Shown here piece after piece: positions 1-64,000 of a stretch of 64,000 nucleotides of DNA (position 1 is its first letter; each line of letters opens with the position of its first letter). The position numbers were made by a program, and so were the translations under genes. The notes beneath the pieces were generated by a model. It was not told where the DNA came from and searched no databases. It was given only the letters and a program-made list of their open reading frames with translations. The stretch covers positions 1,476,636-1,540,635 of the forward strand of contig NZ_RJJE01000017.1 in assembly GCF_003721565.1 (NCBI RefSeq), given 5' to 3'. The DNA comes from Rufibacter immobilis (GTDB lineage: Bacteria; Bacteroidota; Bacteroidia; Cytophagales; Hymenobacteraceae).

Positions 1-1177
1 CCGCCCGCACCTCCTGGAACCGGAGCTGGAGTTCCCGGCTCAGCGGCTCTTTGTAGTCCTTCTCCCAGAGAACGAGCGTAATGCTGTTCGCGCTGCTGGT
101 CTTCAGGATATAGCTGACGGCATGTTTCTCCAGCACCTGCATGAGCCTCAGGTCGGCGCCCACCTCCCCCACCATCAGGCGGTCGAACACATCTACGGCC
201 ACCACCCTGTCGGTTCCCGTGACCATCTCCACCTTCTTGCGGGGGCAGACATACTCCTTCGTGATCAGGGTACCCGGGTGGCGGGGCTCAAAGGTGTTCT
301 TGATCCGCAGGTTGATGCGGTGCATCTCCAGCGGCTTGCTGGCCTTGGGGTGGATCGCCTCCATGCCCACGTCCGCCAGCTGGTCGGCCACCTCGTAGTT
401 GGTGAACTCCACCGGCACGCAGTGCTCCACGCCCACCAGGGCCGGGTCGGCCGAGGAGAGGTGGTACTCTTTGTAGATGATGGCTTCCCGGGGCTTCAGG
501 GCCACGGCGATCTTGCTGAAGGTGACCTCTGAATAGCCCCGGTCAAACTCGCGCATGATGCCCTCCACCCCCTTGGTGTAGCCCGTCACCACGCCTATGG
601 TCTGGCCCAGATCAAGGTCCTTGAAGACATGCGCGATGCGTTCGTCTATGGTGTAGGGCTCATGGTCATGGAAACCGCTCAGATCAAGGAAGGTCGCCGC
701 CATCCCGTTGCGCTGCAGCACGTTGGTGAAGACGAAGCCCGCGTGCGCCTCCCCTATGGAGGCCAGAATCTCGCGGGCGGCCAGCAGGATGCTCTCGGCG
801 CTCACGTACCCGGAGGCCAGCACGTTGGCCAGGCTGGCCAGGAAGGCCTGGGCCTCCGCCACCCGCTGGGTCACGAACCCGTCCGCCGCGGCCAGGTCCA
901 GCCCCAGGGGCTCGTATGCCTGGTGGATTTCCTTCAGCCGGGTAGCCACCCCATCCAATGGGGCCTGGAAGTCGTTGTATTGGGCGAAACGGTGGTACAC
1001 GCCGGGCTCCCCGGTCTTTTTGTTCTCCAGCAGCAAGTCCGTCACCCCGGCGAACGCCGAGACCACGAAGACCCGGTTATAGATCACCTCCCCGGACTTG
1101 GTGAAGAACTGGAAATCCCGCAGGATACGGTCCAGCGCGCGCATGCTGGTGCCGCCTATCTTCTCAAGGGTCAGCAT
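1..1177 (-). CDS. lysC: Aspartate kinase, C-terminus cut by window edge
   Basis: Phosphorylates L-aspartate with ATP, the first step towards lysine, threonine and methionine. Read on the minus strand from the ATG at 1175-1177, the frame stays open to the window edge, giving 392 residues of a family usually near 440-480, so the last part of the regulatory ACT region is missing. The N-terminus MLTLEKIGGTSM matches the amino acid kinase signature KxGGTS. Residues FDRGYSEVTF and KEYHLSSADP and then GMEAIHPKAS and NTFEP are aspartokinase motifs; the DRGYSE and HLSSADP forms recall the subclass first noted beside ectoine genes. No ectoine genes are visible here. Family certain; subclass is inference. 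Confidence 0.93.
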   Translation of the reverse strand, partial: MLTLEKIGGTSMRALDRILRDFQFFTKSGEVIYNRVFVVSAFAGVTDLLLENKKTGEPGVYHRFAQYNDFQAPLDGVATRLKEIHQAYEPLGLDLAAADGFVTQRVAEAQAFLASLANVLASGYVSAESILLAAREILASIGEAHAGFVFTNVLQRNGMAATFLDLSGFHDHEPYTIDERIAHVFKDLDLGQTIGVVTGYTKGVEGIMREFDRGYSEVTFSKIAVALKPREAIIYKEYHLSSADPALVGVEHCVPVEFTNYEVADQLADVGMEAIHPKASKPLEMHRINLRIKNTFEPRHPGTLITKEYVCPRKKVEMVTGTDRVVAVDVFDRLMVGEVGADLRLMQVLEKHAVSYILKTSSANSITLVLWEKDYKEPLSRELQLRFQEVRA

Positions 1178-1183
1178 ACCGGG

Positions 1184-1276
1184 CTAGGAAAGAAGGTTAA
1201 CGGTGCTGAGGATGATGCCGAAGCAGAGCAGCGAGAGGAGCAGGTTCAGCAGCTGTTGGTCTTGTTCTGTGCGCAT
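1184..1276 (-). CDS. Possible 30-residue hydrophobic mini-protein upstream of aspartate kinase
   Basis: An ATG at 1274-1276 opens a 30-codon frame ending with TAG at 1184-1186, six bases before the aspartate kinase start. The peptide begins MRTEQDQQLLN and continues as one hydrophobic stretch (LLLSLLCFGIILSTVNLLS), so it could be a single membrane helix. It has no lysine, threonine-codon run or following hairpin, so it does not look like an attenuator leader. I do not recognise the family. It could be a chance frame; the tight spacing and the charged head with a clean hydrophobic tail are the only support. Confidence 0.4.
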   Translation of the reverse strand: MRTEQDQQLLNLLLSLLCFGIILSTVNLLS

Positions 1277-1690
1277 GGATGTTCGCGTTTAAAGGTTATG
1301 ATGACACCACCTGATGCCATTTCTGACCCTGTAGCCAAAAAAGGGCCAAGAAAACCCGCTGAACCATAAGCACCTGATTATAAAAACCGTATAGCCACTA
1401 CTTCATGTCTACAGGCTCTCGCATGAACGCTTCCTATTTCCTAAATGGAAAAAGACCTTACCATTATGATAGGCTCCCCCTATGTAAATACAGAAAATGA
1501 AGACGTTCATTCCACTGGAAGACGCATCTGGATAAAAGCTTCTCCAGTTGAGAATTCGTGTTCACGCCATATCTCCTTACCCTTCATACTCCCGGGATTG
1601 AATACCTTCTCCAAGGCCTCGAACAGGAATATTACCTTTCACACTTTCAGCTAAATACAAATGGCACAACTTTCATTTCAACCATACCTC

Positions 1691-1729
1691 TGTTTTAGCC
1701 CTGATTCTGGAAAAACAGCCCCTAAACGC
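1691..1729. repeat. Palindromic repeat, asymmetric copy
   Basis: Right arm GAAAAACAGCCCCTAAACGC is the family consensus; the left arm is diverged (TGTTTTAGCCCTGATTC). Lies in a divergent intergenic region, so it is unlikely to be a terminator here. Confidence 0.8.
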
Positions 1730-1809
1730 AATTTCCAAGACGCAAAACACCCGCTTTTAAGCAAATGATACAAATCAAGAGATTTCAGCCGTTGGCCTCC
1801 CTTTCTGCA

Positions 1810-1823
1810 TGTGATTTTTCACA
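1810..1823. promoter_or_regulatory. TGTGA-N4-TCACA palindrome (CRP-like operator candidate)
   Basis: TGTGATTTTTCACA, a perfect 5+5 palindrome with a 4-base spacer. The identical 14-mer recurs at 4797 and a variant at 5214, all beside the NarL-type module. Different from the ATGAC-N4-GTCAT sites of the oxygen regulon. No clear -7 box downstream. Confidence 0.45.
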
Positions 1824-2026
1824 GAAATTATCAAAAAAAACAGATTCACTTCTTATCTTCACCCAAGCTTAAAGGAAAGCTATTCTCTTCACTTAAGCGG
1901 CAAAACAACCTACTATACTTATATACTTATTTAATCTATCCCCCAAAATGCACCTGTCATCTTTACTATTACTATTCACATAGATTCTTTTCAAATACAT
2001 ATAATCCAATCCATTTATCTAAACCC

Positions 2027-2443
2027 ATGCCTAAATTATTAACACCCACCTCTAGAGAGGCGCAGACACCGCTTTGTCAATTTTCCCAGCCTACCCAAAA
2101 CGTACTAGAGGAGCAGCAGGTGCCCGTGGAGGAACTGAAAGCCAGATGTGACCGCTATTATGATCATCTTTCAGCGTTGCAGCCTCCTCAGGAAGCTATC
2201 ATGCTGCGGGCAGCCAACTTCACGGTGGCCTCTATCCAGCAAATGATTCAAGCAAGCCCAGACAGTGCCTTTATCAGGGTGTACTACGGGATCAAAGAAA
2301 ACGGAGAGCATGAGCTTTTCATGGTTCCTGTCAACCCAGACGGCACCCCAAACACCAATGCTGACACCGTGTATGTAGATAACTGCTGCGCCTGTCCGCC
2401 CATGGGGAACTGCTCAAATGATGAATTACTTTCAGATTCTTAA
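2027..2443 (+). CDS. Hypothetical protein, 138 residues, Cys-rich tail
   Basis: I do not recognise the family. The frame is open from 1811, but that upstream GTG lies inside the TGTGA palindrome and the added residues are low-complexity Lys/Tyr/Phe, so the ATG at 2027 (MPKLLTPTSREAQ) is taken as the start. No signal peptide or membrane segment. Residues near 30-60 look helical (EEQQVPVEELKARCDRYYDH); the C-terminus has a cysteine cluster (DNCCACPPMGNC). It stands 45 bases before the membrane-protein gene of the NarL-type module and could be its first cistron. Function unknown. Confidence 0.7.
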   Translation: MPKLLTPTSREAQTPLCQFSQPTQNVLEEQQVPVEELKARCDRYYDHLSALQPPQEAIMLRAANFTVASIQQMIQASPDSAFIRVYYGIKENGEHELFMVPVNPDGTPNTNADTVYVDNCCACPPMGNCSNDELLSDS

Positions 2444-2488
2444 TTCCCACTCCCCAGAGGCACAGATTGACTCTGTGCCTCTCCCCCA

Positions 2489-3166
2489 ATGTATATGTGG
2501 TTCATTTATATCTATTTCGCCTTTTTAGCCTTGAGCGTGGTTAGTTGGGGCATACGGTTCAAACACCTGGAGACCCCGCAGAAAATCTTGGGGTTCAGCC
2601 TGGCCATTACCCTAACCGTGGAGATTTATGCCGCGCACCTCATGATGCAGAGCACCAACAATTCCTTTCTGTATCATTTCCTGATTCCGCTACAGTGCCT
2701 GCTGCTCTCCAGTGTCTTTTATACAGCCTTGAGCGGTAAAAAAGTACGTAAAATCATTCTTTTCTCTTTGCCGGTCTTTGTACTGGCGGTGTTGGCCATT
2801 ATGCTCACGTTGCAGACCATCAGAGAATACAACTCTTTCGCCAGGCTTATGAAAAACGTGCTGGTGGCCTGTTGGGTGCTCTTTTACTACCGCGAAGTCT
2901 TTATAAGCGTAAAAGTCTCCCGGCTGGAGCGGGAACCCATGTTCTGGATCAGCACGGGGCTGTTGTTCTATTCCTTAGGCAACGTATTTGTGGATGGGCT
3001 CATGAATTACCTCATCCATCAGTCTAAAAGCTGGGCGCTTCCTATCTATTACATCAATACCTTTCTGGGGATTTTATTGAATCTCACCTTTTTTATATCT
3101 TTCCTGGTGAAGAAAGAAGCCCCTTTGGCCTCTCCTCCCCTAAAACCCTACTCCAGACCTCTGTAA
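2489..3166 (+). CDS. Multi-pass membrane protein of a NarL-type signalling operon
   Basis: 225 residues with about seven or eight hydrophobic segments starting at residue 2 (FIYIYFAFLALSVVSWGI) and a short basic/proline-rich cytoplasmic tail. No enzyme motif. The gene ends four bases before a histidine kinase with only one membrane anchor, which in turn is five bases from a LuxR-type regulator. This order suggests that the protein is a separate membrane sensor or partner for the kinase; that role is inference. A second ATG lies two codons later (2495). Confidence 0.8.
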   Translation: MYMWFIYIYFAFLALSVVSWGIRFKHLETPQKILGFSLAITLTVEIYAAHLMMQSTNNSFLYHFLIPLQCLLLSSVFYTALSGKKVRKIILFSLPVFVLAVLAIMLTLQTIREYNSFARLMKNVLVACWVLFYYREVFISVKVSRLEREPMFWISTGLLFYSLGNVFVDGLMNYLIHQSKSWALPIYYINTFLGILLNLTFFISFLVKKEAPLASPPLKPYSRPL

Positions 3167-3170
3167 CGGC

Positions 3171-3956
3171 ATGCCCGATGTAGTTTTAATAGTCACCGTG
3201 GGCACTGCCCTCTTCCTGCTGTTGGCCTTGTTTATTGCGTTTATGGCCTTCTACTACCAGAAGAGGAGGCTGGAGCACCAGGACGAGATAAAAGATCTAG
3301 CCGAAACTTATCAGAAAGAAATCCTGAAGGCGCAGCTGGAGATGCAGGAGCAGACCTTTCATTCCATTGCGCAGGAAATCCATGACAATGTGGGGCAGAT
3401 CCTCTCCCTGGCCCGGCTAAACATGAACTCGCTGGAGAATGCGCTGCAAGACAACCACCGGCAAAAAATTACCACCAGCAAAGAACTGGTAGACCAGGCC
3501 ATTGGCGACCTTCGCGACCTCTCCAAACGCCTGAACAGCAAATACGCCACCCAGCAGTCGTTGACTACCCTCCTCAAAACCCAGCTAGACCTGATCAGGA
3601 AGACGGGGGCCGTGGAAACTTCTTTTGACGTGTCTGGTCAGGAAGCCGGGCTTCTGCCAGAGAAGAAGCTTATCCTTTTCAGAATTGCCCAGGAGGCCTT
3701 GAACAACAGCCTCAAACACGCAGAGGCCTCTTGCATTTCTGCCCAACTGGAATTCACCCAACAGCAAATGGTGTTGCGCATTATGGATGACGGAGGAGGC
3801 TTGGCCGTAACCGCTGAGGGTTCTTCTGAGCCGCCGCTGAACGGTACAGGCCTCCAGAACATGCGCTTTAGGGCCGGTTTAATTGGGGCCTCCTTTTCCA
3901 TTGCGGGCCAAGCAGGCTCCGGTACTTTGGTACAAGTAGATTTACCTTTAAATTAG
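3171..3956 (+). CDS. NarL-type sensor histidine kinase (HisKA_3), single membrane anchor
   Basis: 261 residues. One N-terminal membrane helix (residues 5-28), a short coiled-coil (33-62), then the dimerisation and phosphoacceptor region with His71 in QEIHDNVGQ, the NarX/DegS-type H-box. The ATPase domain follows, with N box around FRIAQEALNNSLKHA and G boxes DDGGG and GTGLQNM. There is no sensory domain of its own, so input probably comes from the membrane protein encoded just upstream. Autophosphorylates and passes phosphate to the regulator five bases downstream. Confidence 0.92.
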   Translation: MPDVVLIVTVGTALFLLLALFIAFMAFYYQKRRLEHQDEIKDLAETYQKEILKAQLEMQEQTFHSIAQEIHDNVGQILSLARLNMNSLENALQDNHRQKITTSKELVDQAIGDLRDLSKRLNSKYATQQSLTTLLKTQLDLIRKTGAVETSFDVSGQEAGLLPEKKLILFRIAQEALNNSLKHAEASCISAQLEFTQQQMVLRIMDDGGGLAVTAEGSSEPPLNGTGLQNMRFRAGLIGASFSIAGQAGSGTLVQVDLPLN

Positions 3957-3961
3957 AACGC

Positions 3962-4612
3962 ATGCACGCTCCCCATCCCGCCAATGTGGCGCTGGTTGAT
4001 GACCATAAACTCTTCCGGAAAGGAATGGCCGAAATCATCAACGGTTTCAGTGGTTTTTCCATCATGCTGGAGGCCGAAAACGGCAGAGACTTCATCCAGA
4101 AACTTGCGCCAGGCAACTTACCTTCTATTGCGGTGCTGGATATCAGTATGCCCGTGATGGATGGTTTTGAAACCGCCCGCTGGCTCCAGGAACACCACCC
4201 TGACATGAAAATCCTGGCGCTCTCCATGAGCGACGAGGAGGAAACCGTGCTCCGGATGCTCAAGTGCGGAGTGGATGGTTACGTTCTCAAAAACGCCGAT
4301 ACCTCTGAGCTGCGCATGGCCCTGGAGGCGCTGGAGGCCAACGGCAGCTACTACTCCAGCAGCGTCACTGAGATTCTGAAACAAAGCCTTTCCTCCAAAA
4401 CGCCCGCTGAACCGGAGCTTTCTGAGCGGGAAATCGCCTTCCTGAAACTGGCCTGCACGGAGCTTCCGTACAAATCCTTCGCGCCGCTCCTGAGCGTGTC
4501 TCCCAGAGCGGTGGAAGCCCTCCGGGAAGGACTGTTCAAAAAACTGGAAGTAGCCTCAAGGGTAGGCCTGGCCATGTACGCCATCAAGAAAGGCTACCAC
4601 AAGGTAGCCTAG
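3962..4612 (+). CDS. NarL/FixJ-family response regulator
   Basis: 216 residues. Receiver domain 1-125 with acidic pocket Asp13/Asp14, phosphoacceptor Asp60 (VLDISMP) and conserved Lys near 105 (VLKNA). LuxR-type helix-turn-helix at about 150-210 (LSEREIAFLKLACTE ... SPRAVEALREGLFKKL). Its partner is the kinase encoded immediately upstream. Targets are not evident; the TGTGA palindromes around the operon are of CRP type rather than NarL type. Confidence 0.92.
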   Translation: MHAPHPANVALVDDHKLFRKGMAEIINGFSGFSIMLEAENGRDFIQKLAPGNLPSIAVLDISMPVMDGFETARWLQEHHPDMKILALSMSDEEETVLRMLKCGVDGYVLKNADTSELRMALEALEANGSYYSSSVTEILKQSLSSKTPAEPELSEREIAFLKLACTELPYKSFAPLLSVSPRAVEALREGLFKKLEVASRVGLAMYAIKKGYHKVA

Positions 4613-4711
4613 CGTCCAAAAGGCCTTCTCAATTATCATTTCACAAGAAGTGTACATGCCCTATAGCAGTGAATATTCCCTCCAAAGCTATAGGTAAGTA
4701 CTTCCCTCTAT

Positions 4712-4757
4712 TTTCCGTTTAGGGGCTATTTTTTGAAAAACAGCCCCTAAACGGAAA
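4712..4757. repeat. Palindromic repeat, symmetric copy
   Basis: Core palindrome with outer stem TTTCCG/CGGAAA. Lies 100 bases after the response regulator stop, so it may end that transcript. Confidence 0.9.
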
Positions 4758-4796
4758 CATTTCTCCCGCCTCCGCAGAAAATTCACCCATACCTCA

Positions 4797-4810
4797 TGTG
4801 ATTTTTCACA
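4797..4810. promoter_or_regulatory. TGTGA-N4-TCACA palindrome
   Basis: TGTGATTTTTCACA, identical to 1810-1823. A -7-like box TACCTTTA lies at 4845-4852, 45 bp centre to centre. The site at 5214 has a weaker box at the same 45-bp distance. Confidence 0.45.
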
Positions 4811-4844
4811 CCCTTAGAAAATAGCGCACAGCAGACAGATCCGG

Positions 4845-4852
4845 TACCTTTA
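4845..4852 (+). promoter_or_regulatory. Possible -7 box of a non-coding transcript
   Basis: TACCTTTA resembles the Bacteroidota -7 element TAnnTTTG with one mismatch. It would start transcription near 4860, into a stretch with no convincing gene that ends in a hairpin and T-run at 5157-5180. Confidence 0.3.
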
Positions 4853-4859
4853 CATCAGC

Positions 4860-5180
4860 AAACTGAAATAGCTCAAGCACAGATTTATTTACTTAAAACC
4901 TTTATTTACTGCATTTCTAATAAGTACCACAATAGAATAAACTCCTTTCCCGTCAATATCCGGCACTGAAGAAGCTGCCATATTGAAGAAGCCAGACACT
5001 TACCTTTACGAATGGTGAATCTGGATTTTACAGGCCCCTGGTTGTATCTACTATCTTTCAAACACATCTATCATTCAATCTTAATATTTTATAAAATACT
5101 TCACCCCCCGTTGGTAAAGCCTGCCCTCTAAAGGGGTTGGATTCCTTCACCAGCCCTAGATACAACCAGGGGCTTTTTTT
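4860..5180 (+). ncRNA. Candidate structured non-coding RNA
   Basis: Within an 811-bp gene-free region, GCCCCTGGTTGTATCTA (5034-5050) is perfectly repeated in inverse orientation at 5157-5173 and is followed at once by a run of T. The 17-bp stem would close a 106-base loop and then terminate. The 5' end is a guess from the -7-like box at 4845. A 39-codon frame (5012-5131) overlaps it and has no recognisable features. It may instead be a decayed mobile element with terminal inverted repeats. No known RNA family is recognised. Confidence 0.35.
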
Positions 5181-5213
5181 AAACCTACTTCTAAAAATAA
5201 TCACGGCTATTCC

Positions 5214-5227
5214 TGTGATAAATCACA
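5214..5227. promoter_or_regulatory. TGTGA-N4-TCACA palindrome
   Basis: TGTGATAAATCACA, 5+5 palindrome upstream of the hypothetical gene at 5424. A weak -7-like octamer TAAATTGC lies 45 bp downstream (5262-5269). Confidence 0.4.
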
Positions 5228-5423
5228 GTTAAGGAAGACTCTCTTTCAGCCTAAGTCCTCTTAAATTGCCTTGGCTTTGGAACAAAACTACTATTGAACT
5301 GAAGAACACCTTTTGAGTCATGTGATGACAAATTTTATCAGACTCAATATTCAAGTTACAGACCGAAAAAGACAACTTTACCTACTTATATAACCCAGTA
5401 CAATTATTCAAACGTCTCTACCT

Positions 5424-5768
5424 ATGGAATTTAAAGTGATCAGAATACACGAAGGAGATGGCCAGCACCCCAACACTGAATATGTTTTTCTACAGGCTCT
5501 TACAGACGAAAATCTGAAGAACTTAAGTTTTCATCTCCACTCCCCCCATGATGCTTTCATAGACTTCCCTTCCTTACCAGATGTAGAAGTGAAAAAAGGG
5601 GATTTTGTGATTCTATACACGGGCTTAGGGCGTTATCTGCGGGCCACCATTAACACGGGCGAACCTTTGCACAAGGTCTATCTGGAACAGCCAACCTGTC
5701 TCTGGACCAACCTGGGATTATCCCCGCAACAGCTGTGTCTTTCGGCCCTTGAAGGCGTTTTAGTGTAA
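5424..5768 (+). CDS. Hypothetical protein, 114 residues
   Basis: Family not recognised. A soluble protein starting MEFKVIRIHEGDG with alternating hydrophobic strands and no signal peptide or membrane helix; the middle (VEVKKGDFVILYTGLGRYL) looks like a small beta fold. The gene has lower GC than its neighbours upstream and a long AT-rich leader containing the TGTGA palindrome at 5214. It is convergent with hemA, and a symmetric palindromic repeat lies between them as a likely shared terminator. Confidence 0.7.
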   Translation: MEFKVIRIHEGDGQHPNTEYVFLQALTDENLKNLSFHLHSPHDAFIDFPSLPDVEVKKGDFVILYTGLGRYLRATINTGEPLHKVYLEQPTCLWTNLGLSPQQLCLSALEGVLV

Positions 5769-5822
5769 TCAGCGTTACTTCCTGTTCATAGGCAGAGAAG
5801 ACATCTTCCGGCAAAAACAACA

Positions 5823-5870
5823 AGAGGCGTTTAGGGGCTGTTTTTTCAAAAACAGCCCCTAAACGCCTCT
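5823..5870. repeat. Palindromic repeat, symmetric copy between convergent genes
   Basis: Core palindrome extended by outer stem AGAGGCG/CGCCTCT. Sits between the 5424 gene and hemA, a position suited to a two-way terminator. Confidence 0.92.
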
Positions 5871-5893
5871 CTGTTAAAAAACTTAACAGCTAC

Positions 5894-7156
5894 TTACGCT
5901 TCTTGCTTCTCCAGCTGGAACAGGCTGCTCAGGCCTTCCAGCAAGGCATCAGACTCGCCGCGTTGGCAGGCGGCTTTCAGCTCCAGCACCGGAAGCTTCA
6001 CAATTTTATTCAGGATATTCTTGGTCACCGACTCCAGCAGCTCGCGCTCTTGGCCGCTGAGTTTTTTCAGGGCTCTGGCTACCTCCTGCTGACGGATTTC
6101 CTCCAGACGGTTCTTGAACTGTTGCACGGTGGCGGTAAAGCCGGTTTCCTGCACCCAATTCTGGAATTCTTCAATAGACTCTGTGATGATCTGCTCCACC
6201 GCCGGCACAGACGCCAGGCGTTTCTCCAGCGCCTCAGTGGCTCTGTTCTTGATGGTGTCTATGTTGTAAACGGCGGCATTAGGCAACGTGGCTACTTCTT
6301 TGGCAATGCTGCGGGGCATGGAAAGATCCAGGAAGAACTTGGGGCTTTCAAAACCATTGGCCGGAAGATTTTCCGGACTGATCTGGAAGCAGTCGCCGGG
6401 CACAGAGGAGATCACCACATCTGCCAGGGCTATCTCTTCCTGAATGGCTTCCCAGTAAATGGAGGTGGCATTTGCTCTCTGGGCCAGTTCCACGGCTTTG
6501 TGGTGCGTGCGGTTAGCCACCACCACGTTCTTGATTCTGGTTTTCTGGAAGTTGAGGCACACGGTGCTTCCCATTTCACCTACCCCTAGCATGAGCACCC
6601 GCGGGTTCTCCATCTGCTGGGTCAGTTCCTCCACCAGCTCCACGGTTGCATACGCCACGGAGGCTGCCCCGTCTCTGAAAGCTGTCTCATTGGACACCCG
6701 CTTGTTGGTAAAGAAAATAGTGTGCAGCAAACGGTGCAGGAACGGGCCCACGGTATCGGCTTGGGTAGCCCACTGGTACGCGTTTTTCACCTGGTTCAGG
6801 ATCTGGAAATCGCCTACCACCTGAGATTCCAGCCCAATGGCCACGTTGAACAGGTGACGCACCGCCTCGTCATGGTTCTGCAAAGAGATAAAATATGGGG
6901 CGATGGCGCTGGTGGCCAGAAAGCCCTTCTCAATGGCAATCAGTTTGATGATCTCCTTGCTCAGGTCAGTCTCCGCGCTGTAGTATACTTCAGTGCGGTT
7001 GCAGGTAGAGAGCACCAACACCTCCTGGGCAGAAGTGAATTCCTTCAGTTTATCTAAAAGGTTCTTGCATCCAATCTCGTTGAGAGACACCATCTCCCGC
7101 ACAGCAATGGGGGCGGTTTTATAAGATAAAGACAGGGCTTTGAATGAAGTCTGCAT
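5894..7156 (-). CDS. hemA: Glutamyl-tRNA reductase
   Basis: Reduces glutamyl-tRNA to glutamate-1-semialdehyde with NADPH, the committing step of haem synthesis by the C5 route. 420 residues, the usual length. Substrate domain includes SLSYKTAPIAVREMV and the catalytic Cys52 in STCNRTEVYY; NADP fold near 190 (VLMLGVGEMG); C-terminal dimerisation helices. The promoter carries the ATGAC-N4-GTCAC operator 33 bp from a GAAATTTG -7 box, the same layout as the cbb3 promoters, so haem supply appears tied to low-oxygen respiration. Confidence 0.97.
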   Translation of the reverse strand: MQTSFKALSLSYKTAPIAVREMVSLNEIGCKNLLDKLKEFTSAQEVLVLSTCNRTEVYYSAETDLSKEIIKLIAIEKGFLATSAIAPYFISLQNHDEAVRHLFNVAIGLESQVVGDFQILNQVKNAYQWATQADTVGPFLHRLLHTIFFTNKRVSNETAFRDGAASVAYATVELVEELTQQMENPRVLMLGVGEMGSTVCLNFQKTRIKNVVVANRTHHKAVELAQRANATSIYWEAIQEEIALADVVISSVPGDCFQISPENLPANGFESPKFFLDLSMPRSIAKEVATLPNAAVYNIDTIKNRATEALEKRLASVPAVEQIITESIEEFQNWVQETGFTATVQQFKNRLEEIRQQEVARALKKLSGQERELLESVTKNILNKIVKLPVLELKAACQRGESDALLEGLSSLFQLEKQEA

Positions 7157-7176
7157 GGAGGATTTTGATTACCCTG

Positions 7177-7184
7177 CAAATTTC
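7177..7184 (-). promoter_or_regulatory. -7 box of hemA
   Basis: GAAATTTG on the minus strand, centre 33 bp from the proximal operator centre. The same octamer in the same place precedes ccoG. Predicted start near 7170, 14 bases before the ATG. Confidence 0.6.
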
Positions 7185-7206
7185 ACCATTCTGGGCGCGG
7201 GAAAAG

Positions 7207-7242
7207 ATGACCTTTGTCACCTCAGCCACAGATCCTTATCAG
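7207..7242. promoter_or_regulatory. Tandem oxygen-regulon operators at hemA
   Basis: Proximal site ATGAC-CTTT-GTCAC at 7207-7220. A degenerate second site CAGAT-CCTT-ATCAG at 7229-7242 is exactly 22 bp away centre to centre. Palindromes of CRP/FNR type. Confidence 0.7.
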
Positions 7243-7279
7243 GTTCTATCACTCCTGGCACCGCCACCCGCCCGTTTTT

Positions 7280-7308
7280 GCGTTTAAGGGCTCTTTTTCC
7301 AAAAACAG
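7280..7308. repeat. Palindromic repeat, truncated copy
   Basis: Left arm and loop (GCGTTTAAGGGCTCTTTTTC then AAAAACAG) are present; the rest of the right arm is missing. Confidence 0.65.
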
Positions 7309-7358
7309 GATGAAACCAGCCGAAGCACCGGCAGCCGCTTTTGCAAGAGAGATTTCTT

Positions 7359-7397
7359 GCGTTTAGGGGCTCTTTTTCCAAAAATAGCCCCTAAACG
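7359..7397. repeat. Palindromic repeat at the end of the signalling operon
   Basis: Near-symmetric copy 20 bases after the stop of the receiver-CRP gene; likely terminator of the four-gene operon. Confidence 0.88.
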
Positions 7398-7417
7398 AAA
7401 AAAAGTATTTTTAAAAG

Positions 7418-8479
7418 CTAGTTCCGCATTTTGGCCAGCTTCTCCACGTTGAGAATGGTGATTTTACCGCCGTTGATGCTGATGAGCTTTTCGTCTTTAA
7501 AGTCTGAGAGCGTCCGGATGACGGTTTCCTTGGAGGCGCCCACAATGTTGGCCAGGTCTTCGCGCGACACCGGTACTTTGGCCTCCTGCCCCTGGTTTTG
7601 CTGGTACTGCTTCTCCACTAACAGCAGGGCCTCGGCCACCCGCTTGCGCACCGAGTTATAAGCCAGTTTCAGGAGCCGTTCCTCGCGGTCGGCGAGGTTG
7701 CCGGAGAGGATCTTGATGAACTTGTTGGCCACGTCGCGGTTCTGGTACAGCAGCGAGTTGAATTCCTCTTTGTTGATGATGCACACCTCACAATCTTCCA
7801 GCGCCTCCGCCGATTCGCGGTACGTCTGGTCTTCCAGCAGGTCTAAATACCCAATGAACTCGCCCTCCTTGTACAGGTTGGTGATGTACTCGCGACCCTC
7901 CTCGTTGGTCTTGTAGGTTTTCACCTTGCCTTTGTTCAGGAAAAACAGGGCGTGCGGGTACTGGCCTTCGGCGAAGAGCTGCTGCTTTTTCTTGAACACA
8001 GAGATTTTGCGCTCATTGGAAATGAGGCTGTTGAGGTCTTCCAGGCCTTTGGCCTCCTGGATGAACTCGTTCAGCCCCTGGGTGTTTTTCTGGAAATCGG
8101 CGCGCAGGATCTCGTTTTTCTTCAGGCGCATCTCCACCGCATCCAGCAGTTCCAGGTCATCGAAGGGTTTGGTAAGGTAATCGTCGGCCCCCAGGTTCAT
8201 GCCTTTCCTGAAATCGTCTTTCTCAGACTTGGCGGTAAGGAAAATAAACGGAATGCCCGAGGTGGCCGGGTTCTTGCTGAGCATGTGCAGCACGCCATAC
8301 CCGTCCAGTTGCGGCATCATGATGTCACAGATAATGAGATCGGGTTTCTCGGTTTTGGCCAGTTCCACACCGGCTTTTCCGTGCTCGGCCTCCAGCACAT
8401 CGTAATTGGCCAGAGACAGAATCTCGGCTATGTTCTCACGTATTTCGGTGTTGTCTTCTATGAGCAGTATCTTTTTCAT
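7418..8479 (-). CDS. Receiver-CRP/FNR fusion transcription regulator
   Basis: 353 residues. Receiver domain 1-120 with acidic Glu8/Asp9, phosphoacceptor Asp52 (CDIMMP), Thr82 and Lys104; cyclic-nucleotide-binding-type beta-roll about 150-265; CRP-type helix-turn-helix about 270-345. The recognition helix GASKETVIRTL keeps Glu318 and Arg322, the E-x-x-x-R pair by which CRP and FNR read TGA half-sites. There is no N-terminal FNR Cys cluster. It works like FixJ and FixK joined in one chain. Last gene of the signalling operon, overlapping the kinase before it by four bases. Proposed to bind the ATGAC-N4-GTCAT operators in this window (inference). Confidence 0.93.
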   Translation of the reverse strand: MKKILLIEDNTEIRENIAEILSLANYDVLEAEHGKAGVELAKTEKPDLIICDIMMPQLDGYGVLHMLSKNPATSGIPFIFLTAKSEKDDFRKGMNLGADDYLTKPFDDLELLDAVEMRLKKNEILRADFQKNTQGLNEFIQEAKGLEDLNSLISNERKISVFKKKQQLFAEGQYPHALFFLNKGKVKTYKTNEEGREYITNLYKEGEFIGYLDLLEDQTYRESAEALEDCEVCIINKEEFNSLLYQNRDVANKFIKILSGNLADREERLLKLAYNSVRKRVAEALLLVEKQYQQNQGQEAKVPVSREDLANIVGASKETVIRTLSDFKDEKLISINGGKITILNVEKLAKMRN

Positions 8480-9708
8480 AGGCTGGGGGTTTTATGAAAC
8501 TGTACCGTAAAAGTGGTGCCCTCGTTCTGCTGGCTGGTGTAGGTAAGTGTTCCGTTCATGATGTCTACGTAGCGCTTCACAATGTTAAGCCCTAAACCGG
8601 TGCCTTCATAGTTGACGGCGTTATGCGCCCGGAAGAAAGGCGTGAACAGGTGGGCCTGGTCGGCTTCTGGAATTCCTATGCCCTGGTCCTGCACCTGCAC
8701 CATTGCCTGCTGGGCGTCTACCTGCGTGGTAATCATGATTTCCTTGCCCTCTGCCGAATATTTGCTCGCGTTGGAAAGCAGGTTGAGCACAATGTTCTTG
8801 AGCAATTGTTTGTCTAAGGTCACTATAGACGGTTGCCCCTCATGCCGGTAATGGATCTGCTGACCCACTTTTATGTAGCCCTGCATCTCATCAATGATTT
8901 CTTCTATAAACGGCACCAGGTCAAAAGCGGTGGGCACGTTGTAGATCTTGCCTTCCTCAATACGGCTCAGAGACAGGAAATCATTGAGAATACCCGTAAG
9001 ATTATGCACCGCCGATTTAATGCGGTTCACGTGCTTCTGCCGCTTGTCGTCTTCCTCCGTGAGCTTGTACTTGCCAATAAGTGAGGCCGAAGACAGCACC
9101 GTGCTCAGCGGGGTCCGGAACTCATGCGAAGCAATGGTCACAAAGCGGGACTTGAGCTCGTTCAAATCTTTCTCTTTCTGGAGGGCTTTCTTGATTTCCT
9201 GCTGGGCTTCAAACAGGCTGCGGTTGGTTTCCTCCAGTTGCGTGATGGCCCGGGCCAGTTCCTGCGTTCGGTCTGCCACGCGCTGCTCCAGGCCGGCGTT
9301 CAGCTGCTGGATCTCCAGTAGGTTGTTGGCGTGTTCTATGCTGTAGCGGATGGAACGCTCCAGGTCAAACGGCGTGAGGCGGCCTTTGATAAGGAAATCA
9401 GAGGCCCCCAGGCGCATGGCCCGTTCATCGGTCTCGCGGTCGCTTTGGCCGGTGAGCAGGATGAACGGGGCTTCCGCCCCGCTGGCCAAAGCCTGGGTGA
9501 TAAGCTCCAGTCCGTCATGGGCGCCTAGCCGGTAATCTACCAGGTACACGTCATGCTGTTTCAAGGCGATTTTTTCCAAAGCAGCCCCAAACGACGAAGC
9601 CCACTCCAGCAGGTACGTGCGCGCCGGAATGTCAGAGATAATGTCGCGGGTAATGATGAAATCATCCTCGTCATCGTCTACCAGCAACACCCGTATGGTC
9701 TCAGTCAT
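8476..9708 (-). CDS. Receiver-histidine kinase hybrid
   Basis: 410 residues, no membrane segment. N-terminal receiver with acidic pocket Asp11-Asp13 and phosphoacceptor Asp58 (LVDYRLG), coiled coil about 125-185, HisKA with His195 in IASHEFRTPLS, then the ATPase domain (NLLSNASKYS, QDQGIGIPE, GTGLGLNIVKRY). With the receiver in front, its kinase activity is probably set by phosphate from another kinase, most simply the PAS kinase two genes upstream, and its output goes to the receiver-CRP protein whose start overlaps its stop by four bases. That phosphorelay order is inference from gene order. Confidence 0.93.
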   Translation of the reverse strand: MTETIRVLLVDDDEDDFIITRDIISDIPARTYLLEWASSFGAALEKIALKQHDVYLVDYRLGAHDGLELITQALASGAEAPFILLTGQSDRETDERAMRLGASDFLIKGRLTPFDLERSIRYSIEHANNLLEIQQLNAGLEQRVADRTQELARAITQLEETNRSLFEAQQEIKKALQKEKDLNELKSRFVTIASHEFRTPLSTVLSSASLIGKYKLTEEDDKRQKHVNRIKSAVHNLTGILNDFLSLSRIEEGKIYNVPTAFDLVPFIEEIIDEMQGYIKVGQQIHYRHEGQPSIVTLDKQLLKNIVLNLLSNASKYSAEGKEIMITTQVDAQQAMVQVQDQGIGIPEADQAHLFTPFFRAHNAVNYEGTGLGLNIVKRYVDIMNGTLTYTSQQNEGTTFTVQFHKTPSL

Positions 9709-9722
9709 TTCTTCAGGTTAGG

Positions 9723-10178
9723 TTATTTATGGCTGCTGTTGGGCAGTTGCACCAGCTCAAACCAATATTCGGTGAGGGTTTTGGTCATGTCTACCAGAGA
9801 GGCAAACGTGACGGGCTTGGTGATGAAGGAACTCACCCCCAGGTCATAGGTCCTGATAATGTCTTCCTCGGCTTTGGAGGTAGTGAGCACCACCACCGGC
9901 AGTAGCTTTAAATCAGCATCTTGCTTGATTTCCTTAAGTGCCTCGCGGCCATCTTTCTTAGGCATGTTCAGATCCAGCAAAATGAGCCCTGGTAAGGGGT
10001 ATTTCTCTTTGTCTGCGTATTTGCCCCGGTGGTGCAGGTAGTCCATGAGCTCCTCGCCGTTTTCCACAAAGTGGAGCGTGTTTTTGAGGTGGTTCTCCTC
10101 CAATGCCTCTTTCAGGAGCATCCGGTCTTCGGCATCATCATCGGCAATGAGAATGGCTATGCTTTTACTTTGCATCAT
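9723..10178 (-). CDS. Single-domain response regulator (CheY/Rcp1-like)
   Basis: 151 residues consisting only of a receiver: Asp13-Asp15, phosphoacceptor Asp69 (LILLDLNMP), Thr/Ser near 100 (VVLTTSKAE) and Lys of FITKP. It carries the roughly 10-residue insertion before the Asp typical of Rcp1-type receivers (HHRGKYADKEKYPLPG). No output domain, so it acts by protein contact or as a phosphate shuttle. It overlaps the stop of the PAS kinase by 14 bases and lies 14 bases before the hybrid kinase. Confidence 0.92.
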   Translation of the reverse strand: MMQSKSIAILIADDDAEDRMLLKEALEENHLKNTLHFVENGEELMDYLHHRGKYADKEKYPLPGLILLDLNMPKKDGREALKEIKQDADLKLLPVVVLTTSKAEEDIIRTYDLGVSSFITKPVTFASLVDMTKTLTEYWFELVQLPNSSHK

Positions 10179-11739
10179 AATTCTGTTCTTGAGGTTGTTT
10201 CAGCGCCAGGGTAATAATGAAGGTGGTGCCCACGCCCGGCTGGCTGCGGGCGGTAATGTCGCCGCCGTGCCTAATGGCAATCTTGCGGCAAATGGCCAGC
10301 CCAATGCCGGAGCCTTCATACTTCTGCCCTTCCAGGCGCTGAAAAATATTAAAAATACGGTCCAGGTATTTCTCCTGAAACCCAATGCCGTTGTCTTCTA
10401 TGTAAATTTCCACCACTTCATCGCCGGGCGTGGCGGTGAGGTGGGCGGTACGCTGCACCACCTGCGCCCAGATGGAGATAACGGGTTGCTCCCCCTCCTT
10501 CCGGAACTTGATGGCGTTGCTGATGAGGTTCTGGAACAGCTGGCGCATCTGGGTGGGCTCGGCTTCAATGACGGGTAGCCAGGAGCGGTTAATCTGTGTA
10601 CCGGTCTGCTCAATGGTGATCTCCAGGTCAGAGAGCACGCCGGTGAGCACGGCATCCAGGTCTACGCGCACAAACGGCGTGGCCTTGCTGGTAACCCGGG
10701 AAAACGCCAACAGATCATTGATGAGGTTCTGCATGCGGCTGGCCGCGTTGAGCATACGCTCCACGTAGTCTTTGCCCTGGTCGCTGAGGTTGTCGTATTC
10801 CTTGGTCATGAGCCGGTCCCCGAAGGCCTGGATCTTGCGCAGCGGTTCCTGCAAATCATGCGAGGAAACGTAGGCGAAATCCTGAAGCTCTAGGTTGCTG
10901 CGCATGAGCTCGGCGGCGTAGCGCCGAAGCCGTTCCTCGTTCAGTTTCTGCTGGGTGATGTCATGGATGAAGCCGGTGTACACTTTGCGGTCTGCCAGCT
11001 GCACTTCACTGATGCTCAGGTAAAAAGGAAACGTGCTACCGTCTTTGCGCAGCCCGGTCACCTCCCGGCCAATGCCAATGATCTTGCGTCTGCCGGTGGT
11101 TTCATAGTTGTGGATGTACCCGTCATGGCGGCTATGGTCGGGCTCAGGCATGAGCACGTTGATGCTGCGGCCCAGCAGTTCCTCGGCCTGAAAACCAAAC
11201 AAACGGGCCGCCGAGGGATTCACCATTTCCATGATGCCGCGGGTGTCAATGGTGATGATGCCGTCTACCGCTGCCTGTATAATGGAGTTGATCTTGTTCT
11301 CGCTCTCGCGCAGGGCGGCTTCGGCTTTCTTGAGGTTGGTGATGTCATGGATAATGCCCGTGAAAATCTGCTTGTCCTGCAACTTCACCTCACTGATGCT
11401 GAGCAGGAACGGGAACACGGAGCCGTCTTTCCGGCGCCCCAGCACCTCACGGCCTTTGCCAATGATCTGCCCCACGCCGGTGCGGTGGTAATTTTCAATG
11501 TACTGGTCGTGCAGGCTGCGGTCTGGCTCGGGCATCAGCATCCTGATGTTCTGCCCAATGATATTTTCTGGGAGATAGCCAAAGATGCGGGCTGCGGCTG
11601 GGTTTACGCTTTCAATAGTGCCGCGCGCATCAATGGTGATGATGCCGTCAATGGCGGTTTCAATAATGGCCTGTAGCCGGTTTTTGTCATCAATACTCTG
11701 CTGGCGGGCAGCGGCAAATTCATTCAACTCTTCACTCAT
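10165..11739 (-). CDS. Soluble histidine kinase with two FixL-like haem PAS domains
   Basis: 524 residues from the ATG at 11739. PAS1 about 20-140 and PAS2 about 148-268, each with the FixL pattern: His77 (SLHDQY) and Arg97 (GKGREV) in the first, His205 (SRHDGY) and Arg225 (GIGREV) in the second, both 20 residues apart as are the haem His200 and Arg220 of Bradyrhizobium FixL. Then HisKA with His294 (SSHDLQEPL) and the ATPase domain (NLISNAIKF, DNGIGF, GSGIGLAIC). No membrane helix. The frame is open to 11808, but that ATG lies inside the operator and upstream of the -7 box, so 11739 is chosen. Likely an oxygen sensor; haem binding is inference. Confidence 0.93.
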   Translation of the reverse strand: MSEELNEFAAARQQSIDDKNRLQAIIETAIDGIITIDARGTIESVNPAAARIFGYLPENIIGQNIRMLMPEPDRSLHDQYIENYHRTGVGQIIGKGREVLGRRKDGSVFPFLLSISEVKLQDKQIFTGIIHDITNLKKAEAALRESENKINSIIQAAVDGIITIDTRGIMEMVNPSAARLFGFQAEELLGRSINVLMPEPDHSRHDGYIHNYETTGRRKIIGIGREVTGLRKDGSTFPFYLSISEVQLADRKVYTGFIHDITQQKLNEERLRRYAAELMRSNLELQDFAYVSSHDLQEPLRKIQAFGDRLMTKEYDNLSDQGKDYVERMLNAASRMQNLINDLLAFSRVTSKATPFVRVDLDAVLTGVLSDLEITIEQTGTQINRSWLPVIEAEPTQMRQLFQNLISNAIKFRKEGEQPVISIWAQVVQRTAHLTATPGDEVVEIYIEDNGIGFQEKYLDRIFNIFQRLEGQKYEGSGIGLAICRKIAIRHGGDITARSQPGVGTTFIITLALKQPQEQNYDAK

Positions 11740-11763
11740 GCGGTCTTTTTTTCTCTCCCAAGC

Positions 11764-11771
11764 CAAAGATA
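11764..11771 (-). promoter_or_regulatory. -7 box of the PAS kinase operon
   Basis: TATCTTTG, a full TAnnTTTG match, 34 bp from the operator centre at 11801.5. Transcription would start near 11757, 18 bases before the ATG at 11739. Confidence 0.7.
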
Positions 11772-11794
11772 GCTTTTCTACCATCAATACAAGA

Positions 11795-11830
11795 ATGACT
11801 AATGTCATCTTCCTTCCTGCCCAAGGTCAT
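11795..11830. promoter_or_regulatory. Tandem oxygen-regulon operators shared by PAS kinase operon and usp1
   Basis: ATGAC-TAAT-GTCAT (11795-11808), a perfect palindrome, and CTGCC-CAAG-GTCAT (11817-11830), one good half-site, 22 bp apart. Each is the nearer site for one of the two divergent promoters. This implies that the signalling operon controls itself. Confidence 0.75.
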
Positions 11831-11852
11831 TTAGGGTGCGGCCATATTGCCG

Positions 11853-11860
11853 TAATCTTG
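11853..11860 (+). promoter_or_regulatory. -7 box of usp1
   Basis: TAATCTTG, one mismatch from TAnnTTTG, 33 bp from the site centred at 11823.5 and 55 bp from that at 11801.5. Confidence 0.5.
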
Positions 11861-11902
11861 CACTGTCTTATCCAGTTCCACCCACAAAAACCCTCTACAG
11901 CT

Positions 11903-12778
11903 ATGATAACCATTCTAGTCCCCACTGATTTCTCTGGCGTTGCCGCCAACGCCCTGGAATACGCCGTTGCCATGGCCTCCGTTACCAAAGCCCATATTCT
12001 GCTGGCCCACGTGGTGGACATTCCGGCCATGGCCGCCGCCTATGAGGTGAACATGGGCTACATCAGCTCCCAGGTACTGGCCGACTGCGAAAAGGAAATG
12101 CAGACCCTGGTGCAGCGCCTGCGGGCAAATGTGGCAGTAGAGGTAGACGGAATCTGCACCTCCGGCAAGCTGGTGGCGCAGGTGAATGAAGTAGTGTCTA
12201 AATACAAAGTAGACCTGGTGGTGATGGGATCGCACGGTCAAAGCGGCTTGCTGGACCGTTTATTTGGCACCAACGCACTGGCGTACATGAACAATGCCCA
12301 TTGCCCGGTGCTGGTGGTACCGCCGACCGCTACGTTCAAGGGCATCCACAACATTGCCTTTGCCTATGACCTGGACAGCGAGAGTACGTTTGTGTTACAG
12401 CAGCTTTTCAGGTTGAGTGCTCCTTTCCAGGCGAAGGTGTCTATTATTAACTGCCTCTCAGAACGCCAACTCAACATTGTGCCAGACCAGCCGCTGCTGC
12501 AATACATCACAGAACACTTCGCTCAGGAGAACTATTGCCTGGTGCAGCGCAGAGAAGACGACGTGGTCACCGGAATTCTCAGTTTTGTGCAGGAAAACCA
12601 AATGGATGTGCTGGCGGTGTCTACTCATGAGCGCATTTTGCTGGAACAAGTACTGCACACCAGCGTGACCAAACAATTGCTCTTCAAAACCCAGGTTCCG
12701 CTGCTCGCCATTCAGGAAAATCCTTATGCCGCAGAAGTCAAGCACAAATTTCTTACGCAACTGGAAGAAAGCAACTAA
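11903..12778 (+). CDS. Universal stress protein, two UspA domains
   Basis: 291 residues: UspA domain 1 about 1-145 and domain 2 about 148-280. Domain 1 has an intact nucleotide motif G-x2-G-x9-G-T (GSHGQSGLLDRLFGT); domain 2 is diverged and lacks it. The ATG at 11903 (MITILVPTDFS) is the family start; the longer upstream frame has no support. Divergent from the PAS kinase operon and sharing its two operators, so it is expected to rise under low oxygen. Two more usp genes are in the window (16895, 57266). The exact role of such proteins is usually unknown. Confidence 0.92.
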   Translation: MITILVPTDFSGVAANALEYAVAMASVTKAHILLAHVVDIPAMAAAYEVNMGYISSQVLADCEKEMQTLVQRLRANVAVEVDGICTSGKLVAQVNEVVSKYKVDLVVMGSHGQSGLLDRLFGTNALAYMNNAHCPVLVVPPTATFKGIHNIAFAYDLDSESTFVLQQLFRLSAPFQAKVSIINCLSERQLNIVPDQPLLQYITEHFAQENYCLVQRREDDVVTGILSFVQENQMDVLAVSTHERILLEQVLHTSVTKQLLFKTQVPLLAIQENPYAAEVKHKFLTQLEESN

Positions 12779-12800
12779 ATCTGTTTCTACTTTCCATTTA

Positions 12801-12846
12801 AAGCCGTTTAGGGGCATTTTTTCCAAAATAAGCCTCTAAACGGCTT
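12801..12846. repeat. Palindromic repeat after usp1
   Basis: Near-symmetric copy with outer stem AAGCCG/CGGCTT, 22 bases past the usp1 stop; likely terminator. Confidence 0.88.
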
Positions 12847-12884
12847 TCTCTTTCAAGCGCACTCCTGCCCAAAGGAACCGTTCT

Positions 12885-12923
12885 GGTTTAAGTCCGTTTT
12901 AGGAAAAAGAGCCCCTAAACGCA
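12885..12923. repeat. Palindromic repeat, asymmetric copy upstream of ldhA
   Basis: Right arm GAAAAAGAGCCCCTAAACGC is conserved; the left arm is diverged. It lies about 60 bases before the ldhA start. Confidence 0.8.
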
Positions 12924-12984
12924 TTTACAGGACTTTTGGCAGGAAATCAAGGCAGCTCTGTTGCCTCTTAACCACGCACGCACC

Positions 12985-13965
12985 ATGCAAGTAACCGTTT
13001 TCAGCGCCCACCTTTTTGAGCAGGAATTTCTACTGGCCGCCAACCAACAGCAGCACCAATTGAAGTTTGTGGAACAGGCCCTCACTCTGGAGAACGCCCA
13101 CGAAGCCGCCGGAAGCCAGGCCATTGCCCTGTTTACCTCAGATGATGCCTCCGCGCCCGTGCTTGAAACACTGCACCGTCTGGGGGTGCGGCACGTGGCG
13201 CTCCGGTCTGCGGGCTATGATTACGTTGATCTGGCCAAGGCGCAGGAACTGGGTATGAACGTTGCCCGCGTACCCGCCTATTCACCGTATGCCATTGCCG
13301 AGCACACCGTGGCCCTGCTCCTGGCCCTGAACCGCCACCTGCTGGAGGCCCACGCCCGCATCAGGCAAAACAATTTCTGTCTGGACCACCTCATCGGCTT
13401 TGACCTGAACGGGAAAACCGTGGGCATCATAGGCCTGGGAAAAATTGGGGCGGTTTTCGGGAAAATCATGCACGGCTTCGGCTGCCGTATTCTGGTGCAC
13501 GATGTTGTACAGCCGGAGCCGCAGGAATTTCCCCTGGAACTCGTTTCTCTGGACACGGTGCTGCGCGAAGCCGATGTGCTCTCCCTGCACACGCCCCTCA
13601 ATGCCGCCACCAAACACCTCATCAACGCCAGCACGCTAGCTAAAACCAAGAAAGGCGTAGTTCTGCTCAACACCAGCCGCGGCGGCCTCATTAAAACCGA
13701 AGACCTGATCCAGAGCCTGAAAACCGGGCAAGTAGCCGCCGCCGGATTAGACGTGTATGAGCACGAGAAACACCTGTTTTTCCAGGACCGCTCCCAGGAG
13801 ACGCTGCAAGACGAGCTGTTCGCCCAACTCCGGGAACTGCCCAACGTGCTCATTACCGGCCATCAGGCTTTCCTCACCAGAACGGCCCTCAGCAACATTT
13901 CAGACACCACGGTGTATAACTTAAACTGTTTTGAGGCCGGGCAAGACTGTGTAAATAAACTGTAA
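12985..13965 (+). CDS. ldhA: D-lactate dehydrogenase (D-2-hydroxyacid dehydrogenase family)
   Basis: Reduces pyruvate to D-lactate with NADH, a fermentative step. 326 residues from the ATG at 12985 (MQVTVFSAHLFEQEF); an in-frame TTG eight codons earlier is less likely. NAD fold GLGKIGAVFGKIMHGFG around 148-164, catalytic Arg in NTSRGGLI, Glu in GLDVYEHE and His in TGHQAFLT. The segment FFQDRS...LQDELFAQL followed by NVLITGHQAFLT is typical of fermentative LdhA. The gene fits the low-oxygen context, but I see no ATGAC-N4-GTCAT site in front of it. Confidence 0.92.
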   Translation: MQVTVFSAHLFEQEFLLAANQQQHQLKFVEQALTLENAHEAAGSQAIALFTSDDASAPVLETLHRLGVRHVALRSAGYDYVDLAKAQELGMNVARVPAYSPYAIAEHTVALLLALNRHLLEAHARIRQNNFCLDHLIGFDLNGKTVGIIGLGKIGAVFGKIMHGFGCRILVHDVVQPEPQEFPLELVSLDTVLREADVLSLHTPLNAATKHLINASTLAKTKKGVVLLNTSRGGLIKTEDLIQSLKTGQVAAAGLDVYEHEKHLFFQDRSQETLQDELFAQLRELPNVLITGHQAFLTRTALSNISDTTVYNLNCFEAGQDCVNKL

Positions 13966-13985
13966 GGGCAGAAAGACTAGTGGAG

Positions 13986-15176
13986 ATGCGAAGATGGTTC
14001 TATCTATGGCTTGCGTTCTTTGGTTTTTGGTGGGCTTCTGGAGCAGTACAGGCCCAAACCAGCACGTTTGCCCCTGCCCGGCAGGTGGAACTGCTCCAGG
14101 AAGCCCGGCAACGGTTTCTTTCGCTGGCCAAGTCAAACCAATGGCAGCCCGTAGACAAGCACCTTTGTTTGGTCGCCTGCGAGAAAGCTCCTGAAGTACC
14201 TGGCCTGAAGGTGCTTCTCCAACTCACCGGCGATCTCCCGGCCCATGTTTCAGAAAAAGACTCTCTGTTTGACGATACGCTTATAGAGGCGGTGCGCAGG
14301 TTTCAGCGGCGGCACGGTTTAATCCCAGACGGAGTGGTAGGACCCCAAACCCTGGAAGCCCTTAATGTTTCGCCTGCGCAAAGGCTGGCACAGATTGAAC
14401 TGAACCTGAAGCGCTGGCAACTGGCCCTGGCCCAACCTGCCCAACGCATGGTCTTTGTGAACTTGCCAGATTTTTCCCTGCACCTGCTCAATGAAACGGG
14501 CCAACCGGTCTGGAGAACCAACGTGATCATTGGGCAAACCAATAAAGACTTTCAGACCATCCCCATGGAAAGCCAGATCACCTACCTGGTCCTGAACCCC
14601 ACCTGGACGGTGCCCCAAAGCATTCTGCGCCGGGAGATCATTCCCCTGCTCAAACATGACCCTAACTACCTTACCCGCAACCGGATGCTGGTGTACCGGC
14701 AGGATGGCGCCCAGCGGGTGCAGGTTTCTCCCAAGGAGCTTTTCAGCAATCCGGCTGGGGTAGCCAAAGGTATCTATTGGGTAGTGCAGCAACCCGGCCC
14801 CACCAATTCCCTGGGAAAGATCAAGTTCATGTTCCCCAATTTACATGACATCTACCTGCACGACACCCCCAACCGAACTTTGTTTGCGCACCCGGTGCGG
14901 GCCTACAGCCACGGCTGCGTGCGGGTACAGAACCCAGAGCTGTTGGGCAGCTACTTACTCAACCCAGACTGGGCAGAGACAGGCAAGAGCTCGCCGCTCC
15001 TGAAAGACAACAGCCTCAACAAGAAAATCACCCTCCCGGCCCCGGTAGCCGTAACACTCGCCTATTATACTGCCTGGGTAGACGAGAAGGGCGATCTGCA
15101 ATTCAGGAATGATTTGTACGGTATTGACAAACAGGAGCGCAGACGATTAGATATTTCTCTTGACACTCTTCATTGA
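13986..15176 (+). CDS. Secreted L,D-transpeptidase with peptidoglycan-binding domain
   Basis: Makes 3-3 peptide cross-links in peptidoglycan, or attaches proteins to it. 396 residues from the ATG at 13986 (a GTG two codons earlier also fits). Signal peptide 1-24 (MRRWFYLWLAFF...VQAQ), peptidoglycan-binding domain about 85-130 (LIEAVRRFQRRHGL, GVVGPQTLEALN), then the YkuD domain with active site SHGCVRV. Resembles the YcbB/LdtD group in its order of domains. It follows ldhA by 20 bases and ends before a strong two-way terminator. Confidence 0.92.
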   Translation: MRRWFYLWLAFFGFWWASGAVQAQTSTFAPARQVELLQEARQRFLSLAKSNQWQPVDKHLCLVACEKAPEVPGLKVLLQLTGDLPAHVSEKDSLFDDTLIEAVRRFQRRHGLIPDGVVGPQTLEALNVSPAQRLAQIELNLKRWQLALAQPAQRMVFVNLPDFSLHLLNETGQPVWRTNVIIGQTNKDFQTIPMESQITYLVLNPTWTVPQSILRREIIPLLKHDPNYLTRNRMLVYRQDGAQRVQVSPKELFSNPAGVAKGIYWVVQQPGPTNSLGKIKFMFPNLHDIYLHDTPNRTLFAHPVRAYSHGCVRVQNPELLGSYLLNPDWAETGKSSPLLKDNSLNKKITLPAPVAVTLAYYTAWVDEKGDLQFRNDLYGIDKQERRRLDISLDTLH

Positions 15177-15197
15177 AGGCCCGGCTTGCTCTAAAAA

Positions 15198-15243
15198 AAA
15201 GAGGAGGTATTGCCAGAGAAAACCTCCGCAATACCTCCTCTTT
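15198..15243. terminator. Two-way terminator between L,D-transpeptidase and hemN
   Basis: Perfect 15-bp inverted repeat (AAAGAGGAGGTATTG and its complement at 15229-15243) with a 16-base loop, A-run on the left and T-run on the right, between convergent genes. Unrelated in sequence to the palindromic repeat family. Confidence 0.85.
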
Positions 15244-15279
15244 CATACTTCACAAATTTTAAAGGAATTAAGTATCCTT

Positions 15280-16674
15280 CTAGATTGCTTTGCTGAACGT
15301 GGTGCTGAACTCCTGCTGCGTTTGCTTCACCTTTTGGTCAAAAAGCATGCAGATGTTCCGGATGAAGGGCTGGCCCTGCGGCGTTACCACCAATGACCGG
15401 GCTCTGAAAGTAATTAAACCTTCATCTTCCATTTCCAGCAGAGCCTCACGGGTTTGGTCATCCAGCAGAAATGCGATGTCTCTGTGCAGTTCCAGCTCTC
15501 CTTTGCAGGCAATGTCCAGAATGGCTTCTTTTCTGATCAGGTCTTCCGGGGTAAGCAAATGTCCTTTGAGAATAGCCAGATCTCCGGCGGCAATACCGGC
15601 TTTGTACTCCTCCACTTTTTTCAGGTTCTGGAGATACCCATATTTTGCGTCACTAATGGAAGAGGCGCCCAGGCCAATCAACAGATCTGTGTGGCAGGTG
15701 GTGTACCCCATGAAGTTACGGTGTAGCGTACCATTCTGCTGGGCCAGGAACAGGGCGTCATGCGGTAGCGCGAAATGGTCCATTCCTATGTCATGATACC
15801 CTAAGGCTTTCAACTTCTCAAGCCCCAGTTCATACAGAGCCCTTTTGGCTGCGCCCGAAGGCAGGTCTTTCTCTGAGTAGCCGCGCTGGCTGGGCTTCAC
15901 CCACGGCACGTGGGCGTAAGAGTAGAACGCAATGCGGTCTGGCTTGAGCTGACCCGCCAGATCAATGGTCTCGGCCACGCTGGCCAGCGTCTGGTGCGGA
16001 AGTCCGTAGATCAAATCAAAGTTCACCGATTCATAGCCAATGCGGCGGGCGTCTTGAGTGGCCCGCAACACATTCTCAAACGGCTGAATGCGGTTAATGG
16101 TCAGCTGCACCAAAGGATCAAAATCCTGGATCCCGAAGCTCACGCGCCGGAAGCCCAGATCATAGAGGGTCTGCAAGTGCTCGGCGGTGGTGTTGTTGGG
16201 ATGGCCCTCAAAACTGAATTCCCGCTCCGGATGAATCTCCGCGGTGGCCAAGATGCCTTCCATCAACAGTTTCAGGTTCTCTGGGCTGAAGAACGTGGGC
16301 GTTCCGCCCCCCAAGTGCAATTCTCTGATGATCGGCTTCTCAGAGAAATGGTTCAGGTATTGCTGCCACTCGGCCAGTAGGGTTTCAATATATCCTTGCT
16401 CCACCCCATGGTTTTTAGTGATGCGGGTGTTGCAGCCGCAATACGTACACAGAGATTCACAGAACGGCAGGTGCAGGTACAGACTGATCCCCTTGGTAGC
16501 GTTTGACTCTGTGAAGGTCTTCTCCACCACCTCAAACCACTGTGCTGCCGTAGGGGCTGCTTTGTCCCAGAACGGAACGGTGGGATAGCTGGTGTAACGG
16601 GGGGCCGATACATTGTATTTCTGGATAAGCGCTTCGGGGGAAATCACAGGGGACGTATCACTAGTCATTTTCAT
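15280..16674 (-). CDS. hemN: Oxygen-independent coproporphyrinogen III oxidase
   Basis: Radical-SAM enzyme that converts coproporphyrinogen III to protoporphyrinogen IX without O2. About 464 residues. Iron-sulphur motif C-x3-C-x2-C in LPFCESLCTYCGCNTRITKNHG, the form found in true HemN rather than its HemW relatives, then GGGTPTFF. The frame is open to 16740, but the -7 box TACTTTTG at 16703-16710 puts transcription start near 16696, so the start is the ATG at 16674 or the one two codons later. It carries a perfect-half palindromic operator and belongs with hemA and the cbb3 genes. Confidence 0.95.
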   Translation of the reverse strand: MKMTSDTSPVISPEALIQKYNVSAPRYTSYPTVPFWDKAAPTAAQWFEVVEKTFTESNATKGISLYLHLPFCESLCTYCGCNTRITKNHGVEQGYIETLLAEWQQYLNHFSEKPIIRELHLGGGTPTFFSPENLKLLMEGILATAEIHPEREFSFEGHPNNTTAEHLQTLYDLGFRRVSFGIQDFDPLVQLTINRIQPFENVLRATQDARRIGYESVNFDLIYGLPHQTLASVAETIDLAGQLKPDRIAFYSYAHVPWVKPSQRGYSEKDLPSGAAKRALYELGLEKLKALGYHDIGMDHFALPHDALFLAQQNGTLHRNFMGYTTCHTDLLIGLGASSISDAKYGYLQNLKKVEEYKAGIAAGDLAILKGHLLTPEDLIRKEAILDIACKGELELHRDIAFLLDDQTREALLEMEDEGLITFRARSLVVTPQGQPFIRNICMLFDQKVKQTQQEFSTTFSKAI

Positions 16675-16702
16675 TTTTGCCGTCTCATTGGTAATGATAG
16701 AA

Positions 16703-16710
16703 CAAAAGTA
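16703..16710 (-). promoter_or_regulatory. -7 box of hemN
   Basis: TACTTTTG, full TAnnTTTG match; 33 bp from the half-site at 16733-16746 and 55 bp from the strong site at 16755-16768. Confidence 0.7.
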
Positions 16711-16732
16711 CTGGGTCTCCCCTCCTTCAGAA

Positions 16733-16768
16733 ATGACCATAGCGGTTCAGAAAGATGATAAATGTCAT
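16733..16768. promoter_or_regulatory. Tandem oxygen-regulon operators at hemN
   Basis: Strong site ATGAT-AAAT-GTCAT (16755-16768) is the distal one here; the proximal position 22 bp away keeps only the half-site ATGAC (16733-16737). This reverses the strength order seen at the other promoters. Confidence 0.7.
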
Positions 16769-16782
16769 CTTTCTGAACCGCT
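16741..16782. promoter_or_regulatory. 42-bp perfect palindrome around the hemN operator
   Basis: 18-bp perfect arms (16741-16758 and 16765-16782) with a 6-base centre, containing the operator at its middle, followed by a T-run on the plus strand. May act as operator and also as a terminator for plus-strand transcription. Confidence 0.75.
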
Positions 16783-16833
16783 TGCTTTTTTAATGGAACG
16801 CCCTCCCGGCCCATCTCTGGAGCGGGAATCTCC

Positions 16834-16877
16834 TTCTGTTTAGGGGCTGTTTTTGGAAAAAGAGCCCCTAAACAGAA
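16834..16877. repeat. Palindromic repeat after usp2
   Basis: Symmetric copy with outer stem TTCTG/CAGAA, 17 bases past the usp2 stop; likely terminator of the ccoG operon. Confidence 0.9.
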
Positions 16878-16894
16878 AACTTGCTTTACTTGCC

Positions 16895-17764
16895 TTAGGC
16901 CATGATCTCCGTTTCTGCCTGCTTCTCATGCTGCTGGCAATGGAAACAACTGCCGGCACAGGGTTTCTTTTTTGCCTGGTAGAGGTTGAGCAGCGGAATG
17001 CTGGTCTGGCAGGCATCGGTTTTGCGGTACGTCTGGTTCAGGTACTGCTGGGTCAGGTGCGTGTCTCGGGTGGCAATGAGGAACAGATCCACGGGGTATT
17101 GCTCAGCGTATTCCTGCAGGCCTTCCATCATGTCTTCCTCCTCCAGCATGCGGCAATTGCAATTGCTGCCCAGCACCCAGTTCAGCTCCGCGCCTTGCTT
17201 TTTGATTTCCACCAGCGGAGCCCTTTCGGCACTTGGGTAAAAATGCACGGGAGAAACCTCGGCCTCAAAGGCCTGAGCATACGCTTTTACCATCTCCACC
17301 ACCTCTGGGTCCTGGTCGGTGAAATCGGTCACAAACACCAGATGCTTCACCGGTTGGTACTGCGCTTTCCCCGGCACCCAGAGGATGGGGCTGCCCGCCA
17401 GTTGCTCCAGCGGAAGCGACTGACCTTTGGCTTCAATGGCGGCCAACAGCTCAGAACCCGCAATGATGAGGTCTGGGTTATGCACCGCAGACATGGTGGG
17501 CAGCAGGGACGTCCAGGCATCTCCGCTGATGAGGCACTCCGTGTGGTGCGGGTTCATCTGGCGGCGGGTATCGCAGGCGTACCGCTTGGCAAAACTGTGC
17601 AGCTGCTGCGAGTACTGCAATTGGTTCGTGAGCGACAACGGGGCTCCGTTAGTGCTGAACAGCAGCAGGATTTCGGCTTTGAGCTGGCAGGCCATCTTCA
17701 CGGCGTACCCGTACGCATTGATGCTGTTCTGGGAGAAATCGGTGAGGACGAGTATCTTTTTCAT
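16895..17764 (-). CDS. Universal stress protein with Cys/His-rich tail, last gene of the ccoG operon
   Basis: 289 residues from the ATG at 17764 (MKKILVLTDFSQNS); the frame extends six codons further but the family start is here. Two UspA-like domains; the nucleotide glycine motif is not preserved. The C-terminus has an unusual cluster KKPCAGSCFHCQQHEKQ (C-x3-C-x2-C-x3-H) that could bind metal or haem or act as a redox switch; that is inference. It lies 39 bases after safE, in the cbb3 assembly operon, so it is probably made when the oxidase is assembled. Confidence 0.88.
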   Translation of the reverse strand: MKKILVLTDFSQNSINAYGYAVKMACQLKAEILLLFSTNGAPLSLTNQLQYSQQLHSFAKRYACDTRRQMNPHHTECLISGDAWTSLLPTMSAVHNPDLIIAGSELLAAIEAKGQSLPLEQLAGSPILWVPGKAQYQPVKHLVFVTDFTDQDPEVVEMVKAYAQAFEAEVSPVHFYPSAERAPLVEIKKQGAELNWVLGSNCNCRMLEEEDMMEGLQEYAEQYPVDLFLIATRDTHLTQQYLNQTYRKTDACQTSIPLLNLYQAKKKPCAGSCFHCQQHEKQAETEIMA

Positions 17765-17803
17765 GGTAGCTGAGAAAATCAAGGAATGGGTATGTGGGGT
17801 TTC

Positions 17804-18511
17804 TTAATGGCAGGAAGACATGGCAGAATGCGCCATGTGCGTGGTGTCAGTGGCGGGACTCACGTACGGAATCCCCAGATTTAAACCTCTCAAAATAAAT
17901 AAAATAGCCAGACAGGTGGCCGCGTACGGAATGGCCCGGGTAAAGAATCTTCTTACCCCCAGTTGCAGATATTTGCCAGACAAAGACAGCAGGAACATGA
18001 GCGGAAACGTACCTGCGCCAAACAGCAACATGTACCCCATGGCCTGCGGCACAGTGGGCATGCTCACCGCCCCCGCCAACGCGAAATACACGAACCCACA
18101 GGGCAACAGTCCGTTCAGCAGCCCAACCCCGCCCAAAGCCCACACACCTTTCTTCTGGAAGAAGAGGCCCATGGTCTTTTTCACCTGGGTCAGCACCGCT
18201 TCCAGGCCGGTGGCCTTTCTGAACTTAGCTGACGCCGTGGCGGGCACCACCACCAGGAGCAGAATCAGGACTCCGGAGAGAATGGACAGGGTTTGCTGCA
18301 GGCCCGCCAGTTGCAGGCTTTTGCCCAGTAACCCGGCGCCCGCGCCCAACAGACTGTAAGTGACCATGCGGCCCAGGTTGTAGAGAAACCTGCTGACCAC
18401 AAAAGACCAGCCGCTTCCCTTGCCCACCGGCAAAGACAGGGCAATGGCCCCGCACATGCCCACGCAGTGGAAACTGCCCAGTATCCCCAACAAAAACCCG
18501 GTCCAGATCAT
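17804..18511 (-). CDS. SafE/TauE-type membrane protein of the cbb3 assembly operon (UreH_2-like)
   Basis: 235 residues with about six membrane helices. The N-terminus IWTGFLLGILGSFHCVGMCG has the HCxGMCG motif of the SafE/UreH_2 group, proteins tied to copper or cytochrome maturation in many cbb3 clusters. A basic loop (STASAKFRKATG region) divides the two helix groups. It starts one base after the ccoH stop. Role in copper delivery to the oxidase is the common view from gene neighbourhood; the sequence alone does not prove it. Confidence 0.88.
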   Translation of the reverse strand: MIWTGFLLGILGSFHCVGMCGAIALSLPVGKGSGWSFVVSRFLYNLGRMVTYSLLGAGAGLLGKSLQLAGLQQTLSILSGVLILLLVVVPATASAKFRKATGLEAVLTQVKKTMGLFFQKKGVWALGGVGLLNGLLPCGFVYFALAGAVSMPTVPQAMGYMLLFGAGTFPLMFLLSLSGKYLQLGVRRFFTRAIPYAATCLAILFILRGLNLGIPYVSPATDTTHMAHSAMSSCH

Positions 18512-18512
18512 G

Positions 18513-18986
18513 TTATTGAACGGTGATGTCTTTCTGTAAAAAGTAAGGTTTGCCTGCCTCTTGCCAACTCAGCTGCACGCGCCACAGGCCTTTGGCCAGC
18601 GCGGCAGTTCTAATGTGCTGTTGCCCGTCCTCGTTCAGTTTGAGGTCTAAGGTAAAATCCTGCTTTGCGTCTGACGGCCGGAAGAAGTTCACCTGCCCCT
18701 TCACATCAGTGGCCTTCACTCCTGCCGGGAACACAATGCTGAACTGCTCGGCGGCCTCAGCGTGGGTGAGAATTACCTGTGTCTCCAGATTCTGCGTGGC
18801 CTGCACCTGGTTCATGTGCTGCTGGTAGGCAATCTCTTTCTGGTAATAGTCTTTGCTCACTAGATCCACGTCAGATTTCATGGCCTGGCGCACCATGTTG
18901 CCAATGAACAGCCCGAAGAAGACGAAGGTGGCAATAATGACCTTAGGCCACCAGGAAGTTTTTGAGGGAAGTGCTTTCGCGTTCAT
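18513..18986 (-). CDS. ccoH: cbb3 oxidase assembly protein FixH/CcoH
   Basis: 157 residues: one N-terminal membrane helix (WWPKVIIATFVFFGLFIGNM, about 12-32), the short motif VSKDYYQKEIAYQ typical of FixH, and a periplasmic beta domain. Acts with CcoG, CcoI and CcoS in maturation and stability of the cbb3 oxidase. It is second in the operon, 56 bases after ccoG, from which it is separated by a linker of short tandem repeats. Confidence 0.93.
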   Translation of the reverse strand: MNAKALPSKTSWWPKVIIATFVFFGLFIGNMVRQAMKSDVDLVSKDYYQKEIAYQQHMNQVQATQNLETQVILTHAEAAEQFSIVFPAGVKATDVKGQVNFFRPSDAKQDFTLDLKLNEDGQQHIRTAALAKGLWRVQLSWQEAGKPYFLQKDITVQ

Positions 18987-19042
18987 AATATGAAGTTCTA
19001 AGTCTTGAGTTCTGAGTCTTGCGTCCTAAATTCTATTGCTTC
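18987..19042. repeat. Short tandem repeat linker between ccoG and ccoH
   Basis: Degenerate repeats of (T)AAGTCTTGAG-like units (three copies of AGTCTT/CGTCCT spaced about 13 bases). The ccoNO-ccoQ gap holds a comparable short-repeat linker. Confidence 0.5.
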
Positions 19043-20443
19043 TTAGTGGCCCGGACCCAGGAATTTGGTTTTCTCCGTGGCAATGAGTTTATCGCCCACG
19101 TACACGCCCACTTTTATCTCAGTGGTGGTGCCGTGCAAATTGGCCTTGGGAATTTCAGCGAAGAAAACTCCTTCGGCCAAGCCTTGTTCCGGCAGTTCCA
19201 GTCCACTACGCACCAGCCTAATGGTTCCCTGCGGCTCTATCAGTTTCAAGGTGATGGGCAGCTTTTCAGTGGTTTTATTGATGACCGAGATGTTGTAGAG
19301 GTTGCTGATTTGGCCGTCCTGGGTTTTCTGGTACAACATGCCCGGCGTGCGCAGAATGGTGGCATCAATGTTCTCACGGGTGACCAGCAGGGTCACAAAA
19401 CCGGCCATCAAAAGCACCAGCACCGCAGTATAGCTTTTCATGCGGCCCGTGAACGTCCAGGGCTTGCCCTCGGCGATGGTCTCTTCTGAGGCGTATTTGA
19501 TCAGGTTCTGCGGTTTGCCAATCATGTCCATGATGCTGTTGCAGGCATCAATGCAGGCGGTGCAGTTAATGCATTCCATCTGCTGGGCTCCGTTCCGGAT
19601 GTCAATCCCCGTAGGGCAGACCTGCACGCACTGGCGGCAGTCAATACAGTCGCCGGCGGTTCTTACCTGGTTCTTTCTCAGTTTCTCCCGGGGTTCGCCG
19701 CGCACGTAGTCATAGGCGATGACGGTGGTTTTCTTGTCCATCATCACGCCCTGCAGCCTGCCGTAGGGGCACACTATGGTACACACCTGCTCTCTAAACC
19801 GGGCGAACACCCCGTAGAAAATAGCCGTGAAAACAAGCAGTGAGATGAGGCCGCCCAGGTGGTTGGCCGGAGAGTCTGTGACAATGGCTTTGAGGGCGTC
19901 AATGCCTATGATGTAGGCCAGGAAGGTGTTGGCGATCAGGAACGAGATGAACACGAAAATGCCGTGCTTGGCCGTCTTCTTCCAGATTTTCTCGGTGGTC
20001 CATTCGGCTTTATCCAAGGCTTTCTGTTTGGTGAAATCGCCCTCAATCCAATACTCAATGCGGCGGAACACCATCTCCAGGAAAATGGTCTGCGGACAAA
20101 CCCAGCCGCAGAACACGCGCCCGTACACCACCGTGAACAGAATAATGAACACGATAAAGGCCATGAAGCCCACCAGCAGAATAAAGAAATCCTGAGGCCA
20201 GAAAATCATCCCGAAGATGATGAACTTGCGCTCCACCAGGTTGAGCATGAGCACCGGCAAGCCGTTGATCTTCAGGAACGGCCCAATGAACAGCAACGCC
20301 AGAAAGCCGTAACTTACCAACTTGCGGTATTGGTACAGCTTTCCGTTGGGCTTTTTAGGATAAAGCCACACCCGTTTCCCTTCTTTATCTACCGTGGCGA
20401 TGGTGTCTCTGAACGACTCCCTGTCCACTACTGCCTGACCCAT
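19043..20443 (-). CDS. ccoG: cbb3 oxidase accessory ferredoxin CcoG/FixG
   Basis: 466 residues. Membrane helices in the first 220 residues, then two 4Fe-4S clusters in CIDCRQCVQVCPTGIDIRNG and CINCTACIDACNSIM, a further helix near 340 and a C-terminal periplasmic FixG beta domain. CcoG is known as a cupric reductase that supplies Cu(I) for the oxidase. First gene of ccoG-ccoH-safE-usp2. Its promoter has the perfect palindrome ATGAC-GTGC-GTCAT 33 bp from a GAAATTTG -7 box. Confidence 0.96.
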   Translation of the reverse strand: MGQAVVDRESFRDTIATVDKEGKRVWLYPKKPNGKLYQYRKLVSYGFLALLFIGPFLKINGLPVLMLNLVERKFIIFGMIFWPQDFFILLVGFMAFIVFIILFTVVYGRVFCGWVCPQTIFLEMVFRRIEYWIEGDFTKQKALDKAEWTTEKIWKKTAKHGIFVFISFLIANTFLAYIIGIDALKAIVTDSPANHLGGLISLLVFTAIFYGVFARFREQVCTIVCPYGRLQGVMMDKKTTVIAYDYVRGEPREKLRKNQVRTAGDCIDCRQCVQVCPTGIDIRNGAQQMECINCTACIDACNSIMDMIGKPQNLIKYASEETIAEGKPWTFTGRMKSYTAVLVLLMAGFVTLLVTRENIDATILRTPGMLYQKTQDGQISNLYNISVINKTTEKLPITLKLIEPQGTIRLVRSGLELPEQGLAEGVFFAEIPKANLHGTTTEIKVGVYVGDKLIATEKTKFLGPGH

Positions 20444-20513
20444 TTTCTACTTGTATGTTCGGTTTACAATCACCGGCTGCGGGCAGCGCGGTGGGAGGCT
20501 TCAACCTTCTCTA

Positions 20514-20521
20514 CAAATTTC
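20514..20521 (-). promoter_or_regulatory. -7 box of ccoG
   Basis: GAAATTTG, identical to the hemA box and at the same 33-bp distance from the operator. Confidence 0.6.
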
Positions 20522-20543
20522 AGGGTTACGGGGCGGCAGAAAC

Positions 20544-20579
20544 ATGACGTGCGTCATCTGGGGCGGTGATTGTTGTTAA
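20544..20579. promoter_or_regulatory. Tandem oxygen-regulon operators at ccoG
   Basis: ATGAC-GTGC-GTCAT (20544-20557) and, 22 bp further, GTGAT-TGTT-GTTAA (20566-20579), whose sequence is nearly that of the distal ccoNO site. Confidence 0.78.
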
Positions 20580-20620
20580 AAGAATGACGCAGTCCAGCGC
20601 TCTTGTGATCTATTTCAATC

Positions 20621-20665
20621 CTGCGTTTAGCAGCTCTTTTTCCTAAAAAACGCCTAAACCAGCAG
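20621..20665. repeat. Palindromic repeat, diverged copy upstream of ccoG
   Basis: Outer stem CTGCG...with CAGCAG side partly paired; arms GTTTAGCAGCTCTTTTT and AAAAAACGCCTAAAC. Promoter-side position. Confidence 0.75.
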
Positions 20666-20883
20666 GTCTGAGAGAATCTGGTGTCCCCCTTTGAAGGGGG
20701 TAGGGGGATGACAAGGACGGAGGAAGAACCGTCAGCTTAATGAAAAAGGAATAAAAAGCTGATTCTCGGGAATGCTATGCCTCTGGCTGCATCTCAATGT
20801 AATGAATTCGAGAACGTAGCGGCGAGACGCCGCCCATGTTACACACTCGCCAGAGGCGAGCGAGAGGAACCGTCTTTTACCTA
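20666..20883. repeat. Composite island of short inverted repeats
   Basis: Gene-free. Contains CCCCCTTTGAAGGGGG followed by TAGGGGGATGAC (about 20683-20710), a GGCG/CGCC hairpin near 20820-20835 and CTCGCC-AGA-GGCGAG near 20846-20861. Nothing coding is seen. Confidence 0.5.
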
Positions 20884-20931
20884 GTTTCCGTTTAGGGCCT
20901 GTTTTTCTAAAAACAGGCCCTAAACGGAAAC
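20884..20931. repeat. Palindromic repeat after ccoP
   Basis: Symmetric copy with outer stem GTTTCCG/CGGAAAC and a GGGCCTG inner variant that is compensated in the other arm. Likely end of the ccoNO-Q-P transcript. Confidence 0.92.
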
Positions 20932-20959
20932 GGTCCTTCACTTGCGCAAAGGACCGTTT
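20928..20959. terminator. Second hairpin downstream of ccoP
   Basis: Inverted repeat AAACGGTCCTT / AAGGACCGTTT with a short loop, overlapping the outer stem of the adjacent palindromic repeat. The two can form alternative structures. Confidence 0.6.
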
Positions 20960-20983
20960 CTCACACCAAACGTAACACTTTCA

Positions 20984-22177
20984 CTATTTCGCTTTCTCGC
21001 CTTGTGGGGCTTTGGCATTAGGCGGGTTACTGCCTTTCAGGCTAAGGATGTAGCTAGACACTTGCAGGATTTGCTCATTGCTGAGTTTACCTTGCCAGGC
21101 CACCATGCCTTTGCTGGTTACCCCATATTTAATGGTTTTGTAGATGCCGTTTACGTCGCTGCCGTGGAGCCAGAATTCGTCGGTGAGGTTAGGTCCTACC
21201 ATCCCCTCGCCTTTCTGCCCGTGGCAGGCGGCGCAGTTCTGCATAAACGCTTTCTCGCCTTCGGCCAGCTGGGCGGCATCTGTGATGGGTTTGAAATCAG
21301 TTTTTTCGTTGGCATCTCCGCCGCCGCTTTTAGCGCTGAGCAGGGCTGCCTGCTGCATTTCGGCCTCGTATTCCTGGGTCTGGAGCTGGCCGCCCATTAC
21401 GTGGTAGTTGAGCAGGTACACCACCCCAAACACGATGGTCACATAGAAGGTATATTTCCACCAAGGCGGAAGGTCGTTGTCAAACTCATGGATGCCGTCA
21501 TAGCTGTGGTCTTCCATGAGCTCGTCTTTGGCTTTCCCGGTAATGGAGGTGGTGTCACCGCGCATGAGGGCAATGAACTTGGCCATGGAAGAATTCTGCA
21601 GCCCTGGTTTTTCATACAGCTTACTCAGCAACGGCAGCGCCTGGAAGAACGTTACCAGCAGGAACACCAGCACCAGCAGCAGCAGGAACCCAACCAGCGT
21701 AACCAGAATCTGGGTGACCGGCGGCATGGCTTTCCAGTTGAAACCCGAGGCAGCCGGCGCCGCGCCGTCTATGTTAGGGTCTGCAGGAGTTACTTCCGGG
21801 GCTTTGGCCTCGGCGGGTTTGTCACTTTCTTCTTTGATGAACGCCACCACGTCTTTGATGTCACCGTCTGAGAGCGAACCTTCAAAGCTGGTCATGGGCA
21901 CCTTCCCAAACTTCTCAAACACCTCTACCGCCTGTTTGTCGCCGGAGGCGATGACTTTGGTGGAGTTCTTCACGAAGTTAATGATCCATTTCTCATCGCG
22001 GCGTTTATGAACGTCTTTGAGGGCGGGCCCCACCACCTGCTCCTGCACGCTGTGGCAGGCGGCGCAGTTGGCGTCAAAAATGGATTTGCCTTTTACGGCG
22101 TCCTGCGCGGCGGCAGGCTGAGTGGCGGCTCCGGCAAAAAACAACGCCGAAGCTAAATAGGGTAATAATCGTTTCAT
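20984..22177 (-). CDS. ccoP: cbb3 oxidase dihaem subunit CcoP, rearranged domain order
   Basis: 397 residues. Signal peptide-like start (1-24, ending AQPAAAQ-like), first cytochrome c domain with CAACH at about 35-39 and Met in PMTSFEG, an acidic linker, membrane helix (ILVTLVGFLLLLVLVFLLV), the CcoP signature DNDLPPWWKYTF with a second helix, then the second cytochrome c domain with CAACH and Met in KGMVAW. Classical CcoP has both haem domains after the membrane part; here one comes before it. It passes electrons to CcoO/CcoN. Its start overlaps the ccoQ stop by four bases. Confidence 0.95.
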   Translation of the reverse strand: MKRLLPYLASALFFAGAATQPAAAQDAVKGKSIFDANCAACHSVQEQVVGPALKDVHKRRDEKWIINFVKNSTKVIASGDKQAVEVFEKFGKVPMTSFEGSLSDGDIKDVVAFIKEESDKPAEAKAPEVTPADPNIDGAAPAASGFNWKAMPPVTQILVTLVGFLLLLVLVFLLVTFFQALPLLSKLYEKPGLQNSSMAKFIALMRGDTTSITGKAKDELMEDHSYDGIHEFDNDLPPWWKYTFYVTIVFGVVYLLNYHVMGGQLQTQEYEAEMQQAALLSAKSGGGDANEKTDFKPITDAAQLAEGEKAFMQNCAACHGQKGEGMVGPNLTDEFWLHGSDVNGIYKTIKYGVTSKGMVAWQGKLSNEQILQVSSYILSLKGSNPPNAKAPQGEKAK

Positions 22178-22368
22178 GACCGTAGGTCTTGTGGGTGGGC
22201 AAATCCGTTCTCGTTCTGCAGCGGCATGGCTTTCATGCTCTGCACGTGTTCTTTTTTCACCACCACCACGTAGGCAATGAGCCCGATGAAGAAGGCGAAG
22301 AAGATGACAAAGGAGATAATAGGATAAATCTCAATGCCTGCGATGGACTGTAAAACGTTCTTGTACAT
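22174..22368 (-). CDS. ccoQ: cbb3 oxidase small subunit CcoQ/FixQ
   Basis: 64 residues with one membrane helix (IISFVIFFAFFIGLIAYVVVV) followed by a short charged tail (KKEHVQSMKAM), the FixQ pattern. Stabilises the oxidase complex. It overlaps ccoP by four bases and lies 127 bases after ccoNO, a gap occupied by an inverted repeat. Confidence 0.88.
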   Translation of the reverse strand: MYKNVLQSIAGIEIYPIISFVIFFAFFIGLIAYVVVVKKEHVQSMKAMPLQNENGFAHPQDLRS

Positions 22369-22382
22369 GGCTGTTCTTTTTT

Positions 22383-22484
22383 AGACACAGGAGATAAGAC
22401 ACAGGATGTAAGACTTTTCCCTTTTACTTAAAGCACCTTTCAAAGCGGTCTTCCACTCCGTCTGGTGTCTCATCTCCTGTGTCT
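22383..22484. repeat. Inverted repeat in the ccoNO-ccoQ gap
   Basis: 20-bp arms at 22383-22402 and 22465-22484 with one mismatch (AGACACAGGAGATAAGACAC against its complement) around a 62-base loop; the left arm is itself part of a tandem GACACAGGA repeat. It lies inside an operon, so it may set the ratio of upstream and downstream products or protect mRNA ends. Confidence 0.65.
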
Positions 22485-22495
22485 TATGCCTTTCC

Positions 22496-24679
22496 TTACT
22501 TTTCCTCTTTCACTTTAATGTCGGTACCCAGGCGTTGCAGGTAGGCAATGAGGGCGACAATCTCTTTCTCCGGTTTCACCTCAATGCCTTCTTTGGCCAG
22601 CTCAGCGGAGATTTGGGCCGCCTGCTTTTTCAGGTCTTCGTTGGCCAATTTGGCGTAACCAGCCGGGTAAGGAGTACCCATTTTCTGCATGGCCTCAATT
22701 TTGGCCTCAGTGGAAGAAATATCCAGATCCTCTTCAAAGAGCCATGGGTACGCTGGCATGATAGAGCCTGGTGACATGCTGGTTGGGTCTAACATGTGGT
22801 GGTAGTGCCAGCTATGCGGGTACTTACCTCCTACGCGGTGCAAATCTGGCCCGGTACGCTTAGAACCCCACAGGAACGGACGGTCATACACGAACTCACC
22901 GGCTTTGGAGTACTCGCCGTAACGCTCGGTCTCTGAGCGGAACGGACGCACCATCTGGGTGTGGCAGTTCACGCAACCCTCTTTGATATAGACATCGCGG
23001 CCCTGTAATTCAAGGGAGGTGTAAGGCTTCACGGCGGCAATGGTAGGTACGTTAGAATCTACCAGGAACGTAGGGATCATCTCCACCAGACCACCAATCA
23101 GGATGGCGACGGTAGCCCATACCGCCATTTGGATAGGGCGGCGCTCAATCCAACGGTGCCAGTGGCCGCCGCTGTGCTCAATACCTTTGAAAACAGGCAG
23201 CATAGGGGCCGCATGGGCTTCCTCGTTGGCCAGCAGTTTACCGCTTTTCACGGTTTTCACTACGTTGTAGATCATCAGGAACACCCCGGCCAGGTACAAC
23301 ACCCCGCCAATGCCGCGCAGGTAGTACATAGGCACCAGTTGCAGCACGGTCTCCAGGAAGTTAGAGTACTGCAACAGACCTTCCTGGTTGAACTGTTTCC
23401 ACATGAGGCCTTGGGTAAAGCCCGCCCAGTACATAGGAATGGCGTAGAACAGGATACCCAGCGTGCCTAACCAGAAGTGCCAGTTGGCTAGTTTATTGGA
23501 GTACAGTTTGGTTTGGAAGATGCGGGGCAGCAACCAGTACAGAATACCGAAGGTCAGGAAACCGTTCCAGCCCAGGGCACCCACGTGCACGTGTGCTACT
23601 ATCCAGTCAGTGAAGTGGGCAATGGCGTTCACGTTTTTCAAGGACAGCATAGGGCCTTCAAACGTAGCCATACCGTAGGCCGTGATGGCCACCACCATGA
23701 ACTTGAGCACCGGCTCTTCCTTCACTTTATCCCAGGCACCGCGCAGGGTTAACAGACCGTTGATCATACCGCCCCAGCTGGGCGCAATCAGCATCACAGA
23801 GAATACCACCCCCAGTGACTGTGCCCAATCTGGCAACGCAGTGTACAACAAGTGGTGCGGACCAGCCCAGATGTAAATGAAAATCAGGGACCAGAAGTGG
23901 ATGATGGATAATCTATAGGAGTAAACCGGGCGGTTGGCTGCTTTGGGCAGGAAGTAGTACATCATGCCCAGGTAAGGCGTAGTTAAAAAGAACGCGACCG
24001 CGTTGTGGCCATACCACCACTGTACCAGCGCATCCTGCACCCCGGCGTAGCCAGAGTAGCTTTTCATGAAGCTTACCGGAATCTCATAGGAGTTCACAAT
24101 GTGCAGCACCGCCACGGTCAAGAAAGTGGCAATGTAGAACCAGATCCCCACGTACAGGTGACGCTCACGTCTCTTGAAGATGGTCCCGAACATGTTCCAG
24201 CCGAAGATCACCCACACCAGCGTAATGGCAATGTCAATAGGCCACTCCAGCTCGGCGTACTCCTTACTGGTGGTATAACCCAAAGGTAAGGTTATCACCG
24301 CCGACACGATGATTAACTGCCAGGCCCAGAAGTGCAGGTTACTCAAAAAGTCTGAGTACATTCTGGTTTTGCAGAGGCGCTGCAAACTGTAGTACACGCC
24401 CATGAAAATACCGTTGCCCACAAACGCGAAAATAACGGCGTTGGTGTGCAGCGGCCGCACCCGCCCGAAGGTGGTGTAGGGGGTACCCATGTTGAGCTCA
24501 GGACGGGCCAGCTGGAAGGCGATGATGACGCCAATAAGCATGCCCGCCACGCCCCAGAACAGGGTAGCGTACCCGAAGTTTCTCACGATCTTGTTATCGT
24601 AGAAGAAGGTGTCCAGCCAATTGTCGTCTCGGGTGGGGACGACGGGCTGCGGTGCTTGAGTAAGTGTCTGCGTTGACAT
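22496..24679 (-). CDS. ccoNO: cbb3 oxidase fused catalytic and monohaem subunits CcoN-CcoO
   Basis: 727 residues. The CcoN part (about 1-480) has 12 or more helices and the haem/CuB ligands: LHTNAVIFAF, WYGHNAVAFFLT, WAGPHHLLYT and VAHVHVGALGWNG. The CcoO part (about 525-727) starts after a membrane helix and has the c-haem site EGCVNCHTQMVRPFRSE and the axial Met region SPGSIMPAYPW. It reduces O2 with high affinity and pumps protons. The fusion is common in Bacteroidota. Its promoter carries the best pair of tandem operators in the window. Confidence 0.97.
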   Translation of the reverse strand: MSTQTLTQAPQPVVPTRDDNWLDTFFYDNKIVRNFGYATLFWGVAGMLIGVIIAFQLARPELNMGTPYTTFGRVRPLHTNAVIFAFVGNGIFMGVYYSLQRLCKTRMYSDFLSNLHFWAWQLIIVSAVITLPLGYTTSKEYAELEWPIDIAITLVWVIFGWNMFGTIFKRRERHLYVGIWFYIATFLTVAVLHIVNSYEIPVSFMKSYSGYAGVQDALVQWWYGHNAVAFFLTTPYLGMMYYFLPKAANRPVYSYRLSIIHFWSLIFIYIWAGPHHLLYTALPDWAQSLGVVFSVMLIAPSWGGMINGLLTLRGAWDKVKEEPVLKFMVVAITAYGMATFEGPMLSLKNVNAIAHFTDWIVAHVHVGALGWNGFLTFGILYWLLPRIFQTKLYSNKLANWHFWLGTLGILFYAIPMYWAGFTQGLMWKQFNQEGLLQYSNFLETVLQLVPMYYLRGIGGVLYLAGVFLMIYNVVKTVKSGKLLANEEAHAAPMLPVFKGIEHSGGHWHRWIERRPIQMAVWATVAILIGGLVEMIPTFLVDSNVPTIAAVKPYTSLELQGRDVYIKEGCVNCHTQMVRPFRSETERYGEYSKAGEFVYDRPFLWGSKRTGPDLHRVGGKYPHSWHYHHMLDPTSMSPGSIMPAYPWLFEEDLDISSTEAKIEAMQKMGTPYPAGYAKLANEDLKKQAAQISAELAKEGIEVKPEKEIVALIAYLQRLGTDIKVKEEK

Positions 24680-24703
24680 GAGCGTGCATTGTTTTTACAG
24701 TTT

Positions 24704-24711
24704 CAAAATTC
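24704..24711 (-). promoter_or_regulatory. -7 box of ccoNO
   Basis: GAATTTTG, 33 bp from the proximal and 55 bp from the distal operator; start predicted near 24697, about 18 bases before the ATG. Confidence 0.6.
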
Positions 24712-24733
24712 CGCAGAATCGGGAAGGGAAAAG

Positions 24734-24769
24734 ATGACGCTGGTCAGTTTAGGGGGTGATTGTTGTCAG
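24734..24769. promoter_or_regulatory. Tandem oxygen-regulon operators at ccoNO
   Basis: ATGAC-GCTG-GTCAG (24734-24747) and GTGAT-TGTT-GTCAG (24756-24769), 22 bp centre to centre. Both copies are well conserved here. Confidence 0.8.
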
Positions 24770-24813
24770 GGCGGGTGCCGGCGGAGTACAATTTTACCAT
24801 TTGCGCAAGTGCC

Positions 24814-24853
24814 TGTTTTAAGCTAATTTTCAGAAAAAGAGCCCCTAAACGCA
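24814..24853. repeat. Palindromic repeat, asymmetric copy
   Basis: Conserved arm GAAAAAGAGCCCCTAAACGC, diverged left arm TGTTTTAAGCTAATTTTC. Divergent intergenic region, 11 bases before the next start. Confidence 0.8.
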
Positions 24854-24863
24854 CTACCGCCCC

Positions 24864-25286
24864 ATGTGGACCTGCCCCACCTGCACCCAGTCTTTCTTAC
24901 GAACGAACCAGAGCCACTCCTGTCTGGAGAAAACCGAGGCCGATTTCCTGCGCGGAAAATCTGCCGTGACCGTAGACCTGTACCACCATTTTCTGGCGCA
25001 GTACCGCACCATAGGTGATTTTAAGATTCACCCAGCCAAAACCATGATCTCGCTGGCCAAGAACACGCGCTTCTGCTCTATCTTCCAGTTCGGGCGAAAC
25101 TTCCTGGACGTATACCTTCCCCTGGACCGGGTGTATGACAACACGCTCTGCTTCCATAAAATAGGCCAACTAGACAAGCAGATCAACCACTTCCTGCGCT
25201 TCTATGATGTAGAAGACATTAATGAGGAAGTGCTCCATTATATGCGGCTGGCGTATGCCTTGGATGCGGAGAGGGGAAGGAAGTAG
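24864..25286 (+). CDS. DUF5655-like protein with N-terminal zinc-finger-like motif
   Basis: 140 residues. The N-terminus MWTCPTCTQSFLRTNQSHSC has a C-x2-C ... H-x-C pattern. The rest (DLYHHFLAQYRTIGDFKIHPAKTMISLAKNTRFCSI, then PLDRVYDNTLCFHKIGQLDKQINHFLRF) fits the DUF5655 pattern, a small alpha/beta domain of unknown function. The family name is from memory and tentative. Divergent from ccoNO, but no -7 box lies at the regulon distance, so it is probably not in the oxygen regulon. Confidence 0.8.
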   Translation: MWTCPTCTQSFLRTNQSHSCLEKTEADFLRGKSAVTVDLYHHFLAQYRTIGDFKIHPAKTMISLAKNTRFCSIFQFGRNFLDVYLPLDRVYDNTLCFHKIGQLDKQINHFLRFYDVEDINEEVLHYMRLAYALDAERGRK

Positions 25287-25676
25287 AGAGTATATCTAAA
25301 TAATTTTATAAAATTCAGTAACCTTTGGTAAGAAACCTAAACAGGAAGTGCTTGGAAAAACAGTTTATTAATTCACTTTCAGAACTTCCGATGCAAGTAG
25401 AAAATGTGTCTTTTGCTTCGGCTTTCTAAAAATATCATGACAAGAGAACTAATATTAAATTCAAAACGACAATCATCGAACTTGATCTAGAATCATTGGA
25501 TCAACCATTTCAAAAGACTCTGTGAAATGACAACTACTAATTGATTTCCAAAAATAAATATCAATTATTTATAAAGTTCAAAGGTCTATGCAAGGTTAAC
25601 ACTTACCCAAAGATCTTGAAAAAGGAATTCCATTTAAATTTTCCTGCTATCTAGTCTAGAGAAATTCTTTTAAGAT
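25287..25676. other. 390-bp AT-rich gap
   Basis: No frame, hairpin or repeat copy that I can support. Much lower GC than its surroundings. Confidence 0.5.
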
Positions 25677-26336
25677 TTGAAACATTCATCCCGTCCCCTC
25701 CTCAACTCCAAAACCGTTTTCTCGCTCACTCTACTTGTACTAGGTCTCACAGTACTAGGCGTATATCTCTTCGGCCTTGGCCAGCATCATACGTTTTTCC
25801 AGAACTCATTGCTCTCCACTACCCTGCTGTCGGTGGCATTTTTCGGGTTTGTGAGCATTGGGCTATACCGTGGCGTGAAGCTCAGAGACACGCTAGGCAA
25901 CATCACCGACAAAAATTCGTTCAGGCGCAACGGACAGAAAGGTGACCGAACCGGCCTCTTCAACATGGGAGATTTCTTCTCCGGTTTTACGGGCAAAGGG
26001 TCCTCCGGCTCCTCAGACAGCGGCTTTGACTTGGGCGACTTGAGCGGTGATGACGGGTGCTCAGCCGTTATTTTGGGGATTCTAGTCTGGGTGGCAGCCG
26101 CAGTGGCCATTAGTATTTTGCTTATCCTGTTCGGAGAAATGCTGCTGGTGGCGTTGTTCTCTTTTATAGCCATGCGGTACTGGATTTTCTACAGATCATT
26201 GCGGTTAGTGTTCCGGCACAGCCACCAGACCAGAGGTCGCCTGTGGTCCAGTCTGCGTTACGGATTGGTGTACACCTTGCTCTACAACAGTTGGATCTAC
26301 GGTATCTTCCTGCTCATAGAATATTGGCGGCGGTAA
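25677..26336 (+). CDS. Hypothetical membrane protein with glycine/serine-rich loop
   Basis: 219 residues; family not recognised. Two N-terminal membrane helices (about 14-32 and 42-62), a hydrophilic loop containing FSGFTGKGSSGSSDSGFDLGDLSGDDGCS (described by its Gly/Ser/Asp content), then two or three further helices. The start is a TTG at 25677: a stop lies two codons upstream and no ATG precedes the first helix. The Gly/Ser-rich loop before a helix recalls TPM-type membrane proteins, but no such domain is present. Confidence 0.65.
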   Translation: MKHSSRPLLNSKTVFSLTLLVLGLTVLGVYLFGLGQHHTFFQNSLLSTTLLSVAFFGFVSIGLYRGVKLRDTLGNITDKNSFRRNGQKGDRTGLFNMGDFFSGFTGKGSSGSSDSGFDLGDLSGDDGCSAVILGILVWVAAAVAISILLILFGEMLLVALFSFIAMRYWIFYRSLRLVFRHSHQTRGRLWSSLRYGLVYTLLYNSWIYGIFLLIEYWRR

Positions 26337-26340
26337 CTAA

Positions 26341-26391
26341 GTTTAGGGGCTGTAGACCAGAGGGAATGTCCTCATGTAGCAGCTCTTCCTC
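26341..26391. repeat. Palindromic repeat remnant
   Basis: GTTTAGGGGCTGT at 26341-26353 and a decayed right side AGCTCTTCCTCTTAAAC ending near 26396; most of the core is replaced. Confidence 0.4.
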
Positions 26392-26603
26392 TTAAACTCT
26401 TTAAGGTCCCAATCAAATGAGAAATAGCAGGAAGTGGGAGCAACCTTTCTCTCCTTTTCCAGCATTTCACCCAGTTTCTGGTCTTACTCTTTAGCTCCAC
26501 CCCCTCTACTTAACAACTTGATAATCAATAGTCATTCTTTGCTTTTTTATTATATATTTACATAAGAATATATTTATTTAATACTATTAAATTTAAACTA
26601 AAT

Positions 26604-27911
26604 ATGAAAAAACTATACTTTTTAGTGCTATTGGTTATTACGCAACGTGCAATTGCCCAGAATCCAGGCACCACCCGCCAAGGTAAAACCCAAGAAATTA
26701 CTGTGGTGGCAGTAGGTGATAGTACTACCAAATCGATCACACTGGAGGAGGAGATTAAAAAATCTGTAGTCCCGGGCAAAAGTTACCTACTCAAGGTAAC
26801 ACAAGTTAATTCGGCCCATACCTCCCTGAAAGTAACGGCCAAATCAAAAGAGATTTATACTCCTTTGCCGGAGGTCCTGAAAACAGTATTACCAGGAATT
26901 TCAGGAAGTATTTCAGGAGTTAAGTTTGTTGATACTACTAACGTTTCAGATGAACAAGTCTTTTTTGACATTAACAATCAAAAATTAGAGAAACTGAATC
27001 TGATAAAGAAAGAAGCAGAAAAATTGCATACACTCACCCTCTTTTCACCTGCCCCTGACAAGGCAAAAAGTGCATACACCGAAATAGCCAAGAAGTATAA
27101 CCTTTTCAATGAAGATAGTTTGGCTGTCGCGGTTACCGCAGATATACACTTTCTGCTTGCTTTGAAAGAAATGGCTGATAAATTTTACGGGGAAGAACCC
27201 TCTTTGGAAGCTCAAACGGTTTCTATCTATTCCCAAATTACCGCCATCGGCAACGAGCTTAAAAAGAACGACTATCAGATGTTCTTTGACTACATCAGAA
27301 GATCCAGAACAGCGAAAGACTTTGTTACCTCTAAGAATTTTACTGCCAGCAAAGATCTGGTAGAGCTGGATATTGTTTTGGTAGACACATTCACCAAAGA
27401 CACCCTTGCCAAAGAAACCCGCACCCTTTATACCAAAAGCAAGGGCGTGTTTGACAAGAGATCATACGGACTCAGTTTTTCAACCGGGTTTGTTTATTCA
27501 GAAATGTTATCAGATCAGCCGTATTTTTTGAGGGCTCGGCCAGATGAAAATATGGCAGTATTACCAGATAAGCAAGTTATAGGAGATATCTCCATTGGGG
27601 GCCTCGCACATTTATACTACAAGGTATCTCCCTTCACCAGAATAGGTCCCTCGGTTGGGCTCTCGGTTTCTCCCTTTGACGGTAAAAGCCGCTACCTGAT
27701 GGGTGGCTCTTTATTACTTGGCCGGGAAAAGATGCTAGGTGTTGCCGTGGGAAGAGCTTGGGCAAAAGTGAAAGAACTTTCTGCTGCTGTGCGTACAGAT
27801 TCCCAAGGCCGGTACTTGCCCAAAGGAACCACTACTATCCCCACAGTGGACAGAATTGACAACAAATGGTTTGTTGCGTTGACCTACAATCTTTTTTCCA
27901 CCAGAAAGTGA
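26604..27911 (+). CDS. Secreted hypothetical protein, 435 residues
   Basis: Signal peptide 1-18 (MKKLYFLVLLVITQRAIAQ). The middle is Lys/Glu/Ser-rich and mostly helical; the last 150 residues alternate in a way that fits membrane-facing strands (SYGLSFSTGFVYSE, YYKVSPFTRIGPSVGLSVSPF, MLGVAVGRAWAKV) and end LTYNLFSTRK, like an outer-membrane barrel. No known domain recognised. A very AT-rich leader precedes it. GC is clearly lower than in the respiratory genes, which may mark a more recent gain. Confidence 0.78.
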   Translation: MKKLYFLVLLVITQRAIAQNPGTTRQGKTQEITVVAVGDSTTKSITLEEEIKKSVVPGKSYLLKVTQVNSAHTSLKVTAKSKEIYTPLPEVLKTVLPGISGSISGVKFVDTTNVSDEQVFFDINNQKLEKLNLIKKEAEKLHTLTLFSPAPDKAKSAYTEIAKKYNLFNEDSLAVAVTADIHFLLALKEMADKFYGEEPSLEAQTVSIYSQITAIGNELKKNDYQMFFDYIRRSRTAKDFVTSKNFTASKDLVELDIVLVDTFTKDTLAKETRTLYTKSKGVFDKRSYGLSFSTGFVYSEMLSDQPYFLRARPDENMAVLPDKQVIGDISIGGLAHLYYKVSPFTRIGPSVGLSVSPFDGKSRYLMGGSLLLGREKMLGVAVGRAWAKVKELSAAVRTDSQGRYLPKGTTTIPTVDRIDNKWFVALTYNLFSTRK

Positions 27912-27938
27912 CCAAGACAGCATTATACTCAGGTAACC

Positions 27939-27985
27939 TTTCCTATTTAGAGGCTCATTTTGAAAAAACAGCCTCTAAACGGAAA
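27939..27985. repeat. Palindromic repeat after the 26604 gene
   Basis: Symmetric copy with GAGGC/GCCTC replacing the usual inner pair, compensated in both arms; outer stem TTTCC/GGAAA. Confidence 0.88.
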
Positions 27986-28009
27986 TTTGTAATCCTTCTC
28001 TCATTACCT

Positions 28010-28017
28010 TACTTTTG
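28010..28017 (+). promoter_or_regulatory. Promoter of the tyrS leader
   Basis: TACTTTTG -7 box with TTTG at 27986-27989, 20 bases upstream: a standard Bacteroidota promoter. Start near 28024, 11 bases before the leader ATG. Confidence 0.7.
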
Positions 28018-28034
28018 CACAAAATCAAAAACAG

Positions 28035-28121
28035 ATGACGCTTCACCAGCTTACCTTTTATAAGTACTCTGCTTTTTCTACCTATTGCAAAATAGCCGTA
28101 GCCTGGGAGTATTATGCTTGA
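28035..28121 (+). CDS. tyrS leader peptide, Tyr-rich
   Basis: A 28-residue frame (ATG 28035, TGA 28119-28121) directly after a standard promoter. Five of 28 residues are Tyr (positions 9, 11, 17, 26, 27), including a Tyr-Tyr pair near the end (WEYYA). It is followed 26 bases later by a terminator hairpin and then by the tyrosyl-tRNA synthetase gene, the arrangement of transcription attenuation. The segment CCTGGG at 28102-28107 could pair with CCCAGG in the 5' arm of the terminator as an antiterminator. Ribosome stalling at Tyr codons would decide between the two; the mechanism is inference. Confidence 0.75.
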   Translation: MTLHQLTFYKYSAFSTYCKIAVAWEYYA

Positions 28122-28147
28122 TTTGGAATAAGAACACCTTTTCATAC

Positions 28148-28183
28148 AGAAGCCCAGGTTCCAGGACCTGGGCTTCTTTGTTT
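28148..28183 (+). terminator. Attenuator hairpin upstream of tyrS
   Basis: Perfect 12-bp stem AGAAGCCCAGGT / ACCTGGGCTTCT (28148-28159, 28166-28177), 6-base loop, then TTGTTT. It lies between promoter and tyrS on the coding strand, where a plain terminator would make no sense. Confidence 0.8.
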
Positions 28184-28237
28184 ATACCCCATCTGGTCCT
28201 GTGCTTCCCCGTCTTTCACCATTTAAAAAGTAAGCAC

Positions 28238-29464
28238 ATGCACACAGAAGATTCAATTGCGCTTCTAAGAGAAAACGTAGAGATTTTCCTGCCCTACCAG
28301 GCGTTGGAAGAGAAACTGGCCTTGGTCAGACAAGAGAACAGGCCGCTCAGAATCAAACTGGGTTTTGACCCCACGGCCCCAGACCTGCACCTGGGCCACG
28401 CGGTGGTTTTGAAGAAACTAAAGCAGTTTCAGGAGTTAGGGCACACCGTTGTCATCATCATCGGGGATTTTACGGCCCGCATTGGCGATCCTACGGGTAA
28501 GAACAAATCACGCCCGCCCCTGAGTGCCCCTCAGGTCCTGGAAAATGCCCAGACCTACGTGAAACAGCTTTCCAAGATCCTGGACGTGGAGAAATGCCAA
28601 ATCAGGTACAACTCTGAATGGCTGGGAGCCATGGACATGACCGAAACCATCAGGCTTCTGTCACAGGTCACCTTGGCCCAGATCCTGCAGCGCACAGATT
28701 TTAGTAACCGCTTCCAGAACAACATGCCCATATCCATGCACGAGCTGGTGTACCCGCTGCTGCAAGGTTTTGACTCCCTCCAGATTCATGCTGATCTAGA
28801 AATGGGCGGCACCGATCAGTTGTTCAACTGTTCCATGGGAAGGCAGTTGCAAGAAAGCCAGGGCGCGCCGGGGCAGGCGGTACTGTGTATGCCCCTGCTC
28901 AAAGGCATTGACGGTTCGGCTAAGATGAGCAAGTCTGAAGGAAATATTATAGGACTCACAGATGCCCCACAGGAGATGTTCGGGAAAATCATGTCCATCC
29001 CAGATGCGCTCCTGCCCGAGTACCTGCACCTGGTCACCGATTTCACGCCATCGGAAAAGCAGGCGTTACTGGCCAAACTGGAACAAGGCGAAAACCCGAT
29101 GAACCTCAAGAAACGCATTGGCACCAATATAGTGACACAGTACCACTCGGCAGAAGCCGCGGCGGGCGCGCAGGAGTTCTTCCAGAAGCAGGTTCAAAGC
29201 AAAGGCTTTACTGAGAAGGAGTTCACTACTGTGGGGTTGGCGTCCCTGCCGCTGGATACTGCGCAGCCGCTCCGTTTGCTGGATCTTTGCAAAGCCCTTA
29301 AACCCCAGGAAAGCAATTCAAACCTGAAAAGACTGATTGAGGCAGGCAGCGTTTTGGTGAACGGAGACAAAATCCTTAATGCCCAAAGTCTAGTGCAAGT
29401 GGAGAATACTACCCTTAAAATCAGAATTGGCAAGCGAGGCTTCTTTGAAGTGGTACCGCAGTGA
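28238..29464 (+). CDS. tyrS: Tyrosyl-tRNA synthetase
   Basis: Charges tRNA-Tyr. 408 residues from the ATG at 28238; the open frame runs back to 28085 but that part is the attenuator leader. HIGH-type motif DPTAPDLHLGHAVVL, tyrosine pocket MHELVYPLLQGFDSL and GGTDQLFN, KMSKS loop SAKMSKSEGN, C-terminal S4 RNA-binding domain (LKRLIEAGSVLVNG). Probably regulated by tyrosine or charged tRNA-Tyr through the leader peptide and hairpin. Convergent with the antiporter gene. Confidence 0.96.
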   Translation: MHTEDSIALLRENVEIFLPYQALEEKLALVRQENRPLRIKLGFDPTAPDLHLGHAVVLKKLKQFQELGHTVVIIIGDFTARIGDPTGKNKSRPPLSAPQVLENAQTYVKQLSKILDVEKCQIRYNSEWLGAMDMTETIRLLSQVTLAQILQRTDFSNRFQNNMPISMHELVYPLLQGFDSLQIHADLEMGGTDQLFNCSMGRQLQESQGAPGQAVLCMPLLKGIDGSAKMSKSEGNIIGLTDAPQEMFGKIMSIPDALLPEYLHLVTDFTPSEKQALLAKLEQGENPMNLKKRIGTNIVTQYHSAEAAAGAQEFFQKQVQSKGFTEKEFTTVGLASLPLDTAQPLRLLDLCKALKPQESNSNLKRLIEAGSVLVNGDKILNAQSLVQVENTTLKIRIGKRGFFEVVPQ

Positions 29465-29477
29465 TCTTTCTTTCTGC

Positions 29478-29525
29478 AACTGCGTTTAGGGGCCGTTTTC
29501 CGAAAAACAGCCCCTAAACGCAGTT
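29478..29525. repeat. Palindromic repeat between tyrS and antiporter
   Basis: Symmetric copy with outer stem AACTGCG/CGCAGTT between convergent genes; likely two-way terminator. Confidence 0.92.
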
Positions 29526-29532
29526 CTGTTTC

Positions 29533-30990
29533 TTACTGAAGCGTTTCGCGCACGCGCACCAGTTCCTGTTCGTTTTCAACCATGACCATGAGCTTGTCAT
29601 CTGGTTGCAGTATCGTGGAGCCGTTGGGGGTCACGAAGGAGCCGCCCCGGTCAATGAGCACAATGAGGGCGGTTTTGGGCAGCCCCAGCTCCACAATAGG
29701 TTTGCCAATGGCCCGCCAGTTCTGGCCCATCTCCAGCTCCACCAGAGAATTCTTGGAAGCATACCCCCTCTCGGCCCCCAGGGCCAAGGTCTTCAAAGAG
29801 GTATCTTCTTCGCTCAGATGGAGCCAATCGGCGACTACTTTGAGGGTGGTGCCTTGCAGCATCACGGAGGTAAGCACAATAAAGAAAACGATGTTGAAGA
29901 TCATGCCGGCTTTGTCTACCCCAGCCAGCAGCGGGTACATGGCAAACACAATGGGCACTGCCCCGCGCAGCCCCACCCAGGACACGTACAACTTGTCGCG
30001 CACCGAGGTCTTGAAGAACGACATACCCAGAAAAACACTGATGGGCCGCGCCACGAAGATGAGGAACAGCGAAATGAGGAGCCCCGCCCCCAGCACCGGC
30101 ACAATGTGCGACGGAAACACCAGCAGCCCCAGCGTGAGGAACATCACAATCTGCATAAGCCAGGCCAGGCCGTCATAGAACCGCGTAAGGCTGCCCTTGT
30201 GCAGGAAATTACTGTTGCCCAGCAGCACCGCCGAGATATACACCGCCAGAAAACCGTTGCCGTTGATGAGGTTGGTGAACGAGAACGTGAACAGCAGCAT
30301 GGCCAGCGTTAACGCAGGATAAAGCCCCTCCTGCTGCAATTTAATCCTGTTAATGACCCAGCCCATGATGCGGCCCATGGCAAAACCCGCCGCCGCGCCA
30401 ATACTCATTTGCAGAAAGAACATGGGCACCAGTTGCCAGATGCTGGCCCCCTGGTTGGTGAGCAGAAACGTGAAACTGACCGTCAGGAAATACGCCATAG
30501 GGTCGTTACTGCCAGATTCCAGCTCCAGCGTTGGCCCCAGGTTGTTTTTGAGCCCGATTCTACTGGACCGTAGGATGGAGAACACCGCCGCGGCATCAGT
30601 GGAAGACACAATGGCCCCCAGCAGCAGTCCCTCCAGCAGCGTAAAGTCCATGACGTACGTGGCAAAAAGTCCCACCAGCATGGCCGTGATGAAAACGCCT
30701 AAGGTAGACAGCGCGATGCCGCGCCACAGAATGGGTTTGGTGGTTTCCCAGCGCGTGTCAAGACCGCCGGAGAAAAGGATGATGGTGAGGGCAATGGTGC
30801 CCAATGACTGCGCCGACCGGAAGTCATCAAAGTAAATACCGCCAATTCCCTCAGAGCCCGCCAGCATACCCACGCCCAGAAACAGGGCCAGGGCCGGAAT
30901 CCCGAATCGCCCCAGGTTTTTGCTGATCAGGATGCTCAGGAAGAGCAGCAGGGAGGCTCCCAGCAGTAATTCTTCAATGGTAAAGGTCAT
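29533..30990 (-). CDS. Potassium/proton antiporter (CPA1, NhaP2/CvrA-like)
   Basis: 485 residues. About 12-13 membrane helices (1-395) with the CPA ion-site region SSTDAAAVFSILR and ESGSNDPMAYFLT, followed by a cytoplasmic TrkA-C/RCK-C domain (about 400-485, ELEMGQNWRAIGKPIVELGLPKTALIVLIDRGG). This matches NhaP2-type K+/H+ antiporters, which expel K+ in exchange for protons and are gated by the C-terminal domain. Single gene with no operon partners. Confidence 0.92.
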   Translation of the reverse strand: MTFTIEELLLGASLLLFLSILISKNLGRFGIPALALFLGVGMLAGSEGIGGIYFDDFRSAQSLGTIALTIILFSGGLDTRWETTKPILWRGIALSTLGVFITAMLVGLFATYVMDFTLLEGLLLGAIVSSTDAAAVFSILRSSRIGLKNNLGPTLELESGSNDPMAYFLTVSFTFLLTNQGASIWQLVPMFFLQMSIGAAAGFAMGRIMGWVINRIKLQQEGLYPALTLAMLLFTFSFTNLINGNGFLAVYISAVLLGNSNFLHKGSLTRFYDGLAWLMQIVMFLTLGLLVFPSHIVPVLGAGLLISLFLIFVARPISVFLGMSFFKTSVRDKLYVSWVGLRGAVPIVFAMYPLLAGVDKAGMIFNIVFFIVLTSVMLQGTTLKVVADWLHLSEEDTSLKTLALGAERGYASKNSLVELEMGQNWRAIGKPIVELGLPKTALIVLIDRGGSFVTPNGSTILQPDDKLMVMVENEQELVRVRETLQ

Positions 30991-31321
30991 AAGCGGCGGA
31001 GTGCGTGTGCTTCTCTTTACGGCTCATTCGGCGGGCCGTTTGTCTCAGGCACCAGGGTTCTCAGAAAGATTCCCTTCCCATCCTGCACCGCCTTCCTCGC
31101 CTAGAAAAATCTCTTCGGGTCACATTGCCAGAGGTTGCTGAAAGAATGTTTTAGCAACAACTTCTATCCTGCGGCAATTATAGTATTAAAGAAAGTGTTA
31201 ATCGTATTATTCCAAGGAACTGGTTAGAACTTTCTGAACCGTTGCAATAGATATTGGAAGTAGATTCGATCAACTCTTCATTAAATATTTAAATACAAAT
31301 GCAATTAGATAAATTACGCCC
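30991..31321. other. 330-bp divergent intergenic region
   Basis: GC falls sharply from about 31150 onward. It must hold both promoters; I cannot name a -7 box with confidence, and no repeat copy is present. Confidence 0.4.
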
Positions 31322-31717
31322 ATGAAAAAGCAAGAAGAGTCAGTCCTGCATTATGCTGTTACCACTAGTAAGAAGTTAGCAAGAACAAAAATTGTTTGGT
31401 TGTACTTACTAGTTGCAGTTGCCGCTTTTTATCTGAACTATAACAAAGAGGGCTTACTCAGAGCTTTGCAATATTCACTAATGATGGGCGGGTTGTTTTA
31501 CTTCGTATATTTCTTCTATGAACTAATTCATTTTATAAAGGTCAACACGACTCCTAGATCTAAAATTATATTTCATGGCATACTATTTTTTCTACTTGTT
31601 ATTAGCTCTATGTATTTGCTAGCATGGACCCAACTTGCAGAAATGATAGTATATAGTTTAGGAGCCGCATCAATATGGCACGTGATACTTTGGATCAAAG
31701 AAAAACGCAAGAAATAA
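31322..31717 (+). CDS. Small hypothetical membrane protein
   Basis: 131 residues; family not recognised. Basic N-terminus (MKKQEESVLHYAVTTSKKLARTK) then three or four membrane helices (IVWLYLLVAVAAFYL, SLMMGGLFYFVYFFY, ILFFLLVISSMYLLAW, MIVYSLGAASIWHVILW) and a lysine-rich tail. AT-rich codon use, unlike its flanks, so possibly acquired. Confidence 0.65.
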   Translation: MKKQEESVLHYAVTTSKKLARTKIVWLYLLVAVAAFYLNYNKEGLLRALQYSLMMGGLFYFVYFFYELIHFIKVNTTPRSKIIFHGILFFLLVISSMYLLAWTQLAEMIVYSLGAASIWHVILWIKEKRKK

Positions 31718-32025
31718 TCATGGCATCATCTATGATTGTTCAAGTAACAATGCACCTATTTGTCCAAGACCTGTTATCGAGTGCTTATCCTATTATCAAT
31801 AATTCAAAACACAGCTTTTAATCCTTATGAAAAACGGTGTTGCGCTGAAACGCCACTATTATCATCTGGTAAATTTGTAGTGACGTTACACCGTAGCGTC
31901 GCACGCATATTGCCTCAGGTTTGCGGACAAGTGGATAGCATTAACAGGTATGACCTTTTCTTACCTAAACAGGTGCACAGTAAGTTTAACCCCTTTCCAG
32001 ATTAATCAACCACATCTATCGGTTT
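31718..32025. other. 308-bp gap
   Basis: No gene called. A frame at 31760-32005 is without recognisable features. GTAGTGACGTTACACCGTAGCGTCGC near 31877 is described only as a GC-rich short-repeat block like those at 20820. Confidence 0.4.
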
Positions 32026-32065
32026 GCGTTTAGGGGCTGTTTTTGGAAAAACGGCCCCTAAACGC
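32026..32065. repeat. Palindromic repeat after ccoS
   Basis: Symmetric 40-base copy whose end is two bases from the ccoS stop codon; likely terminator of ccoI-ccoS. Confidence 0.92.
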
Positions 32066-32067
32066 CA

Positions 32068-32238
32068 TTACCGTTTCCCTCTTTCTTGAGCGGAAGAGGT
32101 TTCCTCTTCAAAGAGAATCCGTACGGATGGGGTGTAGTCATCGTCATACTGCCCAGAGCGCACGGCCCACACAAAGGACCCCAGAAACAAAATGGCGACG
32201 GTTAAACTGATGGCTATTAACAGATAGATGATGGTCAT
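32068..32238 (-). CDS. ccoS: cbb3 oxidase maturation protein CcoS
   Basis: 56 residues, too short for a 60-residue ORF cut-off. Starts MTIIYLLIAISLTVAILFLG, one membrane helix, then the CcoS signature FVWAVRSGQYDDDYTPSVRI and a charged tail. CcoS is needed for putting haem and copper into CcoN. It starts seven bases after the ccoI stop, the usual ccoI-ccoS order. Confidence 0.95.
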   Translation of the reverse strand: MTIIYLLIAISLTVAILFLGSFVWAVRSGQYDDDYTPSVRILFEEETSSAQERGKR

Positions 32239-32245
32239 GATGGGG

Positions 32246-34690
32246 TTATTTTTTGGGTTGCAACAGCCCCATGCGCATGGCCACGTACCGCACGCCCAGC
32301 ACAGAGCAAAGAATCACACTTAAAGAACTGATGGGCATGAGAATGGCAGACACCACCGGTGTAAACAAACCGGTCACCGCCATAGAAAGCCCAATAATGT
32401 TGTACACGAAAGACACCATGAACGAGCCCAGAATCACGTTGAGCGCCCGGCGGGAGAACCGCAGAAAATGCGCCAACTGCGTGAAAGATCCGGCATCCAG
32501 AATGGCATCACAGCCCGGCGAGAAACCATTTACAGAATTAGTCACTGAGATGCCTGCATCACTCATCTGCAAGGCTCCCGCGTCATTTAAGCCATCGCCT
32601 ACCATGATCACTTTGTGGCCCTCGGCTTTCAGTTGCTCAATATAGGCCAGCTTATCGCCCGGCGACTGGTGGAACCGCAGCGTAGCTCCTGCCCCGAAAA
32701 TGCGTTGCAGATTTTCCCGTTCCGCGTCGTTGTCGCCGGAGAGCACGGCCAGTTTTTTGCCCTGGCTTTGCAGTTCCTGCACCAACTGAGGCAAGCCCTC
32801 GCGGTAATGGTTGGAGAACGTGAACACGCCTCCCTGGTCTTCGCCCAGCTGTACGTACACCCGCGTAGCCAGCCCAGTAGCCAGTTTTGCCTGTTGTCCG
32901 CCCCCGGCGTACGACCTTGAACCCACTTTCACCAGCACTCCGTCTACTACGCCCTGCACACCCTCGCCAGAAATCTCCTGGTATTGGCTCACCGCTTTAA
33001 CGGGAGCTTTCAGGAACTGGTACAATCCCTGGCTCAATGGGTGGGTGGAGTGTTGCAAAACGGCGCGTAAACGGCTTTCGTCCTCTGTACTGAGCGCATC
33101 TCCCTGGTAGGTGATGTCGGTTTGGGTGCTCTCAGTGAGGGTGCCGGTCTTGTCAAAGACAATGGTATCGGCTTTGGCCAGGGTCTCGGCCACGTCGCCG
33201 TTTTTGAGGTAGAATTTCTGCCCCCCGAAGATGCGCAGCGCGTTAGAAAGCGTAAATGGCGCACTCAAAGACAAGGCACACGGGCAGGCAATCACCAGCA
33301 CCGAGGTGAAGGCTTTGATAGCCATGTCCACATCACGGGGCACCCAGTACACCAGCGCGCCAGCCGCGATGAGCAAGGTCACGGTAATGAAGTAACCACC
33401 CACTTTGTCGGCGTAAGTACCCACCCCAAAATAGCTTTTCTCTTTCCGGAACACGTCATTGTTCCAGAGCTGCGTGAGGTAACTCTGCGACACGTCTTTG
33501 ATCACCTCCAGCTCAATACTCTCGCCCACTTGCCGTCCCCCAGCATAGATAATCTCGCCCGCCACTTTAGGCACCGGCGCCGATTCGCCCGACACGAAGC
33601 TGTAGTCAATAAACGCGGATCCGCGCAGCAGAATGGCATCGGCGGGTACCAGTTCCTGGTTTCTGATCCTGATGCGCTTGCCCGGTGTGAGTTCTTTCAC
33701 GGCGGTTACCTTCTCCTCGCCTTTCTCCAGCACGGTCACCGAAATAGGAAAATACGCTTTATAGTCTCGGTCGAAGGCCAGGGCGTCATAGGTGGTTTTC
33801 TGCACGTATTTGCCAATGAGCATGAAAAATACCAGTCCGGTGAAGGAATCCAGGTAACCGGGGCCGCTGCCCATGAAAATATCATACAAGCTCACGCAGA
33901 ACAAGGAGGCCAAGCCTAAGCTGATGGGCGTGTCCAGGTTGATGTGCCGCTGCTTCAACGACTGCCAGGCAGATTCAAAGAACCCGCGGGCGCTGTACAG
34001 CAACACCGGCAGGGCCAGCGCAATGCTCACCCAGCCGAAGAAAGACCCGAACTGCTGTTTCACCTCCTCGCCAAACGCAAAGTACTCCGGAAAGCTCAGC
34101 AACATGGTATTCCCGAAGCAGAAGCCCGCCAAACCCAGCTTAAGGTTAATCCCGAAGTCCCGCTTCTGTTTCTTTCCAGACAAGGTGGAGAGGTTCAGCA
34201 TGGGGCCGTAGCCAATTTTGTGCAGCAGCGTGACTATGTTGCTCAGCTTGGTCTTCTGCGGATTGTAAGACACAGAAACCTCCTTGCGCGGAAAATTCAC
34301 CCGCGACTCCACCACGCCCTGGTCCAGCTTAAACAGGTTTTCCAGGAGCCAGATACAGGAACTGCAGTGCATGTTGGGGATCTGGAACAGCACCTTGTGC
34401 AGGGTGTCGCTCTGGAACGTGAGCAGTTGGTTCAGTGTGGCGGCTTCGTCTAGGTACACAAACTGGTTGGCCTGCACGTCCTCAGTTGCAACGGTTACGC
34501 CCGGTTTCTCGCCGGCTTCCAGGTTATAATAAGTACAGAGATTATTGGCGTACAACAGCTCATACACGGCCTGGCAGCCCGTGCAGCAGAACGCTTTCTC
34601 TTCGGTATAAATAGGTTCGCTTTTGCACTCGTCACCGCAGTGGTAACAGTGTTCTTTTTCTTCAACAAGGGTAGTGGCAGATTCCCGCAT
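32246..34690 (-). CDS. ccoI: Copper-exporting P-type ATPase of cbb3 assembly, CcoI/FixI
   Basis: 814 residues from the ATG at 34690. N-terminal Cys-rich metal site (HCYHCGDECK, FCCTGCQAVYEL), heavy-metal domain with NMHCSSCIW, membrane copper site CPCALS, phosphorylation site DKTGTLT and hinge GDGLNDAGAL. It moves copper for loading into the oxidase. An in-frame GTG at 34714 would add eight residues, but the -7 box TACCTTTG covers 34714-34721 and transcription must begin below it, so 34690 is chosen. Confidence 0.96.
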   Translation of the reverse strand: MRESATTLVEEKEHCYHCGDECKSEPIYTEEKAFCCTGCQAVYELLYANNLCTYYNLEAGEKPGVTVATEDVQANQFVYLDEAATLNQLLTFQSDTLHKVLFQIPNMHCSSCIWLLENLFKLDQGVVESRVNFPRKEVSVSYNPQKTKLSNIVTLLHKIGYGPMLNLSTLSGKKQKRDFGINLKLGLAGFCFGNTMLLSFPEYFAFGEEVKQQFGSFFGWVSIALALPVLLYSARGFFESAWQSLKQRHINLDTPISLGLASLFCVSLYDIFMGSGPGYLDSFTGLVFFMLIGKYVQKTTYDALAFDRDYKAYFPISVTVLEKGEEKVTAVKELTPGKRIRIRNQELVPADAILLRGSAFIDYSFVSGESAPVPKVAGEIIYAGGRQVGESIELEVIKDVSQSYLTQLWNNDVFRKEKSYFGVGTYADKVGGYFITVTLLIAAGALVYWVPRDVDMAIKAFTSVLVIACPCALSLSAPFTLSNALRIFGGQKFYLKNGDVAETLAKADTIVFDKTGTLTESTQTDITYQGDALSTEDESRLRAVLQHSTHPLSQGLYQFLKAPVKAVSQYQEISGEGVQGVVDGVLVKVGSRSYAGGGQQAKLATGLATRVYVQLGEDQGGVFTFSNHYREGLPQLVQELQSQGKKLAVLSGDNDAERENLQRIFGAGATLRFHQSPGDKLAYIEQLKAEGHKVIMVGDGLNDAGALQMSDAGISVTNSVNGFSPGCDAILDAGSFTQLAHFLRFSRRALNVILGSFMVSFVYNIIGLSMAVTGLFTPVVSAILMPISSLSVILCSVLGVRYVAMRMGLLQPKK

Positions 34691-34713
34691 GGCCTTTATA
34701 TCTGATTCAAACA

Positions 34714-34721
34714 CAAAGGTA
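34714..34721 (-). promoter_or_regulatory. -7 box of ccoI
   Basis: TACCTTTG, full TAnnTTTG match, exactly 33 bp from the operator centred at 34750.5. Confidence 0.72.
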
Positions 34722-34743
34722 AATGCCCCGCCCCCGGCAGAGG

Positions 34744-34779
34744 ATGATGGTGGTCACCCCGTCACATGACCTATCTCAT
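34744..34779. promoter_or_regulatory. Tandem oxygen-regulon operators between ccoI and the 34864 gene
   Basis: ATGAT-GGTG-GTCAC (34744-34757) and ATGAC-CTAT-CTCAT (34766-34779), 22 bp apart, serving two divergent promoters with mirror-image spacing. A looser palindrome CCGTCACAT/ATGTGACGG (34759-34797) overlaps the second site. Confidence 0.75.
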
Positions 34780-34801
34780 TGATAGGCTATGTGACGGTAC
34801 G

Positions 34802-34809
34802 GATTTTTG
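34802..34809 (+). promoter_or_regulatory. -7 box of the 34864 gene
   Basis: GATTTTTG, of the same GAnnTTTG form as the hemA, ccoG and ccoNO boxes, exactly 33 bp from the operator centred at 34772.5. Confidence 0.55.
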
Positions 34810-34863
34810 CGGAGCCTACCGCCCTTTCTCCGGACGGACAGGTTCAACGTAGCTATTACTGGT

Positions 34864-35337
34864 ATGAGATCTTCTTTTTTAACCCAGGTGGTACTTTTCT
34901 CGCTGCTCCTGTGGGCGGGAATGGTGATAGGCATTTCCTTTCTGGAGGCCCCGGTCAAATTCACCGCCCCGCAGGTCACACTAGCCATTGGTTTAGGCAT
35001 TGGCCGCCTGGTTTTCGGATTCCTGAACAAGTTTGAGCTGGTCTTTTGCAGCCTGGTGCTGATAGGTCTGTTCTACAACCGGGCGTCCTTCAACATCTTG
35101 CTGCCCGCCCTGCTGCTGGCCCTGGTCATGGTGTTGCAGACGCTCTGGCTTTTACCGGCCCTGGACGTGCGGGCGCTGCAGATCATTGCCGGACAAGTGC
35201 CGCCGCCCTCTAACCTGCACCACATTTACGTAGGCATGGAAGTATTCAAGCTCGGGTTATTGCTGGGCACGGCATCAGCAGTGTACAAAAAGTTGAGCCT
35301 GCCCACGGCGCTCCAACCCGCTGAAACGTACTCCTGA
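34864..35337 (+). CDS. Membrane protein of unknown function, probable oxygen-regulon member
   Basis: 157 residues with four membrane helices (VVLFSLLLWAGMVIGISF, VTLAIGLGIGRLVFGFL, FCSLVLIGLFYN, ILLPALLLALVMVLQTLWLLPAL). Frame opens at 34807 but the -7 box covers that point, so the ATG at 34864 (MRSSFLTQ) is the start. The pattern recalls DUF4149/TMEM205-like proteins with a conserved acid in helix one (SFLEAPVKF), tentatively. It shares tandem operators with ccoI, which suggests a role in low-oxygen respiration or copper handling. Ends 17 bases from the convergent FUSC gene. Confidence 0.75.
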   Translation: MRSSFLTQVVLFSLLLWAGMVIGISFLEAPVKFTAPQVTLAIGLGIGRLVFGFLNKFELVFCSLVLIGLFYNRASFNILLPALLLALVMVLQTLWLLPALDVRALQIIAGQVPPPSNLHHIYVGMEVFKLGLLLGTASAVYKKLSLPTALQPAETYS

Positions 35338-35354
35338 GGCCGCCGCGCCCAAAC

Positions 35355-36440
35355 CTATGCTTCCACCGACTTGTGTTCTACCGCCAGGTTCTGCGGCTGG
35401 GTTTCTGAAACAATACGCCCCAGATCTGTGAGAATGCTGCCAATGTCTCTGAGGGTGGGCAGGGAACTGATGCTGTGCAGGTTTTGCAGGCACTTGGTTT
35501 GCTCTTCCCGAGCCTGGGCGAGGGCTTCCGTTAGCCGGGCTACTTTCTCCGCAGAGGCATTCACAGAGGCTTCTCCGTAGGCCGCAATACAATTGGCCGT
35601 AGCTTCCATGGCCCGTTTCAGCTGTTGCCGATACGTTATTTCGGGCAGAGATTCCTGCATCTGGATATCGGCTAGGCTTCTTCTGATGCCCCTAATCTGA
35701 ATGGTGACGCTTTCCAGCTGAAAGATGCTGTTAGACAATTGCCCCAGCCTGATGCGCTTAGAAGTAAGTAAGAGGTTGTACTTGAGGCTTTGCTCGGCCA
35801 GGCTCAGCACCTTCCTGCATTCCTGCGCTTCTTTGATGAGCGCATCCACCTCTGAGCGTCCCGTTTTGCGGTTGGGACCCAGATCATCCAGGAACTTCGC
35901 CAATTTAGTAAGAGTAACCGCCGACAGGGCGCTGTAGGTCAGGATGCTCCGCTCCACGTCTGGCACCGCGTTCTGCGGAACAATGAGGGCATTGATCACC
36001 ACGGCGATGGTGGAACCCAGCACGGTTTCAATGATGCGTTCAAACGCGTAGCCCTCCCGGGTTTGCCCAAAGGCCAGCACCAGCAAAGAACTGATGGCTA
36101 CCTGTGAAATGATCTGGGGGTTCATGCGGAGGGCTTTGGAGATGCCCATGCCAATCAGGATGATGAAGAAGATGGACACCGCCCCTATCTGAAACCAATG
36201 CCCCAGCAACATACTCACCAGCACTCCGCCAATGATGCCTACAATGCGTTGCGTGGCCTTGTCCACAGAATCTGCCACCGTAACCTGCACCGTGATGATA
36301 GCGGCCACCGCAGCAAAATAAGGATATTCAGAATGCAGCAGGCTGGTAGCCACAAACCAAGCCAGGGCCGCCGCAAACGCAGTTTTGGCAATCTGTAGGG
36401 TAAGCCCGAGCTTGTTCAGTAGTGTTGTAATTCTCTCCAC
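35355..36440 (-). CDS. FUSC/ArAE-family aromatic acid exporter-like membrane protein
   Basis: 361 residues. About six helices in the first 165 residues with the family pattern AKTAFAAALAWFVA, YPYFAAVAAIITVQVTVADSVDKATQRIVGTIIGG-like segment (here RIVGIIGGVLVSM), then a long helical cytoplasmic region (170-350) rich in Glu, Gln and Arg. Members export aromatic acids or similar weak acids; the substrate here cannot be told. Stands alone between convergent and co-directional neighbours. Confidence 0.85.
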   Translation of the reverse strand: MERITTLLNKLGLTLQIAKTAFAAALAWFVATSLLHSEYPYFAAVAAIITVQVTVADSVDKATQRIVGIIGGVLVSMLLGHWFQIGAVSIFFIILIGMGISKALRMNPQIISQVAISSLLVLAFGQTREGYAFERIIETVLGSTIAVVINALIVPQNAVPDVERSILTYSALSAVTLTKLAKFLDDLGPNRKTGRSEVDALIKEAQECRKVLSLAEQSLKYNLLLTSKRIRLGQLSNSIFQLESVTIQIRGIRRSLADIQMQESLPEITYRQQLKRAMEATANCIAAYGEASVNASAEKVARLTEALAQAREEQTKCLQNLHSISSLPTLRDIGSILTDLGRIVSETQPQNLAVEHKSVEA

Positions 36441-36539
36441 AGACTTCTCTTACTTCTTCCGGAGCCCTTAGGTTAAGATGCCTACCCCGGCAAGGCAAGG
36501 AAGCAGGGATGAATTGAGGACTTGTAAGTCAATCATGCG

Positions 36540-37196
36540 CTACCTCTGCCGGCGGTAACCAAACCCCAACAGCGTGTGCAGCGCCACGTTGGGTACCGTT
36601 ACAGACCCGCCTCCCGCCAGTGGCATTCTGGCCCAGGCCGCCGTGAGTTTGGCCTCCGGCCGAAAGAACCAGTGGTCGGCCACTCCCAGCTTAGGCCCTA
36701 CCGCCGCCTGCAGGCAAAACCCCGCAATGTGATAGCCTCCACCCAATAGACTTTTTACCGGATTGATGGGTTTGCCTCTTACCCGTCCCTCCGGATGCCC
36801 AATCACCAGTCCCAATCCCACCCTAAACACCCCAGGGGTCCCCGCCAAAGGCACTGCCCTACTGAGCATGACCAGGTTATACCCATGCGACACCTCAAAA
36901 TGCTCAACTTCCGGCGTAGGGTTTTGCAGATAAACTTTGTGATGCACCAACTCGGCACTCCAGTTGCCATAGCCCAGGCGGTAAGCGTAATACGGGGCTC
37001 CGGTCCAGGGCCGGGTGCGGTAGCGCGCCTTTAACCGGATGCGGGCTTCTCCTGGCTGTACAATTTTCAGGGGCATGGGCAGACTCCAGGAAGTGCCCGC
37101 AAACACTTCGGCGGTCAGTTCCTGTCCATGGGCAGGCAGGCTACCCCACAGGAATAGCAGCACCCAGCATTTGTACCTTCTCAGCCCCATGTTCAT
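36540..37196 (-). CDS. Predicted outer-membrane beta-barrel protein
   Basis: 218 residues. Signal peptide about 1-25 (MNMGLRRYKCWVLLFLWGS...HGQ) followed by alternating polar and hydrophobic strands (YYAYRLGYGNWSAELVHHKVYL, GVFRVGLGLVIGHPEG, FRPEAKLTAAWARM) and the end LLGFGYRRQR. The layout fits a small eight-strand barrel. No family recognised. A similar type of protein is encoded at 48594-49220. Confidence 0.72.
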   Translation of the reverse strand: MNMGLRRYKCWVLLFLWGSLPAHGQELTAEVFAGTSWSLPMPLKIVQPGEARIRLKARYRTRPWTGAPYYAYRLGYGNWSAELVHHKVYLQNPTPEVEHFEVSHGYNLVMLSRAVPLAGTPGVFRVGLGLVIGHPEGRVRGKPINPVKSLLGGGYHIAGFCLQAAVGPKLGVADHWFFRPEAKLTAAWARMPLAGGGSVTVPNVALHTLLGFGYRRQR

Positions 37197-37280
37197 TTCC
37201 CATTAAGAACAAACTGTTAACGGTATGGCCTAAAATGAGTTAGCTTTTTGAAGAAGACACAGAAAGAATAAATCCTCTTT

Positions 37281-37320
37281 GCGTTTAGGGGCTGTTTTTC
37301 CAAAAACAGCCCCTAAACGC
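37281..37320. repeat. Palindromic repeat, perfect copy in a divergent region
   Basis: A perfect 40-base palindrome between two divergent gene starts (37196 and 37433). Because no transcript ends here, this copy argues that termination is not the only reason for the element's presence. Confidence 0.93.
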
Positions 37321-37432
37321 CCGTTATATCAATCCTATGGGGAATGGCCTTTCTGCTAAACCAAGCGCCACCCGTGCCGTTAGTTAAACCCTGGGGGCGC
37401 AAATCTACCCTTATGGTTTAATTGGCAAACAC

Positions 37433-38362
37433 ATGAAGAAAAATATCCCTATTGCAGCGGCGGGTGCCGCATCACTGCTCCTGCTCTTGGGCGTGGCGTA
37501 CGGAGTTGCAAGGAAAAGAACAGATTATGTAAAGGGCTACATCCGGCGGAAAGTGGAGAAAGGAACCTTTAAAATCAAGAACTTCCCAGACCCGCCTAAG
37601 AGCCTGCGAAACAAGCACACCTTTGAGAAACTGGATGCCAGCCACGTGAACGGCTACTGGATTGACCGGGAAAAGGCCCCTAATGGGGTGTTGGTATACC
37701 TGCACGGCGGCGGCTATCTGTTTGGTCCGGTGGAACTCCAGTGGAAGTACATTGCCCGCCTGAGCCGCCACACTGGCAAAGCCGCCATTGTGGTAGATTA
37801 CCGGATGGCCCCGGAGCACCCGTTCCCCGCCGGACTGGAAGATGTGGTTACCCTCCTGACCACCCTGCGCTCCACCGGCCAGTTACCGGACAACTATGTG
37901 CTACTAGGCGACAGCGCCGGGGGCGGATTGGCCGTCTCTACTGCCTATCGCCTGAAAGAAATGAACCAGCCGCTCCCTAAAAAGCTGTTGCTCCTTTCAC
38001 CGTGGCTAGATATTACGTTGACCAATCCGGCTTCTGCGTTTACGGCGCCTAAAGACATTATTCTGGGTTTTGACTCAGTGCGGAAGGCGGCGAAGAAATA
38101 CATGCAGCACCACGACCCGCGCAACCCGCTCATTTCGCCGGTCTTTGGCGATGTCACGGGTTTGCCGCCCACCCTCCTTCAGATCGGCACCGCCGAAATT
38201 TTCTTATGGGACAGCCGCAGCTTTGTGCAGAAACTGGCCAATGCCGGCGTGCCGGTTCAGTTTGAGGAGTACGAGGATATGTTCCATGTCTTCCCTCTGG
38301 TGCCGTTCCTGCCACAGAGTAAGAAAGCCCTGCAAGCGCAGGTGGCGTTTTTGCACAGTTAG
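37433..38362 (+). CDS. Alpha/beta hydrolase, HSL-type esterase
   Basis: 309 residues. N-terminal hydrophobic anchor (AAAGAASLLLLLGVAYGVA) then the hydrolase domain: oxyanion motif YLHGGGYLFG, nucleophile GDSAGGGLA, Asp region PPTLLQIGTAEIFLWDS and His in DMFHVFPL. This is the hormone-sensitive lipase pattern (HGGG), usually carboxylesterases for short acyl chains. Substrate unknown. It converges on the six-PAS kinase with a long palindromic repeat between them. Confidence 0.9.
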   Translation: MKKNIPIAAAGAASLLLLLGVAYGVARKRTDYVKGYIRRKVEKGTFKIKNFPDPPKSLRNKHTFEKLDASHVNGYWIDREKAPNGVLVYLHGGGYLFGPVELQWKYIARLSRHTGKAAIVVDYRMAPEHPFPAGLEDVVTLLTTLRSTGQLPDNYVLLGDSAGGGLAVSTAYRLKEMNQPLPKKLLLLSPWLDITLTNPASAFTAPKDIILGFDSVRKAAKKYMQHHDPRNPLISPVFGDVTGLPPTLLQIGTAEIFLWDSRSFVQKLANAGVPVQFEEYEDMFHVFPLVPFLPQSKKALQAQVAFLHS

Positions 38363-38384
38363 GTTAGGCTTCCGCATCATTTGC

Positions 38385-38438
38385 GCAAAATGCGTTTAGG
38401 GGCTGTTTTTCTAAAAACAGCCCCTAAACGCATTTTGC
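38385..38438. repeat. Palindromic repeat with the longest stem
   Basis: Core plus outer stem GCAAAATGCG/CGCATTTTGC, about 26 paired bases, between convergent genes. The longest outer extension in the window. Confidence 0.93.
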
Positions 38439-38471
38439 TTCTACTGCCCCACCCTGGTGCAGTAACAACCA

Positions 38472-41447
38472 TTACCGGAAGTTCTTGATCCAGACCTTGA
38501 AAGTGGAGCCTTCGTTCAGGGCGCTTTCCACAGTCACGTAGCCTCCCAGCGCCTCGGCTTGGGTTCTCACCAGATACAGCCCCAGCCCTCGGCCCGAAAC
38601 GTGGAAATGGAACCGTTTGTACAGCCCAAACATGTTTTTGCCTTCTTTTTCCAGGTTGATCCCCAACCCGTTGTCTGATACGGCCAGGCAAAGCATTTCC
38701 TTCTCTGGGTGCAGCTCAGCGGTAATGGCCAGGTGCAGCGGTCGGTCCGGGGACTTGTATTTGACGGCATTGGTGAGCAGGTTATTGATGATGCTGCTCA
38801 CGTAACTCTTAATAGAGCCAATCTCCTTCACACCGTTCAGGTTCACGGTAAGCTTCTCAAAGCTTTCAGCGGGCAGCACCTGCAAGGCCTGCTCTATGAC
38901 TTTGGGCAGCTGAAACTTTTCGGCTTCCTCCGTGATTCCGGCTTGCAGGCTCAGCATCTCGTTCAGGTCCCTGATGATCTGGTCCAGATTCTGCGCCGTT
39001 AGTTTTAGCCGTGAGACAAGGCCTTCCTGCAACTCTGGTTTGTCTGAAGTACCCAACAGGGAGGTAAGCCCCAGAATATTAGCTACCGGCGACCGGAGGT
39101 TATGGGACACGATATAGGTGAATTGCTCCAGGTTCCGGTTACGGGTCAGGAGTTCTTCGGTGAGTTTTTCCCGCACCTCCTCGGCCTTCTTCTCCTCCGT
39201 GATGATGGTCTCTATGACGATGTGCTTTTTCTGCCCGTTCTGTTCGTCCCAAAACGGCGTAACATCCAATCTAGACCAGTAGACATCGCCGGTTTTGCTC
39301 CGGCACTGCACCTCCTGCACGAAAGGATCATCACCGGCAAAATTTTGGATTAAAAGAGGAACCACCTCTGCGGTAGTTTCTGGGTTTGGAAGCAACTCAA
39401 TGGGTCTCTGTCCTTTTATTTCTTCTAAAGAGTACCCCGTGATGCGCATGAAACCATCGTTCACCCACTCTACTCGCCCTTCCTGGTCTATGATGCAGAC
39501 AGAATTAACTGTTTTGCTGGCTACTAAAGAGAGCTTCTTCAGTTCTGCCTCCGCATTTTTGCGAGAGTTAATTTCGCGCATGAAGATAGAAAGGCCTTCT
39601 TCAGAGGGGTACACGCTTACATCCAGCCACAGGTTATCTGCCGCCGAGAACTCTTCAAAATGAACGGGGCAGCCCGTCTCCAGCCCTTTTTGGCTGTACG
39701 CATAGAAGGTGGCATACTGTTTCTCACTGTACACGTCCCGCACATCTACCCCCAAGATATCTTCTTTGCGCACGCCCATGATGTTTTCAAACACCTGGTT
39801 CACATAGGTAAAGCGCAAGTTGGTATCTACGGTGAAAAAAGCATCTTTTATGCTTTCCAGAATGTTATTCATGCGCTTGGAAGATGCCTCTAACTGCATC
39901 TGCTGCTCTTTGGCCTGCGTAATGTCTTTCACAATGCCGTGCACCCCCACTACCTGGCCGTCAATTACAATGGGCATCTCAGTGAAGGTGTAGTACATGA
40001 TGCGGTCTGGGAGAACCAAACTAGATTCTCTGGTAACCGGTTCCCCGCGCAGCACCTTCTGGAACTCCAGCTCATCCTGTTCCAGTGACTCCGGCGTAGA
40101 CAGTATCCTGAAGTTGAGTTTCTTGGCCTCCTCCAAGGATACTTGCAACAGCCCCAGCCCCGCCTGGTTCACAGAAACGAAATTACCATCCAGATCCAGG
40201 GAGTAAACCGGATTGGGATTGTAATGAAACAGCGCCTTATAGCGTTGCTCGCTTTCCCGCAGCAATATCTCCTGCTGTACCCTATCGGTAATGTCACGGC
40301 TGTTCACCACAATACCCTTTATAGTAGGAATGTCCAGGCAGTTGGTGATATATGATTCAACCCAGCGCCAATGCCCCTGCGCGTCTTTGAACCTAAATGG
40401 CTTTGTGTTCACTTCTTTGGCAGAGAGCACCTGTTCAAAACACTCCCTCACCGCGGGGATATCCTCTGGATGCACAAAGTCAAAGGCGTTTCGGATGAGG
40501 AAATCAGAGGCAGGCACGCCAAGAATACGCTCTGTATTGGCGCTGGCGAAAATATAGCCCCCATCCGGAGAAAGAATCGCGATCATGTCAGTGCCCTGCA
40601 GCAACAGAGCCTGTAACCTTTGCTCACTCTCCAGTTGGTATTTCTCCTGTTCCAGCACCTGTGAGATTTCGCGCCCAATGCAGTACGTGCGGTTTACCTC
40701 TGCTGAATACGCTGAGACCCAGGACAGATGTACCACAGACCCGTTTTTATGGATATACCGGTTCCGGAAGTGAGTAGTCAGCAGTTTTTCCTGCACCAAA
40801 TCTGTGTGATCTTCGGTGCCCAGGAGGTCTTCTGGGTGAATGAATTCACGGTAGTTTCTGCCCAACATTTCCTCCGGGGTGTACCCCAGAATCGCAATTG
40901 ACGCTTTGTTAATGTGCAGCAGCGTACCGTCTAGCCGGAACGAGGTGATCAGGTCAGCGGAGTAATCCAGCACTCGCTGAAGGTCGTGTAAATTATCTTG
41001 TAGGGTTAACTTTTGATGTTGGATCTGCCGTTGGGCGGCAAAGTAGGAACGCTGGTCCCGCACGTGCACGCTCACCAGTTCCTGACCACTTGGCGCGGCA
41101 AAAAGCCTTGAACTCACCTCTACCGGAATCTTAGTCCCATCTTGGTGCACCATGTTCAATTCCCTTCTGGAGTACCCGCTCTGTTCCCGCTCCTGAATGA
41201 CCAATTGCCATCTGGGATCTTCCTGGTCCCGCAGCGCTTCCCTTCCCAATTGCAGCAAGCTCTCTTTGTCTCTGCCCACCAATTGGCACATAGCTTCATT
41301 CACGTACAGGATCTCTCCCTCAGGAGTGAGCAGCAGGATAGGTTCCGGACTGTTTTCTACCAAGGCACTCATGATGCCCATATCCACCTCTACCCCCTTT
41401 CCTTTTGGCGCAACCACCCCTTCCACACCTATCTTAATCATATCCAT
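38472..41447 (-). CDS. Multi-PAS sensor histidine kinase (six PAS domains)
   Basis: 991 residues, no membrane helix. PAS domains at about 28-140, 152-268, 280-395, 405-515, 525-635 and 642-765 (for example NSPEPILLLTPEGEILYVN, SADLITSFRLDGTLLHINK, DMIAILSPDGGYIFASAN, NPVYSLDLDGNFVSVNQ), then HisKA with VSHNLRSPVANILGL near 790 and an ATPase domain (INNLLTNAVKYK, DNGLGINLEKEG, GRGLGLYLVRTQAE). No receiver gene adjoins it, so its partner is elsewhere. The signal is unknown; none of these PAS domains has the FixL His/Arg pattern. Confidence 0.92.
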   Translation of the reverse strand: MDMIKIGVEGVVAPKGKGVEVDMGIMSALVENSPEPILLLTPEGEILYVNEAMCQLVGRDKESLLQLGREALRDQEDPRWQLVIQEREQSGYSRRELNMVHQDGTKIPVEVSSRLFAAPSGQELVSVHVRDQRSYFAAQRQIQHQKLTLQDNLHDLQRVLDYSADLITSFRLDGTLLHINKASIAILGYTPEEMLGRNYREFIHPEDLLGTEDHTDLVQEKLLTTHFRNRYIHKNGSVVHLSWVSAYSAEVNRTYCIGREISQVLEQEKYQLESEQRLQALLLQGTDMIAILSPDGGYIFASANTERILGVPASDFLIRNAFDFVHPEDIPAVRECFEQVLSAKEVNTKPFRFKDAQGHWRWVESYITNCLDIPTIKGIVVNSRDITDRVQQEILLRESEQRYKALFHYNPNPVYSLDLDGNFVSVNQAGLGLLQVSLEEAKKLNFRILSTPESLEQDELEFQKVLRGEPVTRESSLVLPDRIMYYTFTEMPIVIDGQVVGVHGIVKDITQAKEQQMQLEASSKRMNNILESIKDAFFTVDTNLRFTYVNQVFENIMGVRKEDILGVDVRDVYSEKQYATFYAYSQKGLETGCPVHFEEFSAADNLWLDVSVYPSEEGLSIFMREINSRKNAEAELKKLSLVASKTVNSVCIIDQEGRVEWVNDGFMRITGYSLEEIKGQRPIELLPNPETTAEVVPLLIQNFAGDDPFVQEVQCRSKTGDVYWSRLDVTPFWDEQNGQKKHIVIETIITEEKKAEEVREKLTEELLTRNRNLEQFTYIVSHNLRSPVANILGLTSLLGTSDKPELQEGLVSRLKLTAQNLDQIIRDLNEMLSLQAGITEEAEKFQLPKVIEQALQVLPAESFEKLTVNLNGVKEIGSIKSYVSSIINNLLTNAVKYKSPDRPLHLAITAELHPEKEMLCLAVSDNGLGINLEKEGKNMFGLYKRFHFHVSGRGLGLYLVRTQAEALGGYVTVESALNEGSTFKVWIKNFR

Positions 41448-42002
41448 TATTTTATACTCAAGTATGTACTTGCTGTATGAGGGGCTTCAGCAAACATGAC
41501 CTTGCTACTTACTATTATACAAAATTACAAATTAAGCAGCTACTATTTCGGCTTTCCATTGCAATTTGACAGAATATATAAAATTACCCAGAAAGCTCTA
41601 ATTATAGCTTTAAATGATTACAAGAGGTAACCACCTAAAACTCCTCCGTTTATTGTCAAAGGTTCCTCAACTAGAACATAACAACCAAACTCAGCGCCAG
41701 TTCAATTAAGTTTGAGTAAAATAAACAGCTTAGATGTTCTTTATTCTGTTTCCTTTCTTCATCTTCAGATATTCTTTTTCTTACAGTACGGTAATGTTTT
41801 ACCAAAAACCAGTTAGAAAAATTGCTACCATAACCACGATCAAGTCTCAAGGTTCTGATTGCAAAATACAATAGTAACTAACCCGCCTCCCTTGCTTGCT
41901 TCCACTCTCCTAATAACCGCCAACATCTTCATATGTTACTAAATTTGATACTCCTGATCTTTTCTACCGCTAGTTTGACCGTCAACAAGGCTTACTTTAA
42001 CC
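41448..42002. other. AT-rich gap with no firm gene
   Basis: A 66-codon minus-strand frame at 41671-41871 (starts MYFAIRTLRLDRG, ends LIELALSLVVMF) is the only candidate and has no recognisable features; it may be a gene remnant. No promoter or operator is evident beyond what the kinase needs. Confidence 0.4.
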
Positions 42003-42048
42003 ATGGTGTTTAGGGGCTCTTTTTCGGAAAAACGCCCTAAAACATCAT
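42003..42048. repeat. Palindromic repeat, asymmetric copy in reverse orientation
   Basis: Conserved arm on the left (GTTTAGGGGCTCTTTTTC), diverged arm on the right (CGCCCTAAAAC), with outer stem ATG/CAT region ATGGTG...CATCAT partly paired. Confidence 0.8.
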
Positions 42049-42116
42049 TTTAGTAAACAACATGTACAGTGCAACCGTGTTGCTTTCCACAAGAGAGCCA
42101 ACGCACATGAGCCATA

Positions 42117-42156
42117 GCGTTTAGCGGCTCCTTTTCCAGAAATAGGCCCTAAACGC
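42117..42156. repeat. Palindromic repeat downstream of the amidohydrolase pair
   Basis: Diverged copy (GCGTTTAGCGGCTCCTTTTC and complement side AAATAGGCCCTAAACGC), next to a separate terminator hairpin. Confidence 0.78.
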
Positions 42157-42188
42157 AGAAGAGCCACCTGTCTCCAGATGGCTCTTCT
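42157..42188 (-). terminator. Terminator of the amidohydrolase operon
   Basis: Hairpin AGAAGAGCCA / TGGCTCTTCT with a 12-base centre, 25 bases beyond the stop at 42213. Confidence 0.75.
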
Positions 42189-42212
42189 ACGTGAAGCGAA
42201 TATGCCTACAGA

Positions 42213-43565
42213 TTACTGCACCTGCTTGCCTTCCTGATTGTATTTGGTGTCAAACTTCTCATACAAATACTTCTGCTTGTCGGTGAGGTTGAGTTTGCGG
42301 CCCTGGATGAACGCATAGCTGATTTTATTTGTGCGCATATCCAGAATGTCTCCCTCAGAAACCACCAGACTGGCATCTTTGCCTACCTCTACTGAACCCA
42401 CCTGCTGGTCAACGCCCAGAATTTTAGCGGCATTCAACGTCACCGAAGAAAGCGCCTGCTCCTTAGGCAACCCGAAGGCAACGGCCGTACCGGCAATAAA
42501 AGGTAGGTTCCGGGAGCCGTGCAGGCTGGCGTCATAATCCAGGCAGAACAGAAGGCCGGCTTTCTGTAACATACCCGGCATCTTGTAAGGCAAATACACA
42601 TCGTCTCCAGAGCGGGCAGGCAAGGCATGTACCCCTGAATAGATCACCGGAATGTTGTTCTCCTTCAGGAAATCAGCGACCACCAAGGCATCTGCGGCGC
42701 CTACTATCACCATGTCTTTGATGCCTGCTTTCTGGGCGAAACGCGCTGCCTCCACAATCTCTTTCCCGTAATTGGCATGGATGAACAGCTTTTTGGAGCC
42801 GTCAAACAAGCCGGTCAGGGAAGACAGCTTCAGGTTCTCGCGGTCGTTTTTCTGGTTCTTGTACACCTTGGCCTCAGCCAGCAGCGACTCCAGTTCCTGC
42901 AAATCAGCTTCCCGTGCCTGTCGGCGCTGCGTGGCCTGCGGAGAAGCGTCGCCGGTCTGTACCATGGCGGGCCAACGCAGATGAACTCCACCATCGGCTT
43001 TCACCAAGGCGTCTTCCCAGTTCCAGGCATCCAGCTGTACCACCGACGAGGAACCAGAGATGGTGCCTCCCACCGGTGTTACCTGCGCCATCAATACCCC
43101 GTTGGAACGCAAGGTGGGCGTAATGTCTGAATCTGTGTTATAGGCCACCACAGAACGCACATTAGGGTTAAAATCCCCTACTTCCTGCTGGTCAAGGGTA
43201 GCTCTCACAGATTCTATCTCCGTTAAACCAAGCTGGCTGTTGGGCAAGATCATGCCCGGGTAAATGTGCTTGCCGTTCACATTCACGGTTTCATAGGCCG
43301 TGCCTCCGGCATTGAAACCAGCGGCCGGACCTGCGTACGTGATCTTGCCGTTGTTGAACGCCACGGCGGCGCCTTCCACTACCTGTCCGTTGCCCACGTG
43401 CAGGGTGGCACCCGTGAGCAAGGTGGCTTTGGCCTGTTTAACGGCAGGGGCCGGAACTTGCGCCCAGGCCGCGGTGGTGCTTACAAACAAAGCGGCTGCC
43501 AGAATGAAACGATGTTGCATGGTTTTACCGGTAGAGGTTCTCCTTGTTTTCTTTAGCTGTAACAT
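42213..43565 (-). CDS. Secreted amidohydrolase-family protein lacking the HxH metal motif
   Basis: 450 residues. The start at 43565 is preceded by AAGGAGG seven bases upstream, a rare clear ribosome site here; a later ATG (43520) would shorten the n-region of the signal peptide (MQHRFILAAALFVSTTAAWAQ). The fold is amidohydrolase-like (HIYPGMILPNSQLGL, then HANYGKEIVEAARFAQ, PFIAGTAVAFGLPKEQALSSVTLNAAKILG, VGKDASLVVSEGD). Where active members have HxH after the PG(F/L) turn it has LPNSQ, so it is probably not a normal metal-dependent hydrolase. It starts 12 bases after the partner gene and may be its non-catalytic subunit (inference). Confidence 0.85.
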   Translation of the reverse strand: MLQLKKTRRTSTGKTMQHRFILAAALFVSTTAAWAQVPAPAVKQAKATLLTGATLHVGNGQVVEGAAVAFNNGKITYAGPAAGFNAGGTAYETVNVNGKHIYPGMILPNSQLGLTEIESVRATLDQQEVGDFNPNVRSVVAYNTDSDITPTLRSNGVLMAQVTPVGGTISGSSSVVQLDAWNWEDALVKADGGVHLRWPAMVQTGDASPQATQRRQAREADLQELESLLAEAKVYKNQKNDRENLKLSSLTGLFDGSKKLFIHANYGKEIVEAARFAQKAGIKDMVIVGAADALVVADFLKENNIPVIYSGVHALPARSGDDVYLPYKMPGMLQKAGLLFCLDYDASLHGSRNLPFIAGTAVAFGLPKEQALSSVTLNAAKILGVDQQVGSVEVGKDASLVVSEGDILDMRTNKISYAFIQGRKLNLTDKQKYLYEKFDTKYNQEGKQVQ

Positions 43566-43577
43566 GGTATGACCTCC

Positions 43578-46500
43578 TTATTTTTGATGATACTCAGATT
43601 CCAGATAATTCTCTTCGGTGCCGGTCTCCACGTCTTCGCAGTGCAGCACCTGCTGGCCAAACCTCCGGGAAGGCGCATACGTCTGCGTTTTCTCCCCACG
43701 GGCTTTGGCGGCCAGCATTTTATTTATAAGACGGAGGCGTTCTTTTTCCTGCTCTTCCTGCAGTTTCTGGTCTTGCTCCACGTCAAAGTAAGCAATACCG
43801 TCTACAAACGTTTTCTCTGGGCGGGCATAGATGGAAAGCGGATTTTCGTTCCAGATCACCACGTCTGCGTCTTTACCGGCTTTCAGGCTGCCCACACGGT
43901 CTTCCAGGTGCAGGAGTTTGGCAGGATTCAGGGTAACCATTTTGAGGGCATCTTCTTCAGAAACACCGCCATATTTCATGGTTTTAGCGGCTTCCTGGTT
44001 CAGGCGGCGGGCCATTTCTGCGTCATCTGAGTTGATGGCCGTGGTTACGCCCACGTTATGCAGAATAGCCGCATTGTACGGAATAGCATCTTTCACTTCC
44101 ATTTTATAGGCCCACCAATCAGAGAAGGTAGAGGCACCAATGTTACGGGCTTTCATCTTATCGGCTACTTTGTAGCCTTCCAGAATGTGCGTGAAGGTGT
44201 TCACTCTGAAATCCATCTGGTCGGCCACCTTCATGAGCATGTTGATCTCAGACTGCACGTAGGAGTGGCAGGTGATGAAGCGTTTGTCGTTCAGGATTTC
44301 CACCAGGGTCTCCAGTTCCAGGTCGCGGCGCGGGGCTGGGGTTTTGGCTTTCGCTGATTTGGAGAGCTTGTTGTAGCTGATCCAGGCCTTTTGGTAATCT
44401 TTGGCTCGTTGGAACGCATCTACCATCACTTGCTCCACGCCCATCCGGGTCTGCGGGAAACGCACGTTGTACTGCGGGCTGCGGTTAGAGTGCTTCACGT
44501 TCTCGCCAAGGGCGAATTTGATGAACGGATCTGCCCCTTCAAACATCAGCTTCTCAGGTGCCTGTCCCCAACGCAATTTGATGATCGCCGACTGCCCCCC
44601 GATTGGGTTAGCTGAGCCGTGCAATAACTGTGAAGTGGTCACGCCACCGGCCAACTGACGGTAGATGTTCACTTGCTCATGGTTCACCACATCGGCCATC
44701 CGTACTTCGGCGGTGACAGCCTGGGTGCCTTCGTTCACGCCATCTAAGGCAATATGCGAGTGTTCGTCAATAATGCCTGGCGTCACGTGTTTGCCGGTAC
44801 CGTCAATCACCTGGGCGCCACTGGCCGAGAGATTTTTGCCTACCTGCGCAATCTTGCCGTTTTTCAGGAGTACATCGGCGTTTTGCAGTTTGCCTTCTTT
44901 CTCATTGGTCCAGACGGTGGCATTTCTGATAAGAACGGCTTCCGCTTTGGGCAACTCGGTTCTCCCGAAGGCTGCAAACGGATACATCAGTTGCCCCAGG
45001 CCCAAAGCCTCATTGGAGCGGGAACGGGCGGTGTCGCGTTTGGCTTGCTGGGTGGCAGCCTCAGAAAGTAGCGCGGTCCATTTCACGGTCTGGGCATCGG
45101 GTAACTGGGCCTCGCCCTGAAAACCTTTCCCCGAATACCAGCCCGTTAACCGGATGCTTTCTTTTCCGCCCTTCGCCGGAGCGAAAGCCATGGTCAATAA
45201 TTCACCACTCAAAGACAGGGAACCTTTGATGGTGTCTGTGGCTACTACTTTTAGTTCTGGTTTCTCTGGGGTACCCGTAATGAGCATGCGGCGCTCCGGC
45301 TGCGAACCTACTTTCAGGGTGTACACGCCCCGGAAATCTGCGGGGGTTTCACTGATTTTGTAACCCCGGCCCTGCACCCAGTTTTCCAGCAGCACGGTGG
45401 TGGCATCAAAGAGATTACCTGAGGCTACCACAAAGTTGGCCTGCATGCCCTCGCGCAGGCTGCCCACATATTTATCGGCTTTCAGGAGTTGGGCGGGTGT
45501 GTAGGTCAATGCTTTAAGCGCGTCTTTTTCAGACAAACCGTACAAAGTAGCCTTACGCAGGTTGGGGAGGAATTTGCTTTTATCCTTGAGGTCTGCGGTG
45601 GTGAAGGCAATGGTTACCCCTTCTTTGGCAAGCAAAGCGGGGTTGGCCGGAGCCATTTCCCAATGTTTCATTTCCTCAATGCCAATGCGGCGGGCATCAT
45701 ACGGGTCTTCCACGTTGTAGGCGTCCGGGAAGTTGACATTCAAGATATACGCCCCTTTGGTAGCCTTGATCTGCGGCAGCATCTGGTACTCATCGCCCTG
45801 GCCCTTGAAGATGTACTGGTACCCGAACTCATCGCCTACTTTGTCGGCGCGCACGGCGTTCAATTTGTTGCTGACCTCAAAAATCTGGGGCAGGCGGTTG
45901 GCTTCGGTAAAGGCTTTGAGGGAGATGTTCTGCTCTTTGTCCTGGTTCTTGGCGTTCCACTGCGCATCTAAGTACGTCTGGCGGAGCAGCGCAATTGAAC
46001 CCATGAGGGAGTTAGGGTATTCCTGGGTAGAAGAGCCTTTGTCTAATGACAGGGCGGCGGCTGCTTTGTCCAGCAGGATCACCTGGTTTTCGCGTTTGTC
46101 GGCGAGGGCGATGAGCGAGGCCGTACCGCGGGCAATCCCGTCTGGGTTAACGGCCAGCACCGCGCCAAATCCCTGCTTACGCAGTTCTGCGGCCGCTTTG
46201 GCATCTACTTTGAACAGCTCTACGGCATTGGTCTCCGGCTTAATGGCCTGGTTCCAGTTGTAGGCACCTTCCTTTTTAGACTCGGCCTGCGGCGGACTGT
46301 TGAATGAGCGTGTGCGTTCTGGCAAGGCTGGCATGCCGTAACTGGTGAACGGGTCCACGAAGCCCGGATAAACGGTTTTGCCTTTCAGATCGGTGACCAT
46401 GGCACCTTGCGGAACGGAAACCTTGGTGCCTACGGCCACTACTTTTCCGTCTTTGATCACGAGGGTGGCGTTCTCCAGTTTGGTCTGGTAATCGACAAAA

Positions 46501-46631
46501 ATGGTGGCATTGGTGAAGGCGCGCAGCCCGGTGCGTTCATCGTACACCCCATTGCGCGGAAACGTCTCCTGTGCCCGCACGTGCAACGACAACGCCGCCA
46601 CCGCCAACACGGAGAGAAATGTTTTTTTCAT
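43578..46631 (-). CDS. Secreted double amidohydrolase-family protein
   Basis: 1017 residues with signal peptide 1-20 (MKKTFLSVLAVAALSLHVRAQ). Two amidohydrolase modules. The first (about 35-440) has VYPGFVDPFTSYGMP in place of a metal-binding HxH and looks inactive. The second (about 580-990) keeps PGIIDEHSHIA, FITCHSYVQSE, FTHILEGYKVA and INSDDAEMAR, the pattern of an active metal-dependent hydrolase. Between them is a beta-rich stretch (about 440-560). Substrate unknown. First gene of a two-gene operon; a TAATTTTG -7 box at 46695-46702 abuts a TGTGA palindrome. Confidence 0.88.
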   Translation of the reverse strand: MKKTFLSVLAVAALSLHVRAQETFPRNGVYDERTGLRAFTNATIFVDYQTKLENATLVIKDGKVVAVGTKVSVPQGAMVTDLKGKTVYPGFVDPFTSYGMPALPERTRSFNSPPQAESKKEGAYNWNQAIKPETNAVELFKVDAKAAAELRKQGFGAVLAVNPDGIARGTASLIALADKRENQVILLDKAAAALSLDKGSSTQEYPNSLMGSIALLRQTYLDAQWNAKNQDKEQNISLKAFTEANRLPQIFEVSNKLNAVRADKVGDEFGYQYIFKGQGDEYQMLPQIKATKGAYILNVNFPDAYNVEDPYDARRIGIEEMKHWEMAPANPALLAKEGVTIAFTTADLKDKSKFLPNLRKATLYGLSEKDALKALTYTPAQLLKADKYVGSLREGMQANFVVASGNLFDATTVLLENWVQGRGYKISETPADFRGVYTLKVGSQPERRMLITGTPEKPELKVVATDTIKGSLSLSGELLTMAFAPAKGGKESIRLTGWYSGKGFQGEAQLPDAQTVKWTALLSEAATQQAKRDTARSRSNEALGLGQLMYPFAAFGRTELPKAEAVLIRNATVWTNEKEGKLQNADVLLKNGKIAQVGKNLSASGAQVIDGTGKHVTPGIIDEHSHIALDGVNEGTQAVTAEVRMADVVNHEQVNIYRQLAGGVTTSQLLHGSANPIGGQSAIIKLRWGQAPEKLMFEGADPFIKFALGENVKHSNRSPQYNVRFPQTRMGVEQVMVDAFQRAKDYQKAWISYNKLSKSAKAKTPAPRRDLELETLVEILNDKRFITCHSYVQSEINMLMKVADQMDFRVNTFTHILEGYKVADKMKARNIGASTFSDWWAYKMEVKDAIPYNAAILHNVGVTTAINSDDAEMARRLNQEAAKTMKYGGVSEEDALKMVTLNPAKLLHLEDRVGSLKAGKDADVVIWNENPLSIYARPEKTFVDGIAYFDVEQDQKLQEEQEKERLRLINKMLAAKARGEKTQTYAPSRRFGQQVLHCEDVETGTEENYLESEYHQK

Positions 46632-46682
46632 GGATGTTTGTTTGTAAGATTGGTTTGCTTGTGGAAGGGAAAATACGTTAAA

Positions 46683-46702
46683 TGTGACGCTTCACAAAAT
46701 TA
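46683..46702 (-). promoter_or_regulatory. Promoter of the amidohydrolase operon with overlapping palindrome
   Basis: TAATTTTG -7 box (46695-46702, minus strand) next to TGTGA-CGCT-TCACA (46683-46696), which would cover the transcription start. A site in this place would repress rather than activate. It may be chance. Confidence 0.4.
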
Positions 46703-46763
46703 AACTCGCAATAATGGCCGTAGAAGAAGATATTTCTTTTAACAAATCCCGTTACTTGTTATC

Positions 46764-46815
46764 CTTCTGCCAACAAAAAAGCCTGCCGAGGGGCGGGCTT
46801 TTTTGTTGGCAGAAG
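46764..46815. terminator. Terminator of the APC transporter gene
   Basis: 24-base arms with a 4-base loop (CTTCTGCCAACAAAAAAGCC...) with a single G-U pair, 14 bases past the transporter stop. Very strong hairpin, unrelated to the repeat family. Confidence 0.88.
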
Positions 46816-46829
46816 CGCAAATACGCTAC

Positions 46830-48290
46830 TTATTGAATTTTCTCATCTATTACCTCGCGCACTTTAGAGTGCTTACGGCCGTAGAACATATAGATAGCAA
46901 CACCCAGGGCCATCCAGATGAACAGACGAACCCAGCTTTCTCCCGGAAGCGAGTACATGAGGTAAACGCACACCACAATTCCCAAAATAGGCACCAGCGG
47001 CACCAGCGGCGTTCTGAAGGGACGTACCGCATGCGGCAATTTCTTTCTCATCACCATCACGCCCAAGCATACCAACGCAAAGGCGAACAAAGTACCAATG
47101 CTCACCATATGCCCTAGATCAGCTACCGGCACGAAGCCCGCGAAAATGCTCACGAAGAACATGAAGAAGATGTTGGTCTTCCAAGGCGTGGAGAATTTAG
47201 GATGCACGGCGCTGAAGAATTTAGGCAACAAACCATCTTTGGCCATGGTGTAAAATACCCGTGACTGCCCCATGAGCATTACCAGGATCACAGAAGTATA
47301 ACCCGCCAGAATGGCGATGATCAAGGCGTCTTGCAGGAAGCTGTATCCGGTTACCGCAAAGGCAGTAGCGGCAGGCTTGGCATCACCGGCAAAATCTTTA
47401 TAGTTCACCAGACCCGTCATTACGTGGGCAAACAGCACATACAGGATAGTACAAACCACCAAAGAGCCCAAGATACCGATAGGCATCCCTTTCTGCGGGT
47501 TCTTGGCTTCCTGGGCCGCAGTGGAAACGGCGTCAAAACCAATAAAGGCGAAGAACACTACCGCCGCCCCGGTGGAGATACCCGTCCAGCCATACTGGTG
47601 GAAAACGCCGGTGTTCTCTGGGATATAAGGATCATAGTTAGCCGGGTTAATATGGCTCCAGCCTAAGGCAATGAAAATCAGCACCACGGCTACTTTCAGA
47701 ATTACCAGAATATTGTTCATGGTGGCAGATTCTTTGGTTCCTCTGATGAGCACCAAAGAAAGCAACATGACAATGATGATGGCGGGCAGGTTGATCATAC
47801 CGCCCTCAATGATGGTACCGTCGCCCAATTTTACGCTTTCCCACGGCGAGGCGACCAGCTCATGGGGCAAGCTCATGTCATATTTATGCAGGAACTCCAG
47901 CAGATAACGTGACCAGCTCACAGATACCGTAGCCGCCCCTAATGCATATTCCAGTACCAAGTCCCAACCAATGATCCAGGCCACAAATTCACCCATGGTG
48001 GCGTAAGAATAGGTGTATGCGCTACCCGCTACCGGAATCATAGAGGCGAACTCGGCGTAGCACAACCCGGCGAAGGCACAGGCAACTGCCGCCAACACAA
48101 AGGAGATGGTTACCGCCGGCCCCGCGTTCTCTGCCGCGGCAATACCAGTGAGTGAAAACAAGCCGGCACCAATGATGGCCCCAATACCCAGGGCAACCAG
48201 GTTCCAGCTAGAGAGCGAGCGTTTCAAGGCTCCCTCGCCACTTTGACCAGCTTCAAACAACAGCTGCTCAATCGACTTTTTATGAAACAT
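46830..48290 (-). CDS. APC-family amino acid transporter
   Basis: 486 residues from the ATG at 48290 (MFHKKSIEQLLFEAG); the open frame extends further up but that part has no family character. About 12-13 membrane helices, starting with the APC motif LGIGAIIGAGLFSLTGIAA and including AFIGFDAVSTAAQEAKNPQKGMPIGI, the second family signature. This is the cationic amino acid transporter (CAT/YhdG-like) type. The substrate cannot be fixed from sequence. Confidence 0.92.
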   Translation of the reverse strand: MFHKKSIEQLLFEAGQSGEGALKRSLSSWNLVALGIGAIIGAGLFSLTGIAAAENAGPAVTISFVLAAVACAFAGLCYAEFASMIPVAGSAYTYSYATMGEFVAWIIGWDLVLEYALGAATVSVSWSRYLLEFLHKYDMSLPHELVASPWESVKLGDGTIIEGGMINLPAIIIVMLLSLVLIRGTKESATMNNILVILKVAVVLIFIALGWSHINPANYDPYIPENTGVFHQYGWTGISTGAAVVFFAFIGFDAVSTAAQEAKNPQKGMPIGILGSLVVCTILYVLFAHVMTGLVNYKDFAGDAKPAATAFAVTGYSFLQDALIIAILAGYTSVILVMLMGQSRVFYTMAKDGLLPKFFSAVHPKFSTPWKTNIFFMFFVSIFAGFVPVADLGHMVSIGTLFAFALVCLGVMVMRKKLPHAVRPFRTPLVPLVPILGIVVCVYLMYSLPGESWVRLFIWMALGVAIYMFYGRKHSKVREVIDEKIQ

Positions 48291-48593
48291 AAAGTAAAAG
48301 TTAGGGATTAGTTTGTTTTTAAGTTCGTTGATGTAAGGGTTGAAGGGGCTAATATAAGTACTTTTCGCAAGAAGCCATGCAACCGCTTTTCTCAAGAAAG
48401 GAAAGATTTAGCGGCAATGCAGAAGGACAGGGCGGTTTGGGGCTAATTCCGGAAAAAGAGCCGCTAAACGGCACAGGCGCCGTTTATACTCCTGCACACC
48501 TACTGCCATTAACCTCAGTTAGGTGCTCACTATTTCCTGAAAAAGCCAGACAAAAGCAGGACCACCTAAGCTTAAAATCTGACGTTAAGCTAC
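48291..48593. other. Gap between APC transporter and barrel protein
   Basis: Holds one asymmetric palindromic repeat copy (48431-48471). No gene is supported. Confidence 0.5.
48431..48471. repeat. Palindromic repeat, asymmetric copy
   Basis: Right arm GAAAAAGAGCCGCTAAACGG with left arm GCGGTTTGGGGCTAATTCC; same subfamily as 62462-62501. Confidence 0.78.
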
Positions 48594-49220
48594 TTACAGC
48601 CGCAGCGCCACCCCACCCTGCAGTGTACCATAGAAGCCTACCCCCAATTCACCGAAGGCGCAGACTTTCTTGCCGTATTGGAAACCAATTAAATTAATGT
48701 GAAATGCCAGGTTGCCATGGGTGTTTCTGTAGCTTGGCTCCTCTTCATGCCACCCTTCCTTCACCACAATTGATTTGCCCACCGCGGCGCTGCTATACAG
48801 GACAAATTTCTCCTCCCGCTTCCAGTTTACGGTTACCTGCGGCGTGATGGTATAATACCTCACCCGCTCGCCCGCAATCACCTTCTCGTAATCTACCGGC
48901 GGGGCCGAAGGACTACCTCCTGAGGTGGGTTTATACCGCCTCCCTTCCTGCGCCAAGGTAGTGTAGGCGGCGGCCAACCCTATCTCCACCCGTTGGTGAG
49001 GCGCATAGCTGTAAAGAAATGTAATGGGCCCCACGTCCTTACCTCTGTCCCTTTGCCAGTCAACTTGACTAAATAAACCTTTGAGAAATCCATAGAAAAC
49101 TCCCTGCACAGAGCCTATGCCGTAGCCCACCCGTAAGGTGTGGCGGGGAAGCTGTGCCTTGGCCGAAGTCAGCGCCAAGAGAAAACAACCTAAGCACAGG
49201 AACGCTTTCCTAAAATCCAT
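48594..49220 (-). CDS. Predicted outer-membrane beta-barrel protein
   Basis: 208 residues. Signal peptide 1-22 (MDFRKAFLCLGCFLLALTSAKAQ), then alternating strands (HTLRVGYGIGSVQGV, RVEIGLAAAYTTLA, VRYYTITPQVTVNWKRE, FVLYSSAAVGKSIVV, VCAFGELGVGFYGTLQGGVALRL) that fit a small barrel. No family recognised; function unknown. Divergent from sbcD. Confidence 0.75.
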   Translation of the reverse strand: MDFRKAFLCLGCFLLALTSAKAQLPRHTLRVGYGIGSVQGVFYGFLKGLFSQVDWQRDRGKDVGPITFLYSYAPHQRVEIGLAAAYTTLAQEGRRYKPTSGGSPSAPPVDYEKVIAGERVRYYTITPQVTVNWKREEKFVLYSSAAVGKSIVVKEGWHEEEPSYRNTHGNLAFHINLIGFQYGKKVCAFGELGVGFYGTLQGGVALRL

Positions 49221-49267
49221 ATTGAGAATGAGTTAGGGAGAAGACTCTTGAAAGATACTATTTTCTC

Positions 49268-49309
49268 ATGGTGTTTAGCGGCTCTTTTTCAGGAATTAAG
49301 CCTAAAACA
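49268..49309. repeat. Palindromic repeat, asymmetric copy in reverse orientation
   Basis: Left arm GTTTAGCGGCTCTTTTTC is conserved, right arm AGGAATTAAGCCTAAAAC is diverged; read on the minus strand it matches the asymmetric subfamily. Divergent region. Confidence 0.78.
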
Positions 49310-49398
49310 GTCGGCGGCTTTTGTAGCGCGCAACTCCTGCTTTTTCCTAAGCCTTTTGTATCTTGGGGCACCATAACGTTTAGAGGGAGAACCGCGGC

Positions 49399-50652
49399 AT
49401 GATGAGGGTATTACACACGGCAGACTGGCACCTGGGCCAGCGTCTGGCTAATTTTGAACGTACAGAGGAACACCGTGCTTTTTTGAGCTGGCTCTGCCAG
49501 ACCATCTGCGACCATAAGATTGACCTGCTCCTCATTGCCGGCGACGTCTTTGACACGGGCTTCCCCTCCAACACCGCCCTCAAACTTTATTATGACTTTC
49601 TGCGTGAGGTAAAAGATACCTGCTGCCGCGAACTGGTCATCATTGGCGGCAACCATGACTCCGTCTCCACCCTCAATGCCCCCGCCGAACTCCTTCGGCA
49701 CTTCAACGTGCACGTGGTGGGCGGTGCCCCTGCCAATGCCCAGGACCAGGTAATTATCCTCCGCGACCAGCAGAATACGCCCCAGGCGGTGGTCTGCGCC
49801 GTGCCCTTCCTGCGCGACAAAGACGTGCGGCTCTCGGTGCCCGGTGAAACCGCGGAGGAGCGCGAGACCCGCCTCAAGCAAGGCATCTGCGACCACTACC
49901 GGCAACTGGTACCGCTCATTCAGGAGTACAAAGAGCAGGGCGTGCCGGTGCTGGCCACAGGGCATCTGTTTGCCGCCGGCGGCAGTGCCTCAGACAGCGA
50001 AAAGGAAATCCACGTGGGCAATCTGGGCCAGATAGCCGGTGATCAGTTCCCCACGGAGTTTGATTACGTGGCCCTTGGTCACCTGCACCGCCCCCAGGTT
50101 GTGAACAAAATGAACCACATCCGGTATAGCGGCTCGCCCATTCCCCTGAGCTTCTCTGAGATTAGTGACCGCAAGCAGGTGGTGATTCTGGACTTTGAAG
50201 ATGGCAAGTTAACCAAGCTCCAGGAAGTGGACATCCCGTGCTGGCGCAAATTAGTACGCTTCAAGGGCACCATTGACGAGGTGTTCCCCAAGATCATCGC
50301 CTTTGACAACGGGGATTTGGCTTTTCCGGCCTGGGCCGAGGTGCAGCTACAGTATGAACACAACCTGCATGACCACACGCTTCGGCTGCACGAGGCTTTT
50401 GCCCTGCAGCCCCAGGTGCAGATGCTCATCCACCGCCCGCTCCGCACCCGCGACAACCAAAGCTTAGACCAGCAGTTGCCACCGGAACAGAACCTCTCTG
50501 ACCTCAAACCCAAAGAAGTTTTCCTCAAGAAGTGCGAAGAAGCCCTAGAAGCAGACACTTACCAAAGCCTGGTCTCCACTTTTGATGAACTGCTGGAACT
50601 CATGCCCCAGTTGCAGGAAGAACCAGTTACTTCACAGCCCGTCCTTTCTTAA
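49399..50652 (+). CDS. sbcD: SbcD, nuclease subunit of SbcCD (Mre11-like)
   Basis: 417 residues. Phosphoesterase motifs in order: TADWHLGQ, AGDVFDTG, GGNHDS, ATGHLFA and LGHLHRPQ, followed by the capping domain. With the ATPase SbcC it cuts DNA hairpins and double-strand ends. SbcC is not next to it; catalase follows, so the partner must be elsewhere. The substrate of SbcCD is long DNA palindromes, which is of interest in a genome so rich in them. Start could be 49399 or 49402. Confidence 0.94.
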   Translation: MMRVLHTADWHLGQRLANFERTEEHRAFLSWLCQTICDHKIDLLLIAGDVFDTGFPSNTALKLYYDFLREVKDTCCRELVIIGGNHDSVSTLNAPAELLRHFNVHVVGGAPANAQDQVIILRDQQNTPQAVVCAVPFLRDKDVRLSVPGETAEERETRLKQGICDHYRQLVPLIQEYKEQGVPVLATGHLFAAGGSASDSEKEIHVGNLGQIAGDQFPTEFDYVALGHLHRPQVVNKMNHIRYSGSPIPLSFSEISDRKQVVILDFEDGKLTKLQEVDIPCWRKLVRFKGTIDEVFPKIIAFDNGDLAFPAWAEVQLQYEHNLHDHTLRLHEAFALQPQVQMLIHRPLRTRDNQSLDQQLPPEQNLSDLKPKEVFLKKCEEALEADTYQSLVSTFDELLELMPQLQEEPVTSQPVLS

Positions 50653-50671
50653 CAGAACCGTTACAAGCAGA

Positions 50672-50719
50672 TAATGCGTTTAGGGACCGTTTTTGAAAAA
50701 ACGGCCTCTAAACGCATTA
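50672..50719. repeat. Palindromic repeat after sbcD
   Basis: Symmetric copy with outer stem TAATGCG/CGCATTA and the inner pair changed to GACCGT/ACGGCC; likely terminator of sbcD. Confidence 0.9.
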
Positions 50720-50784
50720 ATTTTTTCACCCCTCCTGCTGCACATCAATCTTCCTTAAGAGAACGCCAAGCCTCATTATAGTAT

Positions 50785-50815
50785 AAATTGATAACTTCAT
50801 AAAAACTATCAATTT
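50785..50815. promoter_or_regulatory. Inverted repeat upstream of catalase
   Basis: AAATTGATA-N13-TATCAATTT, perfect 9-bp arms. The GATA...TATC spacing is loosely like OxyR sites. The core promoter between it and the ATG could not be placed. Confidence 0.4.
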
Positions 50816-50987
50816 GAACTATAACCACAAACACCGCACCTTTAACTTATGATAAGGCTGAGAACAGAGAGTAGGGCTTTGGTTAGAGCACTTTTGAAAC
50901 CGCAAAAGGCCTCTCCACAGAGTAACCTGAACAACAGCCTAAGCGTTAGTAAATAATTAGTTGCGTCTACATCAACTTAAACAATCT

Positions 50988-52595
50988 ATGGAAAACCAAG
51001 AGAAACAAACAAACGGCCAGAACGGGTCTAACCAGCAGGACAAGCCTATCCTGACCACGCGTCAGGGGCACCCGGTTACTGACAACCAGAACATCCGTAC
51101 CGTAGGTAACCGTGGACCGGCTACTATGGAGAACTACCAGTTCCTGGAGAAAATGTCTCACTTTGACCGTGAGCGTGTTCCGGAGCGCGTAGTGCATGCC
51201 CGTGGAGCTGGAGCACATGGTGTGTTTGAGGCATACGGCACCGTGGGTGATGAACCCATTGCCAAGTATACCCGCGCCAAGCTGTTCCAGGAAAAAGGAA
51301 AGCAGACGCCGGTGTTTGTGCGTTTCTCCACCGTGGGCCACGGCGGTCACTCGCCCGAAACGCTGCGCGACCCCCGGGGTTTTGCCGTTAAATTCTATAC
51401 CGAAGACGGTAACTGGGATCTGGTGGGCAATAACCTCAAGATTTTCTTTATCAGAGACGCCCTCAAATTCCCAGACCTGATCCACTCCCAGAAACCAGAT
51501 CCGGTAACCAACATCCAGAGCGGCGAGCGTATCTTTGACTTCATTGCCAGCACGCCCGAGTCTACCCACATGGCCACCTTCCTGTTCTCGCCGTGGGGCA
51601 TTCCAGCCAACTACCGCCAGATGCAGGGCTCAGGGGTGAACACCTACAAATGGGTGAACGCCGACGGCGAAGCCGTACTGGTGAAATACCATTGGGAGCC
51701 GCTTCAGGGCATTCGCAACCTGACCCAAGCCGAGGCCCAGGACATTCAAGGCAAGAACTTCAACCACGCTACCCAAGATCTATTTGAGGCCATCAAGGAA
51801 GGCAACTATCCGCAGTGGGAGTTGCTGGTGCAGATCATGAGCGACGATGAGCACCCAGAACTGGACTTCGATCCGTTGGATGACACCAAACTGTGGCCAA
51901 GAGAGCAATTCCCGTGGCTGCCGGTAGGTAAAATGACCCTGAACCGCAACCCAGAGAACTATTTTGCCGAGGTGGAACAAGCGGCCTTCGGAACCGGGGT
52001 TCTGGTAGACGGCCTGGATTTCTCTGATGATAAAATGCTGCAGGGCCGTACCTTCTCGTACTCAGACACCCAGCGGTACCGCGTGGGAGCCAACTACCTG
52101 CAACTGCCTATCAACGCGCCTAAAACCCACGTGGCTACCAACCAGCGCGATGGCCAGATGGCGTACCGTCAGGACATTTTACCGGGCACCAACCCGCACA
52201 TCAACTATGAGCCGTCAATCTTAGGAGGTTACAAAGAAGCCCCCAAAGTGGCCAAAGACCATACCCCACGCTATGAGGCCAATCTGGTGCGCCAGAAAAT
52301 TGACCGTACCAATGACTTCAAGCAAGCCGGTGACACCTACCGCAACTTTGAGGACTGGGAACGCGAAGACCTCATTACCAACTTGGTGAACACCCTGGCC
52401 ACTTGCGACAAGCGGATCCAGGACAAGATGATTGAGCACTTCACCCTAGCCGATGAAGACTACGGTCGCCGGGTAGCCGAGGGCTTGAAAAACACCACCA
52501 AGTCTATGGACGACAAAGGCCCTAACGGAGCCATCTCGCCAAAGGCAGGCGTGGAAGAAGCCAAAGAAGTATCTCACCCAGCCAAGCCATACTAA
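50988..52595 (+). CDS. kat: Monofunctional haem catalase
   Basis: 535 residues from the ATG at 50988 ([11 protein letters not shown]); a TTG nine codons earlier is less likely. Active-site region [19 protein letters not shown] with its His, [28 protein letters not shown], and the haem-ligand Tyr in [19 protein letters not shown]. It breaks H2O2 into water and O2 in the cytoplasm. Slightly longer than clade 3 small-subunit catalases, with a charged C-terminal tail. Regulated perhaps through the inverted repeat at 50785; the oxygen-regulon operator is absent. Confidence 0.95.
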
Positions 52596-52622
52596 TCCGT
52601 TTTTTAAAACACACCCCGAAGG

Positions 52623-52647
52623 GCCACCTCACATGAGGTGGCTTTTT
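52623..52647 (+). terminator. Terminator of catalase gene
   Basis: GCCACCTCA-CA-TGAGGTGGC followed by five T, 28 bases after the stop codon. Confidence 0.9.
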
Positions 52648-52689
52648 CATTTCTTGGCAGTCTGTAAAGTCTCATAACCACTGTTTCAT

Positions 52690-52697
52690 TATCTTTG
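52690..52697 (+). promoter_or_regulatory. -7 box of the dehydratase gene
   Basis: TATCTTTG, full TAnnTTTG match, 53 bases before the ATG at 52750. Confidence 0.45.
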
Positions 52698-52749
52698 GTT
52701 TTACTTCCTTTGCCTACTTCCACAGAGATTCTTTCCAGAACCCAGCCCC

Positions 52750-53685
52750 ATGTACCAAGAAGCCTTAGCCGCCACCGCCCAAAGAATTGCCCCCTTCCTC
52801 CATCGTACGCCGGTGCTCACTTCACGCCTGTTAAACCAGATAGCCGGGGCCGAGCTTTACTTCAAATGCGAAAACCTGCAACGCATGGGGGCTTTCAAGA
52901 TGCGGGGCGCCGTAAACGCGGTGCTACAATTGTCTGAGGAGCAGAAAACCCGCGGGGTGGTCACGCACTCTTCGGGAAATTTTGCCCAGGCCCTGGCACT
53001 GGCGGCGCAGAGTATTGGCGTACAAGCTTACATTGTGATGCCCGAGAATGCGCCGCAGGTAAAGAAAGACGCCGTACGGGGCTACGGCGGACAGATCATT
53101 GAGTGCAGCTCAGAACCAATGGCCCGTGAGGAAGTAGCAGCGCAAGTGGAAAAGGAAAAAGGCGCGTACTTCATCCATCCGTCTAATGACCTGGAAGTGA
53201 TTCTGGGCCAGGGAACAGCCGCGCTGGAACTGCTGCAAGATCACCCAAACCTGGAACACATCTTCACCCCGGTAGGTGGCGGCGGACTCATTGCCGGCAC
53301 CGCGCTGGCGGCTCATTCCTTCGGGCAGAACTGCACGGTCATTGGGGGCGAACCGTTTGCCGCCGATGATGCGTACCGGTCGTTGCAGTCGGGGCAGATT
53401 GAAGCCAACACCTCCACCAATACTATGGCAGACGGCCTCCGAACCCAATTAGGCGATATCAATTTCCCCATCATCCAGAAACACGTGGCCCAGATCATAC
53501 GGGTGGAGGAAGCGGAGATTATGGCGGCGCTGCGGCTTATCTGGGAAAGGATGAAACAGGTGGTGGAACCGTCCAGTGCCGTGGCGCTGGCCGCCCTTCT
53601 CAGAAACAAAGAAGAATTTGCAGGGCGCAGGATAGGGATCATCCTCTCGGGTGGTAACGTAGATCTTTCCAAACTTCCATTTTAG
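52750..53685 (+). CDS. PLP-dependent threonine/serine dehydratase-like enzyme
   Basis: 311 residues, the size of a single-domain catabolic threonine dehydratase or serine racemase, with no regulatory ACT domain. PLP lysine in LQRMGAFKMRGAVNAV, substrate loop THSSGNFAQALA, phosphate-binding glycines VGGGGLIAGTA, and the end SGGNVDLSKLPF. It would deaminate Thr or Ser to oxoacid and ammonia, or racemise Ser. Which one cannot be settled from sequence. Confidence 0.9.
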   Translation: MYQEALAATAQRIAPFLHRTPVLTSRLLNQIAGAELYFKCENLQRMGAFKMRGAVNAVLQLSEEQKTRGVVTHSSGNFAQALALAAQSIGVQAYIVMPENAPQVKKDAVRGYGGQIIECSSEPMAREEVAAQVEKEKGAYFIHPSNDLEVILGQGTAALELLQDHPNLEHIFTPVGGGGLIAGTALAAHSFGQNCTVIGGEPFAADDAYRSLQSGQIEANTSTNTMADGLRTQLGDINFPIIQKHVAQIIRVEEAEIMAALRLIWERMKQVVEPSSAVALAALLRNKEEFAGRRIGIILSGGNVDLSKLPF

Positions 53686-53716
53686 GCATTTTTTAGGAAA
53701 AACGGCCGCTAAACGT
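53679..53716. repeat. Palindromic repeat, asymmetric copy at the dehydratase stop
   Basis: The left arm (CATTTTAGGCATTTTTT) overlaps the last two codons of the dehydratase, including its TAG; the right arm is GAAAAACGGCCGCTAAACG. Confidence 0.78.
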
Positions 53717-53846
53717 AAATCTGCTGCTATTTCCTCTAAAGATCTTGCCCCTCGGTTTCCTGTAGAACACCAGATGTGACTCAGGAATTTACCTTTTGCC
53801 TGTTTCCTTCGCCCCAGGGCACTATATCTTCGGCGCGTTCTTCCCG

Positions 53847-53854
53847 TATCTTTG
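53847..53854 (+). promoter_or_regulatory. -7 box of the alcohol dehydrogenase gene
   Basis: TATCTTTG, followed at once by AGTTGA-N7-TCAACT (53855-53873), an inverted repeat over the predicted start that could be a repressor site. Confidence 0.55.
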
Positions 53855-53893
53855 AGTTGATACTCTTTCAACTGTATACTTAAAGATAAGACT

Positions 53894-54952
53894 ATGTTAG
53901 AAACCAAAGGATACGCCGCGTTTGATCCTAATTCTCCGCTGGCGCCTTTCAACTTCCAGCGCCGGGAGGTGGGCCCGCACGATGTGCTCATTGAAATCAT
54001 GTTCTGCGGGGTGTGCCACTCAGACCTGCACACGGCCAAAGGCGAATGGGGCGGCGCGCTGTACCCAGTGGTGCCGGGCCACGAAATTGTGGGCCGCATT
54101 GTACGGGTAGGCGACCACGTGAAGAAATTCCAGGTGGGTGAAATGGCCGGTGTGGGCTGTATGGTAGACTCCTGCCAGACCTGCCCCAGCTGTAACGAAG
54201 GCCTGGAGCAATACTGCGAAAAAGGCTTCGTGGGGACCTACAACAGCCCGGAACCCGGTTTAGACACGCCTACGTACGGCGGTTACTCCAACCAGATTGT
54301 GGTATCTGAGAACTTCGTGCTGCGCATACGCGAAGACCAGGACCTGGCCCGCGTGGCACCATTGCTGTGCGCCGGTATCACCACTTTCTCGCCGCTCCGC
54401 CACTGGAAAGTGGGCCAGGGGCACCGGGTTGCCGTGGTAGGTTTGGGCGGCCTTGGTCACATGGCGGTAAAACTGGCGGCTTCCATGGGGGCCGAGGTAA
54501 CCGTATTGAGTACCTCTCCTAACAAAGAAGCAGATGCCCAGGCCTTGGGCGCCCATAAATTTGTGGTGACCAAAGATGAGCAGGCCCTGAAGCAGGTGCG
54601 CGGTTATTTTGACTTCATCATCAACACGGTTTCTGCCAAAGTAAGCCTGGACATGTACGCCAGCCTGCTGCGCCGCGACGGCACCATGATCCTGCTGGGC
54701 GTTCCGCCCGAGGCTCCTGAACTGCACGCCGGTACGCTTATCTTCGGGCGGCGGAGCATTGCCGGTTCCCTCATTGGCGGCATTGCCGAAACCCAGGAGA
54801 TGCTGGACTACTGCGCCGAGCACAACATTCTCTCAGACGTGGAAGTCATCAACATCAACCAGATTAACACGGCCTATGACCGTATGCTGGCCGGCGATGT
54901 GAAGTACCGCTTTGTGATTGACATGGCCAGCCTGGAGAACACCAGTGCCTAA
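53894..54952 (+). CDS. Zinc-dependent alcohol/aldehyde dehydrogenase (YahK/cinnamyl type)
   Basis: 352 residues. Catalytic zinc site GVCHSDLHTAKGEWG and PGHEIVG, structural zinc site CQTCPSCNEGLEQYC, NAD(P) fold GLGGLGHMAVKLA. Members reduce aldehydes to alcohols with NADPH. The family is cinnamyl alcohol dehydrogenase-like; the in vivo substrate is unknown. Single gene with its own promoter and terminator; the inverted repeat at the transcription start suggests control by a repressor. Confidence 0.93.
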   Translation: MLETKGYAAFDPNSPLAPFNFQRREVGPHDVLIEIMFCGVCHSDLHTAKGEWGGALYPVVPGHEIVGRIVRVGDHVKKFQVGEMAGVGCMVDSCQTCPSCNEGLEQYCEKGFVGTYNSPEPGLDTPTYGGYSNQIVVSENFVLRIREDQDLARVAPLLCAGITTFSPLRHWKVGQGHRVAVVGLGGLGHMAVKLAASMGAEVTVLSTSPNKEADAQALGAHKFVVTKDEQALKQVRGYFDFIINTVSAKVSLDMYASLLRRDGTMILLGVPPEAPELHAGTLIFGRRSIAGSLIGGIAETQEMLDYCAEHNILSDVEVININQINTAYDRMLAGDVKYRFVIDMASLENTSA

Positions 54953-54972
54953 GTATAGTTAATAGTTTTTCT

Positions 54973-55016
54973 AAACGACAAAGCCGGTCTTTCTAAAAGG
55001 CCGGCTTTGTCGTTTT
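54973..55016. terminator. Terminator of the alcohol dehydrogenase gene
   Basis: Perfect 15-bp stem AAACGACAAAGCCGG / CCGGCTTTGTCGTTT with a 13-base loop and T-run. Its right flank merges into an asymmetric repeat copy. Confidence 0.88.
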
Positions 55017-55048
55017 AGGGCAAATTCTGGAAAAACAGCCCCTAAACG
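55011..55048. repeat. Palindromic repeat, asymmetric copy fused to a terminator
   Basis: CGTTTTAGGGCAAATTC then GAAAAACAGCCCCTAAACGC; its left end is the right arm of the preceding terminator. Convergent region before the WD40 gene stop. Confidence 0.8.
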
Positions 55049-55053
55049 CAATT

Positions 55054-56016
55054 CTACAGCACAGACATGAGCTGCACGGACTTCGCGAATTTTGGGGAGA
55101 GGATCACCTTGGAGTCGTCGCGGGAAATGGCAGTTCTGGGAGAGCCGCTGGCCTTGGACACCGACACGCTGGTACCTTTCTCCATGTCAAAGATTCTCAG
55201 ATTAGAGCTGGCGGCGTTGGAGTGATACAGCAGCTTGTTGCTTTTGTGGAAGAAAGACAGACCCTTGGCGTAGTCGCGGGGGCCGTTTTTCTTCAGGGAT
55301 TTCACCAGTGCCATGTTGTGGGTGTTATAGATCCGGATGATTTCCTCGGCCTGCCCAAACCCGATGGCCAGAAATTTATCATCGGCGCTAATGGCAAGGT
55401 CAGTGGGCGTGGCGTAGTTGGTGTTGAACACGTGGAGGAGTTCGCCATCTTTGGCAGAAATGGCATAGACCCGGTTGGCAAACCAGGCGTAGAAACGGTC
55501 CCCGCTGTTGCTGAATATCACTCTGGAATCTTGGGCGGCGTAGCGGGGCTTGGCTACGGGCTCCCAGGTATCAGTACTGAACAGCAGCAGCTCGCTGTTC
55601 TGCAACAGCGCCACCAGCCGGTTACCAGACATGGCCAATTCCCGCACCTGCGCCGACAGGCCGTCAATGCTCTTAACCAGGCTCAGGTCTTTGGTTTTCA
55701 GTATTTTGATGGACTTATCCTCACCACCGGTAATAATGTAGTTCCCGTCTGCCGAATAGGCGCAGGCTAGCGCCAAGCCTTCATGCACTTTCTTAAAATC
55801 TAACGGAAACGTCTTTGATACATCCCAGAGATAAAGCATGCCCTTGCTCCCCACTGATACCAGCCGGTTTCCGTCTGGCGAGAACACGGAGTTTTGGAAA
55901 GACAGATCTGCCTCATGCTTAAGCATTGCTATCGTTTTCAGCTTTGTCTGCCCCCAGGTGCAGGTGGCAAACAGACAAAAAGCAAGCATTAAAAAACTCC
56001 TTACCCCCTGTACCAT
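55054..56016 (-). CDS. Secreted WD40-type beta-propeller protein
   Basis: 320 residues. Signal peptide 1-22 (MVQGVRSFLMLAFCLFATCTWGQ). At least six WD-like repeats, for example SVFSPDGNRLVSVGSKGMLYLWDVS, ACAYSADGNYIITGGEDKSIKIL, VIFSNSGDRFYAWFANRVYAIS and AISADDKFLAIGFGQAEEIIRIYN. It is probably a one-propeller binding protein outside the cytoplasm. The partner is unknown. Confidence 0.88.
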   Translation of the reverse strand: MVQGVRSFLMLAFCLFATCTWGQTKLKTIAMLKHEADLSFQNSVFSPDGNRLVSVGSKGMLYLWDVSKTFPLDFKKVHEGLALACAYSADGNYIITGGEDKSIKILKTKDLSLVKSIDGLSAQVRELAMSGNRLVALLQNSELLLFSTDTWEPVAKPRYAAQDSRVIFSNSGDRFYAWFANRVYAISAKDGELLHVFNTNYATPTDLAISADDKFLAIGFGQAEEIIRIYNTHNMALVKSLKKNGPRDYAKGLSFFHKSNKLLYHSNAASSNLRIFDMEKGTSVSVSKASGSPRTAISRDDSKVILSPKFAKSVQLMSVL

Positions 56017-56118
56017 CCCTTAAAAATCAATTTATTATTAGTAAAATTAAAATTCATAAATCTTTAAACGCATTTCAATACCTAAATCTAATTAAATCTA
56101 GGAACCATATCAGTTTCT

Positions 56119-56970
56119 TTAGAAATTAAGCAGGGCATGATACACGCCTTTCACTACTTCTTCCATTCTGGCAAAATCAAGCGTGTCTATGGTGTCTGTG
56201 CTCTGGTGGTAATGCGGGTTGCGCAGAAAAGACGTGTCATTGATCATCACGGCCTGGTACCCTTGAGCCCAGTAGTTACGGTGGTCTGACAACGATACGC
56301 CGGGCAACTCTGCCGGCGCCGCGATAGACTGCACATCTACGTTGGCTTTCTCTTTCATGAGTTGCTGCACCCGCTGCACGGTCTGCTCCTGCCCGGCCCG
56401 GCCCACCACCACAATAAAGTTACCGGTGGTAGGGTACAAGTGCTTCATGGCCTCGTACTGGAAACGCTGGGAATTAGGTTCATCTGTGAAATAACCAATC
56501 ATCTCCAGGCAGATCATGAGTTTCACCTCCACCCCTTCCTTTTTGATAGCTTTGGCATGGATGGCACTGCCCATTTTGTCGGTGGCAAAATAGGGCGGCT
56601 CTTCAAAATTAAAGGCGACAAAGTCGATCCGGTGCCGTACCTGGGGTTTCTCTTCGTGGACAGCCCGCGCCAGCTCCAATAGTCCGGCCACGGCGCTGGC
56701 ATTGTCATCTGCCCCGGGGGTATTATCACAGACGTCATAATGAGCGCCCACAATCACCCGAGGCCCGTCTTCCGGTCCGTAAGAGAGAATAAGGTTGTCG
56801 AAACCCTGGTGCAGAGGCTGTTTGCTCACCCGCTCACTCAGTGCCCGAAACTCCGCCTCTATATAATCGGCGGCCTTGTGCAAAGAGGCGGGGTGACCAA
56901 TGCTTCTGGCAGGTTGGAGAGAAGTAAGATACGCTACGTGGTGGTATAAACGGTTCCGTTGTACAGGCAT
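56119..56970 (-). CDS. M28-family zinc aminopeptidase-like hydrolase
   Basis: 283 residues, no signal peptide although most relatives are exported. Zinc-ligand motifs VIVGAHYDVCDNTPGADDNASA, VAFNFEEPPYF and SDHRNYWAQGYQAVMIND are in the M28 order. It would remove N-terminal residues from peptides, or act on related amides. The start MPVQRNRLYHHVAYL is the first ATG after a stop. Stands alone. Confidence 0.9.
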   Translation of the reverse strand: MPVQRNRLYHHVAYLTSLQPARSIGHPASLHKAADYIEAEFRALSERVSKQPLHQGFDNLILSYGPEDGPRVIVGAHYDVCDNTPGADDNASAVAGLLELARAVHEEKPQVRHRIDFVAFNFEEPPYFATDKMGSAIHAKAIKKEGVEVKLMICLEMIGYFTDEPNSQRFQYEAMKHLYPTTGNFIVVVGRAGQEQTVQRVQQLMKEKANVDVQSIAAPAELPGVSLSDHRNYWAQGYQAVMINDTSFLRNPHYHQSTDTIDTLDFARMEEVVKGVYHALLNF

Positions 56971-57053
56971 CAGAGTTGAGGGTTTGACTTAGTGTACTGA
57001 TTCTGGACAAAGAGGTTAAACCATTTTACGCTAAAGCTCCCCGGCCAGCCGAA

Positions 57054-57101
57054 GTTTGCGTTTAGGGGCTCTTTTTAGAAAAACAGCCCCTAAACGCAAA
57101 C
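57054..57101. repeat. Palindromic repeat between M28 gene and usp3
   Basis: Symmetric copy with outer stem GTTTGCG/CGCAAAC. It is 165 bases past the usp3 stop and 83 bases before the M28 start codon, on the same strand as both genes. Confidence 0.92.
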
Positions 57102-57265
57102 CGCGCCACCCTAATTCACCCATTACTCCCTCAGGAAGTTTCCCCGTAGAATGTCCCTTCGCCAGGGGCAGCGCCCAGGAAAGAAGACATGCCGCAGAGG
57201 CCGCACCCCTGCGCTGTTTCTTACTTCTTTAAATTTATTTCTTCCTTACCGGCAGTTGGCCAAGA

Positions 57266-58117
57266 CTACTCGGTGTCTGCGTGCAGCACCAGCAGGGGCA
57301 GTTTGGTTTGGTAGGTCATTTTTTCGGCTAAACTCATCCCAAACAGGTCTTTGATGAAATTGCGGCGCTTCTTGAGAATGGCCAGCATGTTGCTGTTGGT
57401 TTTGCCCAGGTAATCCTTGAGCCCTACTTCTTCGTCTGGGTGCACTACCTCCTGGAACGTCACCGGGAACCCGCTCAGATCAGTGCGCAGGCGGTCCAGG
57501 AACTCCTGGGCCTGCCGGGCCTCGTCTGAACCCGCTTTTTTGGTAACGTGCACCACTTCCACTTCGGCCCTGAATACGGTGGCCAGGCTAATGACCTGCC
57601 CAAGCGCTTTGGCGTCTTCGGGCTGATAGTCTGAGGCATAGACAATCCGGTGGATGTCTGGGAAGGTAGCCTTGGCCGGTATGGCCAGCACGGGGCACTT
57701 CACCTGCGCAATCACGCTCTCGGTGTTGCTGCCAATCAGGATTTCCTCTAGCGTATTACCGCCGCCGGTGGTGCCCAGCACGATAAAATCATAGCCGTCT
57801 TCTTTGACCATCCGCTCAATGGCGTCTGCCAGGAAAGCTTCCCGCACCCTTTGGTCAATGGTGAGGCTGCCTCCAGCTTCTCCGGCCACGCTTTGCAGGT
57901 GCATAGACAGGGAATGGAGTTTATCGGCGGAAACGCGTCGTTGCTCGTCCAGCACCTGCGAGGCCATAAGCGCAGACTCAGAGGTGTCCATGAGGGGCAG
58001 GTGCAGCACGTGCAGCAAAGTAACTGAGGCTCCCGTGCGAAGTGCAATCTGAGCGGCGTATTCGGCTGCTTTGTTAGAGGTCTTGGAGAAGTCAACGGGG
58101 CAGAGAATCTTTTTCAT
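57266..58117 (-). CDS. Universal stress protein, two UspA domains
   Basis: 283 residues starting MKKILCPVDFSKTS. Domain 1 about 1-145 has a near-complete nucleotide motif (LGTTGGG...GSNTESVIAQVKCPVLAIP), with one extra residue compared with G-x2-G-x9-G; domain 2 is diverged. Unlike usp1 and usp2 it has no ATGAC-N4-GTCAT site within the 110 bases upstream, so it seems to be outside the oxygen regulon. Confidence 0.9.
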   Translation of the reverse strand: MKKILCPVDFSKTSNKAAEYAAQIALRTGASVTLLHVLHLPLMDTSESALMASQVLDEQRRVSADKLHSLSMHLQSVAGEAGGSLTIDQRVREAFLADAIERMVKEDGYDFIVLGTTGGGNTLEEILIGSNTESVIAQVKCPVLAIPAKATFPDIHRIVYASDYQPEDAKALGQVISLATVFRAEVEVVHVTKKAGSDEARQAQEFLDRLRTDLSGFPVTFQEVVHPDEEVGLKDYLGKTNSNMLAILKKRRNFIKDLFGMSLAEKMTYQTKLPLLVLHADTE

Positions 58118-58224
58118 AGTTTTGTAGGATTGGTAGGATGTGGCTTTGCACCAGTTATAACGTACAAAACGAGAATTGGCAAAGCGGGGTTATCTATGGG
58201 CGAACGAGCACAGGGGCACTGTTC

Positions 58225-58632
58225 CTAATGGGTTTCAGCTAACCAAGCCTCCGCGTCTTCCAGGGAATCAAAAATATTGAGCGGAATCTTAGAGATTTGA
58301 GCCAGCGCAATGGCTTGCTCGCTGCCGGGCTGGTTGAGCTCATGCACCTCCGCCACTTGCGAAACCCCTGCCTCCACGGTCAGCTCCTGAGCTTGAATCT
58401 GCATCTCCTGCACTTCCATAGAGTATAACTCTTTCTCTCTGATGTCACACAGAATGGTGAACCCCGGCTTTACCAGCCCCAGCGCTTGATGAAGATGCGT
58501 CATGTACAGAGGTACTTCGCTCTGCGTGTTCCACACCCCCCTTATTTTCATGTAGATTCTGTTCTTCTCTACGTCTACCGCAAAGCAGTAGAACGAATTC
58601 TGGGCAATAATAATCATAGCAGCGTCAAACAT
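58225..58632 (-). CDS. SpoIIAA/STAS-like protein, 135 residues
   Basis: Frame opens at a TTG (58728), but the ATG at 58632 (MFDAAMIIIAQNSF) lies just after the hydrophilic leader and a TAACTTTA -7-like box near 58700. The segment NRIYMKIRGVWNTQSEVPLYMTHLHQAL ... PGFTILCDIREKELYS fits the SpoIIAA-like STAS fold of small regulatory proteins. No kinase or anti-sigma partner is near. The assignment is tentative. Confidence 0.65.
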   Translation of the reverse strand: MFDAAMIIIAQNSFYCFAVDVEKNRIYMKIRGVWNTQSEVPLYMTHLHQALGLVKPGFTILCDIREKELYSMEVQEMQIQAQELTVEAGVSQVAEVHELNQPGSEQAIALAQISKIPLNIFDSLEDAEAWLAETH

Positions 58633-58739
58633 TTCTGCAGATGCGCCACTATCTGGACGGGGGATACCGGAGAGAGGCTGGTTCAGATTTGATTCCTGTA
58701 AAGTTAAAGGCAGATTTGTAAATAGCAAAAATCCGATCC

Positions 58740-59810
58740 TTAAATTTTATTATTTCTCAGATTGAACAATTTCACTTCGCCCCACGCCCAGCGGCGCTTG
58801 GGCTGCACTCCTGAAAATGCATTCTGCAAATATGACACCACTATTTGCACAAATGCATCTGGCTCAATGGAGGAGGACTGGACTGTACGCTGGGTGGGGT
58901 TGCCATACCGTTGCACCTTAGTCAATGGTTCTGACTGTAGGCGCAGCAAAGGCCCCGTATCGGTTACCCCATCTGCTACCCACTGGAGGCCGGAGGTTTC
59001 CAAGTCATTCAAAACATGGGCCAAAGGGCGCAAATCTGGACGGGGGAGCGTAGGACGGCTTTCCAGGTCTACCCAGGTGGTGTACTTACATTCCAGCTCA
59101 TACCGGTTACCCGCGTAACAGGAGAGCACCAGGTCATACCCAGCCGTTGGCCCGAACAGCGCATAATAGTGCAAGGGCTCCGGCGTACGCACCACAAAAA
59201 GCCCCACTTCTGGGTATTGGATTTTTTCAGCCGAACTGCTAACCATCTGCTGACACCCCTGCATCACCTCCTGCACCTCCGGCTTCCATACTTTATGGAA
59301 TAGTTCTACATTTTCTAATACAGAGCCAAATTCTCGTAAAAAATAGTGAAATTTTGGGATAGAGGCCGTCACTTCGTTCTCTTCCAGTTCGCTGGCTCCA
59401 AAGGGAGGGTAGAACTTTTCCTTCTCCTGCGCATTTATCCAGCACACCAGCTGCAGGGCCTTCTGGCTGTGCGCAGTACTCAGGTCCAGCTCCCGGAAAT
59501 CACCTATCACCGCCATCTGCCGCAGGGTTTCTTCGTGCGCCAGCGCAAGTTCAGGATTCAGCAGCGCCCAAACGCCCACAAAAGCATCTATGTCAAAGTG
59601 GTTGGCGGTTACGAAAGAATACTTCTGCAGGTCGGGCCATTGAAGCCGGAGCGCCCGCAGTACCATGCCCGCGCTGGTGTCTTCCCTAAGTTCTGCGGGG
59701 GTGGGAGCTTCGCGCCAGTGCGAAAGCACCAGTCCGTTGGGATGGAAGCTGTCTACCACAACAGCTGGCTGGGTTTTGATCTGCGGGAACGGGAGATAGC
59801 TAAAAGGCAT
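58740..59810 (-). CDS. Conserved hypothetical protein (DUF6687-like)
   Basis: 356 residues from the ATG at 59810 (MPFSYLPFPQIK); an earlier in-frame start would lie in the palindromic repeat. Notable segments: VVVDSFHPNGLVLSHWREAPTPAELREDTSAGMVLRAL (described by its LSHW and TPAELR motifs) and NHFDIDAFVGVWALLNPELA, where the H-D-x-D-A pattern resembles DHH-type metal sites. I recall such proteins as DUF6687; this name is tentative and the function is unknown. Confidence 0.75.
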   Translation of the reverse strand: MPFSYLPFPQIKTQPAVVVDSFHPNGLVLSHWREAPTPAELREDTSAGMVLRALRLQWPDLQKYSFVTANHFDIDAFVGVWALLNPELALAHEETLRQMAVIGDFRELDLSTAHSQKALQLVCWINAQEKEKFYPPFGASELEENEVTASIPKFHYFLREFGSVLENVELFHKVWKPEVQEVMQGCQQMVSSSAEKIQYPEVGLFVVRTPEPLHYYALFGPTAGYDLVLSCYAGNRYELECKYTTWVDLESRPTLPRPDLRPLAHVLNDLETSGLQWVADGVTDTGPLLRLQSEPLTKVQRYGNPTQRTVQSSSIEPDAFVQIVVSYLQNAFSGVQPKRRWAWGEVKLFNLRNNKI

Positions 59811-59831
59811 GTTTTCTGTAAATTTAACTAT

Positions 59832-59885
59832 CTGATTTGCGTTTAGGGGCTCTTTTTGCAAAAATAACCCCTAAACGCAAATCAG
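59832..59885. repeat. Palindromic repeat overlapping the HNH gene stop
   Basis: Core plus outer stem CTGATTTGCG/CGCAAATCAG; the right outer arm contains the HNH stop codon (59882-59884). The left arm is thus an inverted copy of gene-end sequence. Confidence 0.92.
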
Positions 59886-60187
59886 CGCTTTCTGCGGCGG
59901 TTGGTGATTTTGTCCAGGCGTTTGGTGCGCACCCAGTTCAGGTATTTCTGCAATCCTTCAGAGGCTTTGAGCGCTTCAATGGAATTGTAGAGTACCGCCA
60001 GCTCTTTGTTGGTGTACGTGAGGTGGACGGTGCTGTGGCAGGGCTGGCACAGAGGCGTGGTGGGCCCGTGCCGACCTCCCTCCTCGCGGGGCACCAGGTG
60101 GTGCAGGGTGGTAAACCCTACCTCCCGTTCGCAGAGGGCGCACACGGGATCAGCGCTTTCTTCTTTTTTCCGGTTCTTTTTTGCCAT
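59882..60187 (-). CDS. HNH endonuclease-like protein, 101 residues
   Basis: From the ATG at 60187 (MAKKNRKKEES). Zinc-type Cys pair CALCERE, HNH core TLHHLVPREEGGRHGPTTPLCQPCHSTVHLTYT with the second C-x2-C, and a very basic tail (KRLDKITNRRRKR) suited to DNA binding. The double CxxC plus HH...H pattern is that of HNH nucleases. Possibly a free-standing nuclease of uncertain target; nothing nearby suggests restriction-modification or phage. Confidence 0.85.
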   Translation of the reverse strand: MAKKNRKKEESADPVCALCEREVGFTTLHHLVPREEGGRHGPTTPLCQPCHSTVHLTYTNKELAVLYNSIEALKASEGLQKYLNWVRTKRLDKITNRRRKR

Positions 60188-60287
60188 ATACCTTTGGGAC
60201 AAAACATCAGATGTCCGCCGCCAGACAAACTTCCCCATTTCAGCCCCGTAAAGCCTTGGGATTTGTGCTCATCTACTTTACTAACGT

Positions 60288-61520
60288 ATGTCTCTCCCCT
60301 CTTCGTCTGTAACGCCACAGGGTACTGCCCCCGCGCTCAAGGAAAGCTGGTTACTCTTTATTCTGGCGGCAATCCAGTTTACGCACATCATGGACTTTGT
60401 GATCATGATGCCGTTGGGGCCGCAGCTCATGCGGGTGTTTTCCATCAGTCCGCGGGAATTCGGGCTTCTGGTATCGGCGTATACGTTTAGTGCGGCGGCA
60501 TCTGGTTTATTGAGCGCTTTCTTCATTGACCGCTATGACCGTAAAATTGCGCTGCTGGGGCTATATCTGGGTTTTACCGTGAGTACGCTGGCCTGCGCCC
60601 TGGCCCCCACCTTCACGTTTCTGCTCCTGGCCAGAATTCTGGCGGGGGCTTTTGGCGGGGTTTTAGGGGCGCTGGTACTGGCTATCATTGGGGATTCGGT
60701 GCCCGAGGAACGGCGCGGGGCGGCCACCGGCAAGGTAATGGCGGCTTTCTCGGTGGCTTCCATTGGGGGCATTCCCATTGGGCTTTATCTGGCCAGCCAT
60801 GCCAGCTGGCACGCCCCCTTCTACCTCTTAACGGCCTTGAGCGTGCTGGTGCTCTTGATTACCTGGCGGATGCTGCCCCCTATGCGCCAGCACCTCCTGC
60901 ACCAGATGCCGCAATCGCCGGCGAAAGTACTGGGCACCATCTTCCGGCGGAGCAACTGCCTCTGGGCCTTTACCTTAATGGTGACGCTTTCCTTAGCGGG
61001 ATTTACCGTGGTGCCGTTTCTGAGCCCGTACATGGTGGCGAATGTGGGCTTCGCGGAGGCGGAATTAAGCTACATCTACCTGTTTGGCGGACTGGCCACG
61101 GTGGTAACCTCGCAATGGGCGGGACGGCTCTCTGACCGGTACGGGAAAAAGCGTGTCTTTATGCTGGCGGCGCTGGTATCTGTAGCCCCTATTCTGGTGG
61201 TGACGCACCTGTCGGCGGTGCCGCACTGGCAGGCGTTTGTGGTAACTACGTTCTTCTTTATTTTCTTCGGGGCTAGGTTTGTGCCGGCTATGTCTTTGAT
61301 CACTTCCAGTGTGGAGCCCCGGCTGCGCGGCTCTTTCATGAGCGTGAATTCCTCTGTGCAGCAACTGGCATCGGGCTTGGCGGCTTTCCTCTCGGGGCTG
61401 GTAATCACTACCCAACCCGGCTCCCAACAATTGCAGCACTTTGGCACGGTGGGCCTCATCGCGACAGCCTTCACCTTGGTTTCTATGTGGGTAGTAACCC
61501 GGCTGAAGCAAGTGAGTTGA
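60288..61520 (+). CDS. MFS transporter (drug/sugar efflux type)
   Basis: 410 residues, 12 membrane helices. MFS motif A is seen twice in the loops after helices 2 and 8 (FFIDRYDRKIALLG and GRLSDRYGKKRVFML). The N-terminus IQFTHIMDFVIMMPLGPQLMRVFSISPREFGLLVSAYTFSAAASGLLSA (noted here by its DFVIMMPLG motif) matches the AraJ/arabinose-efflux-like group. Substrate unknown. Divergent from the HNH gene. Confidence 0.92.
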   Translation: MSLPSSSVTPQGTAPALKESWLLFILAAIQFTHIMDFVIMMPLGPQLMRVFSISPREFGLLVSAYTFSAAASGLLSAFFIDRYDRKIALLGLYLGFTVSTLACALAPTFTFLLLARILAGAFGGVLGALVLAIIGDSVPEERRGAATGKVMAAFSVASIGGIPIGLYLASHASWHAPFYLLTALSVLVLLITWRMLPPMRQHLLHQMPQSPAKVLGTIFRRSNCLWAFTLMVTLSLAGFTVVPFLSPYMVANVGFAEAELSYIYLFGGLATVVTSQWAGRLSDRYGKKRVFMLAALVSVAPILVVTHLSAVPHWQAFVVTTFFFIFFGARFVPAMSLITSSVEPRLRGSFMSVNSSVQQLASGLAAFLSGLVITTQPGSQQLQHFGTVGLIATAFTLVSMWVVTRLKQVS

Positions 61521-61629
61521 AGAAGCGCGACATCTAATTCGAGTCAGGGGACTTCATAAGATACAGCATAACCGAATCTGCCCGAAAAGCCCGTCAAAAC
61601 AAATCCAATTTATTTATTCCAGCATACCC

Positions 61630-61667
61630 GGATTAGGTCAGTTTTGAGAAAAACGGCCGCTAAACGA
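61630..61667. repeat. Palindromic repeat, asymmetric copy between MFS and lolD-like genes
   Basis: GGATTAGGTCAGTTTTGA then GAAAAACGGCCGCTAAACG; convergent gap, 13 bases from the ATPase gene stop. Confidence 0.78.
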
Positions 61668-61679
61668 AAATCTGTTTAT

Positions 61680-62369
61680 TTATTGAGCCTCCTCGGGCTG
61701 TAGCAGGAAGCCGTCTTTCATGGTGAGTTTGCGGTCGGCCATGTCGGCGAGGACGGGGTTGTGGGTCACCAACACGAAGGTTTGCCCCAGGTCCTGGCGG
61801 AGTTTGAAGAAGATCTGGTGCAGCTCCTCGGCGTTCTTGGAGTCCAGGTTTCCGGAGGGCTCGTCGGCGAAGATGAGCTTGGGCGAATTGATGAGGGCGC
61901 GGGCCACGGCGGTGCGCTGTTGCTCTCCCCCACTCATCTCAGAGGGCTTGTGGTCCAGGCGGTGCCCCAGGTTGAGCATCTCCAGCAGCTCCTTGGCGCG
62001 GGTCTCCACTTCCTTCTCGGGCCGGTCGGCCAGGAAACCGGGCAGGCAGACGTTCTCCAGTGCCGTGAACTCGGGCAACAGATTGTGGAATTGGAAGATA
62101 AAGCCAATGTTGCGGTTTCTGAAACGGGCCACTTCTTTGTTGCTCATGCCAGATATTTTCTGCCCGTGCAGGTACACCTCACCGGCATCTGGAGAGTCCA
62201 AAGTGCCCAACAGGTGCAGGAGCGTGCTCTTGCCGGCCCCAGAGGCGCCTACAATGGAGACAACCTCGGCCTCGCCAATGATGAGGTCAATGCCTTTCAG
62301 GACCGGAAGCTTTCCGTATGATTTATGCAGCCCGCGGGCCTCCAACAAAACTGGTTTCTCTATACTCAT
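61680..62369 (-). CDS. ABC transporter ATP-binding protein, LolD/MacB type
   Basis: 229 residues from the ATG at 62369 (MSIEKPVLLEARGLHKSYG). Walker A GASGAGKST, Q-loop FIFQFHNLLPEFTALEN, signature SGGEQQR, Walker B LIFADEPSGNLDS with the SGNLD form usual in LolD, H-loop VTHN. It powers lipoprotein release from the inner membrane or a related MacB-type exporter. No permease gene adjoins it, so its partner is elsewhere. Confidence 0.92.
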   Translation of the reverse strand: MSIEKPVLLEARGLHKSYGKLPVLKGIDLIIGEAEVVSIVGASGAGKSTLLHLLGTLDSPDAGEVYLHGQKISGMSNKEVARFRNRNIGFIFQFHNLLPEFTALENVCLPGFLADRPEKEVETRAKELLEMLNLGHRLDHKPSEMSGGEQQRTAVARALINSPKLIFADEPSGNLDSKNAEELHQIFFKLRQDLGQTFVLVTHNPVLADMADRKLTMKDGFLLQPEEAQ

Positions 62370-62461
62370 GGGTACTACAAAAGAAGCGGGAACCGGCGGC
62401 ATTTGCAAATCAAGTGCGCCCGTGCTGTCAACGGCAACCCCACCAGAAAGTTGTATCGGCT

Positions 62462-62501
62462 TGTTTTGAGCCTAATTCAGGAAAAAGAGCCGCTAAACGG
62501 A
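62462..62501. repeat. Palindromic repeat, asymmetric copy
   Basis: TGTTTTGAGCCTAATTC then GAAAAAGAGCCGCTAAACGG; typical member of the asymmetric subfamily, in a divergent region. Confidence 0.8.
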
Positions 62502-62576
62502 ACAGACCAGTTCATGCCGTAGCAACTGATTTTTGCCCCTGCTTACTATAAGGAGTCTTTCCGTTGGGTACCTACG

Positions 62577-62616
62577 GCGTTTAGGGGCTCTTTTTCTGGA
62601 AACAGGCCAAAACCGC
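62577..62616. repeat. Palindromic repeat, asymmetric copy in reverse orientation
   Basis: GCGTTTAGGGGCTCTTTTTC conserved on the left, diverged AACAGGCCAAAACCGC on the right. Confidence 0.8.
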
Positions 62617-62710
62617 TTCTTCTATTGTTCAGGCTAAACCGGAGGTTCGCTTAAAAACCGCTTTTAATTAGGCGCGCTGGGCACGGAACGGGCCACATCT
62701 TGGCCGCTGC

Positions 62711-62741
62711 TTTGAAAAGTTAGCCGTATACTGTACTTTCG
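62711..62741 (+). promoter_or_regulatory. Promoter of sucC
   Basis: TTTG (62711-62714), 19-base spacer, TACTTTCG (62734-62741): close to the Bacteroidota consensus TTTG-N19-TAnnTTTG. Start near 62748, 21 bases before the ATG. Confidence 0.72.
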
Positions 62742-62768
62742 TGCACCTAAAAACATCAACCTAACCTC

Positions 62769-63965
62769 ATGAATATACACGAGTACCAGGCGAAAGACAT
62801 TCTGAAACGCTACGGCGTTAGAATTCAGGAAGGCATCGTGGCGGAAACCCCTGAAGAGGCGGTAGCCGCTGCCAAGCGTTTAACCGAGGAAACCGGCACT
62901 GGCTGGCACGTAATCAAAGCCCAGATTCATGCGGGCGGCCGTGGTAAAGGCGGCGGGGTGAAATTGGCCAAAAACCTGGAGCAGGTGAAAGAACTGGCTG
63001 GTCAAATCATTGGCATGCAGCTGGTGACGCACCAGACCGGCCCCGAAGGCAAAAAAGTAAACAAAGTGCTTGTGGCGCAGGATGTATACTATCCCGGCGA
63101 CTCTGAGCCGAAAGAATTTTACCTGTCTATCCTGTTGGACAGAGCCAAAGGTCAGAACGTGATCATGGCCTCTACCGAGGGTGGTATGGACATTGAAGAA
63201 GTGGCGGAGCACACGCCAGACAAAATCTTCAAAGAGTGGATTGACCCAGCCGTTGGCCTGCAAGGCTTCCAGGCCCGTAAGATCGCGTTCGCGTTCGGGT
63301 TAGAGGGCGAGGCATTCAAGGAGATGGTGAAATTCGTGACCAACCTCTATAAGGCGTATCTGGACACTGACGCTTCTATGTTTGAGATCAACCCTGTGCT
63401 GAAGACCTCAGACAACAAAATCCTGGCTGTTGACGGGAAAGTGGACCTGGACGACAACGCCCTGTTCCGCCACAAAGACCTGGCCGACCTGCGCGACCTG
63501 GCCGAGGAAGATCCTTTGGAAGTGGAAGCCAGCAAAAGCAACCTGAACTACGTGAAGCTGGACGGTAACGTGGGTTGTATGGTGAACGGTGCCGGTCTGG
63601 CCATGGCCACCATGGACATCATCAAGCTTTCCGGCGGTGAGCCTGCTAACTTCCTGGACGTAGGAGGTGGAGCCAACGCGCAGACCGTAGAAGCCGGTTT
63701 CCGTCTCATTCTGCAAGACCCTAACGTGAAAGCCATCCTGATCAACATCTTCGGGGGTATTGTGCGTTGCGACCGCGTTGCCAACGGGGTGGTAGAGGCT
63801 TACAAGAACATAGGCACCATCAACGTTCCAATCATTGTGCGTCTGCAAGGTACCAACGCCGAGGAAGGTGCCCGTATCATTGACGAATCTGGCCTGAAAG
63901 TATTCTCTGCCGTGGCTCTGAAAGAAGCTGCCCAGAAAGTGAAAGACGTGCTGGCTACTGCCTAA
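62769..63965 (+). CDS. sucC: Succinyl-CoA synthetase, beta subunit
   Basis: 398 residues, the full family length. Converts succinyl-CoA to succinate with ATP or GTP formation in the TCA cycle. Starts [20 protein letters not shown]-grasp region with [19 protein letters not shown], ligand-binding [21 protein letters not shown], metal and CoA-domain motifs [29 protein letters not shown] and [10 protein letters not shown]. The alpha-subunit gene sucD is not within the remaining 35 bases. Confidence 0.97.
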
Positions 63966-64000
63966 GTGTTTTTTGCTTATCAATAACTAAGAAGGCCTCT

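Follow-up and report, generated by a model that had tools for sequence, protein, structure and literature searches.

Paired FNR-type operators at a fixed distance from the −7 box in predicted low-oxygen promoters of Rufibacter immobilis and its relatives

Eight promoters in a 64,000-nucleotide stretch of Rufibacter immobilis DNA (contig NZ_RJJE01000017.1; hereafter the window) share one layout, in which two CRP/FNR-type operator sites lie 22 bp apart, centre to centre, and a −7 box lies 33 bp, or in one case 34 bp, from the centre of the nearer site. The same layout recurs in relatives and co-occurs with a regulator that joins a receiver domain to a CRP-type activator. These features make it probable that the eight are activator-dependent low-oxygen promoters of the class II kind, at which a FixL-like kinase would act on the receiver-CRP protein and two dimers of that protein would occupy the 22-bp pair.

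Paired operators at eight promoters of the window

The palindrome RTGAY-N4-GTCA occurs ten times in the window (seven distinct places, three of them counted on both strands) where 1.3 occurrences are expected, and none of 100 shuffles gets to ten. All occurrences fall inside the six regulatory regions named by an earlier, sequence-only reading of this DNA. A promoter scan was run over the first 40 kb with a site pair scoring at least 17 of 20, a spacing of 22 or 23 bp and a box [TG]Ann[TC]TTG at 32–34 bp; gene names were not used, and the thresholds were fixed after the sites were known. It returned exactly eight promoters, those of hemA, the PAS kinase operon, usp1, hemN, ccoG, ccoNO, ccoI and the gene at 34864, with the box at 33 bp in seven and at 34 bp in the PAS kinase promoter. 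On a 15 × 31 grid of spacing against box distance covering all 64 kb, eight matches lie at 22/33–34 and two elsewhere. Scan and grid together recover the six regions and eight promoters of the sequence-only reading, the second site at 22 bp and the same box distances. Its box types, TAnnTTTG or GAnnTTTG, stand only in part, the usp1 box being TAATCTTG and not TAnnTTTG, and its account of hemN is refined, the nearer site there being a half-site and the full palindrome the farther one.

All sites and boxes given here were located by the scan, and their coordinates and the letters of those written out were verified. Upstream of the predicted target hemA (glutamyl-tRNA reductase by its GlutR domains; 5894–7156, minus strand), the proximal site GTGACAAAGGTCAT (7207–7220, also in the palindrome count) and the distal site CTGATAAGGATCTG (7229–7242) are 22 bp apart, and the box GAAATTTG (7177–7184) is 33 bp from the proximal centre, all on the minus strand. 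On the same strand, the candidate target ccoG/FixG (19043–20443; Fer4_18 and FixG_C domains) has the proximal site ATGACGCACGTCAT (20544–20557, in the palindrome count), the distal site TTAACAACAATCAC (20566–20579) and the box GAAATTTG at 33 bp (20514–20521). The fused cbb3 oxidase subunits I and II are encoded by ccoNO (22496–24679, minus strand; COX1 and FixO domains), likewise a predicted target, with the proximal site CTGACCAGCGTCAT (24734–24747) and the distal site CTGACAACAATCAC (24756–24769), both in the palindrome count, and the box GAATTTTG at 33 bp (24704–24711), all on the minus strand.

The minus-strand Radical_SAM gene at 15280–16674, presumably hemN as judged from its N-terminus, is a further candidate target. 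Its proximal half-site ACCGCTATGGTCAT (16733–16746), its distal full palindrome ATGACATTTATCAT (16755–16768, in the palindrome count) and its box TACTTTTG at 33 bp (16703–16710) lie on the same strand, and the distal palindrome is the centre of a perfect inverted repeat at 16741–16782. The long open reading frame starts at 16740, upstream of this box, which places the probable start at 16674 or 16668 instead.

Two of the six regions are bidirectional, each with both sites common to two promoters. In the first, the operator at 11795–11808 (in the palindrome count) is proximal for the PAS kinase operon on the minus strand and distal for usp1 on the plus strand (universal stress protein, Usp domain; 11903–12778; predicted target), and the operator at 11817–11830 has the opposite roles; the boxes are TATCTTTG at 34 bp (11764–11771, minus strand) and TAATCTTG at 33 bp (11853–11860, plus strand). 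In the second, the operator at 34744–34757 (in the palindrome count) is proximal for the copper ATPase gene ccoI (32246–34714, minus strand; E1-E2_ATPase, ATPase-cat_bd and HMA domains) and distal for the plus-strand gene of a 157-aa protein without a Pfam match (34864–35337), and that at 34766–34779 is distal for ccoI and proximal for the 34864 gene; the boxes, TACCTTTG (34714–34721, minus strand) and GATTTTTG (34802–34809, plus strand), are both at 33 bp. Both genes are candidate targets, and the module precedes a relative of the 157-aa protein in 4 of 80 other loci.

The geometry recurs in relatives

These 80 loci of relatives come from one scan with the ccoNO protein; their record titles name Rufibacter, Adhaeribacter, Pontibacter, Hymenobacter, Botryobacter, Chryseolinea, Pedobacter and others, and some are metagenome bins. 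They hold 498 TGAY-N4-RTCA cores. Among the 139 pairs of sites at most 60 bp apart, 119 are spaced by 22 bp (57 loci) and 13 by 23 bp (7 loci), and the remaining seven are spread singly, which bears out the earlier contention that the geometry is hard to get by chance. Four control patterns gave two pairs in total, none at 22 bp; fewer control pairs are to be expected because these patterns are rarer (60–113 instances each, against 498).

For the 132 pairs at 22 or 23 bp, [TG]Ann[TC]TTG lies at 33 bp in 117 direction-cases, at 32 in two and at 34 in three, with singles or doubles elsewhere; counted by pair, it is present at 32–34 bp in 100 and absent from 32, many of which have CAnnTTTG there. 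When the box was loosened afterwards to NAnn[TC]TT[GA], 128 of the 132 pairs had it at exactly 33 bp. The Bacteroidota −7 box has the consensus TAnnTTTG, and the first base of the loosened boxes with a final G is G in 85, T in 32 and C in 23. A grid over the 80 loci has its maximum at 22/33 (162 of 276 matches), and the secondary values at 19, 25, 26 and 28 are, in our interpretation, register shadows caused by letters that overlap (for example TGATGACAATCA). Furthermore, when a perfect site has a box at 33 bp, a second site (score of at least 6 of 8) nearly always lies 22 or 23 bp from it (143 of 149). The module is found at widely differing distances from the ccoN start, so the module itself is the fixed part. 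The paired 22-bp layout with a box at 33 is found at many promoters of relatives; the sequence-only reading had proposed a comparison with related Hymenobacteraceae.

In the consensus of 85 dissimilar promoters, where the searched letters are fixed by construction and only the other positions carry information, a T-tract follows the proximal site, at the would-be −33 element, and TTTGTA stands at the box; per-gene consensuses broadly agree. The distal and proximal sites differ in their consensus letters. The FNR-type operator is TTGAT-N4-ATCAA; the core TGAY-N4-RTCA is present here, as imposed by the search, with only weak conservation of the outermost base, which is not predominantly T. As a side observation, the inner half-sites (downstream in the distal site, upstream in the proximal one) are kept preferentially in the counts, which a few orthologous promoters may dominate.

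In three further sets of loci, [TG]Ann[TC]TTG is missing at 32–34 bp from 20 of 32 pairs (L141–L170), 23 of 36 (L171–L190) and 8 of 28 (L228–L255). Here the box distance alone is informative, the spacing of 22 or 23 bp being due to selection in the first and third sets and the second having been picked around 22/23 sites that overlap with those of the first.

A composite motif marks the predicted regulon

The R. immobilis genome (4.77 Mb, 17 contigs) has single palindromes RTGAY-N4-RTCAY at 71 places, against 34 for the control, and tandem sites without a box at 18 places, against 10 for the control, six of the 18 being in the window. The composite of two sites and a box, with at most three mismatches, matches nine times, and its reversed control never. 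Seven of these matches are in the window, one precedes a gene for heme A synthase (COX15-CtaA domain; one mismatch) and one is hairpin-like (three mismatches); the heme A synthase promoter is the only further match in this genome with at most one mismatch. The genome-wide scan suggested by the sequence-only reading thus yields a divided result, in which single palindromes are scattered and the composite is specific, with seven of nine matches in the cluster. The hairpin-like match (C16:45863, acetyl-CoA hydrolase) is probably due to chance; hairpins of similar appearance were seen in five further genomes of the genus, among them G051, which has no receiver-CRP protein.

In other genera and families, the genes behind the module include ccoN, ccoI, hemN and hemA (ccoN, hemN and hemA being named there by sequence appearance) and those for universal stress, HypA, YceI, BON, Hsp20 and Rrf2 proteins. 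Both a coherent regulon and CRP/FNR-type operators at a would-be class II position, as put forward earlier, are supported.

A receiver-CRP protein is the most likely regulator

The most likely regulator of the module promoters, judged from its sequence and company, is the 353-aa receiver-CRP fusion protein encoded at 7418–8479 (minus strand; Pfam Response_reg, cNMP_binding and HTH_Crp_2), which a FixL-like kinase would feed. It is encoded last in an operon-like run on the minus strand that begins with the module and the FixL-like kinase with two PAS domains (10165–11808, Pfam) and continues with a stand-alone receiver protein (9723–10178, Pfam) and a receiver plus histidine kinase protein (8476–9708, Pfam); the position of the latter two genes makes both products probable relay steps. 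Self-activation of the sensor operon is likely because the module also heads it.

The protein has a beta-roll and a Crp-type helix-turn-helix (PF00027, 1.5e-21; PF13545, 8.9e-19), and its PDB matches are Crp/Fnr chains and receiver chains, the best for the CRP part being 2gau, which we take to come from Porphyromonas gingivalis. The phospho-acceptor pocket of the receiver is intact: D9, D52, T82 and K104 are kept in all 66 distinct full-length homologues, and position 8 is E in 65 and D in one. E318 and R322 of the recognition helix are invariant in the 66 receiver-CRP and in 35 of 35 FNR-like homologues; such E and R residues read TGA half-sites. The receiver-CRP protein is not of the Fe-S FNR type, its N-terminus being the receiver and cysteines 230 and 233 not being conserved. 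The Arg of the cAMP-binding Arg-Ser pair is seemingly replaced, as judged by eye against the Escherichia coli CRP motif.

The distribution of the regulator follows that of the sites. A survey of 200 family genomes shows close orthologues to be common in the nearer genera, and those of other genera have about 50% identity. The strict tandem occurs in 38 of 296 phylum genomes and its control in none. Within family, order and class (own genome not counted), a full-length receiver-CRP protein accompanies the tandem in 27 of 31 genomes and is present in 15 of 38 genomes without the tandem (Fisher p = 6e-5, kinship ignored), these 38 being all of the 41 tandem-negative genomes but G478, G482 and G486 of the same class. 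In at least 15 of the 27, by the listed coordinates, no more than about 25 kb separates a tandem site from the receiver-CRP gene. Conversely, 15 of 42 genomes with the full-length protein lack the strict tandem, a pattern that misses half-sites. Four of the 31 tandem-positive genomes have no full-length receiver-CRP protein, and two of these have an FNR-like homologue; the other two, G309 and G348, gave no match at E up to 1e-40. Outside the class, where the regulator search covered six tandem-positive genomes, five had no such match.

The genus is represented by 16 genomes, the own one among them. The 14 that encode the regulator carry 6 to 15 composite promoters each, and the two without it carry none (G006) and one that is hairpin-like (G051), which supports the receiver-CRP protein as the regulator, as proposed before. 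No ccoNO and no FNR-like match was found in G006 or G051, and G006 has one strict tandem match nonetheless.

The kinase is a putative FixL-type haem-PAS kinase. Among PAS proteins of known structure FixL is its best match (chain 8js5 at 4e-39), and the residues that matter in FixL, the His that ligates haem and an Arg downstream of it, are present in both PAS domains. The fetched loci encode 17 PAS kinases. His and Arg are both conserved in the 13 that reach at least 44% identity, and at least eight of these well-aligned kinases directly adjoin a receiver-CRP gene; the four weaker-matching kinases have His in all four and Arg in two. The FixL-type haem-PAS features, the intact receiver pocket and the target genes (cbb3 oxidase, hemN and hemA) make low oxygen the probable signal.

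FNR-like regulators without a receiver adjoin the same module

By receiver-CRP E-value, 53 family genomes fall into 20 with a strong match (full-length type), 20 with a weaker one and 13 with neither. The strict tandem at 22 or 23 bp occurs in 18 of the 20 strong, 13 of the 20 weaker and 3 of the 13 remaining genomes (control, 2 of 53), and ccoNO (E up to 1e-60) in 13, 0 and 0, respectively. In the last group, G006 is among the three tandem-matching genomes, loci L230 and L237 show hairpin-like 23-bp pairs without a box, and three further tandem matches of one genome are a repeat array.

In the weaker group, eight of 11 loci examined have a complete FNR-like gene, whose product has an N-terminal cysteine cluster, with the tandem 150–215 bp 3′ of the gene and a box at 33 or 34 bp. 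L255 shows a partial FNR-like gene, farther off, and none was seen at L245 and L252. In the eight genomes with the complete gene, presumably of Hymenobacter, the best receiver-CRP match is too weak for a full-length protein. The module also stands beside an FNR-like gene in G470, and in G344, which has a receiver-CRP protein too. The FNR-like proteins carry an N-terminal CxxC and further cysteines, and by sequence are of the Fe-S FNR type. Since regulators without a receiver adjoin the same module, the geometry belongs to the wider FNR/CRP group and not to the receiver, and to tie it to the receiver-CRP protein, as the sequence-only reading did, is too narrow.

A model for the paired module and its rivals

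On the reading that we consider probable, the FixL-like haem-PAS kinase would phosphorylate the receiver-CRP protein, probably via the two relay proteins encoded in the same operon, and two receiver-CRP dimers would occupy the pair of TGAY-N4-RTCA sites with its 22-bp spacing. With 33 bp between the proximal centre and the centre of the predicted −7 box, the nearer dimer would be centred at about −41, the class II position, where it would cover the spot at which a −33 element is missing and contact RNA polymerase. The farther dimer would lie at about −63 and stabilise the nearer one, and may itself touch the polymerase. The promoters would depend on the activator because the −7 box is weak, its first base often being G or C. 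At the two bidirectional regions, one site pair would serve two divergent genes, with each dimer proximal for one of them, and the sensor operon, which carries the module, should activate itself. Cys-cluster regulators of the wider Bacteroidota FNR/CRP group would use the same 22/33 module, with a different sensing input and a fixed geometry.

The near-obligatory second site (143 of 149) suggests cooperative binding by two dimers, and the 80 loci have spacings of 22 and 23 bp and none of 21 or 24, which speaks for a contact or a precise arrangement. The class I position is −61.5, close to the distal centre at about −63, so that the distal dimer might instead act independently, adding a class I contact with the alpha subunit alone and none with the other dimer. 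We regard this as doubtful, because other spacings in helical phase would then be tolerated, whereas no pair in the 80 loci lies at 21 or 24 bp, and because bidirectional use, with boxes on both sides of 22 of the 132 pairs, fits a symmetrical unit.

Haem-PAS domains can bind several gases, some targets elsewhere are YceI, BON, Hsp20 and stress proteins, and 7 of 20 receiver-CRP genomes have no ccoNO, five of the seven keeping tandem sites; nitric oxide, redox or another cue could by these tokens replace low oxygen as the signal. Such a cue appears rather unlikely given that FixL is the best PAS relative of known structure and that the core targets, cbb3 oxidase, its assembly genes and hemN/hemA, are also the FixK/FnrN set (PMC4999443).

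The 22-bp spacing might also be set by receiver domains that cross-link two adjacent receiver-CRP dimers into a tetramer. Dimerisation is common among receiver domains, and the own genome has no second homologue of the FNR-like query at E up to 1e-25, so no other FNR-like candidate at that threshold; but the same module adjoins receiver-less FNR-like genes in eight family genomes, besides G470 and G344, and genomes with an FNR-like protein only make this cause of the spacing improbable. Still less probable is the binding of two different regulators, an FNR type and the receiver-CRP protein, at one site each: the unlike letters of the distal and proximal sites speak for it, as does the origin of 20 of the 35 FNR-like proteins in Pontibacter loci around ccoNO, but genomes with one regulator type only keep both sites, both where only the FNR type is present and in the own and four same-genus genomes, in which the FNR query matches only the receiver-CRP type.

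A broader proposition, which we hold to be evenly poised, is that low-oxygen activators of the FNR/CRP type in Bacteroidota can act only as two paired dimers on a rigid 22/33 module, and that in evolution the sensor was exchanged and the geometry kept. The exchanged sensors would be the cysteine-cluster FNR on one side and, on the other, a receiver driven by a FixL-like kinase, with FixJ and FixK merged in one protein.

Relation to known systems

A close parallel is the FixL-FixJ-FixK/FnrN system of Alphaproteobacteria, in which FixL is a haem-PAS kinase, cco, hemN and hemA are targets, and FixK, a CRP/FNR-type activator without an Fe-S cluster, coexists with or replaces the Fe-S type FnrN (PMC4999443). 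The likeness extends to the kinase, the targets and the presence of FixK-like and Fe-S-type activators. It differs here in that the receiver and the FixK-like part form one protein, so that the two-tier FixJ-FixK cascade appears collapsed, and in that the operators are a 22-bp pair with a box at 33; in PMC4999443 the word "tandem" is used twice, both times for partner proteins and not for sites.

The would-be position of the proximal palindrome is near −41.5 and resembles that in class II promoters of E. coli. There a CRP/FNR palindrome near −41.5 lies over the −35 region, whereas here a second site is almost always present 22 bp further upstream and the box is of the Bacteroidota TAnnTTTG type with a degenerate first base. 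Class III CRP promoters of E. coli have two dimers per promoter, as predicted here, on two CRP sites of variable spacing with the upstream site further away, whereas the spacing here is 22 bp and less often 23. Among Bacteroidota, Porphyromonas gingivalis also has Crp/Fnr proteins, one of which, CrpPg, works without cAMP (PMC12040651), and the CRP part has its best match in 2gau; that article mentions no receiver domain and nowhere uses the words tandem, palindrom or receiver. Neither a receiver-CRP protein with FixL input nor fixed tandem FNR sites in Bacteroidota were found among the matches listed in open-licence literature, by titles and abstract openings.

The module provides a promoter grammar for a group of Bacteroidota that is recognisable from sequence alone and predicts oxygen-responsive genes together with their start sites. 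The receiver-CRP protein appears to unite in one molecule what are separate FixJ and FixK steps in rhizobia. Together with the FNR-like regulators, it offers a natural case in which the sensors differ and the operator geometry does not, and how two FNR-type dimers 22 bp apart would act on RNA polymerase is therefore directly testable.

Variant site arrangements in related genomes

Beyond the 22/33 promoters, in which two TGAY-N4-RTCA sites lie 22 bp apart with a -7 box 33 bp from the centre of the nearer site, rows of three or four sites occur in two loci from relatives' genomes (L185, 17481-17559; L149, 1501-1556) in a register of 22 or 22/23/22 bp, and the row in L185 has boxes at 33 bp on both outer sides. 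In three loci from Hymenobacteraceae genomes (L230, L237 and L245), hairpin-like site pairs are spaced at 23 bp; a small CRP-like gene lies near the pair in L237 and L245, with no helix-turn-helix detected in that of L237. A same-genus locus (L271, 1486-8277) holds a second pair of PAS kinase and receiver-CRP regulator adjoining YceI genes, and a YceI gene there is preceded by its own 22/33 promoter.

Inverted repeats in the window

The hemN operator palindrome is the centre of a perfect inverted repeat with 18-bp arms and a 6-bp loop (16741-16782), which encloses the distal site and, on the + strand, precedes a T-run. A 17-bp inverted repeat, 88% complementary (34759-34797), overlaps the common ccoI/34864 operator.

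Copies of a 36-bp palindrome, GTTTAGGGGCT-N-TTTTT-NN-AAAAA-N-AGCCCCTAAAC, are scattered across the genome, and the window carries them at 4717-4752, 7361-7396, 16838-16873, 37283-37318 and other positions, along with half-elements. Searches of 14 genomes, this one included, allowed up to three mismatches. A control pattern matched in none of the 14, and the palindrome itself was found at no place in two same-genus genomes and four genomes of other families, at 8-40 places in six same-genus genomes, at 108 in another and at 869 in the R. immobilis genome. The element looks like an expanded repeat.
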